This document shows, piece after piece, positions 1-46,631 of a stretch of 46,631 nucleotides of DNA. The position numbers were made by a program, and so were the translations under genes. Each line of letters opens with the position of its first letter. Position 1 is the first letter of the stretch. Source of the DNA: a virus. Location: positions 1 to 46,631 of the IMG/VR virus record IMGVR_UViG_3300041964_000077. One strand, given 5' to 3'. Below the pieces are notes generated by a model that was given only the letters and a program-made list of their open reading frames with translations, was not told the origin of the DNA and did no database searches.

Positions 1-40
1 TGAGCTTCGTGCAGCCGCCCCAATTCCAGAGTGGATTTTG

Positions 41-460
41 CTAAGGGTTAGCAGCGTCTTTGGTGTGACCAGTCTTGGACAGGCTAGCCAGCTTCTGTTC
101 AGGAGTCGCGGGAAAGGTCGGCAGAGTGTAGACTCGCAGCATATCGAGAGCGTTCTCAAGGTCTAGCAGTTCGTCTGTTGTCAGCTTTAGGTTAGCCATC
201 GTTCGCCTCTCCAGATACGCTTGGATGCTGTCTGGGTCGGTCGTACCTGCTAGCTGTGCTACTTCCCTTGTAGAGTCCTGCAACGCGCGGAATGTGGTTA
301 GCTGGGATGGGTCGAGACGACTAAGATGGCTAAAGTGATTTTTTATTGTCTTTTTGAGTCGTCTTCCTTCGATGCTTTTCTTCCAAAACCATTTATCGCA
401 GCTTAAGCATTGAATGTTGCCATGAGCGGTTAACTCAATGCTGGTGTGACCACAGTTCAT
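41..460 (-). CDS. Zinc-ribbon hypothetical protein
   Basis: A 139-residue protein with an N-terminal zinc-ribbon-like pair of cysteines (C3-G-H, then CLSC near residue 18) followed by a basic patch (RRLKKTIKN) and a mostly helical acidic C-terminal half. The start at 460 is preceded on the minus strand by GGAGG at good spacing. It is the last gene of the minus-strand operon that begins near 2980. The zinc ribbon and basic patch suggest nucleic-acid binding, but I do not recognise the family. Confidence 0.6.
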   Translation of the reverse strand: MNCGHTSIELTAHGNIQCLSCDKWFWKKSIEGRRLKKTIKNHFSHLSRLDPSQLTTFRALQDSTREVAQLAGTTDPDSIQAYLERRTMANLKLTTDELLDLENALDMLRVYTLPTFPATPEQKLASLSKTGHTKDAANP

Positions 461-490
461 CTCGCTGCCTCCAGTGACTCTAGTTCCTGC

Positions 491-745
491 CTATCCAGTC
501 CACAGCAACCGCTTGGCTTCGGTAAGTTTGTAAACACAGGTAGGTGGAATCCACCAAGCCCCTGTCCGAGAGTGTGTGATGCAGATAAAAGGCTCTGACT
601 GAATCTCCCAGCTCAGTATTTTCTCTGTCCCAGCTTCTTGGTCAAAAATGATTACATCGTCAAGGCAGTCGAAGCCAATGAAGTGAAAGCCTGCGTTTTC
701 GAGTAATTGAACAACATTTGAGATTGGCTTAGTAGGTATTGTCAT
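491..745 (-). CDS. Hypothetical protein, 84 aa
   Basis: An 84-residue acidic protein with no motif I recognise. It ends in a compact Trp/Pro-rich stretch (GAWWIPPTCVYKLTEAKRLL). Its start overlaps the end of the Cys-rich gene at 729-929 by 17 bases, so the two are probably translated together. Unknown function. Confidence 0.55.
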   Translation of the reverse strand: MTIPTKPISNVVQLLENAGFHFIGFDCLDDVIIFDQEAGTEKILSWEIQSEPFICITHSRTGAWWIPPTCVYKLTEAKRLLWTG

Positions 746-929
746 GTTTCTTTGGTTGATAGTGGTGACAATTAATCTCGTCCTGCTTCATGCCTTGGTG
801 CTTAATTTGGCAGAGTAGAGGCACACCAAAACGGTACTGTCCGACCCAGTATCGGCAGGTTGAGCAAGGACGATTTGCGGGACAGACTTTTTTCAGAGGA
901 GGTGGGATTAATTCGTTGAGTGTTGGCAT
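729..929 (-). CDS. Cys/His-rich small protein
   Basis: A 66-residue protein with cysteines in the pattern C16...C22-STC25...C39 and a terminal CHHY, enough to build one small metal site. The start at 929 is an ATG; the end overlaps the next gene downstream. It follows the repeat and hairpin that close gene 963-1787. Likely a small zinc-binding phage protein of unknown role. Confidence 0.5.
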   Translation of the reverse strand: MPTLNELIPPPLKKVCPANRPCSTCRYWVGQYRFGVPLLCQIKHQGMKQDEINCHHYQPKKHDNTY

Positions 930-935
930 GGAAGT

Positions 936-955
936 AAACCCCCTTATTAAGGGGG
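936..955 (-). terminator. Hairpin terminator of the 963-1787 gene
   Basis: CCCCC at 939-943 and GGGGG at 951-955 are joined by TTATTAA, giving a near-perfect 8-bp hairpin. On the minus strand it is followed by a short T stretch (GTTTA). It sits just after the stop codon at 963 and would stop or attenuate minus-strand transcription from the sigma-factor operon. Confidence 0.45.
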
Positions 956-962
956 CGATAAT

Positions 963-1787
963 TTACTTTTGACTAGGTGACCGGAGTCTCCGGTCACCTA
1001 GGATTTGCTCCAATTCCTTGACTCTTGCTTCAGCAGCGATCGCTCTCTCCTTCCACCGCTTCAGCGCATTAGTCGTTTTTTTGTGCCCATAATCTTCGGG
1101 ATAGCGCCGAGCCATCTCCTGTACCGCAGCTTCGATGTGTGGTGTTTTTGGTCGATCATTGCCTGATTCATCACAAGCGATCGCCCAACACTCTTTAACT
1201 CGTTCGATGCCTTTGGGATTCGGCTTGACTCCATATTCATCAGTGTTTTGTTTTCCTCTGAAGACTTTGTGTGAACTACCTTCTGTTTTTGGGGCTTGGT
1301 GACTACCCACTGGGACAAATGCTCTAAACCTTTGCAGTGGCTTGAGCTGGTGGATTGAGTAACTACCTGGTGGCAGTTCTAACACTCGTTCTATCCTTGC
1401 TGCTGCCACTTCCTTTCGATAAAGTTCAGCAGCAGTTTTATCGAAGTACTTAACTAGAAACTGTTGGAACGATGGCAGATTAATATCAGGGTGCTTGTGT
1501 GCCTCAGTGTCATGCAGCCTCATCAGAATTTTGCGCTCTATTGTCCATAATCGGACTCGTTCGGCTTGGCAATCTTTCAGTGCAGAAATGCAGTTGCGAA
1601 TTTCACCTTGTTTGAGCTGTTCGGGACTGTCTCCGTGCCAAGGATGTCCTACTCTTTCAGGGCTTAGGCGAAGGAATTGAGTTCGCACTTCACCCAACTC
1701 TTCTAGTGGCGCAGTGGCAGCTTCGGCTAGATTGTTGGTTTTGACAACTCGAACAGCGGGGGGTGCTGGGAGCGCGCGAGTTACCAT
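963..1787 (-). CDS. Hypothetical protein downstream of sigma factor
   Basis: A 274-residue basic protein with no family I can name. The ATG at 1787 (MVTRALP) is chosen because it overlaps the stop of the sigma C-terminal ORF (ATGGTAA) and has AAGGAG upstream. The last third is charged and helical (ALKRWKERAIAAEARVKELE), a short coiled coil. The final residues are encoded by palindromic repeat copy 1, so the C-terminus may have been created by insertion of the repeat. Tight coupling to the sigma gene suggests a related regulatory role, but this is inference. Confidence 0.6.
   Translation of the reverse strand: MVTRALPAPPAVRVVKTNNLAEAATAPLEELGEVRTQFLRLSPERVGHPWHGDSPEQLKQGEIRNCISALKDCQAERVRLWTIERKILMRLHDTEAHKHPDINLPSFQQFLVKYFDKTAAELYRKEVAAARIERVLELPPGSYSIHQLKPLQRFRAFVPVGSHQAPKTEGSSHKVFRGKQNTDEYGVKPNPKGIERVKECWAIACDESGNDRPKTPHIEAAVQEMARRYPEDYGHKKTTNALKRWKERAIAAEARVKELEQILGDRRLRSPSQK
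973..1001. repeat. Palindromic repeat, copy 1 (longest)
   Basis: A perfect 29-bp palindrome centred on T987, with core GACCGGAGTCTCCGGTC extended on both sides by CTAGGT/ACCTAG. It is one of nine related copies in the window and the longest. It lies inside the reading frame of the minus gene 963-1787, encoding most of its last dozen residues. Confidence 0.9.
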
Positions 1788-2311
1788 TCCAATACTCCTT
1801 CTAATCCTTGCAAGTGAAAAGCAAGATTGCACAGCGCTCTATTTTGAGTTTGCTGCACTCCTTGTGTACTTATTTTCAGTTTTTTAGCTATTTGACTCAG
1901 GCTCATGGCATTGCCACAAAAACCGAATCGCATCAAAACAACCTCCTGCTGTTTTGGACTCAGTTGAGCGATCGCATCTTTTAGTTTTTTCAGTGCCAAA
2001 GACTTGTCGATTTCCGCTTCGGCATTTTCACTTCCCGGTTCTGTTAACCAGTCGATAAACTCTACATTTCTTTGATTGCCTTCACTAATAATTCTGTTGA
2101 GCGATTGTGCTTTCCTGGTGACACTTTTTATCCAGCGGATTTGTTCGACAGACTTTGCTAATAATTCTTCCCTGCGCTCATCAGTAGTGTCTATTTTTCG
2201 GTACTCAATAGCCCATGTTTTTATGCTGCTTTCTCTGATGTTTGGCTCAAAGTCCAAGAGGTAGTCTGCAACTTGCCATATGGGTCGGGGGCATTCCTTG
2301 GTGTCGGGCAA
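1781..2311 (-). CDS. Sigma-70 factor, C-terminal piece (regions 3-4)
   Basis: The frame contains the sigma-70 region 4 signature: [20 protein letters not shown] followed by the helix-turn-helix [20 protein letters not shown], which would read the -35 element. It overlaps the ORF at 2247-2795 by 65 bases and carries exactly the half that ORF lacks. A tract of five C (minus strand; plus 2287-2291) lies in the overlap. Shortening it by one base joins both into one sigma factor of normal order, reading [13 protein letters not shown] across the junction. So this is probably not a separate gene, and its apparent TTG start is an artefact. Confidence 0.8.
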
Positions 2312-2795
2312 TTACTCTCTCGACTTTGCCAAGTTGCGTTACTGTATCGTGGATGTGATTTGGCTTTCGCACCAAATCTTTTTGGTTGTCAATGGCGCGT
2401 GTAATCGACTGCCGAATCCACCAAGTTGCGTAAGTTGAGAACTTATAGCCTTTCGTCGGGTCAAACTTCTCGGCAGCACGTTGGCAGCCTTGGCTTCCTT
2501 CTTGAATGAGGTCTAGTAAGGGTAGTCCGCGTTTCTGGTACTTGGTGGCAATACTCACCACTAGCCGGAGGTTGGATTCAACTAGCTTCTGCTTGGCTTT
2601 AAGAGAGCCGAGAGCGACTTGGTGAGCTAGCTCTAATTCCTGCTCTGGCTTTAGGAGCGGAATCCTGCCAATATCCCGTAGGTAGCGAGTTACAGGGTCG
2701 GTGTCTAGCTTTCGGGAACCTTCAACCCGTCCGTTATAGGCTTTTGGCTCGGGAATAGTAACACGGACTTTTGTGGCAGGCGTAAGATTACTCAT
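2247..2795 (-). CDS. Sigma-70 factor, N-terminal piece (regions 1.2-2)
   Basis: It carries regions 1.2 and 2 of a group 2-type sigma factor: [16 protein letters not shown], then [26 protein letters not shown] and the region 2.4 motif [19 protein letters not shown] that recognises the -10 element. The start is ATG 2795 (MSNLTPA), with GGGGAG upstream and an ATGA overlap with gene 2792-2980; longer versions read through that gene. The frame ends prematurely after region 2 and continues in 1781-2311. A phage sigma factor would redirect host RNA polymerase to phage or stress promoters. Confidence 0.85.
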
Positions 2796-2980
2796 GCCTG
2801 CTCCCCCGCTGCGATTTTTTCTCCGTTGTTTAGTGCCAAGTAAGCTTTTTTCCTTAGCTCTGGTGTGACCTGCCCTTCCTGGAGGATGTGAATAAGAACC
2901 ATTCGCAATCCACCTGCCTCTCTTTGGGACTGATCGAGCTGATACCTCAACCGGAACTCTATGTCTTCTCGTTGTGTCAT
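2792..2980 (-). CDS. Small protein upstream of sigma factor
   Basis: A 62-residue, mostly helical charged protein ([17 protein letters not shown]...). Its TGA overlaps the ATG of the sigma factor (ATGA), so the two are translationally coupled. That position could suit a sigma-factor modulator, but no anti-sigma motif is visible. First clear gene of the leftmost minus operon. Confidence 0.55.
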
Positions 2981-3004
2981 ACTGGTGTGTCCTAAGATAC
3001 AAAA

Positions 3005-3169
3005 CTACCCCCAGGCGTGGGGGTTTTTCTTTGATCTACGCGACGGATTGAGCCGTCTTGATTTTGGCTTGTGCGACAGCCATTGCCTCTTGCCGTGATA
3101 CTCTTGCTTCATCAGTTCGACCCTTGGAACGAGGGCGACTGGGATTCGCATGACCTTGGTTCTTTCCAT
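3005..3169 (-). CDS. Possible small DNA-binding protein
   Basis: A 54-residue ORF too short for routine calling. Its start, [20 protein letters not shown], resembles the beta-strand plus helix opening of small cyanobacterial ribbon-helix-helix-like proteins. The rest is very basic, and its last residues read through the terminator hairpin. It lies next to a cluster of GTAAC/GTTAC sites that could be its operator. There is no clear ribosome binding site, and a second frame here (ending ...[10 protein letters not shown]) also looks protein-like, so this may be a broken gene. Confidence 0.3.
3007..3028 (+). terminator. Hairpin terminator
   Basis: ACCCCC (3007-3012) and GGGGGT (3019-3024) form a 6-bp stem with a 6-base loop, followed on the plus strand by TTTTTCTTT. 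On the minus strand the stem is followed by AGTTTTG, so it may work both ways. It separates the sigma operon from whatever lies at 3.03-3.24 kb. Confidence 0.5.
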
Positions 3170-3175
3170 TGGCAC

Positions 3176-3227
3176 GTAACCGTTACGGACTTTGTAACAA
3201 GTATCGTAACGCGAAAATGGCGGTTAC
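3176..3227. promoter_or_regulatory. Cluster of five GTAAC/GTTAC sites
   Basis: GTAAC occurs at 3176-3180, 3194-3198 and 3206-3210, and its complement GTTAC at 3182-3186 and 3223-3227: five sites in 52 bases. CGTTACG (3181-3187) and CGTAACG (3205-3211) form a 7-bp inverted repeat. It lies between the minus-strand leftmost operon and the plus-strand genes at 3.3 kb, as expected of an operator or iteron-like protein-binding region. Confidence 0.5.
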
Positions 3228-3297
3228 ACTCACCACCCCGCGCTTAATTTTCTGGTAATTTGATTCCAGTTAAAACTGAATATTGGGAGGGGATGAG

Positions 3298-3438
3298 TTG
3301 ATTTTTGGAGATGAATACAAACACAGATTGAAAGAGTACTGCCAGCGTCGAGTTAGGGAAGAAGGTTCGATTAGAGCGTGGACTTGCCGAATTGGGGTAG
3401 ATAAACCACAGCAAAGCCTTGGCTGGAAGGAACCTTAA
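3298..3438 (+). CDS. Hypothetical protein, N-terminal piece
   Basis: A 46-residue ORF starting at TTG 3298 with a strong GGGAGGGG ribosome binding site. It begins (L)IFGDEYKHRLKEYCQRRVR and is plainly coding. It stops at 3438, but the frame used by the next ORF (3471-3719) is open and protein-like from about 3423 (LEGTLTEPIRLHTLLCLAW). Adding one G to the GG at 3421-3422 joins them into one protein of about 141 residues. Unknown function. Confidence 0.5.
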   Translation: MIFGDEYKHRLKEYCQRRVREEGSIRAWTCRIGVDKPQQSLGWKEP

Positions 3439-3470
3439 CAGAACCAATTCGGCTGCATACTTTACTTTGT

Positions 3471-3719
3471 TTGGCATGGGATAGAAACGAAACGCCAGAA
3501 CAGACACGAGACTGGCTTGAAGGGAAACCTAGCCTTGTAGACCAAATAAGAGAACTTCCGCATCATATCCAGGCGAGTCTACTAGCCGAGCTAATGCGCC
3601 AACAAGTTGCGCTGCTCAAGCCAGCCGTGAAAGACGGGGGAATCCCCCTAGTGCGAATCGCGCCCCGCAATCCTGTACCCTTCCTTTTGATAGGGAAGTG
3701 GTGGGAGATTGTGAGATGA
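3471..3719 (+). CDS. Hypothetical protein, C-terminal piece
   Basis: An 82-residue reading (AWDRNETPEQTRDWLEGKPS...) with no ribosome binding site at its TTG start and open sequence upstream. It is best read as the continuation of 3298-3438 after a one-base frame break. The middle is helical (IRELPHHIQASLLAELMRQQ). I do not recognise the family. Confidence 0.55.
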   Translation: MAWDRNETPEQTRDWLEGKPSLVDQIRELPHHIQASLLAELMRQQVALLKPAVKDGGIPLVRIAPRNPVPFLLIGKWWEIVR

Positions 3720-3738
3720 GTGATACACGGGGATTTGA

Positions 3739-3858
3739 ATGATAGAAGTCGGCTCTCCACGGCATTTGAAGCTGAAGGCGATCTCTGGTCGCCACATTGC
3801 GTATAAAAAATCTTCCCCTAGAGAACCTAGAGGAAGAAGACTTAGAAGCGATCGCTGA
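3739..3858 (+). CDS. N-terminal piece of the 3797-4120 gene
   Basis: A 39-residue ORF from ATG 3739 (MIEVGSPRHLKLKAISGRHI). It overlaps the TTG-initiated ORF at 3797 in another frame. Removing one A from the run of six at 3805-3810 links the two as RHIAYKNLPLENLEEEDLEA, giving a start codon to a gene that otherwise has only a poor TTG without a binding site. Confidence 0.4.
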   Translation: MIEVGSPRHLKLKAISGRHIAYKKSSPREPRGRRLRSDR

Positions 3859-4120
3859 TGCAATGGGTTATAACCGAAGTGAACCGTTGAGGTTTAACGC
3901 TGGGCTTGAAATGCTGGAAAGCTTTTTGAAGACTGACGAAGGCACATTAGACGCTGTCGGGGATTATCACTTGGTTTATTTGGCAAACTTTTGTCACAAA
4001 CTAACCAAGTATTACGAGTTTCCAGCATTCCATGCAGTATGTGACGAAATCCTGACTTATGAAGGTGATGTTGAACAACTGTTGAGTGATATTACCCGCA
4101 ACGGCGCGCTGATTGGTTAA
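3797..4120 (+). CDS. Hypothetical acidic protein
   Basis: A 107-residue acidic, helical protein (LPLENLEEEDLEAIADAMGY ... LLSDITRNGALIG). The TTG start at 3797 lacks a ribosome binding site; the true N-terminus is probably ATG 3739 across a one-base break. The 3' end overlaps the convergent minus gene 4117-4395 by four bases. A HIP1 octamer lies in the coding sequence near 3848. Family not recognised. Confidence 0.6.
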   Translation: MRIKNLPLENLEEEDLEAIADAMGYNRSEPLRFNAGLEMLESFLKTDEGTLDAVGDYHLVYLANFCHKLTKYYEFPAFHAVCDEILTYEGDVEQLLSDITRNGALIG

Positions 4121-4395
4121 CTCTCATTTTTGGGATCTGGGTCGGCAGTTCCATAATTAGACGACTTGATGATGCTGCCGTCCGTCTCCCTTCGAGTCTT
4201 TTCAGTGTTGCTATTGGGCTGAGGATCGGGAGGTGGTGGATTTCTTTTTGGCTCTAACTGAATCATTAGGAAGTCCTGCAAATGCTTGACGTAGGTTTTT
4301 ATCGACGCTCTCAAATCGCAAAGAAGTAGATAGTCACTGATACCCCTGGTGCTTTTCACTTGATATTTTAACGAGAGCCACCCTTGAAATCCCAT
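4117..4395 (-). CDS. Hypothetical protein with Pro-rich tail
   Basis: A 92-residue protein: a globular first half (MGFQGWLSLKYQVKSTRGIS...) then a low-complexity Pro/Asn/Asp-rich tail (KRNPPPPDPQPNSNTEK). ATG 4395 has AGGAGT upstream at about ten bases. Converges with the plus-strand gene 3797-4120. Unknown function. Confidence 0.55.
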   Translation of the reverse strand: MGFQGWLSLKYQVKSTRGISDYLLLCDLRASIKTYVKHLQDFLMIQLEPKRNPPPPDPQPNSNTEKTRRETDGSIIKSSNYGTADPDPKNES

Positions 4396-4435
4396 TAGTG
4401 GTTAACTCCTACACCAGTAGCTTTTGCGATGCAAC

Positions 4436-4453
4436 CGACCGGAGTCTCCGTCG
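4436..4453. repeat. Palindromic repeat, copy 2 (one base lost)
   Basis: CGACCGGAGTCTCCGTCG matches the repeat family core but lacks one G in the right arm, so the palindrome is imperfect. It is intergenic, upstream of gene 4117-4395 and just before a terminator hairpin. Confidence 0.8.
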
Positions 4454-4463
4454 AAGGAACTAC

Positions 4464-4503
4464 AAGCAAACCCGCTCCTGTGATAAGGGCGGGTTTGCTT
4501 TTT
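4464..4503 (+). terminator. Rho-independent terminator (plus direction)
   Basis: AAGCAAACCCGC (4464-4475) pairs perfectly with GCGGGTTTGCTT (4489-4500), a 12-bp stem with a 13-base loop ending in TTTTT. The T tract is on the plus strand, so it stops transcription coming from the 3.3-4.1 kb genes before it runs antisense through the minus operon. Confidence 0.75.
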
Positions 4504-4516
4504 GGAGGAGTTGGGA

Positions 4517-4687
4517 TTAGATGTTCCAGTTACAGAACATCTTCAGCGTCCGTGACTTGGCTTTGGTTAGTTCCGTGTCTGTCTCCACTTCCTTGATTTG
4601 GCTAGCTAGTTGGTTTAGTGTGGTTGGCTGGGTTGCGACCGCCTGTTTGGCTGTCTGAACTGTAGAGGAGTCGATTTGGTGTGCCAT
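4517..4687 (-). CDS. Small hypothetical protein, 56 aa
   Basis: A 56-residue ORF starting MAHQIDSSTVQTAKQAVATQ and ending MFCNWNI. It is hydrophilic, helical and Gln/Thr-rich, like many small phage proteins. The ribosome binding site is weak. An antisense plus-strand ORF of 45 residues overlaps it and looks less protein-like. It lies between two plus-direction terminators. Confidence 0.45.
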   Translation of the reverse strand: MAHQIDSSTVQTAKQAVATQPTTLNQLASQIKEVETDTELTKAKSRTLKMFCNWNI

Positions 4688-4738
4688 GATGTTGATCTAA
4701 CTGTATTCAGGTTTGTAGAGTAGACACACCCTGACATT

Positions 4739-4770
4739 GCCCTCTAGTTTTGTCCGCTAGGGGGCTTTTT
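4739..4770 (+). terminator. Rho-independent terminator (plus direction)
   Basis: GCCCTCTAG (4739-4747) pairs with CTAGGGGGC (4757-4765), a 9-bp stem with one G-U pair, followed by TTTTT (4766-4770). The T tract is again on the plus strand although all neighbouring genes are on the minus strand. Confidence 0.6.
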
Positions 4771-4840
4771 GTTTGTCGCTTGCCGATTCTTCTTTTTCGA
4801 CTTGCTTGATTTCGGTCATCAGCCCAGTCAAGACTCGCAT
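4757..4840 (-). CDS. C-terminal piece of a small charged protein
   Basis: A 27-residue frame, MRVLTGLMTEIKQVEKEESA, that continues the ORF at 4828-4917. Adding one base at the TT at 4851-4852 gives a single 53-residue protein with ...AVEQANDKAMRVLTGLM... across the junction. Charged and helical; unknown role. Confidence 0.4.
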   Translation of the reverse strand: MRVLTGLMTEIKQVEKEESASDKQKAP

Positions 4841-4917
4841 AGCTTTGTCATTGCCTGTTCAACCGCAATTGCCATGTCATCTATGATTCGTTGTTTGAGG
4901 CTATCTAACTTTGCCAT
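4828..4917 (-). CDS. N-terminal piece of a small charged protein
   Basis: A 29-residue ORF (MAKLDSLKQRIIDDMAIAVE...) with GGGAGG about ten bases upstream. Its ATG overlaps the TAA of gene 4917-5069 by one base (TAATG), so it belongs to the same operon. It is probably truncated by the frame break described for 4757-4840. Confidence 0.45.
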   Translation of the reverse strand: MAKLDSLKQRIIDDMAIAVEQAMTKLCES

Positions 4918-5069
4918 TACCCGCGCCTCCCGCATCCAGGCTTAGATTCAGTCGTTGGGCACTCGGTTTGCTCAGATTGAGCTTGAGTGAGGTAGTTTTG
5001 CCAATTTGCCAGCTGATACCATCCGAACCCCGATACGAGGGCTGCGGTGGCAATGAGAGCTGATAACAT
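4917..5069 (-). CDS. Small single-pass membrane protein
   Basis: A 50-residue protein starting MLSALIATAALVSGFGWYQL: one N-terminal membrane segment (about residues 2-17), then a short Gln/Glu-rich tail with two cysteines. AGGAG precedes the ATG. A longer frame over the same DNA (4972-5160) lacks these signals and was set aside. The shape would suit a spanin-like or membrane-anchored phage protein, but nothing is diagnostic. Confidence 0.55.
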   Translation of the reverse strand: MLSALIATAALVSGFGWYQLANWQNYLTQAQSEQTECPTTESKPGCGRRG

Positions 5070-5102
5070 TGAGAAATGCTCCTAACTGTGGTTTTTGAGT
5101 AG

Positions 5103-5138
5103 TAGCCAGCAGGTAGTAGTCAGCTTTGCTGCTGGCTA
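5103..5138. repeat. Inverted repeat (10-bp arms)
   Basis: TAGCCAGCAG (5103-5112) and CTGCTGGCTA (5129-5138) are perfect inverted arms with a 16-base loop. No T tract follows on either strand, so it is not a standard terminator. It lies in the leader between the RDF-like gene and the small membrane-protein gene. Confidence 0.6.
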
Positions 5139-5227
5139 TGACTTGAGGACATCGCCTCATCCCGCCTTCTTCACAGAGGGACGGGTGAGAAGATTTACTC
5201 TTTTTCGTGAAAGGCAGCAGGCGAGGA

Positions 5228-5425
5228 TTAGCTCATAGGTTGAGCCTTTAAGTAAGTAACAAATTCACTCATTTGAGCGTCGGTCAGATGCTGCCGTGAT
5301 TGCTTGCCGTAAGCTTGAATTAAGTAATCTTTGCCTTGTTGTTGAGTCCAGCCAAGCCGCTTTAGCTCTAAATTACTTTCTTCAAGCAAAGCGTTGAACT
5401 CATCTTCTAGCGCTTCATCATCGGA
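5228..5425 (-). CDS. RDF-like protein, C-terminal cyanobacterial domain
   Basis: An open frame of 65 codons without a start: DDEALEDEFNALLEESN, then LGWTQQQGKDYLIQAYGKQS and RQHLTDAQMSEFVTYLKAQP. The LGWT..QG..YL...YGK.SR..LTD..M.EF..YL pattern is a small domain common at the C-terminus of cyanobacterial phage and plasmid proteins. It follows the frame 5418-5618 by a one-base shift at plus 5423-5424. It is the end of the gene that begins at 6145. Confidence 0.55.
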   Translation of the reverse strand, partial: SDDEALEDEFNALLEESNLELKRLGWTQQQGKDYLIQAYGKQSRQHLTDAQMSEFVTYLKAQPMS

Positions 5426-5618
5426 TTAATGTCAATTGTTTCAACAGCTTGGGTAGTGCGCGGCTATTTGGTTCTGTCAGGATTCGGTTGGCTCTGCTTT
5501 CTAAAGCTTCCAGCACTTTGCTTGACCATTGAGGAGCTACTTCAAGGCTAAGTAACCATTTGTCAGCTCTTGCCCTGCCGTTATCCCGTGGGTGCTGATA
5601 CTGCGCTGGCGACGGCAC
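5418..5618 (-). CDS. RDF-like protein, middle piece
   Basis: This frame supplies ADKWLLSLEVAPQWSSKVLE and onward, the natural continuation of ...GIPFKLCRRQRSIST in the 5537-6145 frame. Adding one base to the CCC (plus GGG 5590-5592) joins them as SISTPRDNGRARADKWLLSL. It has no credible start of its own. Confidence 0.6.
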   Translation of the reverse strand: MPSPAQYQHPRDNGRARADKWLLSLEVAPQWSSKVLEALESRANRILTEPNSRALPKLLKQLTLIR

Positions 5619-6145
5619 AGTTTGAAAGGAATACCGCGCAAATCACCTGTTGCCTGCTCAATGGCGACAAGGTTTTCTGTGATACCCATGATGTCCCACT
5701 TGGAGTGAGTTTGCACCTCGACATACCCTAACCGCTTGAGTTCAGGGATAACAACATGAAGCCGACCAGAAGGCTTACACCCTGATTTTGTCTCATCGCA
5801 GTTCAAGCAAGCTTTGCGTCCCTTGGAGTAGGTTTTCTTGTCGTCGTTTAGCCAGATAGTTTGCGCTTCACCGTCGCAGCGTCGTAACAGGCTAGCTCTT
5901 GCCCATTCTTCCATCCAGGATGAAAAGTTTTGCTCGGTTGTTTTGTAGGGTAGGAACACGTTCAACTCACGGGGTTGCTGATCGTACACTTGAAGGAATG
6001 CTCCTTCTAAATCTGCGTTGTCAGTATCAAACCTAAAGTAGTCTAGATCTTGTCCTGGCTTGTTTTCTGTTTTAGGCGCTCCTTTGCGAATGGTTCCAAG
6101 CTTAGGGAAGCTGGCTGTTCGGTCTGTCAGTCCTTTAATAGGCAT
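5537..6145 (-). CDS. Recombination-directionality-factor-like protein
   Basis: A 202-residue frame with the look of the RDF-like proteins often annotated as hydrolase or metal-binding protein: GTIRKGAPK, DLDYFRFD, LNVFLPYKT, a CLNCDETKSGC metal knuckle near residue 115, then PSGRLHVVIPELKRLGYVEV and THSKWDIMGITENL. Such proteins occur in phage recombination and excision modules. The start at 6145 is three bases after the stop of the partner gene 6148-6435. The last ~20 residues are frameshifted; the full gene is 5228-6145, about 305 residues. Function is inferred from family resemblance. Confidence 0.6.
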   Translation of the reverse strand: MPIKGLTDRTASFPKLGTIRKGAPKTENKPGQDLDYFRFDTDNADLEGAFLQVYDQQPRELNVFLPYKTTEQNFSSWMEEWARASLLRRCDGEAQTIWLNDDKKTYSKGRKACLNCDETKSGCKPSGRLHVVIPELKRLGYVEVQTHSKWDIMGITENLVAIEQATGDLRGIPFKLCRRQRSISTHGITAGQELTNGYLALK

Positions 6146-6147
6146 TG

Positions 6148-6435
6148 TTAAAACTCCTCCTCTTCAAATGTTTCTGTTACCACTTGACCCATGAACCGCT
6201 TGGTAACGGTTGCTTTGTCCTGCCAATACTGACTAGCTTGACAAACTGGCTTTAAAGCTGACTTGACATTGTTGCGTGCTTTTTGGATAAGGATTTCTAC
6301 TGCCACCTCATCCTCTAACTCGTCTGGATCGTCTGCGTCTAACTTGGCAAAGTATCCGATGCTGGCTTCTGCTGACTCGTAGTCACCCAGATTTACTTTG
6401 CGGCTGTAGCTTACTGAGATTGTTGTAATGTTCAT
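6148..6435 (-). CDS. Conserved partner of the RDF-like protein
   Basis: A 95-residue protein with the opening MNITTISVSYSRKVNLGDYE, typical of a small beta-strand-rich family (KxNLGxYxS) found beside RDF-like genes in cyanobacterial and phage genomes. Acidic C-terminus ending FEEEEF. Three bases separate it from the RDF-like start, so they form one translation unit. The partner role is inferred from position. Confidence 0.55.
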   Translation of the reverse strand: MNITTISVSYSRKVNLGDYESAEASIGYFAKLDADDPDELEDEVAVEILIQKARNNVKSALKPVCQASQYWQDKATVTKRFMGQVVTETFEEEEF

Positions 6436-6486
6436 TGTTCAAGTGATTGGTTAGATAGCAGATGCACTCTGACTCTTTAATTGTCC

Positions 6487-7200
6487 CTAGCCAAGGCTTT
6501 GTGCGGCTTCTGTTGGGCTTTTGAAATGTCTTTTGCTAGTAAACGTTACCCAGTAGTAGGAGTCGGGTGTGTTACTCCAATTTTGCGCCTCATTTCTGAT
6601 TTTCTGAATCCGTCCTAATGGCTTGCCGTTGACCAAAACTCGGTAGCCGCTTGCTTCAAGCTGGAATCGGTAGGCACTCTTATCAGGCATTGGAGCGAAG
6701 TTGAAAGCTACTGGCTTAGGCTCTGGCTTCAGTCCCTGATATCCACAGTATTCGCAGCCATGTCCACCGCACTGATGACAAGCAACCAAGCTCTCTGTTT
6801 CGAGGGGCTGAGTTAACCAGTCGTATTTTGTAGTCAGCTCAAGAGCTTGCTCTAGTTCTTCTTGTGCAGCAGCTTGGATGATTTCGCTCATCTCGCGTTC
6901 CGCTGCCAAAACTTCCTGTTCTTCAGCCGCGATAACGCTTTCGATTTGCTTGGCGGCGGAGGAACGGAGGGCTTCGAGGATTGACCGGAACAAGTATCGG
7001 CTTAGATACTCCGAGCGATTTTCTGAAAGTCTCACCAGAACCATGTCTTCAACCAGTTGGATGCTTTCAATCTCGTCAGGGCTGTAGGTGTAGATGCCCG
7101 CACCATCCCAAGTTAGGACACTGGCGATGGTTACTCGATCTGCAAAGCTTAGGATTTCGGTTTTGGTCTGGGTTGCTTGGCGTTTCTCTGTATATGTCAT
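6487..7200 (-). CDS. Zinc-finger hypothetical protein
   Basis: A 237-residue protein: an N-terminal globular part, a long Ala/Glu-rich coiled coil at about residues 85-140 (IAAEEQEVLAAEREMSEIIQ), then a knuckle CHQCGGHGCEYCGYQG and a C-terminal domain with GYRVLVNGKPLGRIQKIRNE. The CxxC-G-C-xxC spacing resembles DnaJ- or transcription-type zinc ribbons. Second gene of the leftward early operon controlled from 7.34 kb. Unknown function. Confidence 0.6.
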   Translation of the reverse strand: MTYTEKRQATQTKTEILSFADRVTIASVLTWDGAGIYTYSPDEIESIQLVEDMVLVRLSENRSEYLSRYLFRSILEALRSSAAKQIESVIAAEEQEVLAAEREMSEIIQAAAQEELEQALELTTKYDWLTQPLETESLVACHQCGGHGCEYCGYQGLKPEPKPVAFNFAPMPDKSAYRFQLEASGYRVLVNGKPLGRIQKIRNEAQNWSNTPDSYYWVTFTSKRHFKSPTEAAQSLG

Positions 7201-7206
7201 GATTGG

Positions 7207-7329
7207 TTATCTCAGGGTTACTGTGTGTTCTCTGGGGTTCCCGTCGCTGTCGTTCTCCATTCGGTCAGTGGCGGGTTTTTGTTTGGGCGTCCGATGTGGG
7301 CAGTGAGCCTGCCGAACTGTGGTTGCCAT
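7207..7329 (-). CDS. First small gene of the leftward operon
   Basis: A 40-residue hydrophilic, basic ORF (MATTVRQAHCPHRTPKQKPA...). Its ATG lies about ten bases inside the predicted leftward promoter transcript and its stop is six bases before the start of gene 6487-7200. Position is that of a cro- or leader-type gene in a lambdoid switch, but no HTH is visible. Confidence 0.4.
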   Translation of the reverse strand: MATTVRQAHCPHRTPKQKPATDRMENDSDGNPREHTVTLR

Positions 7330-7335
7330 GACTTA

Positions 7336-7397
7336 ATACTACTCTCAACTGATGGTAGCTGTCAATAGTTGACAGTATCAATTAATGAGAGTATTGT
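7336..7397. promoter_or_regulatory. Divergent promoter/operator (immunity switch)
   Basis: A nested palindrome lies between divergent transcripts. The inner part is CTGTCAA (7359-7365), TAG, TTGACAG (7369-7375); the outer arms are TACTCTCA (7340-7347) and TGAGAGTA (7386-7393). The inner arms are themselves -35 boxes: TTGACA 7369-7374 with TATTGT 7392-7397 at 17-bp spacing drives the repressor rightward, and the complementary TTGACA 7365-7360 with TAGTAT 7341-7336 at 18 bp drives the leftward operon. A dimer on the symmetric site would block both. Confidence 0.7.
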
Positions 7398-7420
7398 ATT
7401 GGTGTATTCAGTAAAGACCA

Positions 7421-7633
7421 ATGGCGATGATCAATAAAGTCAAGGAATTTGCAACAAAGCAGGGAATAAAGACAGCTTACGAGTTTGCTCAAAAAACTGA
7501 AGTTCCAGAGTCTACGGCTCACAGATTATTCAGAAATCGAAACAACTACCCGTCAAAGCAAATACAAGAACTTATCTGTAAAAAATTCAGGGTTCAACCT
7601 GGTGAGTTTTTGGGATGGGAAGAAAATGATTAA
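7421..7633 (+). CDS. Cro/CI-type HTH repressor
   Basis: A 70-residue protein that is essentially one XRE-family helix-turn-helix: VKEFATKQGIKTAYEFAQKT with recognition helix TEVPESTAHRLFRNRN, then the usual LCKKFRVQPGEFLGWE-type ending (here LICKKFRVQPGEFLGWEEND). It is the first gene rightward of the symmetric operator, so it most likely binds that site and represses one or both promoters. No cleavable C-terminal domain is present, so induction would need an antirepressor or turnover. Confidence 0.8.
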   Translation: MAMINKVKEFATKQGIKTAYEFAQKTEVPESTAHRLFRNRNNYPSKQIQELICKKFRVQPGEFLGWEEND

Positions 7634-7701
7634 CAGAAACTCTTCAAGCTAGGGCATCAACAAAGTTGTTACTCACAAAGACTTGCTGGAGTATATCTCT
7701 A

Positions 7702-8493
7702 ATGATTGAAAACATGACAATTAAGACAGCTAGTTGCAGAAAACTTGGCTTTGCTTCTGATGGTATTTTTGACACTCACACTAACAAGCTCGTTGTGTCT
7801 GTACAAAACGACGGATATTGGAATGCAGCTCAAATGTGTCAGCTTTACGAAAAACCTTTTGCCACATTTTTTCTGCGTCAGCGGACACAAGGTTTAATTT
7901 CAGCGCTAGAGACACAAAAGAGTCAACTTGCAATAGAACTACCTTCAACAGGAATTCCCGAATCTTATGTTTATTTCCTGTTAGACATTGAAGCCATGGT
8001 AGTTAAAGTGGGCTATTCCAGCCAGATAGACGAGCGACTAAAACAGATTCGGAGCCATACTATTTCTCCGTTGGTACTAGTTAAAATTATCCCCGGAGGT
8101 TTCAAAGAGGAGCAATTAATTCATCAACGATTTTCTCATTTACGGGTACATCACGAATGGTTCCGTTTTAACAAAGAATTAAATGTTTTTGTGGATGAAT
8201 GTGCAAGCGAACCACCTATATGGATTCATGGTTGCATAGCAGCTAACTTGGCTGGCTGGCTTGATACCGAATTTCAAGTTTTAGTCTATGACTACATTTT
8301 TGGTTACAGGGTTCAGCTGAGAAAGCGGCAAGAAACTCTTGAGGTATTTACCATCCAAAACGCCACGCTAGAACACCAATACAACCAAGCACTCTACCGC
8401 ATGGATTCGGCTGGACTACTACAACCGATGACCGATGACGATGAGTCATACCTGTGCGACTGGGAAGCTGATGTAAACGGAGAAGAGGAATAA
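7702..8493 (+). CDS. KilA-N protein with inserted T5orf172 domain
   Basis: A 263-residue protein from ATG 7702 (GGAG ten bases upstream; an in-frame start at 7666 lacks one). The first half of a KilA-N DNA-binding domain is at residues 34-72 (NDGYWNAAQMCQLYEKPFAT). A T5orf172 GIY-YIG-type domain follows at about 88-166: YVYFLLDIEAMVVKVGYSS, then EERLI-like EEQLIHQRF and HHEWFRF. The second KilA-N half, IWIHGCIAANLAGWLDTEFQ, is at 173-200, then an acidic tail. The nuclease-like domain thus sits inside the DNA-binding domain. Likely a phage regulator or antirepressor-type protein. Confidence 0.75.
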   Translation: MIENMTIKTASCRKLGFASDGIFDTHTNKLVVSVQNDGYWNAAQMCQLYEKPFATFFLRQRTQGLISALETQKSQLAIELPSTGIPESYVYFLLDIEAMVVKVGYSSQIDERLKQIRSHTISPLVLVKIIPGGFKEEQLIHQRFSHLRVHHEWFRFNKELNVFVDECASEPPIWIHGCIAANLAGWLDTEFQVLVYDYIFGYRVQLRKRQETLEVFTIQNATLEHQYNQALYRMDSAGLLQPMTDDDESYLCDWEADVNGEEE

Positions 8494-8497
8494 ACAA

Positions 8498-8785
8498 ATG
8501 ACCCTAAAACCCCACGAACTAAAACTAGCGGCAAAGCTTCTGGAGCTAGCCGCCGATCAATTCGCTAACCACGGCTGCAATGACTTCGACTTAGTGCAAG
8601 AGGCTGGGCTAACACTAGAACAAGCCTACGAGCTTAACCAAGCATATGCACAATGGAACGGTGACGCAGAGGAGTGGACTGAAGGCGAGTTGCGATACCC
8701 AGGAGCTTTGGGAGACAGTAGTTTGATGCGCTGGCTATCGACAAGGATGCAGCAGGAACTAGAAGAAGGCGATCGCAATGCCTAA
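8498..8785 (+). CDS. Hypothetical protein, 95 aa
   Basis: A helical acidic protein (MTLKPHELKLAAKLLELAAD...). GAGG precedes the ATG, and its end overlaps the next gene by eight bases. It opens a chain of nine overlapping small genes running to 10.6 kb. A HIP1 octamer forms part of its 3' end. Family not recognised. Confidence 0.6.
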   Translation: MTLKPHELKLAAKLLELAADQFANHGCNDFDLVQEAGLTLEQAYELNQAYAQWNGDAEEWTEGELRYPGALGDSSLMRWLSTRMQQELEEGDRNA

Positions 8786-8972
8786 AACCATCCGAGCCAT
8801 AGCCGCTGTTGCTGTGTTTACCGCATTCATTCCGTTCATCGTGGCGACCGCATTGGTCAGATCCATCAGAGGATGCAACGAACTTGATGAAATCGAAGGA
8901 GCGTCAACAGTATCTGAGATAGCCCATTCTGTGTACGCAGCACTAGACGAGGAGAGCGATCGCCATGATTGA
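8778..8972 (+). CDS. Small membrane protein
   Basis: A 64-residue protein with one clear membrane segment near the N-terminus (IRAIAAVAVFTAFIPFIVAT, residues 5-24) and a short acidic soluble tail. It overlaps both neighbours by eight bases. Unknown function; the topology suggests an inner-membrane phage accessory protein. Confidence 0.55.
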   Translation: MPKTIRAIAAVAVFTAFIPFIVATALVRSIRGCNELDEIEGASTVSEIAHSVYAALDEESDRHD

Positions 8973-9300
8973 AAACTACCAGCAATACCAAGTAACACAA
9001 CAGCAGCTTGCCAAGTTCGAGAAAAGCCTTGAAGCCGCCGAAAGACACACCCCCGACATTCACCCCCTTTTGTGGAAAGCAGAGCTTGACGGGTTGCGGA
9101 GTATTCGCGATGACCTAAAAGCGCAGGTAGAGGAGTACAAAGCTAAGTACAAGCAGCAAGTCTGTGACGCCTATACCCTGCTAGCAGGCTCCTTTGTCGA
9201 GGGGCATCTAGCAGGGTTGAAGCTACTGGAGCAAGTCGAGAGGGAGTGCCCGGAAGCATTGAGAGAGGTGGATGAGGAGATAGAGGAGAGTGTGAAATGA
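8965..9300 (+). CDS. HigA-like N-terminal domain protein, no HTH
   Basis: A 111-residue protein whose opening MIENYQQYQVTQQQLAKFEK and the later HPLLWKAELDGLRSIRDDL and LKAQVEEYKA closely follow the conserved N-terminal region of a HigA/XRE antitoxin-like family (MIxNxxQYxxTxxQxxxFE...HPxLxxAExDxLxSxxxDLxxxxxEY). The helix-turn-helix that normally comes next is missing and is replaced by a helical acidic tail. It may therefore be an interaction module only. Starts inside the end of the membrane-protein gene. Confidence 0.55.
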   Translation: MIENYQQYQVTQQQLAKFEKSLEAAERHTPDIHPLLWKAELDGLRSIRDDLKAQVEEYKAKYKQQVCDAYTLLAGSFVEGHLAGLKLLEQVERECPEALREVDEEIEESVK

Positions 9301-9536
9301 ACGACCAACAGAAAAACGAGGCACTGTACAAGCTGTCTTCGGAAGCTTTGATGGAAGCTTGCCTACAAAAGATTTTTGACGACATTTCGTCATCAGAGGT
9401 TAAAGGACGGGTTGAGATGAGAGATGCGGCGCTACGAGCAAGAACACTAGCCGAAGGCGCACTAACCGAAGTCCGATTGAGAAAGGCTGGTTTGTCAATG
9501 TTTAGCAAAGAAGAGGAGAGTGTGAACAATGGTTAA
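9297..9536 (+). CDS. Hypothetical protein, 79 aa
   Basis: A helical charged protein (MNDQQKNEALYKLSSEALME...) coupled by ATGA to the gene before and overlapping the next by eight bases. No motif recognised. Confidence 0.55.
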   Translation: MNDQQKNEALYKLSSEALMEACLQKIFDDISSSEVKGRVEMRDAALRARTLAEGALTEVRLRKAGLSMFSKEEESVNNG

Positions 9537-9714
9537 AGTTCGAGTAACAAACCACTCAATGAAAAATGTCCGTCCCGACGGTCAACCGGAAGTATATGTG
9601 CACGAGGTTGATGAATATGAGGCAGAGCGAATTTTGTTGCAGTGCAAAGCTTGCTGGCTGACTCATTCCGCTGAGATAGTAACCGAGGAGAGTGATTGCA
9701 ATGACCTGGATTAA
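9529..9714 (+). CDS. Hypothetical protein, 61 aa
   Basis: A small beta-rich protein (MVKVRVTNHSMKNVRPDGQP...YVHEVDEYEAERILLQCKA) with AGAGGAG-type binding site in the end of the previous gene. A single CKAC motif could bind metal. Unknown. Confidence 0.5.
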   Translation: MVKVRVTNHSMKNVRPDGQPEVYVHEVDEYEAERILLQCKACWLTHSAEIVTEESDCNDLD

Positions 9715-9934
9715 GGTCAAGGACAAGATGCCCGAACCCAACAAAATAGTCGAGTGTCACGGCAAGAATATCCAAGGCAACTACCGAATAAAGCTCAAGT
9801 GGGAGTTATACGAAAAACCAATCAGAAAGAAGTCGGGACGCTGGATGTATGAGTGCTGGTCTGGCAGTCCAATTGCTTACTGGACACGGTATCCGCAGTG
9901 GAAAGACATTATCGAATGGAGAGAAGTGGAATGA
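9701..9934 (+). CDS. DUF551-like protein
   Basis: A 77-residue protein from ATG 9701 (GAGGAG nine bases upstream), starting MTWIKVKDKMPEPNKIVECH and ending in AYWTRYPQW. The W-I-x-V-x-D-x-(L/M)-P-E-P opening and the terminal W-x-P-x-P-like part are the hallmark of the small DUF551 family common in phage genomes. Function of the family is unknown. Confidence 0.55.
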   Translation: MTWIKVKDKMPEPNKIVECHGKNIQGNYRIKLKWELYEKPIRKKSGRWMYECWSGSPIAYWTRYPQWKDIIEWREVE

Positions 9935-10155
9935 CACCCGAAGAACTCAAAGCTCACCTAGGCGAATTACTTGAACAGTCCCGCGACTTGGAAATCAAGC
10001 TCAAAGTAGCCTACCGATTGATTGATGACTGCGTACCAAAATCTCAACGAGTGGTGGGTGATGGTATCCGAGCATTGGAAGGAATAGACAAAGTGCAATG
10101 TGCCTTGATTCGGTCTAGATCTGCGATTCAAGTAGAGGAAGCAAGCAATGATTAA
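9931..10155 (+). CDS. Hypothetical coiled-coil protein
   Basis: A 74-residue helical protein (MTPEELKAHLGELLEQSRDL...). The start at ATG 9931 overlaps the previous stop (ATGA) and is preferred over an in-frame start at 9853 that would lie deep in the previous gene. No family recognised. Confidence 0.55.
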   Translation: MTPEELKAHLGELLEQSRDLEIKLKVAYRLIDDCVPKSQRVVGDGIRALEGIDKVQCALIRSRSAIQVEEASND

Positions 10156-10396
10156 AACTTGGTGGATTAACAATAGTTGGCGACTCTGGGCACTTCGCTG
10201 GGTGCTAGCAACTGACCCTTACTCTGCCGTGGAAGTATGGCAAGAATATCGCTATATGCTCAATCCGAGTGATGAGCGAAGCCTAGTCGATCAGATTATC
10301 GAAGACTACGACAGGGACATAGACGCAGCCTTGCAGAACCCATTCGTAGCAATAGCTTGGGGATTGCGTGGCTTAGTGAGGAGGATAGAGGGATGA
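10148..10396 (+). CDS. Hypothetical Trp-rich protein
   Basis: An 82-residue protein opening MIKTWWINNSWRLWALRWVL, rich in aromatic residues near the N-terminus, followed by an acidic helix. Overlaps its neighbours. Could be weakly membrane-associated; unknown. Confidence 0.5.
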   Translation: MIKTWWINNSWRLWALRWVLATDPYSAVEVWQEYRYMLNPSDERSLVDQIIEDYDRDIDAALQNPFVAIAWGLRGLVRRIEG

Positions 10397-10578
10397 GAAT
10401 CATCATCACCAACCACTTTGTCTGCAAAGACTACGCCTTCGACGTGGCACACTTCCATGGCGACTGGCTCGTTACCAAAGGTGGTAGTCGGTTCTATGCA
10501 GACCAGTGGCGAGTAGCAGTGGAAGGGAAAGAGGCGGTTAAGGTAAACCCTGATTTAGTGGAGGTCGCAGCAAAGTGA
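10393..10578 (+). CDS. Hypothetical small protein
   Basis: A 61-residue beta-rich protein from ATG 10393 (MRIIITNHFVCKDYAFDVAH...), coupled by ATGA to the gene before and overlapped by the GTG of the PP-loop enzyme. Unknown. Confidence 0.55.
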   Translation: MRIIITNHFVCKDYAFDVAHFHGDWLVTKGGSRFYADQWRVAVEGKEAVKVNPDLVEVAAK

Positions 10579-11579
10579 ATCAGCAGCTTTCTTTATTTGG
10601 CGAACCCGAACCGGTTGCACAAACTCGTAAGCAGATAATTTCCAGTATTGTCGAATACCTCCAGGATAGACCCGCCCCCGATTCGTTATCGCCCATCGTC
10701 GTCAGTTATGGCGGTGGCGTGGACAGTACGGCAATGCTGATTGCCATGTACCTCAAGGGCGTCAAGCCGGATTTGATTGTCTTCTCTGATACAGGCGACG
10801 AAAAGAGGGAGACTTATGCCTATATCAAACTGTTCAGTCGATGGCTGAAGTCCGTTGGCTTTCCGCCAATCACTCGCACTCGTTACCGGATGGAAGATGC
10901 GGGGGAGAGGAAAAAGTTTTTAGCCTATTACTCTCCTCATAGATGGAAGTCTTTGTCGTTGGCGGCATTAGAAGCTTGGGCAGTCGCTTATCAAAATGTG
11001 CGGCAATCTGTGAAGTACAACACGCTAATGGAAGAATGCATTATTCTAGGCAAGCTTCCGGGCAAAGCATACGGAAGTGGGCAATGCTCAATGAAGTGGA
11101 AAATAGAGCCAACTCGCAAGCTTGTGAAGAAATGGCTTAAAGACAAGAATGTTGAAGTACGATGCTTTGTCGGTATTAACGCAGGGGAGCAAGAGCGATT
11201 ACTTGACAAAAAAGGAAATCTCAAGCCCCTGACTGAGGTTGACTACGGGATTAGTTTTCGGCTTGAATATCCCATGATTGAGTGGGGGCTGGACAAGGAA
11301 AACGAAAAGGCTTTGATTGCTAGAATGGGCTTACCAATCCCTCCTAAGTCATCCTGCAAGCGATGCCCCAATATGACTCCTGAAGAAATATTGGCGCTGC
11401 CCAATGAAGATTACGAAATGGCTTGTTTTATTGAGGCGAATGCAGAACCATACTCAGGCAGCATCAAGGGGCTGGGTAGAAGTAAATTCAGTTGGCGATC
11501 TCTTAAAACCGCAACCCCACTCGAATTACTGGCATGGCAAAACCGACAGGAGTCTCGGAAGTGTGGGTGCGTGGACTGA
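10575..11579 (+). CDS. PP-loop ATPase, PAPS-reductase-like
   Basis: A 334-residue enzyme of the adenine-nucleotide alpha-hydrolase superfamily. The PP-loop SYGGGVDST is at residues 44-52, with IVFSDTGDEKRETY shortly after. Two Cys pairs lie near the C-terminus (SSCKRCPN and KCGCVD), which could bind an Fe-S cluster or zinc. Related phage and DndC-like proteins activate sulfur or nucleotides, so a role in DNA or tRNA modification or sulfur transfer is possible, but the substrate cannot be read here. GTG start inside the preceding gene; TGA stop lies inside palindromic repeat copy 3. Confidence 0.75.
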   Translation: MNQQLSLFGEPEPVAQTRKQIISSIVEYLQDRPAPDSLSPIVVSYGGGVDSTAMLIAMYLKGVKPDLIVFSDTGDEKRETYAYIKLFSRWLKSVGFPPITRTRYRMEDAGERKKFLAYYSPHRWKSLSLAALEAWAVAYQNVRQSVKYNTLMEECIILGKLPGKAYGSGQCSMKWKIEPTRKLVKKWLKDKNVEVRCFVGINAGEQERLLDKKGNLKPLTEVDYGISFRLEYPMIEWGLDKENEKALIARMGLPIPPKSSCKRCPNMTPEEILALPNEDYEMACFIEANAEPYSGSIKGLGRSKFSWRSLKTATPLELLAWQNRQESRKCGCVD

Positions 11580-11595
11580 CCGGAGTCTCCGGTCA
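11577..11595. repeat. Palindromic repeat, copy 3
   Basis: TGACCGGAGTCTCCGGTCA, a perfect 19-bp palindrome. Its first three bases are the stop codon of the PP-loop gene. Confidence 0.9.
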
Positions 11596-11602
11596 CCTGC
11601 AC

Positions 11603-11641
11603 AAAATAAAACCCCGCACATATCTGAATAGTGCAGGGGTT
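11603..11641 (-). terminator. Terminator of the 11.7-12.3 kb minus genes
   Basis: On the minus strand AACCCCTGCAC pairs with GTGCGGGGTT (one bulged base) and is followed by TTATTTTG. It lies directly downstream of gene 11721-11981 and separates it from the convergent PP-loop gene. Confidence 0.65.
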
Positions 11642-11720
11642 GGTCAGGGTGCATCTATAGAACTATTGTCGCGAATTTTGGCGAGTGCGATCGCCAGTCA
11701 TTCATCAAGTGGTTGGCTTT

Positions 11721-11981
11721 TCAGGTCGCCACTTTTTTGTCAAGTATCAGCGTCCCCGCTCTTTCGGACAACTCTAGTCGCCTTACTCTGGCTTGATATC
11801 TGCGACGATTGTAGACGGCTTGCTCAACGTCTTCTATTGCTACTCCATTTGTTCTCGCAAATTCAGTCACCCAAGCGCGGTAGATTTTTTCAATACCGGG
11901 GTCATGAGCAAAGTAGACCAAAATCATTGCCATCATTTGAGAGTTACTCCAGCCCAGTTGTCCCTTGGTCTTCTGTACCAT
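11721..11981 (-). CDS. Hypothetical protein, C-terminal piece
   Basis: An 86-residue frame (MVQKTKGQLGWSNSQMMAMI...). The same frame stays open and protein-like upstream to about 12060 (VRLIVPSDCKNGTEFQANLP), meeting the ORF at 12047-12298. Lengthening the G4 (plus CCCC 12061-12064) by one joins them into one protein of about 192 residues. Helical, basic C-terminus. Family not recognised. Confidence 0.5.
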   Translation of the reverse strand: MVQKTKGQLGWSNSQMMAMILVYFAHDPGIEKIYRAWVTEFARTNGVAIEDVEQAVYNRRRYQARVRRLELSERAGTLILDKKVAT

Positions 11982-12046
11982 TTCATAAAGACCTTGGGGT
12001 AGATTCGCCTGAAACTCAGTCCCGTTCTTGCAGTCTGATGGGACTA

Positions 12047-12298
12047 TTAACCGGACTTTGCCCCGTCAATCGTTGCGTTAGCTAAAAGCCTGCTTGCTCC
12101 GATAATTGCTATCTCAGATTTGGAGTAACCAAAGGGGGCTGAAACAAGTAGCGCCTTATCGTACAAATCACCCGGAACCATACCGTTCCTAAACTCAGAG
12201 CGTCCTTCAGCGATTGTCGATATTCCGTTGATGATTCCGTCTTGGGCGTGGCTGGCTACCCAAACTCTTAATTCCTCTAGCGTCGTCGGTTTTGCCAT
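12047..12298 (-). CDS. Hypothetical protein, N-terminal piece
   Basis: An 83-residue ORF (MAKPTTLEELRVWVASHAQD...) that probably continues into 11721-11981 after a one-base break. Its start lies about 50 bases from a divergent promoter region serving the plus-strand gene at 12413. Unknown function. Confidence 0.55.
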   Translation of the reverse strand: MAKPTTLEELRVWVASHAQDGIINGISTIAEGRSEFRNGMVPGDLYDKALLVSAPFGYSKSEIAIIGASRLLANATIDGAKSG

Positions 12299-12336
12299 AT
12301 CTATTTATTTCGTGCTTTATATCACTATATCCGTGA

Positions 12337-12360
12337 TTGTCGAGAAAAAGTGTGTATAAT
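12337..12360 (+). promoter_or_regulatory. Possible promoter for gene 12413-12586
   Basis: A perfect TATAAT (12355-12360) lies about 50 bases upstream of the gene. A TTGTCG at 12337-12342 is too close (12 bp) for a normal -35, so the promoter may need an activator. Confidence 0.4.
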
Positions 12361-12412
12361 TCTCGTAGGCGCACAAAAGCGATCGCACCACCAAAAATTC
12401 AAGGAATACAAA

Positions 12413-12586
12413 ATGACCAAGTACCGTGTTTTTGAAGTTGACTCTGCTACTGGAGTAGCTACTCCAGTAGAAAATCCGAAAATAAACGAGCGTGATGTAG
12501 TTCTCGTCTCTAGTTCAGTCAAAAATTTGGGGGAGCAAGCAGACCCTAATCCCAAACAGAGCAGCAGTAACAAGCAAAACCAATAG
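12413..12586 (+). CDS. Small hypothetical protein
   Basis: A 57-residue protein from ATG 12413 with AAGGAA upstream (MTKYRVFEVDSATGVATPVE...). The tail is disordered, Gln/Ser/Asn-rich (PNPKQSSSNKQNQ). The stop codon lies in the left arm of a long hairpin. Unknown. Confidence 0.5.
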   Translation: MTKYRVFEVDSATGVATPVENPKINERDVVLVSSSVKNLGEQADPNPKQSSSNKQNQ

Positions 12587-12653
12587 GTAGCGCACGTCAT
12601 AGACACAGGCAAAGCGATCGCATACTGTCCAAGGTCGTGCGATCGCTACCTAT
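12583..12653. repeat. Long hairpin containing HIP1 sites
   Basis: ATAGGTAGCG (12583-12592) pairs with CGCTACCTAT (12644-12653), and CACG (12593-12596) with CGTG (12636-12639) around a 4-base bulge. Two HIP1 octamers are inside or adjoin the stem. No T tract follows. It could stabilise the 3' end of the upstream mRNA or act as a protein site. Confidence 0.6.
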
Positions 12654-12689
12654 CCATAAAAATGACTTACAGATATAGGCATTTCAATC

Positions 12690-12914
12690 ATGACTCTCAA
12701 CGATTTTATAAACAAGTGGTCTGCCGATAGTTCCGAACAATCCAGAGAATGTGCAAAACTCCGCAGTGCGATCGCTGGATTGTTTGAACGCGACCCTAGA
12801 ACAGTCAAAAATTGGGAATATAAGACACCGCACTACGTTAAGTGGATACTCGTTCGCATCAACAAAGAGTGGGAACAATCCGGAAAAACCTACTCGATTT
12901 TTTTTGAGATGTAG
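12690..12914 (+). CDS. Small possible HTH protein
   Basis: A 74-residue basic protein (MTLNDFINKWSADSSEQSRE...) with a possible DNA-binding helix pair at LFERDPRTVKNWEYKTPHYV. Short cyanobacterial and phage proteins of this shape are common but uncharacterised. Followed by a strong terminator. Confidence 0.5.
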   Translation: MTLNDFINKWSADSSEQSRECAKLRSAIAGLFERDPRTVKNWEYKTPHYVKWILVRINKEWEQSGKTYSIFFEM

Positions 12915-12951
12915 CTCACGATTTTGTCATCACCCAGTCTTTCAAATGACT

Positions 12952-12974
12952 ACCCACAATCGAGTGGGTTTTTT
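12952..12974 (+). terminator. Rho-independent terminator
   Basis: ACCCAC (12952-12957) pairs with GTGGGT (12964-12969), followed by a run of six T. It ends transcription of 12690-12914. Confidence 0.75.
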
Positions 12975-12995
12975 ATTGTAAATACAGAAAGCGGA

Positions 12996-13122
12996 CGGTC
13001 ATTCTACGAACATACGACCGCAAAGAACCTCGAAAAATCAACAGCTTCAGACGCAACCTTATTAACGGCTAGCTGACAAAGTACGGTACACGGTTATTTC
13101 AAGAGAAGTCATAGAATGACCG
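12996..13122. promoter_or_regulatory. Widely spaced 11-bp inverted repeats
   Basis: CGGTCATTCTA (12996-13006) and its exact complement TAGAATGACCG (13112-13122) flank the 105-base leader of the 13.1-18.7 kb operon. No ORF of note lies between them. Paired operators that loop the promoter DNA are the simplest reading. Confidence 0.5.
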
Positions 13123-13161
13123 AAATTGATAAAAGCTCGGAGGTTCAATGGTGCAGCAATT

Positions 13162-13602
13162 ATGACTCGCAGTAATTCATTAAAACAGGTTTACGAACGA
13201 ATCCTAGGCAGAGAGCTTTCTTCTAGACAGTGGCGGCGCATCAGATCTGAATATTTGAGCGGAACAGTGAATTTAGTAACTGTCAAAATTCACGCCCGAC
13301 TCAGGAAAATCAACGGACGCCGCAAGCTGACCTTGGCAGACGTTAACCGAGTTGAAGGGTTTGACCAGTTTGCTAGCTGCTTAGACGGTGAAGTGAAAGG
13401 CGAAGACATTTATGACGCCTTTGGGTTCCTTTCTCCTTCTCCCAGTCCTAGTACAATTCGCCGTTGGGGGATAGAACTTGGCTTACCACTCATCAAGAAC
13501 AAGTGGTATACGGCAGAAGAGGCGCAAAAATGGGTTCGATTCGTTGGCGATAGAACCCGATTCAAATTTCCAGAATCAGCAATTAAAAGGAGACGAGCAT
13601 AA
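13162..13602 (+). CDS. Putative DNA-binding protein
   Basis: A 146-residue very basic protein. The C-terminal half contains a MerR/excisionase-like helix-turn-helix (SPSTIRRWGIELGLPLIKNK, then WYTAEEAQKWV). The N-terminal half (LSSRQWRRIRSEYL, KIHARLRKINGRRK) is basic enough to touch DNA too. ATG 13162 is chosen, but TTG 13126 in frame is possible; neither has an ideal binding site. First gene of the long plus-strand operon, so it may regulate it. Confidence 0.55.
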   Translation: MTRSNSLKQVYERILGRELSSRQWRRIRSEYLSGTVNLVTVKIHARLRKINGRRKLTLADVNRVEGFDQFASCLDGEVKGEDIYDAFGFLSPSPSPSTIRRWGIELGLPLIKNKWYTAEEAQKWVRFVGDRTRFKFPESAIKRRRA

Positions 13603-13604
13603 AC

Positions 13605-14093
13605 ATGGAAACACTCAAAGCATTACTTGAGCAAAATGGGCGCAAACCTGAAGAGGCTGAAAGCCTTGCTTCTAAGTATGGCTATACGCCGGACTTACTG
13701 ACCGACTCTGATGCACGGTTAATCATCCAAGAGGAGTTACAGGCGTCAGCCCTAGCGCCAACTAACGGCAAGTCTGCACCTTCTGCCAAGCCAAAAGGGC
13801 GCGGACGGCAAAGCGTCAAACAAGTCAAGCTAGAGGACGCAATCATTCACGCCGCCAAAGAGACTGAGACTGAGTTGACCACGATGGAATCAGCCATCCG
13901 TCAGCATAAAGGCAAGTACGTTAAGGCGCGTACCGAGAGTATCGTCAACGAAATCCGCAACGCTTCCACTGAGATTGTGCAGGGTATAACCGAGAAACTA
14001 ATGGAGGAAACGGCTGACGCCGAATCCTTTCTCGAAATCGGTAACACATTTGGTGCGAACCTTTTCTCATCTTTCATTGAACTTGAAGCCTAA
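13605..14093 (+). CDS. Hypothetical coiled-coil protein
   Basis: A 162-residue protein with an N-terminal UBA-like helical part (KALLEQNGRKPEEAESLASK), a basic linker (KPKGRGRQSVKQVK) and a long helical C-terminal region (TELTTMESAIRQHKGKYVKA). Two bases after the DNA-binding gene. Unknown function. Confidence 0.6.
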   Translation: METLKALLEQNGRKPEEAESLASKYGYTPDLLTDSDARLIIQEELQASALAPTNGKSAPSAKPKGRGRQSVKQVKLEDAIIHAAKETETELTTMESAIRQHKGKYVKARTESIVNEIRNASTEIVQGITEKLMEETADAESFLEIGNTFGANLFSSFIELEA

Positions 14094-14250
14094 TAACGCT
14101 CTCGTCTGGATGGGTGCAGCCTACGTGGTCTTAATGTCACTAACACTTGGAGCGCTAATTTATGGACAACTACATCGAGATACAAGAGGAAGAGATTCAG
14201 CCCACAGTCAAAACGTCAATTTACAACAACGGACGATCAATACTTTTTGA
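14050..14250 (+). CDS. Small membrane protein 1 of the tandem set
   Basis: The frame contains a membrane segment (WMGAAYVVLMSLTLGALIYG) then GQLHRDTRGRDS and a Gln/Asn tail. The segment plus YGQL ending parallels gene 14162-14488 (LICGAMFYGQLQR). Start uncertain: GTG 14050 or TTG 14080, none with a good binding site. It may be a truncated paralogue. Confidence 0.4.
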   Translation: MVRTFSHLSLNLKPNNALVWMGAAYVVLMSLTLGALIYGQLHRDTRGRDSAHSQNVNLQQRTINTF

Positions 14251-14488
14251 TGTTAAGGGATTAAGCTCCTACGAAACCTCAAGGCTGCATGAAGAGATGG
14301 TTCAACAAGCTGCACAAATAAGGCAGCAAAACAGAGAATCGCAACTCATAACCTTAATAGCCTTTGGTCAATTACTACTTTTTTTGATTTGTGGAGCAAT
14401 GTTTTATGGGCAGCTACAACGAACAGAAGGAGGCGACAACCAACAAAGTTCGATTCAGCATCAACCCGGAAGGACAAATCGAGTTTGA
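14162..14488 (+). CDS. Small membrane protein 2 of the tandem set
   Basis: A 108-residue protein: a soluble N-terminal domain (SIYNNGRSILFDVKGLSSYE, then EMVQQAAQIRQQNRE) and one membrane segment (LITLIAFGQLLLFLICGAMF, about 60-80), then a polar tail. GGAG precedes the ATG. The soluble part is clearly related to gene 14406 (FDVKGLSSYE against FDAQGLSEWE), so these are tandem paralogues. Role unknown; the operon also holds a membrane ATPase. Confidence 0.6.
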   Translation: MDNYIEIQEEEIQPTVKTSIYNNGRSILFDVKGLSSYETSRLHEEMVQQAAQIRQQNRESQLITLIAFGQLLLFLICGAMFYGQLQRTEGGDNQQSSIQHQPGRTNRV

Positions 14489-14744
14489 TGCTCAAGGGTT
14501 GAGTGAGTGGGAAGCTACCGAGATAATCAGTCAGGTTGCAACCCAAGCCAGAGAACAACGCAGTGCAGCAAAAAAGATTCAGGAAATCAAAGCTCACCTC
14601 CGAATTCTTTATGCATTGCCTAGCCTTGGGCTTTGTGGTGGTGCTGGTGACGGGATTCAGTTTCACAATTTCCAGGATAATTTCAGGAGTTTTTACCCCA
14701 GAGGTTCAAAATGTCCAAAGATAGTATTTCGCTCATTCTTATGA
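14406..14744 (+). CDS. Small membrane protein 3, frameshifted
   Basis: Starts MGSYNEQKEATTNKVRFSIN with FDAQGLSEWEATEIISQVAT, the paralogue of gene 14162-14488. After QRSAAKK the frame loses its expected membrane segment. Removing one A from the run of six at 14570-14575 enters the frame of 14536-14724 and restores it, giving a two-domain protein ending ...FTPEVQNVQR. The apparent C-terminus after the break is therefore spurious. GGAG eleven bases upstream. Confidence 0.55.
   Translation: MGSYNEQKEATTNKVRFSINPEGQIEFDAQGLSEWEATEIISQVATQAREQRSAAKKIQEIKAHLRILYALPSLGLCGGAGDGIQFHNFQDNFRSFYPRGSKCPKIVFRSFL
14536..14724 (+). CDS. Membrane segment of protein 3 (other frame)
   Basis: The frame reads FFMHCLALGFVVVLVTGFSF then TISRIISGVFTPEVQNVQR: a typical single membrane span. 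It has no binding site of its own and fits as the C-terminal part of gene 14406 after a one-base correction. Confidence 0.5.
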   Translation: MQPKPENNAVQQKRFRKSKLTSEFFMHCLALGFVVVLVTGFSFTISRIISGVFTPEVQNVQR

Positions 14745-14836
14745 CAGCAGGGGTGTTCCTGCTATTTCACAACATCGGCTCAATGAGTGCGATCGCACTG
14801 CAAGACAATCAGGTACTTACAGCGGAGGTCAAATAA
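14711..14836 (+). CDS. Very small membrane protein, 41 aa
   Basis: A 41-residue ORF, MSKDSISLILMTAGVFLLFH then NIGSMSAIALQDNQ, too short for standard calling. One hydrophobic span, ATG inside the end of the previous gene and TAATG overlap with the next: a normal operon member. Unknown role. Confidence 0.5.
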   Translation: MSKDSISLILMTAGVFLLFHNIGSMSAIALQDNQVLTAEVK

Positions 14837-15048
14837 TGGTATTAGGTCGATTAGTTCCGTTCAACTCAAGTGGCATCAGCCACGGTCAAGGGCTAGCTTC
14901 TGGGCTTAATCCCGACGACATTAGAGCAGTGGAAGCTCGAACCAAGAAAGTGATGCAACGAGCTGGCAGAATGCCCATGAAGGCATCAGCTCAATCAGTA
15001 ATGAACGCAGCAAAGTTAGCCAAGTTTATGGAAACCAAAACGACTTAA
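14836..15048 (+). CDS. Hypothetical protein, N-terminal piece
   Basis: A 70-residue basic frame (MVLGRLVPFNSSGISHGQGL...). It ends at 15048, but adding one A to the AAAA at 15037-15040 continues as METKNDLINQQISHQERQIK and onward to 15281, a Gln-rich helical stretch. The full protein would be about 148 residues. Confidence 0.55.
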   Translation: MVLGRLVPFNSSGISHGQGLASGLNPDDIRAVEARTKKVMQRAGRMPMKASAQSVMNAAKLAKFMETKTT

Positions 15049-15281
15049 TCAATCAACAAATCTCTCACCAAGAGCGCCAAATCAAAGCCTCTCTAGACAA
15101 CAGAAGCGCTGCTATTAAGTTTGCTAGCACCAAGATGAGAGCAGAGCAAACCTGGCAGCAACAAGGACAGCAATTACAGGAAATGCAGCTTCAGTACAGA
15201 CTAGCCACTGGCGTAATTCAGTCTGAGTCGGTTGGTACTCAGCAAGCCTATGCCAAGCAATCCGCTATTGATTCGCTGTAG
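15041..15281 (+). CDS. Hypothetical protein, Gln-rich C-terminal piece
   Basis: An open frame without its own start codon: NDLINQQISHQERQIKASLD, TKMRAEQTWQQQGQQLQEMQ, ending AKQSAIDSL. It is helical and Gln-rich and continues gene 14836 across a one-base break. Its stop overlaps a GGAG that serves the next gene. Confidence 0.45.
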
Positions 15282-15290
15282 GAGTAAAAA

Positions 15291-15422
15291 ATGAAACCTA
15301 AAACCATTCAGCAACAGATAGCAGAAGAAAAAGCTAGACAAGAAAACGCTAAAGCTCAAGTAAAAGCGTACAAAGAAGCTTTAGCCAAGAAAATATCTGA
15401 AAGTAAGGGGACTGAACTATGA
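15291..15422 (+). CDS. Small Lys/Ala-rich helical protein
   Basis: A 43-residue ORF (MKPKTIQQQIAEEKARQENA...), one continuous charged helix. GGAG ten bases upstream; the stop overlaps the next ATG (ATGA). Unknown. Confidence 0.5.
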   Translation: MKPKTIQQQIAEEKARQENAKAQVKAYKEALAKKISESKGTEL

Positions 15423-15715
15423 CACGTTTTCAACTATCGCTAATCGCAACCCTTCTCGCTTCAGGACTGTGGTTAGCCCAACTAGCCACTTCATTCGCCC
15501 TGGTTCGGATGGGTTGTTGGCTGATAGTTTTTGGGTACTTCGTAGCGATCGCTGTTGATGCCTTCATCGACAAAGCCAAGCTTGAGGCAAGCGGCGAGTT
15601 TTACAGCGATTGGCTAGCTGCTGTCACCCCCCCACATTGGCTACGCGATTGGGCTGTTTTTTCTGGTTCTTGTGGGGGTGTATATCGGTTGGTGAAAGAT
15701 TGCGATTGCGGGTAA
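15419..15715 (+). CDS. Small multi-span membrane protein
   Basis: Two membrane spans are read directly (LSLIATLLASGLWLAQLATS and GCWLIVFGYFVAIAVDAFI). After AAVT the run of seven C at 15627-15633 shifts the frame: with six C the protein would end PHIGYAIGLFFLVLVGVYIG W at 15695, a third span. The ending as sequenced (15715) is thus suspect. Adjacent to the membrane ATPase, possibly a partner. Confidence 0.6.
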   Translation: MTRFQLSLIATLLASGLWLAQLATSFALVRMGCWLIVFGYFVAIAVDAFIDKAKLEASGEFYSDWLAAVTPPHWLRDWAVFSGSCGGVYRLVKDCDCG

Positions 15716-15754
15716 TCAAGCCCCTAGCTCAATGGCAGTGACGAGCGATCGCCT

Positions 15755-15783
15755 GAGAAGGATTAGTGATTCACCTTCTCTTT
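15755..15783 (+). terminator. Weak terminator-like hairpin
   Basis: GAGAAGG (15755-15761) pairs with CCTTCTC (15774-15780), followed by TTT. May attenuate transcription between the small membrane genes and the ATPase gene. Confidence 0.4.
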
Positions 15784-15792
15784 AAAAGCAAA

Positions 15793-15996
15793 ATGACTCG
15801 ACGCATAATCAATCTTGGTGGTGGAAACTACAACAAGCATATTGAGGGTAATTACATTGAAGGGAAGGTCAAGTCTTCTGAACCGCAAGCGGAACAAACT
15901 GAACGCAATATCACTAGCGACTCTGAGGTTATTAACACAAATGGAAAAAACTTTACCGAAAACTTGGGAGGAGTGAGAGTTAACCGAATCGACTAA
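15793..15996 (+). CDS. Small Gly/Asn-rich protein
   Basis: A 67-residue protein from ATG 15793 with the motif INLGGGNYNKHIEGNYIEGK. This G-N-Y-x(5)-G-N-Y-I-x-G pattern marks a family of small cyanobacterial proteins of unknown function, which may form a short beta-helix-like turn. The tail is hydrophilic (NITSDSEVINTNGKNFTEN). No clear binding site. Confidence 0.5.
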   Translation: MTRRIINLGGGNYNKHIEGNYIEGKVKSSEPQAEQTERNITSDSEVINTNGKNFTENLGGVRVNRID

Positions 15997-16018
15997 TTAA
16001 TCTGCGATCGCTGATGCC

Positions 16019-17623
16019 GTGACGGTGCTTTATCGAATGAAGTGCGATCGCCTGAGTTTTACAAAGGAGTTTGATGTGTTATTCCAAACCGAAAAAGCCG
16101 CCTTAAAGCCATCTCGAATCATCGCTAATGCCTATGACGCGATGTTTTTATCAAGCGCTGTGATTGGATTCGGCAGTGCTTTGCTGTTTGCAGGTTCTCT
16201 CGACAAGCTCAGTAAAGCCATGCTCACTACCACAGGTTTGGCTGGCATGGCTTGCTATACCATCAATTGCAAAGCATCTGAGAAAGTTCGCAAAGTAGAC
16301 AAGGCACTGGAGACGGTGCAATGGGATTCAATGAAGTATCAGCTCAAAGAAGAGGAGGAGGTGTACCAATTAGCGGCTGAGGTTGAGGGTACTACTCGCA
16401 AGGTTGAATTGATACTTAACAAATCAAACCCGTGGGAATGGGGATACTGGGCGCAACGAGCAGGAGTTGGGGCGAATATGCCGCCTCTGCAAGATTTGAC
16501 AAATGAGATTGTTGAGCAACCTACGAGAGTTAGCATACCTTCACCTGAAATTACAACCATTAGCCAGACTGAAGTTGATGGCATTGTCTCCCCTGATGAA
16601 CTCGTCAAGCTTGAGCAGCTATCCGCCGCATTCCCGCAATATATCCGAGTCGATGAGCGATGGATTGATGAGTTGTGTGACGCTGCCTCTAATCCGAATA
16701 TGAGCAAGCGCTACAACCATCATTTCTGTATAACCGGAGAAACCCAGTCAGGAAAGTCAACCATTGCTGGTGTCATCATCAACAAGGTAGCCGCCAAATC
16801 TGCCAGCCCTGCCACTATCATCGGCAACGACCCCAAGGACGGCGTTAGTCGATGGCTGTGCAAATTTAGCCATCGATTTGATGGAGTTGAGACGATTGAC
16901 AACTGGATTCAGTTCGCCTTCCAGAAAGCCAATGACCAGAAAAAGGCTTATGCTAAAAACCCTAAAGAGGTTGGTGAGATGTTTTTTGTCCAAGATGAGG
17001 TTGATTCTGTCTACAACAATGGCAAAGGCTTCTTGGGTTTTCTGGGTGCGGACAAGAAGGTGCAAACGTCTCAGGCTCAATCACTCCAGTCTCTGTGGAA
17101 CTTCCTGATCAAGTACATGGCAGGGGCAAAAGGTCACTACATTGGGATTGGTCAGTCTCCGCTGTCTGGTGACACTGGACTGTCACGACCGGCATACAAG
17201 TCCTGCTGCTTTATTGCACTGGGGAACACGGCAAACTATATTTTTGACCACCCTAGCGATTTCTTGAATGTCAACAAAGAAGTTCAAGAGGTCTTGCAGC
17301 AAGCGTTCGAGATGATGACCAACGCAGGACAGAGGTGCGCTCTCGTTATTCCAATGCGTGGTAATCCCTACGTTGCATTAATTCCTCAGTTCGACGTAGA
17401 CGGCTATCAGGCGGAGGTATCCCTGCCTGTTACCCAAATCGAAACTGATGAGCGGACATTTAAGACATCTGATCAACTCATGGAAGAAATGATCGCCTGG
17501 ATGCGATCGCTTGACGAACTACCCTCTCCTCAAGCGATCGCCTCTAAGTGGGAGTCTTTAAGCGGCAAGCCTCCATCAGAAAAGCTGCTAAAGATAATCC
17601 TTGAGAAGTTAGGTCTGGCTTAA
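16019..17623 (+). CDS. FtsK/HerA-like membrane ATPase
   Basis: A 534-residue protein with two hydrophobic segments near the N-terminus (about 41-61 and 66-84), a charged linker, then a P-loop ATPase: Walker A GETQSGKST at 240-248, IIGNDPKDG at 268-275, Walker B MFFVQDEVD at 321-329, and a sensor-like YIGIGQSP. This layout is that of membrane-anchored DNA-pumping ATPases (FtsK, VirD4, HerA). In a phage it could move DNA or anchor the episome. Start uncertain (GTG 16019, ATG 16037). The C-terminus has a small winged-helix-like end. Confidence 0.7.
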   Translation: MTVLYRMKCDRLSFTKEFDVLFQTEKAALKPSRIIANAYDAMFLSSAVIGFGSALLFAGSLDKLSKAMLTTTGLAGMACYTINCKASEKVRKVDKALETVQWDSMKYQLKEEEEVYQLAAEVEGTTRKVELILNKSNPWEWGYWAQRAGVGANMPPLQDLTNEIVEQPTRVSIPSPEITTISQTEVDGIVSPDELVKLEQLSAAFPQYIRVDERWIDELCDAASNPNMSKRYNHHFCITGETQSGKSTIAGVIINKVAAKSASPATIIGNDPKDGVSRWLCKFSHRFDGVETIDNWIQFAFQKANDQKKAYAKNPKEVGEMFFVQDEVDSVYNNGKGFLGFLGADKKVQTSQAQSLQSLWNFLIKYMAGAKGHYIGIGQSPLSGDTGLSRPAYKSCCFIALGNTANYIFDHPSDFLNVNKEVQEVLQQAFEMMTNAGQRCALVIPMRGNPYVALIPQFDVDGYQAEVSLPVTQIETDERTFKTSDQLMEEMIAWMRSLDELPSPQAIASKWESLSGKPPSEKLLKIILEKLGLA

Positions 17624-17976
17624 TGGGTCATTACTACCCTAGCCTCAACTGGGATGTACGCTACCCTCCAAACTGGGCAGACATTCGCAGAGCAGCCCAC
17701 AAAGCGACCGGGGGTATCTGCTGTTGCTGCAAAGTCAAGCCATCTACTACAGCACATCACACCCGATACTTGTGGAAAAAAGACAAAGAAGGGGTGAACG
17801 TGTTTCCTGTCTGCCCTACTTGTGACAAGCTTTGCCACTCTCCTAAGAACTGGGTCAAGCACAAGGGCAATCCACTCTGGAAAAGCCGAAACACTCCTCA
17901 GTGGGAAGCCAAGTTAAGGCAAGGATTTAACGAACTTAAGGAGCAACAATCATGCAAGCCAAGCAAATTTTATTGA
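17623..17976 (+). CDS. HNH-like endonuclease
   Basis: A 117-residue protein with GGICCCCKVKPSTTAHHTRY, then NVFPVCPTCDKLCHSPKNW. The CxxC pairs around TTAHH give an HNH nuclease fold with structural zinc: His-His for catalysis, N in VNVFPVC and the final CHSPKNW. ATG overlaps the ATPase stop (TAATG). HNH proteins near phage recombination genes often assist packaging or homing; which applies here cannot be told. Confidence 0.7.
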   Translation: MGHYYPSLNWDVRYPPNWADIRRAAHKATGGICCCCKVKPSTTAHHTRYLWKKDKEGVNVFPVCPTCDKLCHSPKNWVKHKGNPLWKSRNTPQWEAKLRQGFNELKEQQSCKPSKFY

Positions 17977-18119
17977 TTTTGTTTTGCACTTTGACGTTGG
18001 CATCTTGCCAAAAGATATCTCCTTCGCAAGGAAAGTATAACTGTCCTTTTTGGTGTCCCGATAGCGAAGAAGCTCAACCCCCAACTGGATTCAAAGAAAA
18101 CAACTGTCCAATTTACTAA
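17952..18119 (+). CDS. Small lipoprotein
   Basis: A 55-residue protein with a signal peptide MQAKQILLILFCTLTLASC and a lipobox LASC at 16-19, so Cys19 would be lipidated. The mature part is short and has four cysteines (YNCPFWCPD, NNCPIY). AAGGAG precedes ATG 17952. Small phage lipoproteins include Rz1-type spanins and superinfection-exclusion proteins; nothing here decides. Confidence 0.65.
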   Translation: MQAKQILLILFCTLTLASCQKISPSQGKYNCPFWCPDSEEAQPPTGFKENNCPIY

Positions 18120-18133
18120 AAGGAGCAACAATT

Positions 18134-18315
18134 ATGCAAGCCAAAGAAATTCAACATACATTAGAGTCTAAGGGCGTACCAACAGAGAAAGCCGTACCCG
18201 CCGCTGAGATATAGCCAAGGAACTAAGGGATACTAAACTGGTGCGGACATCACAAGAGCAAGCCACGATAACGGCAGCATGGGAATGCATAAGCAGTAAG
18301 AAAACACACGCATGA
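18134..18315 (+). CDS. Small helical protein, frameshifted
   Basis: From ATG 18134 (AGGAG upstream) it reads MQAKEIQHTLESKGVPTEKA then stops at 18214. A shift at 18209-18214 continues as IAKELRDTKLVRTSQEQATI to a TGA at 18313-18315, which overlaps the RusA ATG (ATGA). That coupling favours the longer protein of about 60 residues. The first residues repeat those of the lipoprotein gene (MQAK). Unknown role. Confidence 0.5.
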
Positions 18316-18698
18316 TCACCCTAAACATCACCCCAGTAGCAAAACCCAGAATGACACAATCCGATCGCTGGAGTAACCGTAGCTGCGTTGTTCAGTATTG
18401 GCAGTACAAAGACGCCGCTAGAGAAGCGATAGGCAATCGGCCATTCCCCCATCCAGCGCATATTATTTTTGTATTACCAATGCCGAATTCTTGGAGTGAA
18501 AAAAAGAAGCGCTTATTCGACGGACAGCCACATTGTCAGCGACCCGACTGGGACAATTTAGCTAAAGGGTTAATCGATGCTTTGTTTGATGAAGACTGCG
18601 AACTATGGGATGTTCGAGTAACTAAACTCTGGGGCAGGCAAGGGAAGATCGTCATCACCCCAATGGCGTCACCTATTCCTCAGTCCGTGGCGTCCTAG
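18312..18698 (+). CDS. RusA-like Holliday junction resolvase
   Basis: A 128-residue protein of RusA size. Signature elements: TPVAKPRMTQSDRW at the start, then HIIFVLPMPNSWSEKKK, and the catalytic RPDWDNLAKGLIDALFDEDC with the conserved D-x-D-N-L-x-K and following Asp. RusA is a homodimeric nuclease that cuts four-way junctions in recombination and late DNA processing. ATGA-coupled to the upstream small gene and followed by a terminator. Confidence 0.85.
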   Translation: MITLNITPVAKPRMTQSDRWSNRSCVVQYWQYKDAAREAIGNRPFPHPAHIIFVLPMPNSWSEKKKRLFDGQPHCQRPDWDNLAKGLIDALFDEDCELWDVRVTKLWGRQGKIVITPMASPIPQSVAS

Positions 18699-18797
18699 GC
18701 GTATTTTCCCGCGATTTTTGATACCCAACGGAAGAATCAGGCTTTCACGCCACAGAGTCACTCAGCCGAATATAAACCCGTCTTTTCGGACACTTTG

Positions 18798-18839
18798 CTT
18801 CCCACTGACTGCTTGTCGGCTTCTGGGAAGTTTTGTTTT
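18798..18839 (+). terminator. Rho-independent terminator after RusA gene
   Basis: CTTCCCA (18798-18804) pairs with TGGGAAG (18824-18830) and is followed by TTTTGTTTT. It ends the plus-strand operon. Confidence 0.65.
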
Positions 18840-18842
18840 ATC

Positions 18843-18859
18843 GACCGGAGACTCCGGTC
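18843..18859. repeat. Palindromic repeat, copy 4
   Basis: GACCGGAGACTCCGGTC, perfect arms around a central A. On the minus strand it supplies the TGA stop of gene 18858-19724. Confidence 0.9.
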
Positions 18860-19724
18860 ACTTTGATCGCACCACCCCAACCCCCGGCAACTTCGGAATT
18901 TCCACCCACGAGCATTCGCCTAAGTCGATCATCCCTGCGTAGATAGAGTAAGGTGCAACCTCATACTCTACCGCATCCGCTCCCTCGAACTTCATCCCAG
19001 GCTGATAGCCCCACATAGGATCGGGTGGCAGGTACGGGCATTCTGGGTCGTAGAAGCTTTTGCCATCGATAGGGCATATCAGATCAGTTGCAATAAATCT
19101 ACCCATCGACACGAACCCTCTGCATCCTAATCGAATCGCTTCTGCCGTCTTAGAGTAGCGAGGAAATGCAACTTTGAACTCTAGGGATATCAGCCCTTCT
19201 TTTTCTCCTACTTCTTTGTTGATATCAGCGTTTCCCGCTTGCTCTAAAATATCGGCGGGGGCGGGTTCCGATACTACTATTGCGTCAAATACGAATCCGC
19301 AGGTTTTGTCTACTGACTCCCAATCGTGATCGCTTTCAAACGGCAATGGTAACCCCTGACTTCTTACCCCTACGGCAAACTTCGCTAGTTCTTCCAACCC
19401 TTCACGGTTGAACTTCCACCCTGACCGGTTCACCAGATTATTAGCAGCGCGAATGGTGTACACGACTAGCTCCTCTGCTGCTACATCGGGCGTGTACATC
19501 TTGATTAGGTCGAACTCGTCGTCGGTTGGCACCCGAGGATAGGAGGCGCGTTCGTCATAGTCGTAGTCTTCCACCGGGTAGTCAAGGGGAATACTGACAA
19601 TTGCATCGGACGGCTTCCTGTCTCGGTATACCCTGACTGAGGCAGCATTGTGGCGAATTTCCTCTACCTTGCCAATGGCTGTCCCCACCTGGCTCTGCCA
19701 TTTGACAAACTTGCCGATTTTCAT
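18858..19724 (-). CDS. Possible prohead-protease-like protein
   Basis: A 288-residue protein. An N-terminal beta domain (MKIGKFVKWQSQVGTAIGKV) is followed by YTIRAANNLVNRSGWKFNRE and PLPFESDHDW, then LISLEFKVAFPRY, GFVSMGRFI and a Cys pair CPIDGKSFYDPECPYLPPD. The order (mutable substrate loop with H-D, I-S-x-E-F strand, then a C-P-x-x-G...C knuckle) recalls phage prohead protease or capsid-associated proteins that carry a CxxCG...CxH knuckle. The match is loose. It is isolated from the head genes at 39-41 kb. Stop codon is in repeat copy 4. Confidence 0.45.
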   Translation of the reverse strand: MKIGKFVKWQSQVGTAIGKVEEIRHNAASVRVYRDRKPSDAIVSIPLDYPVEDYDYDERASYPRVPTDDEFDLIKMYTPDVAAEELVVYTIRAANNLVNRSGWKFNREGLEELAKFAVGVRSQGLPLPFESDHDWESVDKTCGFVFDAIVVSEPAPADILEQAGNADINKEVGEKEGLISLEFKVAFPRYSKTAEAIRLGCRGFVSMGRFIATDLICPIDGKSFYDPECPYLPPDPMWGYQPGMKFEGADAVEYEVAPYSIYAGMIDLGECSWVEIPKLPGVGVVRSK

Positions 19725-19934
19725 TAGTACGATCGCTTAAATAATCTCAATCTTAACCCGCTATCCGGACTGGAGGGTGCGATCACCGTAGCTTGAAGTA
19801 TCGATAGCTTCACAGAACTTCATGCTGATTCTAATTGGGTTGATAGCGATGGGGATTAGCGGCATAACAGCGCTGGTGAGGATACTCGCTGTTTGGGAAG
19901 AGGAGTCGGAGTAAAATAGAATAAAAAGTTTTCA

Positions 19935-20294
19935 ATGAGACAGGATACTTTTGCTAAGTTTGCCCGTAAGTCTGCATTGGTGATGGGTTCACCTCGGACT
20001 TTTGCGATTGCGGTTGGGATTACCGTCGTTTGGGGAATATCGGGATTCTTCCTAGACTTTTCCTCTGACTGGCAATTATTTATAAATACCACTAGCACAA
20101 TATCAACTGGATTGGCAATTTTTCTAATCCAGAACACCCAAAACCGAGACTCCCGCGCAATGCAACTCAAGTTGGATGAAATCATTCGTTCAAACGCTGA
20201 TGCCCGAAATAAGGTAATTGCTTTGGAAGAAAAAGCCGACGAAGTGGTTGACGAATTGCAGGAAGAGTTTAAGCAATTGCGGGATGAAGAGTAG
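19935..20294 (+). CDS. Low-affinity iron permease family protein
   Basis: A 119-residue protein with the family pattern: FARKSALVMGSPRTFAIAVG, VVWGISGFF, FSSDWQLFINTTSTISTGLA, then FLIQNTQNRDSRAMQLKLDE and a coiled-coil tail (VIALEEKADEVVDELQEEFK). Two membrane spans at about 20-42 and 52-70. The family is named for iron uptake but most members are uncharacterised small membrane proteins. It is a lone gene with its own leader, flanked by minus genes, as expected of acquired cargo. Confidence 0.75.
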   Translation: MRQDTFAKFARKSALVMGSPRTFAIAVGITVVWGISGFFLDFSSDWQLFINTTSTISTGLAIFLIQNTQNRDSRAMQLKLDEIIRSNADARNKVIALEEKADEVVDELQEEFKQLRDEE

Positions 20295-20299
20295 CCAAC

Positions 20300-20326
20300 A
20301 AAAAACCGCCTTGTGGTGAAGGCGGT
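20300..20326 (-). terminator. Terminator of the antirepressor gene
   Basis: ACCGCCTT (20305-20312) pairs with AAGGCGGT (20319-20326); on the minus strand it is followed by a run of six T. It ends transcription of 20346-21053. Confidence 0.7.
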
Positions 20327-20345
20327 GGAAGTGATACCTGTGTAG

Positions 20346-21053
20346 TTAGTCTTCTCTTAAGACTGACGCGATCGCTTCTGCTAGCACATCGTCTGGGTAG
20401 CTATTGACAATGCCGTGCTTTTCGTCGGGTACTTTGCCAATCGGATAATTCAGTTTGCGGCAGATTTTGCCAGCTGTTCGCCCAACACTGTTTGCCATAC
20501 GCTCACTAATTTTTATACGTTTCACTCGACAATATCCGCGTACAGTTGAATAATCAGAAGCACCATTAAGAGCTGCGACCTTGTTCTCTACAATTTCAGT
20601 GCGTGATTCTAATTGTTTTTGTTTTGCCTCAAGCTCTTGCTGCCGAAGCTCATTTTCTACCATTTGCTGACCAATTAGAAGGATAGTTTCGGCTAACGAT
20701 TTTGGGTTGATTGATTGAGACTTGCGATGCTCTTTCCACCGTCGTTCAATACTGATGTAGTAGTCACGAACCAATCGCCCCATTTCTGTGTCAGCTAGCT
20801 GGCACATATGACGAAAGCAGTAAGATGTCAGTAAGTAAGAATCGCTGGGACGACCGCCACTAGGGGTTTTCCCTCGGCTTCGGGAAAAGTCTACGCTCTC
20901 AACAAAGCTTCGCTTAAGCGCTGTAACTGCATGATCCTTTCGGCTGTAAACACTCAACTCAATCAACAGATCAAGTTCAACAGTGCATTCGTCATCCGAT
21001 TCTAAAAACTCGATAATTTTGGACTCAGGTAATCTTTCTGATAGATTAGACAT
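20346..21053 (-). CDS. Phage antirepressor (AntA/MSV199-like)
   Basis: A 235-residue protein. The N-terminal domain reads TVELDLLIELSVYSRKDHAV, then SFVESVDFSRS, SDSYLLTSYCFRHMCQLADT and GRLVRDYYISIERRWKEH, the order seen in AntA/BRO-type antirepressors (Y.LT...F...C..A.T..G...R.YFI..E). A glutamine-rich coiled coil follows (about 110-150), then a C-terminal domain STVRGYCRVKRIKISERMAN ... GIVNSYPDDVLAEAI. It would inactivate the CI-like repressor or a related regulator. Confidence 0.65.
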   Translation of the reverse strand: MSNLSERLPESKIIEFLESDDECTVELDLLIELSVYSRKDHAVTALKRSFVESVDFSRSRGKTPSGGRPSDSYLLTSYCFRHMCQLADTEMGRLVRDYYISIERRWKEHRKSQSINPKSLAETILLIGQQMVENELRQQELEAKQKQLESRTEIVENKVAALNGASDYSTVRGYCRVKRIKISERMANSVGRTAGKICRKLNYPIGKVPDEKHGIVNSYPDDVLAEAIASVLRED

Positions 21054-21140
21054 TGTTCGCTTTCCTTGTATAGGTTTAGTGGACAGCGATCGCCTCTTGG
21101 ATTTCGCAGTCTTGGGAGGCGATTCGCTTTTGGGCTTGAA

Positions 21141-21359
21141 TCAGCAATACTCATCTATTTTGTTTGCTACCCACCCAATTGAGTAGCCAAGCTCCTTGGC
21201 AATCTCACTCATTTCAGTCCTCGATACTTTTTCCAACTCAGAGCAATTTTCTACCCACTTGTAAAACGCCCAAGTGTTTGAGTTGCTACAAGCAGAGGCG
21301 ATTGCTTGCCAATCAGCAAAAGTTAGTGCTTTGATTTCTAGCGTCGTTTTGGTTTGCAT
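21141..21359 (-). CDS. Small putative HTH protein
   Basis: A 72-residue protein; the C-terminal part MSEIAKELGYSIGWVANKID reads as a helix-turn-helix. It is divergent from the 21424 regulator across a palindromic operator and upstream of the antirepressor gene, so it may regulate one or both. Confidence 0.55.
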   Translation of the reverse strand: MQTKTTLEIKALTFADWQAIASACSNSNTWAFYKWVENCSELEKVSRTEMSEIAKELGYSIGWVANKIDEYC

Positions 21360-21387
21360 TTGACAATCCTTAAATATTGTCTGTACA

Positions 21388-21412
21388 CTAATAATATTAG
21401 GTGGATATTATT
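21388..21412. promoter_or_regulatory. Palindromic operator between 21359 and 21424
   Basis: CTAATAATATTAG (21388-21400) is a palindrome around a central A, and AATAATAT (21390-21397) pairs with ATATTATT (21405-21412) in a second, overlapping dyad. It lies in the 64-base gap between two divergent genes, one coding a ribbon-helix-helix-like protein that normally autoregulates. Confidence 0.55.
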
Positions 21413-21423
21413 TAGGAGTCAAG

Positions 21424-21630
21424 ATGTCAGAACAAAAAAGAGGCAGAGGGCAACCTCGGCATTATAAAGAAATCAAAGAAAAGAGAAGCGTCAGAGTAAC
21501 TGATACGGCTTGGGAGAGTTTAGATACTCTTGGATTTCTTCTTGGTATGTCTCGCAGTGAAGTAGTAGAACGATTTGCCCGGCTACCTCAAGAAGAGGCA
21601 TTGGAAATGCTTACAAAAAACCGCCCATAA
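21424..21630 (+). CDS. Ribbon-helix-helix-like regulator
   Basis: A 68-residue protein with a basic N-terminus (KRGRGQPRHYKEIKEKRSVR), a beta-strand RSVRVTD and two helices TAWESLDTLGFLLGMSRSEV and VERFARL, as in CopG/MetJ-type dimers. AGGAG precedes the ATG, and the operator dyads sit just upstream. Probable local repressor. Confidence 0.6.
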   Translation: MSEQKRGRGQPRHYKEIKEKRSVRVTDTAWESLDTLGFLLGMSRSEVVERFARLPQEEALEMLTKNRP

Positions 21631-21637
21631 CAGGCGG
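21615..21637 (-). terminator. Terminator of gene 21673-21897
   Basis: CCGCC (21621-21625) pairs with GGCGG (21633-21637); on the minus strand the stem is followed by six T. It overlaps the 3' end of the convergent gene 21424-21630. Confidence 0.65.
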
Positions 21638-21672
21638 CAAAAACCCTAATTAGCTCACTCATTTAACTGATT

Positions 21673-21897
21673 CTAAGCCGCCATTGCGTCCGCCTTCAGT
21701 TCCTCGAAGGCTACTTTGTAGTGAGCCAGCAGTGCCTGATCATGCGGCCCTTTCTCGTTATCCCAGTTTTGACCGGGGCGGGTTTCAGTCGAGGTTTTGT
21801 TGATTACACTTAGCTCGTAGTTGACCCTAGCCAAGTATCGTGGATCGACTGCTGGCTTAGGGATTCTGGCGGGAAGTCCTGATGCTCCGATAGTCAT
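21673..21897 (-). CDS. Hypothetical protein, 74 aa
   Basis: A small soluble protein (MTIGASGLPARIPKPAVDPR...NKTSTETRPGQNWDNEKGP). No motif recognised. It lies downstream of the Ser/Thr-rich ORF 22015-22155 with repeat copy 5 between them, and is closed by its own terminator, so the two may share a transcript. Confidence 0.55.
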   Translation of the reverse strand: MTIGASGLPARIPKPAVDPRYLARVNYELSVINKTSTETRPGQNWDNEKGPHDQALLAHYKVAFEELKADAMAA

Positions 21898-21959
21898 ATG
21901 GATTACTCCTATACAGTGTGATTCTATTTTACCGAACGTTTCTCGCCGCTCTCAAAACC

Positions 21960-21976
21960 GACCGGAGACTCCGATC
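21960..21976. repeat. Palindromic repeat, copy 5 (one mismatch)
   Basis: GACCGGAGACTCCGATC: the family core with one G-to-A change in the right arm. Intergenic on the minus transcript. Confidence 0.8.
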
Positions 21977-22014
21977 ACTATCTGGGAAAGCCGCGAAGTC
22001 CTGCGTATCCCACT

Positions 22015-22155
22015 TCATAAGGAGTTAGCCGATACCTGAACCAGTGGCGTTGTAGTACTTGTACTTGTGGGAGCCTGTGTCGTGGATGTACTGGTACTTG
22101 GTGCGCGTGTCGTACTGCTTGTTGTAGTGCTAAGCGTCAAGCCTCCAAGTACCAT
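22015..22155 (-). CDS. Ser/Thr-rich low-complexity protein
   Basis: A 46-residue ORF, MVLGGLTLSTTTSSTTRAPS then repeated TSTSTT blocks, ending VQVSANSL. More than half of the residues are Ser or Thr. AAGGA lies about eight bases upstream of the ATG. Too short for routine calling but the composition and binding site argue for a gene. It may be an extended surface or virion-decoration peptide; function unknown. Confidence 0.5.
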   Translation of the reverse strand: MVLGGLTLSTTTSSTTRAPSTSTSTTQAPTSTSTTTPLVQVSANSL

Positions 22156-22189
22156 AGATTTGTCCTTTTTTCTTAATGATACGCTTTGT

Positions 22190-22237
22190 ACCTATTTCCC
22201 TCAAATAGGTTGACTTGTGTAAAGCATATTGCTTTAC
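22190..22237. promoter_or_regulatory. Two palindromic operators over a promoter
   Basis: ACCTATTT (22190-22197) and AAATAGGT (22203-22210) form one dyad. GTAAAGCATATTGCTTTAC (22219-22237) is a perfect palindrome around TAT. A -35-like TTGACT (22210-22215) and -10-like TTTACT (22233-22238) at 17 bp place the second dyad exactly across the promoter of the RHH gene 22245-22379. Confidence 0.65.
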
Positions 22238-22244
22238 TTTAGTA

Positions 22245-22379
22245 ATGGAAGAGAAACAAATGCTCAATGTGCGAGTACCCAAGTCCGAAATACAAATACT
22301 AAAAGACTATTGTGATCGCACTACCAGAAGCCAGACCGAAGTAATTAGAGAACTAATCCGCTCACTGAAAGGAAAGTAA
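22245..22379 (+). CDS. Ribbon-helix-helix regulator, 44 aa
   Basis: A 44-residue CopG-type protein: beta-strand MLNVRVPKSE, helix 1 IQILKDYCDRTTRSQ, helix 2 TEVIRELIRSLKG. Short for routine ORF calling, but the fold pattern is complete. Its stop overlaps the GIY-YIG gene start (TAATG), so they are co-translated, and two dyads upstream are good autoregulation sites. Confidence 0.7.
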   Translation: MEEKQMLNVRVPKSEIQILKDYCDRTTRSQTEVIRELIRSLKGK

Positions 22380-22939
22380 TGCAACAAAAGTTAGGCTACT
22401 GGGATCAACTGAAAAATACGTCGGTTAACTTGCAAAGCCTCCCTTTTTGCTTTTTGAAAGAGAAACATTTACTACCAAAAAACAGCGGGATCTACTTTGT
22501 AATAGATGAAACGAATAAAGTTTACTACATTGGCAAAGCAGTAAATTTTCGCGCTCGTTGGACAAGTCACCATCGGGTAGATGAGCTAGAAAAGCTGGAG
22601 AAACAATTCAAGATTGCGTATTTGACTATCATTGAGCTAGATTCTTTACTGCAAGTAGAGAAAGCAATGATTAACAAATTTGCTCCGCTACTTAATCACA
22701 CAACAGTCAAAAAAGACACAAGAAGAGTTGAAGACATTCCTTTATTGTATTTTGATGGAATTTACGCAACAGTCATAGAAGCCACTGCGATACTTGGTGT
22801 AAACGACAGCTACGTCCGGCAGTTGCTAAGGCGTGGTAACATTCCTGGCGCAGTGAAGATTGGACGAGACTGGATAATTCCGGTGATAGACGGACAAATC
22901 AAAATCAAGGAGAAAGAGAATGACACTAAAAAGAATTAG
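22379..22939 (+). CDS. GIY-YIG nuclease with C-terminal HTH
   Basis: A 186-residue protein. GIYFVIDETNKVYYIGKAVN at about 37-56 is the GIY-YIG signature, followed by FRARW with the conserved Arg and a later Glu in QVEKAMINKFAPLLN. After a linker, YATVIEATAILGVNDSYVRQ and LLRRGNIPGAVKIGRDWIIP form an excisionase-type helix-turn-helix. It is like a homing or regulatory nuclease with its own DNA-binding module. Sits in an RHH-controlled operon. Confidence 0.75.
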   Translation: MQQKLGYWDQLKNTSVNLQSLPFCFLKEKHLLPKNSGIYFVIDETNKVYYIGKAVNFRARWTSHHRVDELEKLEKQFKIAYLTIIELDSLLQVEKAMINKFAPLLNHTTVKKDTRRVEDIPLLYFDGIYATVIEATAILGVNDSYVRQLLRRGNIPGAVKIGRDWIIPVIDGQIKIKEKENDTKKN

Positions 22940-23255
22940 CGACTTGCTTTTAGAGCAAAACTGTTTATTCATCGATCACGAGGGACATCAAATCGGATTG
23001 CAATTAAACAAAGCGGTAGACTTAAGTCCTCTGACCATTACTACTCACATAGTCCATCCGAATGGCGATCGCGAACGAGCGCAAGAAAATGTTGAGTTGA
23101 CTGCGGACTTTAACCATGAAATAGAAGTTTTGATCGCAAGCTACAAAAAATACATTGAAAGCAAAGCAACTGCTTATAATTGGCTTCATTTCTACTCATT
23201 TTATTACAGCAGTTTTGGTATGAACTTGACACACCAGAGTATGATTGGATGCTAA
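22920..23255 (+). CDS. Hypothetical protein, N-terminal piece
   Basis: A 111-residue frame (MTLKRISDLLLEQNCLFIDH...), overlapping the end of the GIY-YIG gene. After KATAYNWLHFYSF the frame becomes poor; adding one T to TTTT at 23199-23202 continues as LLQQFWYELDTPEYDWMLKP in 23180-23464. Combined length about 181 residues. Unknown. Confidence 0.5.
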   Translation: MTLKRISDLLLEQNCLFIDHEGHQIGLQLNKAVDLSPLTITTHIVHPNGDRERAQENVELTADFNHEIEVLIASYKKYIESKATAYNWLHFYSFYYSSFGMNLTHQSMIGC

Positions 23256-23464
23256 AGCCAAACTCTGTATTAATTTCACGGCGTCAGAAAACACCAGTTC
23301 AGATCGATGGATCAATCGCTGCACCGTGTTGTGTAATTGGCACTCAAGAGGAATTTTGGGCACAAGAGCCAGGGCGTATTTACGACGAGCGCCCATCTGC
23401 TTACTTACTTGAAAAATGGATTCAGTTGAATGTCCTTACATGGGCAGCAAAGGCAAAAAACTGA
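23180..23464 (+). CDS. Hypothetical protein, C-terminal piece
   Basis: The continuation of 22920-23255: QQFWYELDTPEYDWMLKPNS, VQIDGSIAAPCCVIGTQEEF, ending TWAAKAKN. No start or binding site of its own. Unknown function. Confidence 0.5.
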   Translation: MASFLLILLQQFWYELDTPEYDWMLKPNSVLISRRQKTPVQIDGSIAAPCCVIGTQEEFWAQEPGRIYDERPSAYLLEKWIQLNVLTWAAKAKN

Positions 23465-23474
23465 TTCCCTCGGA

Positions 23475-23642
23475 ATGGATCACGAGGACTGGCAGCTGCT
23501 AAGAAATGAGTTGGTAGACCCCCAAAAGCGATCACTGACTTCCCTAGAGAAGCAGGCAAGCGATCGCATGGTCTGGCAAAAAGCTTTCAAGTGTTTCAAC
23601 CGCTCACGAATCAGTCGGACTCACTCCCACGCAGGTTGGTAA
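23475..23642 (+). CDS. Regulator-like protein, N-terminal piece
   Basis: A frame starting MDHEDWQLLRNELVDPQKRS and running to about 23580 as a helical region. At AAAAA 23578-23582 one base too many moves it out of the frame of 23548-23847, which carries a recognisable domain. The reading after the break is spurious. A separate 28-residue ORF at 23416-23502 overlaps. Confidence 0.4.
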   Translation: MDHEDWQLLRNELVDPQKRSLTSLEKQASDRMVWQKAFKCFNRSRISRTHSHAGW

Positions 23643-23847
23643 ACATTTTGAGCCAGCTATCAAGCCATCAGAAGTTAATGAGATCCTAGACTCTCTTGGT
23701 TTTCAGTTCAAGCAACCCAAAAAGAAACGCGGCAAAGATAGTTATGTATGGCAGCTAACAGAGGAGGAAAGGAACACGGTTTTGTATACTTTGCCACTCA
23801 ATCCGATAAATGGTCAGGTGATCAAATTCGTTGGCAGGACTCAGTGA
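23548..23847 (+). CDS. Antirepressor C-terminal-like domain
   Basis: An open frame without a start: HESVGLTPTQVGKHFEPAIK, PSEVNEILDSLGFQFKQPKK, then DSYVWQLTEEERNTVLYTLP. The L-T-x-T-x-(L/V)-G...N-x-(I/L)-L...G-x-Q...W-x-L-T pattern matches the C-terminal domain of many phage antirepressor and Ant/KilA-like proteins. It probably belongs to the gene starting at 23475 after one base is removed. Confidence 0.5.
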   Translation, partial: RSRQAIAWSGKKLSSVSTAHESVGLTPTQVGKHFEPAIKPSEVNEILDSLGFQFKQPKKKRGKDSYVWQLTEEERNTVLYTLPLNPINGQVIKFVGRTQ

Positions 23848-23907
23848 TTCGAGTTATTCGGTTGCAATTGACTTAAGCTAGCTAACTCACGACTCACTAC
23901 CCAAAAT

Positions 23908-23926
23908 CGACCGGAGATTCCGGTCG
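23908..23926. repeat. Palindromic repeat, copy 6
   Basis: CGACCGGAGATTCCGGTCG: 8-bp arms around GAT. Intergenic, 30 bases upstream of gene 23956. Confidence 0.85.
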
Positions 23927-23955
23927 GTTAATCTCAATACACAAACGAGGACAAT

Positions 23956-24171
23956 ATGAAAGAAGCTGCAAATAGGGTGTTAATTAGTGAATACCTTGAG
24001 GAATTAGCATTACACGGGGATAAGTACGAAGGTGTAGGGTATGGCGATATTGTAAACGCTATCTATAAACGAGATGGAGACTCTTACGAACTTAACTGGG
24101 TTAGCCAGTATGCTCGAAATCATCCTTTCGCGGATAAGTTAAGAGAGATGGCAAAGAATTTGAGAAATTGA
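23956..24171 (+). CDS. Hypothetical protein, 71 aa
   Basis: A small soluble protein (MKEAANRVLISEYLEELALH...LREMAKNLRN) with GAGGA upstream. It is preceded by repeat copy 6 and followed by a terminator, so it is a stand-alone unit. No family recognised. Confidence 0.55.
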   Translation: MKEAANRVLISEYLEELALHGDKYEGVGYGDIVNAIYKRDGDSYELNWVSQYARNHPFADKLREMAKNLRN

Positions 24172-24190
24172 CAGGTAATCACATTTGACG

Positions 24191-24216
24191 CCGCTCTCCC
24201 TACGGGGCGGTTTTTT
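24191..24216 (+). terminator. Rho-independent terminator
   Basis: CCGCTCT (24191-24197) pairs with GGGGCGG (24204-24210) with two G-U pairs, followed by TTTTTT. It separates gene 23956 from the convergent end of the tail operon. Confidence 0.65.
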
Positions 24217-24225
24217 ATTGTCCGT

Positions 24226-25323
24226 CTAAACCCCATGCCTCCTTCTTTCACTTGGAGAATTCCTTAGCCAGTTTGATGTAATCTTTGCTCCTCCCTGTGC
24301 CCCCTGTTGAGCCGCATATCTGACGCCCTGCTCAAATTGTTCCTGTGTCACATAATTTCGCTCTCCAATCTTCTCGTACTGTACCGTCATTGTTGAACTC
24401 CTCTCCTGCGGTTCCCCGCTGCTGTATTCCCGCTGCTGATAGGACGGCATTTCACCACTGTTAACCGACTCCAGGAAAGCGCTGCCCATGTTTGCAACGC
24501 CGTCTCGTGACATTACGTACTCACCGGGACGCAGCATAGCCGGAACCGTATCAACGCCGATATCACGACCGGGAACCATGCCGCCCTCACTGAAGCCCAG
24601 CACACCGGAGAGGAGGCCAAAGGGGCTACCGCCTGTAGCCGCTCCTGTGACGCTCCCTAAAATAGTTCCCAATAACCCGCCACCCGTGTCTTTCCCTGTA
24701 TTCTTGCCTTTGAATAATGCCTCGACACCGATATCAACTAAGCGTCCCATAATCTGATTCTTAAGCTGATTAAATGAATCCTTAAGCGATTCAAATATCC
24801 CTTTACCCTCAACCAGAAATCCCTTAAAGAATCCCTTGGTGGCATCCCTTCCAGCTAATTCAATTTCGCGGCTCAAGTCCGCAAACTGCTGACGAATTTG
24901 GTCAGTTTTGAGCTTGTCAATCTCAATAATCTGACGGCGCGTTCTTTCTAATTCTTCATTAGGAATTTTGCCTCTAAGTTCTTCAAGCTGCCCTATTTGG
25001 TTAGTGAAACTAGCCTGCTGCTGTGCTAGTGCAATTTCACGACGGATAGCCCGTGCTGTGAATTCAGCGCCATTGCCTTCTAGTACATCAGCTTTCAGGT
25101 TTCCGTACTCTGCTCTCTTAGAGAGTATGGACATTTGACGCGCTACCACTGCCTGATCTTTTTGGAGTGCTAGAACCTGATCGAGGTTTCCTTTTTGTCG
25201 TGTATAGTCTTCAGGTGAAAGGTTAGTTAGCGCTCTCGTCTTATCGAGTTCTCTTAACGCTGAATCGTATTGGGATTGGTTTTGTGCCTCTTGAATCTGC
25301 TGGGTGAAGATAAGAAGAGTCAA
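24226..25323 (-). CDS. Tape measure, C-terminal piece
   Basis: A 365-residue frame ending the tail tape-measure locus. The C-terminal part GFSEGGMVPGRDIGVDTVPA and MLRPGEYVMSRDGV is the hallmark of the lambda-type tape-measure C-terminal domain. Before it are helical Gln/Glu-rich regions and a Gly-rich hydrophobic stretch (GGGLLGTILGSVTGAATGGS). It follows 25241-26671 by a one-base shift at CCC (plus GGG 25302-25304), giving SSYLHQQIQEAQNQSQYDSA across the junction. Confidence 0.75.
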   Translation of the reverse strand: MTLLIFTQQIQEAQNQSQYDSALRELDKTRALTNLSPEDYTRQKGNLDQVLALQKDQAVVARQMSILSKRAEYGNLKADVLEGNGAEFTARAIRREIALAQQQASFTNQIGQLEELRGKIPNEELERTRRQIIEIDKLKTDQIRQQFADLSREIELAGRDATKGFFKGFLVEGKGIFESLKDSFNQLKNQIMGRLVDIGVEALFKGKNTGKDTGGGLLGTILGSVTGAATGGSPFGLLSGVLGFSEGGMVPGRDIGVDTVPAMLRPGEYVMSRDGVANMGSAFLESVNSGEMPSYQQREYSSGEPQERSSTMTVQYEKIGERNYVTQEQFEQGVRYAAQQGAQGGAKITSNWLRNSPSERRRHGV

Positions 25324-26671
25324 TGCCAGCCGCGCTTAACCCTGCAACCCTAGCTTGACTAACAGCCAAATCTGACTGCTGATTTTGTTGCTTCCGTCTT
25401 AGCTCAAAGTCCAGCTTTTCTTGGGTGACGCGCTCCTGATTCTGCTGAAACTCAACCCGTGCATTCTCTAGTCGCTTATCCGCTGCTGTATTGATATCGC
25501 TTCTGATTTTATTGAGTTCTTCCTGACTACGGTTAGTATTAGTCAGAGCAAAGCGTTCTTGCTCTAACAACTGCTGTTGTCTCTCCTGCTCAATCTGAAT
25601 TACTGATTGCCCATACCTGATAGTGTTGGGGTCGCCTTGGGTAGTATCAAAGGGTCGCGTCTGCTGGAACAACTCAGCCGCTCGTAACTGCTCTTGTGTC
25701 AGTGCCCCGCTAGCCTGGTTCTGTCGTTGCAGGAATGCAAAATCCGCTTCCCTAAATTGCATCTGGCGCTCTTGCAAGCCAAACTTTTTAGCAGCTTCAG
25801 TGTTATCAACAATGGCTTTCTCCTGCTTTTGCAGAGATGCGATCGCCTGGTTGTATACCTCTGGCTTAATCTGTTCTAATCTCAACTGCTCTGCCAATTG
25901 TCGGCGTTTTTGGTCTAGCGGTAGCAGTTGCTGCATCAGGTCAATTTGAGCTTGCAATGCAATGGGGTCGCCTTGGGAGAAGTCTCTAGGATTTCGCTGT
26001 TGAGCCAATTGTGCTTTACGTAGCTGTGCCTGTGCCTCGGCTATTCTCTCTTGGGTTAGCATATCTCGCGCTGCCAACCGCCTTAGTTTTTCTTCTCTGG
26101 CAAATCGCTCCTTCTCGAAGGATTCACGACGCTTTTGCTGATCATCAATCCCAGCTAGAATTTTATCTACTTCGGACAAGGTTTTGCTACCTGCGGCGAT
26201 CGCTTTCCTCGTTGTAGCGATATCTTCCTGTAAGTTCTGCCCTGGTTGCACTTGATAGCCAGGTGCAGTCAGCTCAGACTCAGTACGTTTTGCCTGTTCA
26301 ACCCCAGCTCTTGTCTGACGCTGAAACTCAACCAACTTTCGGCGCATATCATCATAAGAATCTTTGGTGGCAGTCGTTTGTTGCTGAAACTCACGTAATG
26401 GGGTGGGGTCGCCAATTGCAAAGCCTAAATTACGAAACTCTCGCGTGTTAGCTAGTGACTGCTCATATAGTTGGTTCACGGATTGGCGAGTCGCCTCAGT
26501 CCGATTTTTCTGCTCCAACTCTCCCCTAGTCTTCAATTCAGCTAGTGCCTGCTGCTCCTGCTGAAAGGCTAGTTGGTCTTGATTCGAGCGATTCTGCACA
26601 ATTTGAGCCTGACCCGACGCAACCCGTTGTGCATTGCCAGTATTGGGATTATTCACTTGCACACCCAACAC
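25241..26671 (-). CDS. Tape measure, coiled-coil piece
   Basis: A 476-residue frame that is almost entirely Gln/Glu/Arg-rich helix (KLRRLAARDMLTQERIAEAQ, QEELNKIRSDINTAADKRLE), as expected of a tape-measure rod. Its apparent start has no binding site, and coding sequence continues upstream in two other frames, so it is an internal part of the tape measure. In phages, the length of this helical region sets tail length. Confidence 0.7.
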   Translation of the reverse strand: MLGVQVNNPNTGNAQRVASGQAQIVQNRSNQDQLAFQQEQQALAELKTRGELEQKNRTEATRQSVNQLYEQSLANTREFRNLGFAIGDPTPLREFQQQTTATKDSYDDMRRKLVEFQRQTRAGVEQAKRTESELTAPGYQVQPGQNLQEDIATTRKAIAAGSKTLSEVDKILAGIDDQQKRRESFEKERFAREEKLRRLAARDMLTQERIAEAQAQLRKAQLAQQRNPRDFSQGDPIALQAQIDLMQQLLPLDQKRRQLAEQLRLEQIKPEVYNQAIASLQKQEKAIVDNTEAAKKFGLQERQMQFREADFAFLQRQNQASGALTQEQLRAAELFQQTRPFDTTQGDPNTIRYGQSVIQIEQERQQQLLEQERFALTNTNRSQEELNKIRSDINTAADKRLENARVEFQQNQERVTQEKLDFELRRKQQNQQSDLAVSQARVAGLSAAGIDSSYLHPADSRGTKPIPIRFSVKRTR

Positions 26672-26837
26672 AGCCGAATGCTGCTGCGACGTTGCAAACT
26701 ACTAGCGACGTTATTCAAGTCAATTCCGCTGTCTTTTAGAAACTGACGGGCACGAGCATGATGTTCGCCTTGCCTGAATTTGGGTGCAGCGTTGCGGACT
26801 GTCGTGCCGTTAGAATCTGAAGCATTCCCAATAACGT
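26672..26837 (-). CDS. Tape measure, short linking frame
   Basis: Between the two large tape-measure frames a third frame is open and coding: VIGNASDSNGTTVRNAAPKF, RQGEHHARARQFLKDSGIDL, NNVASSL. One-base changes at plus 26837-26838 and at AAA 26696-26698 link it to both neighbours. It has no start or stop of its own that makes sense. Confidence 0.5.
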
Positions 26838-29800
26838 TCTGATGCTTGCCCTGCTAGTACAGCCGAGTAAGCATGGCGGATATCGTGCTTCCCAGGTTGG
26901 AATCCTCTGTCTTTCAGGTATCGTTCCACTGCGGGTATCTGCTGTGCGATGCTCTGCTGTCCTGATGTGCCATATGTGCGTTGGTTGTCTGGGGAGAACT
27001 GGATGATTCCTTTGTAGGCATTGTCATCTCCACCGAACACATTGGGGTTAAGAGTTCCCCCGCTCTCCCAACTCATTAATGAAGCAAACTCGATTGGGTC
27101 TAATCCTAGTCGTTGTGCCGCTTTCACTAATGCCACTGCTCCTGCTGGGTCGGATTGCACCCGCTCGGCACTGCCGATAGTTCCGCCACGAGGTATTCTT
27201 CCAACCCCACCCACGCTTGGCAACTGAAATTGCCCCTTGCTACCGCTACCGACATTCAAGTTAGTCGAGGCTGTCACACTTGCAAGGGTTCTGTTGGCGG
27301 GTAGGTTCTTCCGATTATCACCATGTCCCGTTTTCATTACAAGGTTACCCTTGGAGTCGTAGATAACAGCATAATTCCCATATCCGCCTCCACTGGCATA
27401 TTCAACCCGTCCACCAGCTACGGATGGCAGCAAGAACTCTGCCCCCTCTGTAGACTTGTCATACAAACCCCGTCCCTTCTTAGGCACGTAATAGTCGAAG
27501 TCCCAGAGCGTTGGATTAGGGCTATGACTGTGGGCAGCATCTATTTGTTCAAGTAGAGCAAATTTCTCCTCTCTAGACGCATCGGTTCGCCAAGTTTTAC
27601 CAGCTACAGCAGCGTTGCTAAACAGCATCTCTCGACCCTGGGCATTGTATGCCGCCGCCATTTGGTCGATTAGCTGAATCGCCATATCCCTGCCGATTGA
27701 CTTGGCTATCTTACTATCGATGTGATAATCAGCGCTTCCACCAATATTCGCGGCTGGTCCAGTGTACAAACCGCTAGCAAAAGCACCCGAACCCGAAGCA
27801 CCTGCACTTCCACCTGTTCCACCAACCAGAGCAAAACTTGTCGCTATTCCCTCTTGTGCTGCCTCTGCTGCGCCGCCGTCTTTTAGTTCTTGAATCTTTT
27901 GTTTAACGGTATCGATTGCATTGCCGATTGAATCAACAATGCTTTGCCCCAATCCAGTGACAGTTTCAGTCACCCCTTTGAAGTCAAAACCCAAGCTAAG
28001 AACTTTGGAGCGAATCTTTTCAACAGAATCAGGGAATAGCCCCAGCCTTGCCAGTAGCTCTGCAACAGCAGCAAGGACGGGATTGAATGATTTCAGTAGT
28101 GCTACTCCAACTATTCCTGCTAGTCGCTGCATCAATATTCCGGGTATCGAGAGCAAGTTATTCCAGCGCTGTTGTAGTTCTAGGTTTTCTTTCGTCCCTA
28201 ACTGAAATTCTTTCTGGACATAGTTCCAGGTGAATCCGATATCAGCCAAGAATTTATTCCAGCCTTGCAATTGAGCGTTTATCCCAGTAAATTCGGCTGA
28301 AACAGACGCTCCTGCATTCTTCGTTTGATTCAATGATTGATTGACAATAACCATCGCCGTATTCAAGTCACGACTAATCCCTACGGCTTCAGCGATCGCA
28401 CCCTTCAGATCCTGAATCCCCGCACTAGCCTGCAATGCATCTACGTCTAGCTTGACTGGTATAGCAGGAATAGATTGAGGCACTAAATCAGACGGCAGTC
28501 CATCAGGTAAGGTACGCATTAACTCATTGCCAGCTCGTATCGTGTCCTCTGCCTGAAATTGATTCTGCAATAGTGCCTGTTTGCGTTGTGTTTCGGCTTG
28601 CTGTGCCGCGTTGATGGAGTCCAGCCCTGAGATGAGGGAATCCACAAAGCCAGAGAAAAAGTTAGCTTGAAATCCTTGCAGCTTGGAGACAAGGCGGTTT
28701 TTCTCGGCGGCGAGAGCAAAACTAGCTTGGCTTGCCTCAACCGTTAGCTCAAGTTCTGCTGTCTGTCGAGTGATACCACGCAAGTACTCATCAACTGACT
28801 TACCCAACTCGTAAAGCTGGATTGCTACCTCTGCCTGAGATTGGGCTAGTTGAGCTTCCTGTTGTGCCACAGTGCCCTCTATCTCCCTGATTTTGGTCAG
28901 GCGCTCATAGAGTAATTTCTCTTCTGGCTTGTTCGATAAGTCTGATAGTCGCTTAAGTTCCTCGACTCCCACTGTTGCGGGGTCGATGCCTTGGTTGAAA
29001 AGTATCTGCTTGTTGTCAGGGGTGTAGACATACTTGTTTAACTGCCCTAGCGCCCCTTGACCGCCCTGTATCTGTGCCTCTAGGCTTCGCTGTTGCAGCA
29101 TCTGCTGGGCGTACTGTGCCTGTCCCGGTGTTAATCCTGGTGAGAGAATCCCGCCAACTTGAGCTTTAGCAATCCTGCCTTGATAGATAGATGTATTGGT
29201 CGCGATCGCAGTGTTGGCGTCCGTGTAGGCTCCTGTTACCTTAGTCAACTGTTCTCGCATTACCTTGATTAGTGAGACTTGACCATCAGCAAAGTTTTCT
29301 AGCTGCTTTTTCTCAGCTTCTAGTTTAGGGATAGACCTACGAGCCGCCTCTTTAAGCAAGTCAGCCTGTTCTCTTGTTATGTCACTTCTTGCCCAAAGCT
29401 CATCAATCGCTTCTAACTCTGCATTGGCTGCCTCAAGCAATCCCTCAACCATTTCCTTCTGATTGCGAACCCGAACATCAATCGCCTCTTTCTGTTTTTT
29501 GATCGACGGCATTCCATTTACATCTGTTTCTTTCTCGGCAGATGAAATAAATGGATCAGCCAGTTTTTTACTAAGTTCTCTTGCCCTTTCCGCGTCTTCC
29601 GGCTTTACTTGAGAATTATTTAAAGTTATGTCAACTCGTTTATTGAATTCTCGGATATCGTCTTGCCTAGATTTGGTGCGAATTCCTGACTGGAACTGAT
29701 TGTAAGTACCTGATATTCTTTCAATCGGATTAAAGTTACGAGAGAATCGCTCCATGAATGTTGTTTGAGAGCGATCGCGATTCAGTTTCTTGTCTAAATT

Positions 29801-31000
29801 ATTGAACGTCTTTGCAGTACTGCCACTAGCTTTGTTTGCCGCTTCTTCTAGTCGCTTAAATTGCTTAATATTTTTCTCGATAGCTGAGTCTAAATTATTA
29901 GATCCTTGGAATGACTGATAAGTGTCGCTAAGTACTTTTAGTGCTATCGATAGAGCTGTTGTCTGAATCGAAAACTTTAGGAATGCCCCCGCCGCCACAC
30001 CAAACCCCGCCGCCAACGCAGGCATCGCCGCTTTGGCAAGTGTCATCACCAATCCAAGGACAGCCGGGAGTTGACGTATGGCTAGCGCACCTAAGACCAA
30101 AGCTATCTTGTCGGCGTTATCAATAGTTAGTTGTAGTAAAGTATTCAGCCCTCTTAGCCCTGTGTTAATCAAGGGCATCAGAGCGCCGCCCAATATTCTT
30201 TGCAATTGAATATTGAGATTAGCTAATCTATTCTCTAAACCTTGGGTAGAACCCGCCGCATCCTCGACGCCGCCCGAAAACTCTGTTTTTAACTGGCGTG
30301 AAAACTTAAGGACTGAATCAGCGCCGCCGTATTGTCCTGTTCTAAGGTTCTTTCTAAAGTCTTCAGGGGTTTCATTTAATGCTCTGGCAAAAATGTTCTG
30401 AGCGCCTGGGAATGCCTCACCGATTTGGAGGTTTACTTCTTCACTTGACAGTACTGGTTTTCCTGCTGCTTGGACAACTCCATACATAAAGCGCTTGCGT
30501 TGTTCTGGTGTTAGCTGTCTAACTAATGCCGCCTCATTTAGTGCCGAAAAAATCTCTTGGGCATTGCTTTCAATCTTGGTTCCTTTTAATGCCCCTGCTA
30601 GTTGGTTGAATGACTCAGTTGCCGTCTGTATGGGAGCATTGAGCCTATCGACTTCTTGACGAACAAACTCTAAGTTTTTGACCCCTTCAGCCGTTGAATT
30701 AGCGGTGAAAACAATTGAGCGCTCTAAGCTGTCAAAAGCTTTAGTTGTTTCGTAAATCTGAGGAGCAAGTCTCGCTAAAACTGGGATAGCGTTAAGGGCT
30801 AAAAAAGCTACCGTAGCACCTTTGATGTTTCTAAGTAATAATCCGAAAGCTGGTTCTGATTGCTTCAGGTTGCCGATAAATTGGCTGAAGTTTAAACCTT
30901 GACCAAAACCTTTGCCGAACTCAGATAGGGTCTTACCCATTGTCTTGAGGGGATTCTCAAGTTTTAGGACACCTACCAAACCACTCCTGACAGCCTGCAA
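26810..31000 (-). CDS. Tail tape measure with cell-wall hydrolase domains
   Basis: A 1396-residue frame. The N-terminal part has the tape-measure N-terminal domain (IFSALNEAALVRQLTPEQRK, PVLSSEEVNLQIGEAFPGAQ, roughly residues 100-190), then a hydrophobic region and long coiled coils. Near the C-terminus are two hydrolase-like domains: an M23-peptidase-like one (WDFDYYVPKKGRGLYD, GYGNYAVIYDSKGNL, KTGHGDN) and a lytic-transglycosylase-like one (GLDPIEFASLMSWESGGTLN with catalytic-type Glu). The TTG start at 31000 is arbitrary; coding continues upstream. Confidence 0.8.
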   Translation of the reverse strand: MQAVRSGLVGVLKLENPLKTMGKTLSEFGKGFGQGLNFSQFIGNLKQSEPAFGLLLRNIKGATVAFLALNAIPVLARLAPQIYETTKAFDSLERSIVFTANSTAEGVKNLEFVRQEVDRLNAPIQTATESFNQLAGALKGTKIESNAQEIFSALNEAALVRQLTPEQRKRFMYGVVQAAGKPVLSSEEVNLQIGEAFPGAQNIFARALNETPEDFRKNLRTGQYGGADSVLKFSRQLKTEFSGGVEDAAGSTQGLENRLANLNIQLQRILGGALMPLINTGLRGLNTLLQLTIDNADKIALVLGALAIRQLPAVLGLVMTLAKAAMPALAAGFGVAAGAFLKFSIQTTALSIALKVLSDTYQSFQGSNNLDSAIEKNIKQFKRLEEAANKASGSTAKTFNNLDKKLNRDRSQTTFMERFSRNFNPIERISGTYNQFQSGIRTKSRQDDIREFNKRVDITLNNSQVKPEDAERARELSKKLADPFISSAEKETDVNGMPSIKKQKEAIDVRVRNQKEMVEGLLEAANAELEAIDELWARSDITREQADLLKEAARRSIPKLEAEKKQLENFADGQVSLIKVMREQLTKVTGAYTDANTAIATNTSIYQGRIAKAQVGGILSPGLTPGQAQYAQQMLQQRSLEAQIQGGQGALGQLNKYVYTPDNKQILFNQGIDPATVGVEELKRLSDLSNKPEEKLLYERLTKIREIEGTVAQQEAQLAQSQAEVAIQLYELGKSVDEYLRGITRQTAELELTVEASQASFALAAEKNRLVSKLQGFQANFFSGFVDSLISGLDSINAAQQAETQRKQALLQNQFQAEDTIRAGNELMRTLPDGLPSDLVPQSIPAIPVKLDVDALQASAGIQDLKGAIAEAVGISRDLNTAMVIVNQSLNQTKNAGASVSAEFTGINAQLQGWNKFLADIGFTWNYVQKEFQLGTKENLELQQRWNNLLSIPGILMQRLAGIVGVALLKSFNPVLAAVAELLARLGLFPDSVEKIRSKVLSLGFDFKGVTETVTGLGQSIVDSIGNAIDTVKQKIQELKDGGAAEAAQEGIATSFALVGGTGGSAGASGSGAFASGLYTGPAANIGGSADYHIDSKIAKSIGRDMAIQLIDQMAAAYNAQGREMLFSNAAVAGKTWRTDASREEKFALLEQIDAAHSHSPNPTLWDFDYYVPKKGRGLYDKSTEGAEFLLPSVAGGRVEYASGGGYGNYAVIYDSKGNLVMKTGHGDNRKNLPANRTLASVTASTNLNVGSGSKGQFQLPSVGGVGRIPRGGTIGSAERVQSDPAGAVALVKAAQRLGLDPIEFASLMSWESGGTLNPNVFGGDDNAYKGIIQFSPDNQRTYGTSGQQSIAQQIPAVERYLKDRGFQPGKHDIRHAYSAVLAGQASERYWECFRF

Positions 31001-31098
31001 TGGGTCGGTGGCTACACTCTTAGCATTCTGAAAAACACTTGCTCCAAAGCCAGAAATGTTATTTCCTATCGTGGAAAACAGATTGCCGAGAGATGAGG

Positions 31099-31116
31099 CG
31101 ACCGGAACTCCGGTCG
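31099..31116. repeat. Palindromic repeat, copy 7 (in frame)
   Basis: CGACCGGAACTCCGGTCG: 8-bp arms around AC. It lies inside the coding sequence that links the two large tape-measure frames and is translated in frame as part of QPTGVPVAS. Confidence 0.85.
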
Positions 31117-31187
31117 GTTGGGAAGGTTGCCGATTGAATAGTGAAGATATTGCATTGCCAGCGGTTGAACTGGCTGATTGAACTTTA

Positions 31188-34148
31188 CTAGCGATACCTT
31201 GGCGTAATCGAGGATTGAAAGCGATTCGCTGCTGTTGCTCCGAGTGCGATACCTCCCGCGCCGAGTCCAGCTAAAATTGCAGGGTTGGCAGCAATCGCGC
31301 TAACTAGCGACGAGATAACAGCACCGCCGCCTGTTGCCGCTTGAGCTGCACCTCCTGACAAGATTGAGCCTGCGACCCCAATCCCACCTAGTCCACCTAG
31401 CATCTGTGGGCTGATGAATCCAGCCTCTGACTGATTCTCGCCCCGCATTGACTTACGAGCGCTAAGGATTCGCTGTGCTACCAGTGCGCTAAAGCCTCGC
31501 TGCCGCCTGAACATTGGACTATTGGCTGTTACTCCAGTTACAGGAGTTCCTGTACCCGCACTAATTTGACTTGGCTCGAATACCCATGATTGAGTAGCCT
31601 GCGCTAGGCTTTGCGCTGATTTAGTTGCCTGTCCCTTCAGGCTTGCTATGATTCGCTTTTCGTCTGCATTGATAGCCTTGACTTCTATCTCTCGAATAGT
31701 GGCACGGACGCTCTGGATGCGAGATGCAACAACCTTGCTTAAATCTCTAGCTCCTTGCAAATCTCCTGACTTAGTTAATCTCTCAACTTCCTCAATCTGC
31801 TTTTGAGTTGAGGCTCGTGTTGCAAGTATTCGGCGTCGCGTTATTTCCGCTGTGGGGTCAGACAGTACACCGGATAATTGCTTGCCAGTGGATGGACTAA
31901 TAGGAGGCGTTGAAAGAAATTGTTGACGCATCAACCGCACTTCCTCAGACTTGCTTAATCGCTTGGCTGTTGTCTGCTGCTCTTGCAAGAATGACGAGAG
32001 TTGAGGAGACGGCTTTAACTGAGCTGACTGCTGTTTAATATTTTTCTTAGGGTCAGCTGACAATGCCTTCTCTAGCTGGTCTGTCATCAAATACAGCTTG
32101 TCTTTGTTCTGTAATAGCTCCTTGGGGATTGGGGTTCCTGACTTAACTAAATTTGCAATTCCTTTCTGGAGTTCATCCAAGTAATTTGTGTATTCTTTGG
32201 CTACTGCATCAATATCATCAGGCAGTCCACTAAATGTAGACTTGCGTAAATAAGCTATAAGTCCTCTTAAGTCCTCGGCTCTCTTGCTTCCTTCACCTTT
32301 ATCTTGTGTATAGAATGCGTACTTGTCATCTTCTTTGCCACCCTGTAGTCTTGAAATAGTGCGCTCTAAGTTAGGTGTTTCACTGCGAGTTTTTATAATT
32401 GCTTGGATGATTTTTGACTGCTTTTCAGGCTCGTATCTTTTAAGGACAGAATCAGGAATATTATACTCAGTGGCTAACTTTTCAGAAGCCATTTTAAATA
32501 GCCGCCTCGTTTGTCCATACTTCTTTTGAGCTTCTAGCGCAGGCTCATAACCTGCGCCTTTCATTGCGATTGCTCCTGCTGAGGATTTTTGCTTAGAAAA
32601 CACGTATTGACTAGTTAAAAATTCTCCTAATTTAGTAAACGAAGAAAGGGTTTTGTCCGTCGAGACATTCACCCCACTTAAGAACTGTTTTAATCGTTTA
32701 GCGTTTTTTTCAACTTCAGGCAGTAAATTATTGAATTCGTAAAGACTTTCTTCGTCTCTGCGAGTGCCTAGTTTTGGTGGTGGCGAAAAACCGGGAACAA
32801 AAGCACTGACCATTTTCTGGGCTTGAGGTGATGATAAATAGCGCTTTAAGTTGTGAGCATCCATCGAACTCACGTCGGCTAAATCTGTGATGATTTTGGT
32901 GTTTTTAGATGGCTTGATAATCCCTGACTGAAACGGAAATCCCAACGGGTCTTGTTTGCCACCGATAGCCAACATATTAGGGTTTTTGCGTTGATCTTCA
33001 GTCAATCCGTACAACCCCGTACCAAAACCTACTCCCTTGGCTTTGCCCCCCATTCGAGTATTGAGATTGATGGCAGAAGCTACGGGAAAGTTACCGCCGC
33101 TAAACGTGACTACTGTTGCTTTCTTCCCTGGTTGGTCACGATCAAACGCTCTCAAGTGGGCGGCTATTTTTATGGCGTCTTTGTTGATTGATTTGTAGTC
33201 AGCAGCAACCCCTGCTAGCTTTTCAAAGTTTTTGAACGTGTCAATCAAGCCATCCGGAGGATTAAAACCACCCTTTTTAAGTAAGTCTAAAAATACACTT
33301 TTCTTGTCAGTTGACCGCCTGTCTGTGTACGTATTGTTAATGGGAATAGCCGTTGAACCAGGGAACACTATACCCGCTTGTTGGGCAATCCGTCTTGAGC
33401 CTCGACCCCTCTCTTGCTGAAAACCTCCAACCCCAAAAACAACACTTTCACCTTCAAAGTTTTTATAGTTAATCTTGGCAGCGCGTCTCTCTACCTCTCG
33501 TTCTGCACCATAGGTTAAAACCCTATTCTTAAGCCGTGCAGGTTGGGCGATTAGTCTAGCCAAGGCTCCAATCGCTTGGAACTCTTTCTTGGGCATCATT
33601 TCATTGACTAGCGCTTGACCAATCTTGGGATCTTTGAGGATATCCCTAGTGGAGACAGCTTTCCTAGATGGATCAGACTTCATTTGCTGCTCATTGAATT
33701 TGACCAGCAACTTTAACTGTTCTTTTGGGCTAGCTGATGAGATATCTACGAACCTTTTTATGCGATCACCCGCTTTCTTGAACGGCTGCACTAGCGGATC
33801 GATAATTCCTTCCTTGACCGCCTGTTTGGGTTTGCCCTGGATAAATGCTCTGTCAATAATTAGCGCTAATCTTTCTTCAAGTGCGTCCAGTTTACGGCTA
33901 AACCTTCGAGGGTCGAGGAACCCGTCAAAAGCTCGACCCATTGCTTTTATGCCCTGGGTAAATTCTTTTGTATTTGGGTAGCCAAGGGATTTACCAACCT
34001 CTCTTACGACTTGCTTAGAGCGTGTGCCGACATATCCCCCTAGGCGTTCACCAGCTTGACCAAGATTGACTTTTCGACGCCTCTCAAACCCCTTAAGCAA
34101 TCCATCGGCAAAAGTAGCTGATAGTCGCTGTCCTATTCCCTCGAACAC
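31188..34148 (-). CDS. Tape measure N-terminal part with hydrolase-like domain
   Basis: A 986-residue frame of the tape-measure locus. Residues 233-440 have the order of an alpha/beta hydrolase: strand and oxyanion-like loop ESVVFGVGGFQQERGRGS, nucleophile elbow TVVTFSGGNF with Ser350, acid GGKQDPLGFP with Asp400, and histidine SMDAHNLKRYL with His432. The rest is helical, ending in a Gly/Ala-rich hydrophobic region. It is joined to 34133-34651 by lengthening the G5 (plus C 34148-34152) and to 26810-31000 by shortening AAA (plus 31218-31220). Confidence 0.65.
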   Translation of the reverse strand: MFEGIGQRLSATFADGLLKGFERRRKVNLGQAGERLGGYVGTRSKQVVREVGKSLGYPNTKEFTQGIKAMGRAFDGFLDPRRFSRKLDALEERLALIIDRAFIQGKPKQAVKEGIIDPLVQPFKKAGDRIKRFVDISSASPKEQLKLLVKFNEQQMKSDPSRKAVSTRDILKDPKIGQALVNEMMPKKEFQAIGALARLIAQPARLKNRVLTYGAEREVERRAAKINYKNFEGESVVFGVGGFQQERGRGSRRIAQQAGIVFPGSTAIPINNTYTDRRSTDKKSVFLDLLKKGGFNPPDGLIDTFKNFEKLAGVAADYKSINKDAIKIAAHLRAFDRDQPGKKATVVTFSGGNFPVASAINLNTRMGGKAKGVGFGTGLYGLTEDQRKNPNMLAIGGKQDPLGFPFQSGIIKPSKNTKIITDLADVSSMDAHNLKRYLSSPQAQKMVSAFVPGFSPPPKLGTRRDEESLYEFNNLLPEVEKNAKRLKQFLSGVNVSTDKTLSSFTKLGEFLTSQYVFSKQKSSAGAIAMKGAGYEPALEAQKKYGQTRRLFKMASEKLATEYNIPDSVLKRYEPEKQSKIIQAIIKTRSETPNLERTISRLQGGKEDDKYAFYTQDKGEGSKRAEDLRGLIAYLRKSTFSGLPDDIDAVAKEYTNYLDELQKGIANLVKSGTPIPKELLQNKDKLYLMTDQLEKALSADPKKNIKQQSAQLKPSPQLSSFLQEQQTTAKRLSKSEEVRLMRQQFLSTPPISPSTGKQLSGVLSDPTAEITRRRILATRASTQKQIEEVERLTKSGDLQGARDLSKVVASRIQSVRATIREIEVKAINADEKRIIASLKGQATKSAQSLAQATQSWVFEPSQISAGTGTPVTGVTANSPMFRRQRGFSALVAQRILSARKSMRGENQSEAGFISPQMLGGLGGIGVAGSILSGGAAQAATGGGAVISSLVSAIAANPAILAGLGAGGIALGATAANRFQSSITPRYR

Positions 34149-34651
34149 CCCCTGAATACAGACGAGATTGCACCACTTGCCGCCTTAAATGGAGCGACGA
34201 TGATTGAGGTGATAGAGGAGAATACTGCTTTAATTGGCGCAAGTAAAACACTTTTGAGTGTGTCGCCTCGATTTACGCTTTTAAATCCTTCAACTACACC
34301 AACTCGAACGGCTTTGGCTATATCTCGTGATGTTTCAGATATATTAGTTTGCTCAAGTTTTATCGAGATTTTCTCTGTTTTCTTAAGGTCATTTATTAAT
34401 TTTTGGGTGGTTTTTAACTCAGTGGCGTCTACCCAAACCTTTAAAGGATTGCGCTTGAAATATGTGTTAGCTTGTGCTACGTGTTCAAGTTTTTTGTTTA
34501 TGTGGCGATTAAGGGCAGTAAGTTGAGTATGGTCAACGGTTGGAACTATATGTAACTTCGGGACTTTGACAGACTGAATCTGCTGTAATCCAGCGTATAA
34601 GCCTGATAAGTCCAGCCCTGTGCCAATGCCGATGCTAGCAACGTAATCCAC
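34133..34651 (-). CDS. Tape measure, extreme N-terminal piece
   Basis: A 172-residue frame with GTG start at 34651 and GAGGTG upstream (DYVASIGIGTGLDLSGLYAG). A beta-rich domain is followed by helices (AASGAISSVFRG). The opening resembles the N-terminus of many long cyanophage tape measures. With one G added it reads ISSVFRGVFEGIGQRLSATF straight into the next frame. This is the likely true start of the tape measure. Confidence 0.6.
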   Translation of the reverse strand: MDYVASIGIGTGLDLSGLYAGLQQIQSVKVPKLHIVPTVDHTQLTALNRHINKKLEHVAQANTYFKRNPLKVWVDATELKTTQKLINDLKKTEKISIKLEQTNISETSRDIAKAVRVGVVEGFKSVNRGDTLKSVLLAPIKAVFSSITSIIVAPFKAASGAISSVFRGCSRE

Positions 34652-34661
34652 TGTTCACCTC

Positions 34662-35429
34662 TTACTTGTAGTGGACTTTTCGCCTGTCCATCAAATTGAT
34701 TTGCTTGGCAACTATCAGCAATTCTTCCTCGGTCGGCAATGCTACCTTCTTAGGCAATGCGCCCCTGTATCCTGCCTGTCTTTGTAAGTCTGAAACCGTG
34801 GATTTAATGTCTTCCGGCTTGCCACCAAAAGCCATCGCCGTCATGTGGAATTTGTCGAGTGATTCCCTAGCTCGAAACTTGACGGCGTGTTCAAATAACA
34901 AGTCAAACTCCCACGAAGGCAAGTCAAGCGCTTGATTTCGTGTTATCCCATACACCCGAAGCATCGTAGGTATAGCTTCTTCTAGGACTTCCCGGCAATG
35001 CGCGATCGCTTGTTGTGTGGCGCTACCCCGGACAGTGGTTGAGAGCTTCGTTTCCTGTGGTTCGTAAACACTGGGCAATTCAGCTAAAGCACCTCGGATA
35101 TTGTTTGCCATCATGCCAGCCCACGCATTCTTAGCTCTATCAGCCGCGTGTTTTTCATCTACTAATCCTCGCAGTGTCAAGCTTTCTTGATTACAGCAAG
35201 CGGCTATGTAGTCAATTGCAACTCCATAAGAAAAACCACTATCTGCTAACTTTGCCTGTGCAATTTGTAGCCTGAGATAGTGGCATTTTTGGAGGGTAAC
35301 GGGATGGGGAACTTGGAAGGTATTACGACCTAAGACGAAGGAGATTTCTGTATCTAGTTCACCAAATAGCAGCAACTCGATAAATTCATCACGCAGTTTG
35401 AGCAACTTTGTCCTTCTTCCGGCTTGCAC
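34662..35429 (-). CDS. Tail assembly chaperone-like, second frame
   Basis: A 255-residue frame directly upstream of the tape measure, overlapping the previous gene by 41 bases in a +1-related frame without a binding site at its GTG. That arrangement is that of the G/GT tail chaperones made by programmed frameshifting, though one deleted base (AAA in GACAAAG) would also fuse them as RKKDKLLKLRDEF. Helical C-terminus (LQRQAGYRGALPKKVALPTE). An internal Cys pair DYIAACCNQ. Confidence 0.6.
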   Translation of the reverse strand: MQAGRRTKLLKLRDEFIELLLFGELDTEISFVLGRNTFQVPHPVTLQKCHYLRLQIAQAKLADSGFSYGVAIDYIAACCNQESLTLRGLVDEKHAADRAKNAWAGMMANNIRGALAELPSVYEPQETKLSTTVRGSATQQAIAHCREVLEEAIPTMLRVYGITRNQALDLPSWEFDLLFEHAVKFRARESLDKFHMTAMAFGGKPEDIKSTVSDLQRQAGYRGALPKKVALPTEEELLIVAKQINLMDRRKVHYK

Positions 35430-36027
35430 CGTTCAGGCTATTTTGGATATCGTCAGAGGGTTCAGATACTGCACTGAGCATTGCAATTTCTTTTTCAGGT
35501 TCGATAGATGCGATCGCTTCAGTTACAGTAGCTTGAGCCTTCTGGATTTCTTGCCTAATTGTCAGCGACAGCTTGGCACAAAATGAGATTCGTTGCAGTC
35601 CAATTCGTTTGTTAATTTCGTGATTATCGCTAATAGTTTTTTGTAATTTCTCTTTGAATTCAGCTAACTTTTCTTCTATGAGGTCAATAATTACATGAGG
35701 TTCAGTTTCAATATGTGCGCTGATGTAATCGAGATTTGCGTTAAGCATATCCTTGTCTTGGCGAAGTCCTACCAATGCCGCCTGCTGATAGGTTTCTTCG
35801 GTGACAGCTTCGCCTGCTTCTTGGCGCTGTTGAACTTTGATAATAGGCTCAAAGAATCTTTGCAACATTGCATTCGACCGAGCCAGTAATTTGTGAGAAG
35901 TATCACTCAAAGCCGAAGTATCGTAAATATCAAACTCTTTCTTGCCAATAGAAAAGCTAGCGATTGGCTCTTGAAGTCGTGAGCAAATCTCGAAAAGTTC
36001 GTCACCGTTTAATATTTTCTTAGTCAT
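35389..36027 (-). CDS. Tail assembly chaperone-like, first frame
   Basis: A 212-residue helical acidic protein from ATG 36027 with AGG eight bases upstream. It follows the tail tube gene, precedes the tape measure and overlaps 34662-35429 by 41 bases: the position of the first tail-assembly chaperone in siphophages. Sequence conservation in this role is low, so the call rests on position and overlap. Confidence 0.6.
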   Translation of the reverse strand: MTKKILNGDELFEICSRLQEPIASFSIGKKEFDIYDTSALSDTSHKLLARSNAMLQRFFEPIIKVQQRQEAGEAVTEETYQQAALVGLRQDKDMLNANLDYISAHIETEPHVIIDLIEEKLAEFKEKLQKTISDNHEINKRIGLQRISFCAKLSLTIRQEIQKAQATVTEAIASIEPEKEIAMLSAVSEPSDDIQNSLNGASRKKDKVAQTA

Positions 36028-36463
36028 TGTCAACACCTACTCCGAATAGAGTGTAATCGCCTCGAATCACTTTAGGTAGTGCCAACTCAGGTGGCGGCGG
36101 GAATGCGTCAATCACCAAGCCAGTTGAGGTTTGCTCGGTATTTGAGAAAGTAAAGTTTGCATCCTGAGTACGCAAAGCTGCATAGGGAGAGTACCACCAC
36201 AAATCAGGATTTCTAGATGGCCCTTCGCAAGATGCTGCCTTTAACAAAATCGGGAACTTGTCAACAGGGCAACCTGCTCTATCGTAGAAACCCAGTGCCT
36301 TACGACTGCGGTCTTCCTCGTCATAAATCATTGATGCGCCATGATAAGCAAGCTCAAAGATTTCTAGCGCATCCCCACCCCACACTCTGGCTAGACTGAA
36401 AGCCATACTCCAGGTATATCCCGACACGATCTGATCGGCGGGTGCAGTGCTAGCCTGCGTCAT
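36020..36463 (-). CDS. Major tail (tube) protein
   Basis: A 147-residue protein of tail-tube size: SGYTWSMAFSLARVWGGDAL, then KFPILLKAASCEGPSRNPDL, WWYSPYAALRTQDANFTFSN and TGLVIDAFPPPPELALPK. Mixed beta composition and the place before the chaperones fit the major tail protein that polymerises around the tape measure. ATG overlaps the stop of the gene before (ATGA). Confidence 0.6.
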   Translation of the reverse strand: MTQASTAPADQIVSGYTWSMAFSLARVWGGDALEIFELAYHGASMIYDEEDRSRKALGFYDRAGCPVDKFPILLKAASCEGPSRNPDLWWYSPYAALRTQDANFTFSNTEQTSTGLVIDAFPPPPELALPKVIRGDYTLFGVGVDND

Positions 36464-36594
36464 TGCTCGGTGAAAGTCTCAGTGTCGGTGATAGTCGCTG
36501 TACCCATCTGGTCATCTGGCGTCAAGACTATTTCGCCCTCGCTGCCAAATTTTAGATAAATGTAGACAGGCCCAGTAAATAAATTTCGCGGCAT
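36460..36594 (-). CDS. Small tail-region protein, 44 aa
   Basis: A 44-residue beta-rich ORF (MPRNLFTGPVYIYLKFGSEG...TATITDTETFTEQ), with GGAGGGG upstream and ATGA overlap with the tail tube gene. Too short for routine calling but strongly supported by its spacing. It may be part of the tail tube or a neck protein. Confidence 0.55.
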   Translation of the reverse strand: MPRNLFTGPVYIYLKFGSEGEIVLTPDDQMGTATITDTETFTEQ

Positions 36595-36597
36595 TAG

Positions 36598-37026
36598 TTA
36601 TCCCCTCCGTTGTGTAAAAAACTCAAACACACAAGCCCCCACATATAACGAGGGAATCCCAATAAATCTGACTGGCAACCATTGCCGACGCTGTACATGG
36701 TCTAGCCTTTGCCCTTCCATCTGGACACAACAGCACCGACGCTTCACTATCTCGTCCACCCATTCCATCAACTGCCCTGCGATTGGTTCGCTCTGGTGGT
36801 AAGCCGTGAATTGCAATGCGGGGGAAGAGGCGCGATTCGTCGTTAGTTGCCGAGCAATAGTGCGATTGTCAACTTCGCTAATCACAATTCGTCCACCTGA
36901 GAGCAAAATATCTTCCAATGTGGTTGGGTGAGCGTTCGTCAACTCGACAGCTTCAGGCAAATGCTCACGCACACAAGCCCACAGTGCAAACTTCAGCTCA
37001 ACAGTAGATGGGGGGATAGCAAGCAT
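36598..37026 (-). CDS. Tail terminator or minor tail protein
   Basis: A 142-residue protein (MLAIPPSTVELKFALWACVR ... VYVGACVFEFFTQRRG-like end). By order (after the gp10-like protein, before the tube) it matches the tail-terminator or tail-completion slot. GGAGG precedes the ATG. Family not certain. Confidence 0.5.
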   Translation of the reverse strand: MLAIPPSTVELKFALWACVREHLPEAVELTNAHPTTLEDILLSGGRIVISEVDNRTIARQLTTNRASSPALQFTAYHQSEPIAGQLMEWVDEIVKRRCCCVQMEGQRLDHVQRRQWLPVRFIGIPSLYVGACVFEFFTQRRG

Positions 37027-37409
37027 TTAACGCCTCCCATTCCTACCGACCGGAACTCCGGTCGTTTTGCTTTCAAGCTGGCAATAATTTCTTGACCAAT
37101 CGCAGGCAGGTTAGAGCGAATGTAGGGATTCTTGATTTCTACCCAGTAGGCGTAATCCACATCCCGCCTGATTTCCTGTTCTCTGGTTTCCCCATACAAG
37201 GAAATACCACCCGCTACGATGTCACACTCAATCAGCTTGTCTGACACTATCGGATCGGTTGCTCTGGTACTGTTATAAAGTCGCTTGGTGTCAATCGGAG
37301 TCAGGCTTTGAACAAACGGCACAGTATCACTAACGGCTTCACCAAATTGCTTGGCTAACCCTGCAACAAAACTATTTAGTGCTTGCTGATTGATGATGGT
37401 TTTAGCCAT
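36993..37409 (-). CDS. HK97 gp10-like tail-component protein
   Basis: A 138-residue protein from ATG 37409 (MAKTIINQQALNSFVAGLAK). It carries the family pattern SLTPIDTKRLYNSTRATDP, GGISLYGETREQEIRRDVDY and YWVEIKNPYIRSNLPAIGQE. Such proteins sit at the head-tail junction or act as tail-completion factors. The last residues (KRPEFRSVG) are encoded by repeat copy 8, which may have altered the C-terminus. Confidence 0.6.
   Translation of the reverse strand: MAKTIINQQALNSFVAGLAKQFGEAVSDTVPFVQSLTPIDTKRLYNSTRATDPIVSDKLIECDIVAGGISLYGETREQEIRRDVDYAYWVEIKNPYIRSNLPAIGQEIIASLKAKRPEFRSVGMGGVKCLLSPHLLLS
37047..37064. repeat. Palindromic repeat, copy 8 (in frame)
   Basis: CGACCGGAACTCCGGTCG, identical to copy 7. 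It is read in frame near the 3' end of gene 36993-37409. Confidence 0.9.
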
Positions 37410-37761
37410 AAGAACGCACCTCCAGCACATAGGCTTTGAGCAATCCCGCCGCAACATCAGCGCCTAGTGCCATAAACTCAACCACTGGGCTAAATGTCGT
37501 AGAAGGCAAAGCACCAAAGACCCTAGCTTCCCCCGGTGCTATTACATAATCTGGGTCTTCAATATCTAGGTAGGATGCTGCTTTTTCTGGAGTAACGATG
37601 TGGATGCCAGCACCTCCAGCAGGCACGGCAGCGTTGTAATGCTCAACTACTAAGACAGTGGATGCCGTGTTTTTAAACGTGTACTTTTCCCCTAGCGTCA
37701 AGGTGACAGGGTTTAGCTTGCTACCTTGTTGCTTGCTAATCGTTGTCGCGATTTCTGTCAT
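37402..37761 (-). CDS. Small head-to-tail region protein
   Basis: A 119-residue beta-rich protein from ATG 37761 (TEIATTISKQQGSKLNPVTL, YTFKNTASTVLVVEHYNAAV). GGAG is well placed. Position suggests a head-completion or decoration role. Family not recognised. Confidence 0.5.
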   Translation of the reverse strand: MTEIATTISKQQGSKLNPVTLTLGEKYTFKNTASTVLVVEHYNAAVPAGGAGIHIVTPEKAASYLDIEDPDYVIAPGEARVFGALPSTTFSPVVEFMALGADVAAGLLKAYVLEVRSYG

Positions 37762-37763
37762 TA

Positions 37764-38198
37764 TCAAACTCCTAAATTAACAGGGTCAAAGGGAACGTTT
37801 TGGGCAGCGTCAATAAACAGGTGAAAGCGTTCAGACACCGCTTTAGGGTCAACTCGGTCAAGTACGCCTTTGATGGTCATCTCACCCCAAGTCACCACAG
37901 CAAAGCTGCCAATCTTAAACAAGGTTGGGTCATCAATCCGGTTGACCATTAGTCGATACATTTTGGCGTCAAGGTTGCCTGATGGATTGCGATCGCCTGA
38001 CTTGCCACCATTGATTAGCTTGACTGCTGCACAAGGGATATCAAGAATAATCTGAGGGCGTTCTGGGATAGGGATTGAGTAAGGATTGTGCTGAACTATT
38101 TTGGGATACTCAACTAACCTCAATCGACCAGTGGCACGTCCGGCTGTCAATCGGCTATACAGCCTGTGCGTGTCAATGCGAGGAACGCTAGTGGGCAT
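37764..38198 (-). CDS. Head closure-like protein
   Basis: A 144-residue protein starting at ATG 38198 (MPTSVPRIDTHRLYSRLTAG) with GAGGAG upstream; a longer in-frame reading to 38315 lacks support. Beta-rich (RPQIILDIPCAAVKLINGGK, FAVVTWGEMTIKGVLDRVDP). The slot after the connector gene fits a head-closure or tail-attachment protein. Confidence 0.5.
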   Translation of the reverse strand: MPTSVPRIDTHRLYSRLTAGRATGRLRLVEYPKIVQHNPYSIPIPERPQIILDIPCAAVKLINGGKSGDRNPSGNLDAKMYRLMVNRIDDPTLFKIGSFAVVTWGEMTIKGVLDRVDPKAVSERFHLFIDAAQNVPFDPVNLGV

Positions 38199-38991
38199 AG
38201 ACTCTCCTCTTGTTAAAGGAACGAAGGTATGCCAGCGCATTATCGTAAGCACGACTGATTGCACCTTGATTGCCAGCGTTACCTGGATCGGAGTACTTGA
38301 CCTTGATATCGTCAATTACATCGATTTCAATTGGCAGCCCTTCACCCAATCCGCCTTGATCTGCCTCGCCACTGCTAGCCCCAACTCCACCAATTAACCC
38401 GTCCGCGTAAAGCAAATACTTCAGAATAGCTGCGACTGCTGACTTAATAGCCAAAACTACTGGAGACGGAATAGAGAAATTGTAGCCTCCGGTGTAAACG
38501 ACTTTTAATGAAGTAGCGATCGCCCAATGATTTAATTCAACCCGCCCACTCTCAGGCTCGACCTCGTACTGTGTCACAGGAATCAGTCGCCCGTCACGAC
38601 CAAAGCCTACGGGTGCAATATCTTGAGTAAGTAAGCCACCCATATTCCCCCTAGCCCTTGTCAAGCCAAGTGGGTATAAGCCAGTGCCTCTGCTATATGG
38701 ATAGAGTCCGCAGTTTTGCCTTCCGTAACCAAAAGTGTGAGGGTATGGATTGCTTGTTATCCGCTGCTCTATTACTGGGATTGGCAAGAGTGAAATAGGT
38801 GTATTTGGCAGGTAAAAGAGACTTGCGGGAATCTCGATATGGAAGATATGCTTTTGCAACTCAAGTGGACGATTGGCAGCAAAGGGTGATTCTGCGATCG
38901 CCTGTGCCCGAACTAAAAACCCCAACAAAGCATTCTCCTCTAGTTGAATAGAAGGGAAGAAAATGGCTTTATCGTCGGGAGTTAGGATCAT
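38188..38991 (-). CDS. Head-tail connector-like protein
   Basis: A 267-residue protein starting MILTPDDKAIFFPSIQLEEN, LLGFLVRAQAIAESPFAANR. The opening and the later TSLKVVYTGGYN... KSAVAAILKYLL match the general layout of phage head-tail adaptor (gp6-like) proteins: a helical N-terminus with central beta insert and a helical end. ATGA overlap with the gene before. Family call by pattern and order. Confidence 0.55.
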   Translation of the reverse strand: MILTPDDKAIFFPSIQLEENALLGFLVRAQAIAESPFAANRPLELQKHIFHIEIPASLFYLPNTPISLLPIPVIEQRITSNPYPHTFGYGRQNCGLYPYSRGTGLYPLGLTRARGNMGGLLTQDIAPVGFGRDGRLIPVTQYEVEPESGRVELNHWAIATSLKVVYTGGYNFSIPSPVVLAIKSAVAAILKYLLYADGLIGGVGASSGEADQGGLGEGLPIEIDVIDDIKVKYSDPGNAGNQGAISRAYDNALAYLRSFNKRRVYAH

Positions 38992-39242
38992 TTGTTTCTA
39001 GGGCAGTTAGGGTCAGCAGCAGAGCAAAGGTCTTTTCTCGCTAAGGGGTCAGTGTGTCGAGTGTTCTGGCAAGCGTTGCAGATTAGGACATTGCCCTTGG
39101 CTATAAAGTTGTAGTCTTTCTCAGGCGGTGGTATGAAAGGAAGTACATCATCTTCAGGGGATGGAGCCAATGCCACTTCTTCCTCTCCTGAAATTTCCTC
39201 CTCCACAATCTCACCCGCGTCAGTAAATCTTTTGCGTGGCAT
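38988..39242 (-). CDS. Small zinc-ribbon protein of the head module
   Basis: An 84-residue protein: acidic disordered first half (EEEISGEEEVALAPSPEDDV), then a zinc ribbon CNACQNTRHTDPLARKDLC and CPRNK. It lies between the capsid and connector genes with minimal spacing. Possibly a head-stabilising or scaffold-like factor. Confidence 0.55.
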   Translation of the reverse strand: MPRKRFTDAGEIVEEEISGEEEVALAPSPEDDVLPFIPPPEKDYNFIAKGNVLICNACQNTRHTDPLARKDLCSAADPNCPRNK

Positions 39243-39243
39243 T

Positions 39244-41199
39244 TTACGCGCCTACCTTAGTCTTGCTGGTACGAACTTGAACCACTCGTGGCTGCTGCCC
39301 TGGTGAGAGGGCGGGGTCAACATCCAAAGCGCCAAAGCCTTCGTGGGAGAGCCAGTAAAAGTCACGGCTACGACCATCGTTGACAATAATTTCACGAATG
39401 TTAAACGGAAGTGCCTGTGCCCGTCCGACCGTACCCATTCCAAAGGCAAAAGCGGTGGAAGTTGTTCGCGCTTGACCTCCCAAAGTTTCAGTCTGTACAC
39501 CACGAGCGCCTGGGTTGCCTGTGCCAAAAGAGTTTTGACGAAAAATATGGAAGTTAGAAATCATTCCCACGTATCCGTTAATACGTCCAGTAATTGGCTG
39601 TCCAGTTTCCAGTGTCAGATAGTTAGTCAACTCACTAACAGGCGAACCCTCATACCAACGCTGGTCTAGCTTGGGGTCGCGATTCAATTGTTCTAACTGA
39701 GTGGCGTTCATCACCAAGCCGTAGCAGTTGTCATACGGTGGGACTTTCAACTCGTCACTCATGTAAGCTGCAAGGCTCCCTAGGAAGTCAACCGTAAACT
39801 GCCCACCTCCGTTAGCTGTCACCCCTGCTGGGGTCAGCACCAAATCGCCACTGTTGTTGTAGGCAGTAATAGTTGACTGAAACCACAAATCCGAGATACT
39901 TAAATCCTCGAAGTATTCGTAGTTGTAGCGAAGTCGCTGACGAAGTGCAGTCAGCAAGTCCATCAAAGAATAGGCAATGATAAACTCTGGAATGCTGACA
40001 GGTCTTACCTTCCCGTCTCTACCTATGCCGTTCTCTCTGATGAAAATTGGCTCAGAAGTTGCATTGAGCGGCTGACGCAAATCAGTCAAAGGAACACCTG
40101 GTAACAGATGCCAGTCGGAAGGAACATCACCTTCTTCAAGCAACAGCATCCTCGGCACTGAAGCCGTCTGACCAGGAGGGACGCCCAAGTTTGTGCGGTT
40201 GTTGCAGAACTGCCAAAGGACAAAGCGCTCTTGGTGGGTCATCCTCATCTCAGAAGAGAGGAACGTCAAGAATGCACCGGGAATATTGCTAAAGCCCGTA
40301 GCGGCGGCAGAGTCTGTCAAGCCAACAGAACCGCCTCGCAATAGTCCCAACTTATCTTTGGCGTAAGTCTCAAATCCCTTAAGCAAGCTGGCACGGCTTT
40401 CAGCGTGGAAAGAATCCAGATGTCTAACGTCCATCTGAGTCTCAACCGCGCCAGTAGGAGAGGCGACTTGAACTCTAGGGCAAGCGGCTTTGTCATCGAA
40501 CATCCTCTGATATTCTCTGACAGCATCCCGCCCACTAATCCCACCTCGCGTAGACTGAGGTGCGATAAATGAAGAGTGAATATCGGTAGGAACTGCTGCT
40601 GATTCAACGTTCAAGCCTGGTACATAATCGCCAAAGCCAAGTGCATTGCTAGCCGCTTGAATTAGCTTGAATCTCCGCTCTTGAGCTTCCAGTGCGGCGG
40701 CTGATTCTTGCCTTACTTTTTCTCTGGCGTTAGCTTCTTGCTCAATTCGCTCTTGCGCGGCAGTGATCTGATCTTCTAAAGCTTTGACTTTGGCAGAGTA
40801 TTCAGCTTCGACTTGACGACGTTGCCCAAGTGCGATCGCCTGAATAACCTCTTCATCATCAGATAACAGAGAAGCGGGTTGAGCAGGAGGCGTTACAGGT
40901 TGCTCTGGCGGTGCTTTTGTTCCAGAACCTGAACCTACTACGCGAGGCTTGGCTTCAGGTGGAGGAGGGATGATTGGCTGTTCAGGTGGCGCTTCACCAT
41001 TGCTTGCTGCTGCACTACCTTGGATCTTTTGTGAATAAATTTTATTGATTACATTGCGGTGCGAATCGTCGTTGTTAGCGTTCGACTCGATTCGCCTAAT
41101 TTCTTTGAGGATTTTCACTAACAATAACCCGTCACATAGTTTAGGGTTTATCTTAGCTATCCCCAGAAATAGATACTTTAAAAAACCCCATAGCTTCAC
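39244..41199 (-). CDS. Major capsid protein with N-terminal extension
   Basis: A 651-residue protein. The C-terminal ~430 residues read as an HK97-fold capsid, possibly N4-gp56-like: IPEFIIAYSLMDLLTALRQR, DLWFQSTITAYN, FLGSLAAYMSDELKVPPYDN, GLVMNATQLEQLNRDPKLDQ. Before it is a charged coiled coil (KVKALEDQITAAQERIEQEA), a likely internal scaffold (delta) domain, then a Pro-rich linker and a hydrophobic N-terminus (MKLWGFLKYLFLGIAKINPK). GTG start at 41199. No separate scaffold gene is visible next to it. Confidence 0.65.
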   Translation of the reverse strand: MKLWGFLKYLFLGIAKINPKLCDGLLLVKILKEIRRIESNANNDDSHRNVINKIYSQKIQGSAAASNGEAPPEQPIIPPPPEAKPRVVGSGSGTKAPPEQPVTPPAQPASLLSDDEEVIQAIALGQRRQVEAEYSAKVKALEDQITAAQERIEQEANAREKVRQESAAALEAQERRFKLIQAASNALGFGDYVPGLNVESAAVPTDIHSSFIAPQSTRGGISGRDAVREYQRMFDDKAACPRVQVASPTGAVETQMDVRHLDSFHAESRASLLKGFETYAKDKLGLLRGGSVGLTDSAAATGFSNIPGAFLTFLSSEMRMTHQERFVLWQFCNNRTNLGVPPGQTASVPRMLLLEEGDVPSDWHLLPGVPLTDLRQPLNATSEPIFIRENGIGRDGKVRPVSIPEFIIAYSLMDLLTALRQRLRYNYEYFEDLSISDLWFQSTITAYNNSGDLVLTPAGVTANGGGQFTVDFLGSLAAYMSDELKVPPYDNCYGLVMNATQLEQLNRDPKLDQRWYEGSPVSELTNYLTLETGQPITGRINGYVGMISNFHIFRQNSFGTGNPGARGVQTETLGGQARTTSTAFAFGMGTVGRAQALPFNIREIIVNDGRSRDFYWLSHEGFGALDVDPALSPGQQPRVVQVRTSKTKVGA

Positions 41200-41237
41200 T
41201 AAATAATCCCGCTATGGGTAAAAACATTAACCTATGG
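41187..41237. promoter_or_regulatory. CTATGG operator at the capsid/P63C divergence
   Basis: CCCATAGC (41187-41194, overlapping the first codons of the capsid gene) and GCTATGGG (41211-41218) form an 8-bp inverted repeat; a third CTATGG lies at 41232-41237. The stretch 41213-41238 is 21/26 identical, in reverse orientation, to 42997-43022 at the start of the HTH gene 42738-43001. It probably binds that HTH protein. Confidence 0.6.
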
Positions 41238-41374
41238 CACATTGCAGGTATTAAAAAGTAGCCAAAAGTGGTGAGTGCGATCGCCGCTGATATGGGAGAA
41301 TAAAGACGACGCGGTTGACTGGCGTTCTAACCACCAACCAACCGCTGGCTCACCAACTAGAAACTACCTAGGAG

Positions 41375-42172
41375 ATGACCATGGATAATAGTATCATCCG
41401 TAAAATCATTGACGGTGTGGAATTTTTCACCGTCAAGATTACTGGTGAAAGCGGCATGAGCAAGTCTGGATTAGCGATTTTCTGCGGTGTTAAGCGCTCT
41501 TCCATCACTAAGCTGGCACAAAAGATTGAATTATCAGTGTTTCCCGAAGAGCTGCCAGAAAGCCTACAACCTTTAGTAGGTAAGAGCTTGACACTGTTAA
41601 CCGGATTATCTTATAAAAACGCGGATATTTTGACTGACGACGCTTGCGCGGCAATAGCAGAGTACTACGCTTTTGATGCCCCTAATCCAACAGTCGAGGC
41701 GAAAAAGGCTGTAAGGGGTTTTCTGAGAATAGGGATGAGAGCGTTTATCCACAGCAAAACTGGATGGACGCCAGATCCAAAGGATCAGTCAGAACAGTAT
41801 CTTTTTTCCCTTATCCTGGATGAACCTCGGATATGGAAAGAGCATTTTAAACCAGAGTGGATCGCACAAGCCGAGCGCCTAACCAAGTGGGAGTGGCAAT
41901 GGCGGTGTATGTCAGGCTTTCTAAATGCCACCGTTTACAGCTACTTCCCCAAACCAATGCTTAATAAACTGGACATTGTGAATCCCTTAGACGAGGAAGG
42001 ACGCCGCCCAAACAAACAGCATCAGCACTTCCGAGAAGATGTTGACGAGAAAGCGTTGAAAAAGCATATCGACACTGTACTCACGTTGATGGAAGTGTCA
42101 ACTAGCCTGAGTGAGTTCTGGCGATTAATGAATGCTAAATTTAACGGCGCAATTCAAATGCAGATGTTCTAG
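41375..42172 (+). CDS. P63C-domain regulatory protein
   Basis: A 265-residue protein. The N-terminal part KIIDGVEFFTVKITGESGMS and GLAIFCGVKRSSITKLAQKI is an HTH-like module; the C-terminal part YSYFPKPMLNKLDIVNPLDE, RRPNKQHQHFREDVDEKALK and HIDTVLTLMEVSTSLSEFWR is the P63C domain found in many phage and cyanobacterial proteins. Its AGGAG lies six bases before the ATG. The domain is widespread but its biochemical role is unknown. Divergent from the capsid gene across the CTATGG operator. Confidence 0.75.
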   Translation: MTMDNSIIRKIIDGVEFFTVKITGESGMSKSGLAIFCGVKRSSITKLAQKIELSVFPEELPESLQPLVGKSLTLLTGLSYKNADILTDDACAAIAEYYAFDAPNPTVEAKKAVRGFLRIGMRAFIHSKTGWTPDPKDQSEQYLFSLILDEPRIWKEHFKPEWIAQAERLTKWEWQWRCMSGFLNATVYSYFPKPMLNKLDIVNPLDEEGRRPNKQHQHFREDVDEKALKKHIDTVLTLMEVSTSLSEFWRLMNAKFNGAIQMQMF

Positions 42173-42200
42173 AAAAGCTTTCTCTCATTGACAATTACGA

Positions 42201-42224
42201 GCCACCTCAATGGGTGGCTTTTTT
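42201..42224 (+). terminator. Rho-independent terminator after P63C gene
   Basis: GCCACC (42201-42206) pairs with GGTGGC (42213-42218), followed by six T. It also covers the end of the convergent gene 42207-42596. Confidence 0.75.
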
Positions 42225-42596
42225 CTGCTCAAACCTAGCGGGTAAAACACGGTGGGTGTATTTTTCTTCTGCCGAATAATCTTCCCACTCTCGCTGAATT
42301 ATTGGTAACTCTTCAAACCAAGCAACTTCGCTGTCATGGATATGCCAATCAGCCCAACCCGTAGCGAACCGAATAGATACAATCCAGCCCCATCCTTCGT
42401 CTTCTCCATCATGGAACCAGCGCCCAACGTCCTCGCCATGTGCGGCAGCTAGCCGAAGGTATGAAGCTAAGACCATGTTGCGCTCTTTGTACGCGGCGTC
42501 TTTCTGAGCAACTAAATCAGTGACAAAAGCGTTAAGTTCTAAGTCCGTCAAGTCAGTTACTTTCGTCATACTCTTCACTGGCAACTTCAGTTTCAT
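42207..42596 (-). CDS. Hypothetical protein, Trp-rich
   Basis: A 129-residue acidic protein with GRWFHDGEDEGWGWIVSIRF and GWADWHIHDSEVAWFEELPI. Start uncertain: ATG 42596 or ATG 42569, the latter overlapping the gene before. Last gene of the three-gene minus operon led by the HTH gene. Family not recognised. Confidence 0.55.
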   Translation of the reverse strand: MKLKLPVKSMTKVTDLTDLELNAFVTDLVAQKDAAYKERNMVLASYLRLAAAHGEDVGRWFHDGEDEGWGWIVSIRFATGWADWHIHDSEVAWFEELPIIQREWEDYSAEEKYTHRVLPARFEQKKATH

Positions 42597-42741
42597 GCTT
42601 GAGTAACGGGCGATCGCGTGTCCACAACCAAAGCGGGATAGCCGTAATTCTAATCTCTATCCACTTGCCACCCACTAACCGACGATACCAGCGAAAACCA
42701 GAGAAGAATATGTCTAGCCACTCCTGAATTGTTCCTTTCAA
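42553..42741 (-). CDS. Small aromatic-rich protein
   Basis: A 62-residue protein (GTIQEWLDIFFSGFRWYRRL, ITAIPLWLWTRDRPLL). TTG start overlaps the HTH gene's stop (TTGA). Aromatic and partly hydrophobic; possibly membrane-associated. Unknown. Confidence 0.5.
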   Translation of the reverse strand: MKGTIQEWLDIFFSGFRWYRRLVGGKWIEIRITAIPLWLWTRDRPLLKHETEVASEEYDESN

Positions 42742-43001
42742 CGTGGCTTCCTTTGCAACAATTCCTTGACCGAGCTAACTGACAGCCCCTCGCTCTCCAA
42801 TATCAGCAACTCAGCCGCCGTTAACCTACGCTGCCCTAGGAGCAATCGACTCAACCGCCGATGGCTAATTGGCAACCCTCTGTGCCTAAATACCGCCAAT
42901 ACCTGCTTGTTGTCCCAGTTGCGTCGAGACTTCAAAACACGGAACTCCTCACATATCGCAGTATTTATTCTTTCTTCCTCGGTGGTGAGTAAAAGCGCCA
43001 T
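42738..43001 (-). CDS. HTH regulator
   Basis: An 87-residue protein with a helix-turn-helix-like centre (NWDNKQVLAVFRHRGLPISH, RRLSRLLLGQRRLTAAELLI). Its ATG lies within the CTATGG sequence (GCCATAG at 42997-43003), so binding there would block its own translation start or promoter. The related copy at 41213-41238 suggests it also controls the capsid or P63C promoter. Confidence 0.6.
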   Translation of the reverse strand: MALLLTTEEERINTAICEEFRVLKSRRNWDNKQVLAVFRHRGLPISHRRLSRLLLGQRRLTAAELLILESEGLSVSSVKELLQRKPR

Positions 43002-43022
43002 AGGTTAATACAATTTCCCATA
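42997..43022. promoter_or_regulatory. CTATGG operator copy at the HTH gene
   Basis: GCCATAGGTTAATACAATTT and CCCATA: reverse complement closely matches 41213-41238 (21/26). A further CCCTATGGG-like site lies at 43071-43079. Confidence 0.55.
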
Positions 43023-43027
43023 CCTTA

Positions 43028-43047
43028 CCAAAATAACAACATTTTGG
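43028..43047. promoter_or_regulatory. Inverted repeat upstream of late genes
   Basis: CCAAAAT (43028-43034) and ATTTTGG (43041-43047), 7-bp arms with a 6-base spacer, between the divergent HTH gene and the 43161 operon. Likely operator. Confidence 0.45.
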
Positions 43048-43160
43048 GCGATTTAGTATACCCTATGGGCGCAAAACCTCCACAGTAAAACCATCCAACT
43101 TAAGATAGCTGCAATAGAGAAAACAATCCCTTCCTGGTAAAAGGATAGGGCTGATTTTGT

Positions 43161-43448
43161 ATGACTTTACTTACGGGACAAATAATCCATGACGGCATTG
43201 CACTAACAGGAACCCTTGAGCTATCGACAAGAGAGTCTATCACCAAAATAGAAGTCCTTAATGGCTACTTCGAGGAAATAAAGCTACCAGAGTGCCAGTA
43301 CCAGGCGCTGCTGATTTCCGAGAAGCCTGACGGAACCGTACCGGAACTAACGATTGAAGTGCCTGATGTTGAGCGGGTGACGTGGGCAGAGTTGTTCGAG
43401 AAACCCTCTTGCAAACCAGTGCCTGCGATTCGCGTCCAAGCCCCTTGA
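43161..43448 (+). CDS. Virion-associated protein, N-terminal piece
   Basis: A 95-residue beta-rich frame (MTLLTGQIIHDGIALTGTLE, ITKIEVLNGYFEEIKLPECQ). It ends at 43448, but removing one C from CCCC 43441-43444 continues as ALETKLIDKSQIERLRKIPP to 43713. The full protein would be about 183 residues. First gene of the rightward late operon. Confidence 0.55.
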   Translation: MTLLTGQIIHDGIALTGTLELSTRESITKIEVLNGYFEEIKLPECQYQALLISEKPDGTVPELTIEVPDVERVTWAELFEKPSCKPVPAIRVQAP

Positions 43449-43713
43449 AACCAAGCTTATTGACAAGAGCCAGATTGAGCGGCTGAGGAAAATCCCCCCA
43501 CCTGAACTCAACCCAAGGGAAGGGGGCGTCGAAGATCCCGACTATTGGAATAGGGAGGAGTTTGTACTACCTGGATCAGCTGAGGAATCAGAGAACGCGG
43601 TGGCTGAGGAAACAGAGGAGACAGAGGAAGAAGTAGAGGAGGAACCCGTTACACCCAAAATTGACCGACAAACCCGAAATCTACTTGAAATGAACGCGAG
43701 GCTTAGAAAATAA
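43444..43713 (+). CDS. Virion-associated protein, C-terminal piece
   Basis: An open frame without its own start: LETKLIDKSQIERLRKIPPP, then a very acidic tail (VAEETEETEEEVEEEPVTPK) and RNLLEMNARLRK. Stop TAA overlaps the next ATG (TAATG), which supports this frame as the real end. Confidence 0.5.
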   Translation, partial: LETKLIDKSQIERLRKIPPPELNPREGGVEDPDYWNREEFVLPGSAEESENAVAEETEETEEEVEEEPVTPKIDRQTRNLLEMNARLRK

Positions 43714-44846
43714 TGCTGGCATTACCTGGGACAAGATCTGATGCAAGGGTTCCAGCGATTTGCTTTGAGCCTGTATTTAAACCCCACAAGCAAGATTTGT
43801 GCTTTTACAAAGGAGCAGATTTTAATTTTTCACTACTCGTTGCGGACTACCCTATCGACTTTAGGGGTGCGTCTTTTGCAATGGAGATTCGCCCTCCTAA
43901 TGGCGACGTCAGACAGATTAAAAACGTCTTAGGTTCCACTGCTGTTAACACTTCTGTTATCAAGCTTGAGTTTGAGAAGTTGGACTGTAGTGGCGAGTGT
44001 AAAACTGACAGGGATATCAAAAAACTGGAGTCCTTGCCGATTAATGAAGGGGACTTCGTGACGCTCGAAGGTTCGGGAGTGACTATGTTCCCCGTGCTTT
44101 CAGTTACAGCTAGCAGCATCCTTGTCGAAGGCGTGTCTAGTCGTGACGTTGCAAAAGGTCGGGTGTTTTTTCGCTTCAAAAGCGATGCCTCGTTCTTTGT
44201 CAGTCCAGCTTTCACTCCTGAAGTAGTAGCAACGGAAACTCCCGCCGCAATAGGTGCAACTGTCCTATTTACTCAATCACTGCCACGGGAACTGTCTGCG
44301 GGGACAATCTTGGTTTTCGCTGATGCCAATAGCAATACAATACTTGCCACTCTTACAGACAATGCTCCCTTGGGCGGGCGGCTGCTGGCAGTTCAGCCAA
44401 TGGAAAGTCCCATCGAAGCGGGAGCTTTAGCTAACATCGACGCCTTTGCGATTATCCTAACTGCCGAAACATTACAAGGCGGCAACACTCTGACCGTTCC
44501 CGCCATTCCCGCAAGTATCCCGGTAGGCACGCCATTAAACTTCTCTCGTAGGACAGGGGCTGGATGGGAGTTTTTGTCTGGACTTACCGTACAGGACACT
44601 GCACCTGTTGGCAGTACCACTATCACTTTTGATCAGGCTGACGGGGACTTACCTATTGGTGCGATCGCTTACTTTGGCACTGTTCCTTTCAATGCCCTAA
44701 ACATTGGCATTACAGCCGATGACACAAGACAGCTGCACCTAAATGAGTACAAATACGACCTCATTGCACGGCTGGCTGACGGAGAGAAGCTGGCAATCTT
44801 GAAGGGCGCAATCAAATTTGATGGGTATGTGTCGGACTTCATCTAA
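43713..44846 (+). CDS. Tail or baseplate structural protein
   Basis: A 377-residue beta-rich protein, N-terminal domain similar in layout to phage tail/baseplate proteins that begin with a small beta-barrel (FYKGADFNFSLLVADYPIDF, RGASFAMEIRPPNGDV). The centre carries repeated Ala/Thr/Val-rich segments (VATETPAAIGATVLFTQSLP, GNTLTVPAIPASIPVGTPLN), resembling virion Ig-like or coat repeats. It is translationally coupled to the gene before. Confidence 0.6.
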   Translation: MLALPGTRSDARVPAICFEPVFKPHKQDLCFYKGADFNFSLLVADYPIDFRGASFAMEIRPPNGDVRQIKNVLGSTAVNTSVIKLEFEKLDCSGECKTDRDIKKLESLPINEGDFVTLEGSGVTMFPVLSVTASSILVEGVSSRDVAKGRVFFRFKSDASFFVSPAFTPEVVATETPAAIGATVLFTQSLPRELSAGTILVFADANSNTILATLTDNAPLGGRLLAVQPMESPIEAGALANIDAFAIILTAETLQGGNTLTVPAIPASIPVGTPLNFSRRTGAGWEFLSGLTVQDTAPVGSTTITFDQADGDLPIGAIAYFGTVPFNALNIGITADDTRQLHLNEYKYDLIARLADGEKLAILKGAIKFDGYVSDFI

Positions 44847-44853
44847 TCAATTT

Positions 44854-44871
44854 TGACCGGAACCCCGGTCA
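44854..44871. repeat. Palindromic repeat, copy 9
   Basis: TGACCGGAACCCCGGTCA: 7-bp arms around AACC. Intergenic, between the two late virion genes. Confidence 0.85.
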
Positions 44872-44902
44872 CTTTCAATCATCACTAAGGAGTACGAAAT
44901 CA

Positions 44903-46627
44903 GTGGCAGATCCACAAGTTGTAATTGCTTACAATGAACCCGTTCCCAAGGGTCAAGCAACGGCAAAGAATTCAATCCCTGCTGTTTTACCAATTGACCA
45001 AACGCCTATCCCTACTTATGACGCTAATAAGCCAATCAGTGAACTTCAAACAGATCAGTTTGGCTTTAGTGTTAACCAGGAGCCATACTACTATCTCCAA
45101 AATGTTCTGTCGTTTGGCATTGATCCGAACATCTGGTTTAGTGATACAGACGGCGGCAAGGGTACAATTGCTTACCTACCTGAAATCTCGGCAGCTGAAT
45201 TTCGATTGGCTCAGAACGATAGCGCGATTATCAAGCAATCTAAATTCGCGTTTCAGTACCAACCTGGGAAAGAGGTTGATACCAGCTACGCTATCCAAAT
45301 CAATAAGGGTGCAGCAGCGTCGGCTGTTATGTACCAATGGGGAAACTTCTCACGCAGAGATGGTTACGGTTGGCGTTACCTAACCAGATGGAACGCAACC
45401 TTGACTCGTTGGGAGGGTGACTTATATTTCTTCCGTCGTACAAGCGCCATTCGGGGCACTGAATTGGAGGCAGTCACAGGAAGAGTCGTTGGCGCTATTG
45501 ATTCCACCAATGGTGTTCATACAGGTGGCATAGCAATGGGTTCAGCTATCCACTTCCGCCCAGCCTACTTGGTTGGGGCAGGTACAGACACGAAGCTAAT
45601 TGATCTGGATACGTTTGAAGAGATTATTCACTACTCTCAGTTCAACCGAGATAAGTTAACAGGTTTAGCAGGCGACGGGAACCCATCAGGAGCAACCACT
45701 CGCGGTACGTCAGCGCATCCATTATCACTGCTCTTGCCAGTAGTGGGTTTGAATAGCAGTGAAGCTTCCAACATCACTATGTACCTGACTCGCTTTAGCT
45801 GGTACGGTGCGTCTGGCGGTTCAGGTCACGTCTATGTTCCTGACCAGAATTCACCCAGCCTTGGCTCAACACGCTGGGTACAAGCACACGAGATTCGGCA
45901 CGGTGACACGCTTCCGGTTCCCACAATGGAGTCACCCAATTTGCCAATTACCATGCAAATGGCACAGCGTAGAGATAGGCTAGCAGAGTCTGTCTCTAGC
46001 GCGGCATTCATGCGTCGGTACGGTATCTCCTGTTGGATACCAGGTGGCGACCCTGAACCAATGGTGATGGGCAGCTTTGGTTCACCGATTACTGCTGTGA
46101 CAGAAGCAAGCTACAGACCGTTGATGGCTCTTGCGGTCAAGTCGTTCGTTTTCAACAGCAGCGTACCAGCGGCACAGCAAAGACGCCCTCAAAAGTCGCG
46201 GATATTCCCAATCTCTTTAAGTATCTCTGCAACGGGTGGTGTACCAGTCGAAGTTTACTTAATCAAAAATCCCACATCTCTACAAGGCGCTGGCAGTCCT
46301 GACTTGACGGGATGGTACGCACGAACAGGAGCAGCGGAGAACCTTAAGGTAGTCGGCACAACTAACGCATTTACAGGGACTTACGCTCAGAACGGAGGCA
46401 GACCAGCAGACCCAAACGGCGGAAAGCTATTCGGTGCTTATTACTGTGCAGCAAACGATTCAGAATTTATCGATCTTCAGCCAATCTTTTCACCCAAAAG
46501 AGAGCAGCTAGGAAGGGCAGAACAAACACCCGCAGATGCCCCTGGTGACGTTCTAATCGTAATGGCAAGATCACTAACCACTGGTACTGCAAACGTTAAC
46601 GTTGCATTAACCTGGGGTGAACAGTGA
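44903..46627 (+). CDS. Virion surface or tail fibre-like protein
   Basis: A 574-residue beta-rich protein, complete (TGA at 46625). AAGGAG lies about ten bases before the GTG start. It opens ADPQVVIAYNEPVPKGQATA and contains FGIDPNIWFSDTDGGKGTIA, NFSRRDGYGWRYLTRWNATL, SSGATTRG-like loops and ends ARSLTTGTANVNVALTWGEQ. No collagen-like repeats. Composition fits a virion adhesion or fibre protein; family not recognised. Confidence 0.6.
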   Translation: MADPQVVIAYNEPVPKGQATAKNSIPAVLPIDQTPIPTYDANKPISELQTDQFGFSVNQEPYYYLQNVLSFGIDPNIWFSDTDGGKGTIAYLPEISAAEFRLAQNDSAIIKQSKFAFQYQPGKEVDTSYAIQINKGAAASAVMYQWGNFSRRDGYGWRYLTRWNATLTRWEGDLYFFRRTSAIRGTELEAVTGRVVGAIDSTNGVHTGGIAMGSAIHFRPAYLVGAGTDTKLIDLDTFEEIIHYSQFNRDKLTGLAGDGNPSGATTRGTSAHPLSLLLPVVGLNSSEASNITMYLTRFSWYGASGGSGHVYVPDQNSPSLGSTRWVQAHEIRHGDTLPVPTMESPNLPITMQMAQRRDRLAESVSSAAFMRRYGISCWIPGGDPEPMVMGSFGSPITAVTEASYRPLMALAVKSFVFNSSVPAAQQRRPQKSRIFPISLSISATGGVPVEVYLIKNPTSLQGAGSPDLTGWYARTGAAENLKVVGTTNAFTGTYAQNGGRPADPNGGKLFGAYYCAANDSEFIDLQPIFSPKREQLGRAEQTPADAPGDVLIVMARSLTTGTANVNVALTWGEQ

Positions 46628-46631
46628 TCAA

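Follow-up and report, generated by a model that had tools for sequence, protein, structure and literature searches.

Dispersed palindromes in a freshwater cyanophage genome, a different array in a sister lineage, and a possible role as docking sites of a dimeric protein

The stretch of DNA analysed here (46,631 nucleotides, hereafter the window or W) is part of the genome of a freshwater cyanobacterial virus (cyanophage) and is collinear with half of G001, a 107.6-kb circular relative. A family of short palindromes is dispersed through it, with arms GACCGGA and TCCGGTC around a variable centre. All nine predicted copies were found in place, and both 7-bp arms are perfect in six of them (979, 11578, 18843, 23909, 31100 and 37048). 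Copy 1 (973–1001) lies close to the 3' end of the minus-strand ORF 963–1787 and is the perfect 29-bp palindrome it was said to be, with GACCGGA-GTC-TCCGGTC at its centre; its counterpart at G001 92743 is degenerate (GATCGGA-AC-TCCGGTC). Copy 2 (4436–4453, core at 4437) lacks one G of the right arm and has an intact counterpart at G001 89447. Copy 3 (11577–11595) overlaps the TGA stop of the plus-strand ORF 10575–11579, with counterparts at G001 80901 and G005 6510, and copy 4 (18843–18859) overlaps the stop of the minus-strand ORF 18858–19724, with counterparts at G001 72966 and G005 15063 that carry one arm change each. Copy 5 (21960–21976) has one arm mismatch and intact counterparts at G001 66802 and G005 21228. 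No counterpart was found in the relatives compared for copy 6 (23908–23926, centre GAT) or for copy 7 (31099–31116, 2-nt centre), which falls in the gap separating two tape-measure-region ORFs. Copy 8 (37047–37064) also has a 2-nt centre, lies near the 3' end of the minus-strand ORF 36993–37409 and is matched at G001 52106, G009 13205 and G010 8644. Copy 9 (44854–44871, core at 44855) has one arm mismatch, lies 8 bp past the stop of ORF 43713–44846 and is matched at G001 44716 and G009 20399.

The original prediction placed every copy except copy 7 at gene ends or between operons. In this window copy 7 also comes after a gene end, 72 bp past the stop of ORF 31188–34148, and copies 1 and 8 lie within ORFs, near their 3' ends. 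Over the copy 7 region G001 has a single open tape-measure ORF of 3,073 aa. A weak ORF of 126 bases spanning copy 7 was also predicted by our own gene script.

A 17-mer search allowing up to three mismatches gave 11 strand matches in the window against 0.05 expected from 100 shuffles, and the pattern ACCGGA-N0..6-TCCGGT occurs six times against 0.01 expected, so the nine-copy array is not explained by chance. Exact-pattern scans of a viral collection found the 17-mer in nine contigs, comprising five relatives (12, 6, 2, 2 and 1 copies) and four others of 60–66% GC with a single copy each. A search of genome_contigs with the 17-mer form only returned 33 matches, all single-copy and none with a cyanobacterial title (one reads just "bacterium"); a host repeat is not supported in this collection, which may lack the true host. 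The 17-mer is present in multiple copies only within this lineage.

There are 12 intact and three degenerate copies in G001. Carriers of the GACCGGA-type site (GACCGGAGTCTCCGGTC) are termed lineage A, and two complete relatives of about 67 kb each, G011 and G012 (capsid 70% identical), lineage B. The window palindrome is absent from lineage B, where each genome instead has about 40 copies of an unrelated palindrome, GTCTAATATTAGAC. These too lie mostly in gaps between genes, and their spacing is over-regular. The gene junction that holds copy 9 has its own lineage B palindrome in G011 (24504). An 8.3-kb fragment close to lineage A (G014, TerL 83%) has no copies, and G013 was rejected as a lineage A member although it has TerL and a neighbouring gene in common. 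The phages collection gave no megablast match for window positions 1–25000 and no tblastn match for a 986-aa part of the tape measure. The capsid has 33% identity to two Cylindrospermopsis phages and the ATPase 37% identity to CL131. No palindrome family of this kind was found in CL131 (PMC6293099) and Cr-LKS4 (100,000/101,125 bases scanned), in RM-2018a, PaV-LD and 2AV2 (first 50 kb each), or in the available stretches (9–22 kb each) of 16 more distant capsid relatives (30–40%). Genes of IMG/VR records were called with our own codon-usage script, and deposited genes were used for A-1 and N-1. Genes that we take to encode GH19-like, TnpB-like, response regulator and sensor kinase proteins were labelled by eye.

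A third palindrome, AGAGTNACTCT, is present in 34 copies in Nostoc phage A-1. Most of them lie outside gene bodies, and their spacing is even; this phage has only scattered genes in common with lineages A and B. The string TAGAGTNACTCTA has no copies in N-1, W, G001, G011 or G012. Chenard et al. 2016 (PMC4916379) described dispersed motifs in both Nostoc phages, 43 for A-1 and 21 for N-1, as asymmetric, usually located between ORFs and different in sequence from one phage to the other, and suggested that they might be stoperators. The AGAGTNACTCT palindrome is probably the A-1 motif of that report. The arrays described here likewise consist of dispersed copies, mostly between ORFs, with a sequence that changes among related phages, and they number about 40 copies per lineage B genome and less in lineage A; the motif sequences are different, and those of A-1 and N-1 are called asymmetric in that report whereas ours are palindromes. 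No occurrence of the four exact palindrome strings was found in the literature searched, where nothing came closer than the A-1/N-1 motifs, the Cluster A stoperators and the SPBRE/MrpR system discussed below.

Seven window copies could be matched in G001, and their arms are identical at 91 of 98 positions, whereas the 20-bp flanks, compared without gaps, agree at 132 of 280. Between G011 and G012, for which 36 of the 40 G011 sites were aligned (two falling on one G012 place), cores are identical at 494/504 positions and flanks at 1175/1332. The core is therefore kept while its flanks diverge, demonstrating constraint on the core and supporting the selection on the dyad that had been proposed. 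Conservation extends beyond the arms: all 58 lineage A half-sites have C or T as the arm-adjacent base, and A occupies position -3 in 77% and position -4 in 64% (counts that exclude G001 32935, G001 101259 and G003 9195). The lineage A half-site is AANY-GACCGGA, with the two halves 2–3 nt apart. At positions -1 to -4, agreement between the left and right flanks across the dyad is no better than chance in lineage A (P = 0.47, 0.95, 0.62 and 0.70; n = 29), in A-1 (P = 1.0, 0.86, 1.0 and 0.52) or in lineage B (P = 0.21 to 0.44).

The copies are spaced more regularly than random gene ends in W (P = 0.0045) and in G001 (P = 0.0025, with the circular genome taken as linear). None of 2000 random gene-end sets was as even as the arrays of G011 and G012, and none of 3000 was as even as that of A-1. 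A minimum-gap test was weak in lineage B (P = 0.047 for G011, 0.40 for G012), and two G012 copies are only 28 bp apart. Position relative to genes was counted for 29 lineage A sites (from W, G001, G009, G010 and G004, including G001 32935 and 101259) and 40 G011 sites, with a near-stop limit of 20 bp for lineages A and B and 25 bp for A-1. A stop codon lies within 20 bp of 13 of the 29 lineage A sites (12/28 if G001 32935 is dropped), compared with 5% of random places and 20% of random non-coding places. Only 6/29 lie within gene bodies (76% at random), and none lies within 20 bp of a start codon (27% of random non-coding places). This avoidance of starts is not general, as 8/40 G011 sites and 10/30 A-1 sites are near a start. 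Three of the 29 orthologous gene ends are used by both lineages, which is no excess (Fisher P = 0.53). Some open genes contain copies in frame: the G011 tape-measure ORF has three, and the G001/G003 ORF 33067–34491 and a G001 ORF about 1,100 codons long have one each.

Protein sites, RNA-processing hairpins and a small mobile palindrome had all been put forward as explanations. RNA hairpins at mRNA 3' ends, acting after transcription as weak terminators or as processing or stabilising elements, would account for the sites near stop codons, and the GACCGGA core folds at -10.1 kcal/mol (17 nt; -9.5 for the 16-nt form). Longer palindromes at copy 1, G011 60260 and G011 55177, and a matched change on both arms in one G011/G012 pair (29900/31703), also point this way. 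The statement that no copy has a T tract is only roughly right: at least five T in the 8 nt adjoining either arm occur in 12/29 lineage A copies against 18.8% of random places, which favours hairpins, but there is no such enrichment in G011 (10/40 vs 23%). Most copies are without a T tract and the GTCTAATATTAGAC core is not GC-rich, so they do not have the form of intrinsic terminators (GC-rich stem plus T tract). The GTCTAATATTAGAC core folds at just -2.9 kcal/mol, and its mismatched pairs on the sense strand are G-U in 8 cases and other in 23 (14 A-C by hand count), which shows no preference for G-U; the sense was clear at 24 sites and ambiguous at 6, and orthologous sites are counted in both genomes. 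Flank pairing is not above chance in lineages A, B or A-1, and Rfam gave no match in the window at gathering score. Because the conserved half-site flanks are unpaired across the dyad and copies occur inside open genes, binding of the DNA by a dimeric protein accounts for the sites better than RNA hairpins do, and we consider hairpins unlikely.

About equally doubtful are genome-organising or partition sites, whether for KorB-, Noc- or ParB-like loading or as packaging or segregation marks, in place of blocks to transcription. KorB operators and Noc sites are likewise short, dispersed palindromes that a dimeric protein recognises, and the even genome-wide spacing and the copies within coding sequence would suit such a role; unlike in those arrays, no phage-encoded ParB-family protein was found, with ParB_N over the cut-off in 0/8 records, a search that a host-encoded protein would escape. 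Boundary sequences for recombination between modules are less probable again. Identity between G001 and G003 breaks at copy G001 21357: mismatches begin three bases to its left, and the 1,500 bases on its right have none. Copy 80901 lies within a stretch that diverges between G001 and G005. Most divergence islands in these two comparisons are nevertheless away from copies, and several copies are surrounded by fully identical sequence. The case for a recombination hot spot from these comparisons is weak. A small selfish palindrome spread by a transposase is very improbable. A Y1 (IS200/IS605-type) transposase is encoded at G001 87182–87520, about 2 kb from copy 89447, and another in G005; these are the only two of 8 records with the enzyme that accompanies REP/RAYT-type palindromes, and it was not found in the window or in G011 and G012, whose arrays are the densest. 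Positions and arms are also conserved between relatives, and the spacing is too even.

Docking sites for a dimeric protein remain the best fit among the proposed explanations. We tentatively suggest, at a little short of an even chance, that the palindromes are read by a sequence-specific dimer and form a stoperator-like silencing or insulating array. The dimer would dock on the double-stranded site with one subunit on each AANY-GACCGGA half-site; the alternation of the centre between 2 and 3 nt would be unusual for a rigid dimer and counts against this. With sites at intervals of a few kb, most of them outside gene bodies and many directly behind stop codons, such a protein could mark the whole genome. 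Its most likely use would be to halt polymerase at many points, as at stoperators, so that the genome is silenced or insulated. Site and protein may then diverge together into separate groups, the sister lineage having come to another site sequence.

Two window genes are speculative candidates for the reader. The minus-strand gene 42738–43001 encodes a small helix-turn-helix protein common to both lineages (98% identity in G001, 64% in G009, 39% in G011) with no Pfam, PHROGs or NCBIfam match; its model has a mean pLDDT of 79.4, and the nearest solved folds are XRE-type regulators (best Foldseek E 0.13). Its predicted recognition helix differs between G009 and the window despite their common palindrome, which counts against it. 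The plus-strand gene 7421–7633 encodes a Cro/C1-type protein (PF13443 HTH_26, 30.2 bits, cut-off 22), for which no G011 ortholog appeared in the ortholog listing. HTH_3 matches over the cut-off occur in G001 and G005. Comparing A-1 with N-1 yielded no convincing reader that A-1 shares with the two lineages. In the 8 records there was no tyrosine integrase (PF00589) at E 0.1 and no resolvase or ParB_N over the cut-off, the one ParB_N match being a sub-threshold 14-bit match in G011.

The best-known case of genome-wide silencing through dispersed sites comes from a single mycobacteriophage group. According to PMC9283540 and PMC6550527, Cluster A stoperators number more than 20 dispersed sites, many in short intergenic spaces, with a consensus that varies by subcluster; each is an asymmetric 13-mer to which a monomer binds, in an orientation that follows transcription. 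The cognate Cluster A repressor combines an HTH with a stoperator domain and, once bound, halts elongation of the transcript. Dispersal mostly in short intergenic spaces is shared with the arrays here, with fewer sites per genome in lineage A, whereas the cyanophage sites are palindromic, which speaks against the stoperator reading. The SPBRE of Bacillus phage SPbeta, as described in PMC10516654, is a 15-bp motif of promoter regions read by the tyrosine-recombinase-like repressor MrpR. It too is a short repeated intergenic site of one phage, read there by a phage repressor; the tyrosine-recombinase family was not found in the 8 records here, and a start codon lies within 20 bp of 0/29 lineage A sites but of 8/40 G011 sites.

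Slightly less confidently, we propose that more than one cyanophage lineage covers its genome with evenly spaced palindromic pairs of half-sites, many of them at gene ends, for a phage-encoded dimer, as a symmetric equivalent of stoperators, and that the whole array is swapped when specificity changes, which would give immunity-like groups. Two sister lineages of cyanophages whose structural genes are the same but whose similarly organised arrays differ amount to a natural experiment, in which the protein that changed along with the sites should be the reader. The type of palindrome may also offer a simple, sequence-only way of sorting cyanophages into possible immunity groups.

All nine copies of the palindrome in the original prediction (arms GACCGGA/TCCGGTC, varying centre) were found in place in the window. 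A search with the 17-mer form (3-nt centre) at up to three mismatches returned 11 strand matches against 0.05 expected, and six of the copies have perfect arms. Twelve intact copies and three with a single arm change occur in G001, a relative of 107,653 bases of which about half is collinear with the window in reversed orientation, and which a 107-bp terminal repeat points to being a circular assembly. The remaining relatives grouped here as lineage A hold six (G003), two (G005 and G009) or one (G004 and G010) copies. In the viral collection the exact 17-mer was present in nine contigs, five from lineage A relatives and four others (60-66% GC, single copy each), while the 16-mer form (2-nt centre) matched 47 stretches with a single copy apiece and never occurred twice in one contig outside lineage A. 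The 17-mer had 33 single matches in genome_contigs, none on a cyanobacterium-titled contig. As judged from these scans, the repeated set belongs specifically to this phage lineage.

Over its 46,631 bases the window contains 36 HIP1 octamers (GCGATCGC), which are characteristic of cyanobacterial DNA. The capsid protein shares 33% identity with those of the Cylindrospermopsis phages Cr-LKS4 and RM-2018a, and an ATPase is 37% identical to one from the Aphanizomenon phage CL131. Five of the 15 G001 proteins longer than 150 aa with a window match, including a sigma factor and the tape-measure protein, align in two reading frames (1784-3005, 3405-4117, 24229-34651, 36023-36594 and 43161-43710), so the window carries frameshifts, whether real or from sequencing; the G absent from copy 2 may be one such case. 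A 44.6-kb record (G013) has TerL and a neighbouring gene in common with lineage A and contains many AGGCAGG-type heptamer tandem repeats.

Seven window copies have a counterpart at the matching place in G001, and across these pairs the arms are identical at 91 of 98 bases versus 132 of 280 in the ungapped 20-bp flanks. The centre varies freely, also in length (GAC/GTC 24, AC/GT 11, ATC/GAT 1 in seven records). In lineage A, sequence information extends four bases past each arm: the arm-adjacent base is C or T in 58/58 half-sites, with A at -3 in 77% and at -4 in 64%.

Two sister relatives (lineage B), G011 (67,608 bases) and G012 (67,430 bases), both carry a 127-bp terminal repeat and have structural genes in common with lineage A (capsid 70% identity). 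GACCGG-N2..8-CCGGTC is absent from both, and they carry GTCTAATATTAGAC in its place, with 24 exact copies, 12 with one mismatch and four with two in G011, and 23, 11 and six, respectively, in G012. At up to two mismatches GTCTAATATTAGAC has zero copies in the window, G001, G003, G005, G009 and Cr-LKS4, and one in CL131. Flanked by A or T on each side, it matched 82 viral-collection stretches but was repeated in G011 and G012 only. Between these two genomes the cores are identical at 494/504 bases and the 20-bp flanks at 1175/1332.

Sites are spaced more evenly than random gene ends, with coefficients of variation of 0.39 in the window (P = 0.0045), 0.50 in G001 (P = 0.0025), and 0.57 and 0.59 in G011 and G012 (0/2000 random gene-end sets each); the minimum gap in G012 is not unusual (P = 0.40). 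In lineage A, 13/29 sites have a stop codon no more than 20 bp away, against 5% for random places and 20% for random non-coding ones, and 0/29 have a start codon that close. The corresponding counts in G011 are 17/40 near stops (4% random, 19% random non-coding) and 8/40 near starts. Gene ends used by both lineages show no excess over chance (3/29, Fisher P = 0.53), which suggests that the arrays were re-sited rather than mutated in place.

Chenard et al. 2016 (PMC4916379) describe 43 motifs in Nostoc cyanophage A-1 and 21 different motifs in N-1, typically between ORFs, as perhaps being stoperators (dispersed repressor sites of Cluster A mycobacteriophages). We retrieved and scanned both genomes. 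A-1 has 34 copies of AGAGTNACTCT, five within gene bodies. Of the 30 TAGAGTNACTCTA copies, a stop codon is no more than 25 bp away for 19 and a start codon for 10, and two are within gene bodies. The A-1 palindrome has zero copies in N-1, and its spacing in A-1 has a coefficient of variation of 0.56 (0/3000 random). We infer that the motif published for A-1 is AGAGTNACTCT. A-1 further contains the asymmetric sequence CCCCGGAGTCA 75 times, and N-1 contains CCCCGGAATCA, one base different, 78 times; both are found on either strand and in coding as well as non-coding DNA.

The palindromes could act as DNA sites or as RNA hairpins. In a longer RNA stem the left and right flanks are expected to pair, and in lineage A they pair no better than shuffled halves (P = 0.47, 0.95, 0.62 and 0.70), as is likewise the case in lineage B and in A-1. 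Read on the sense strand, mismatched pairs in lineage B comprise eight G-U and 23 others, 14 of them A-C, and some copies lie in frame within open genes. The unpaired flanks, mismatch types and in-gene copies favour the palindromes being sites of a dimeric DNA-binding protein; the variable centre length, the T-rich flanks in lineage A, a few extended palindromes, and one matched change on both arms count against it. A degenerate palindrome of G001, at 101259, lies inside a 1,135-aa ORF (98962-102369) that has both an RNase HII and a Dam methylase domain.

ParB_N, tyrosine integrase and resolvase families gave no match over cut-off in eight records. One candidate for a protein reading the palindromes, as a lead only, is a small helix-turn-helix protein common to both lineages (window 42738-43001; 39% identity to G011), whose predicted model is similar to XRE regulators (Foldseek E 0.13 at best). 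Identity between lineages is 71-82% for several structural genes nearby but only 40% for the adjoining gene and 33% for the small terminase, so the divergence of this protein is not special. A Cro/C1-type protein (window 7421-7633) is a second such lead. By eye, we labelled a receiver-only response regulator with a sensor kinase in G001 (35566-37647) and G011 (16347-18423), 39-51% identical between lineages, and TnpB-like genes in G001 (7913-9055, 10079-11686 and 87182-89017), one adjoining a Y1 transposase. A palindrome in G004 (5112) occupies the interval where G001 has the TnpB-like gene at 10079-11686.

Our searches of open-licence papers met no report of sequence change between sister lineages or of even spacing for such arrays. 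We read the palindrome set, from its sequence and placement, as a genome-wide array of protein-binding sites that would act like stoperators; the mode of working proposed is similar, but the sites are symmetric and thus fall outside the stoperator family. This kind of array was already hinted at in Nostoc phages, and the one described here is a variant of it.
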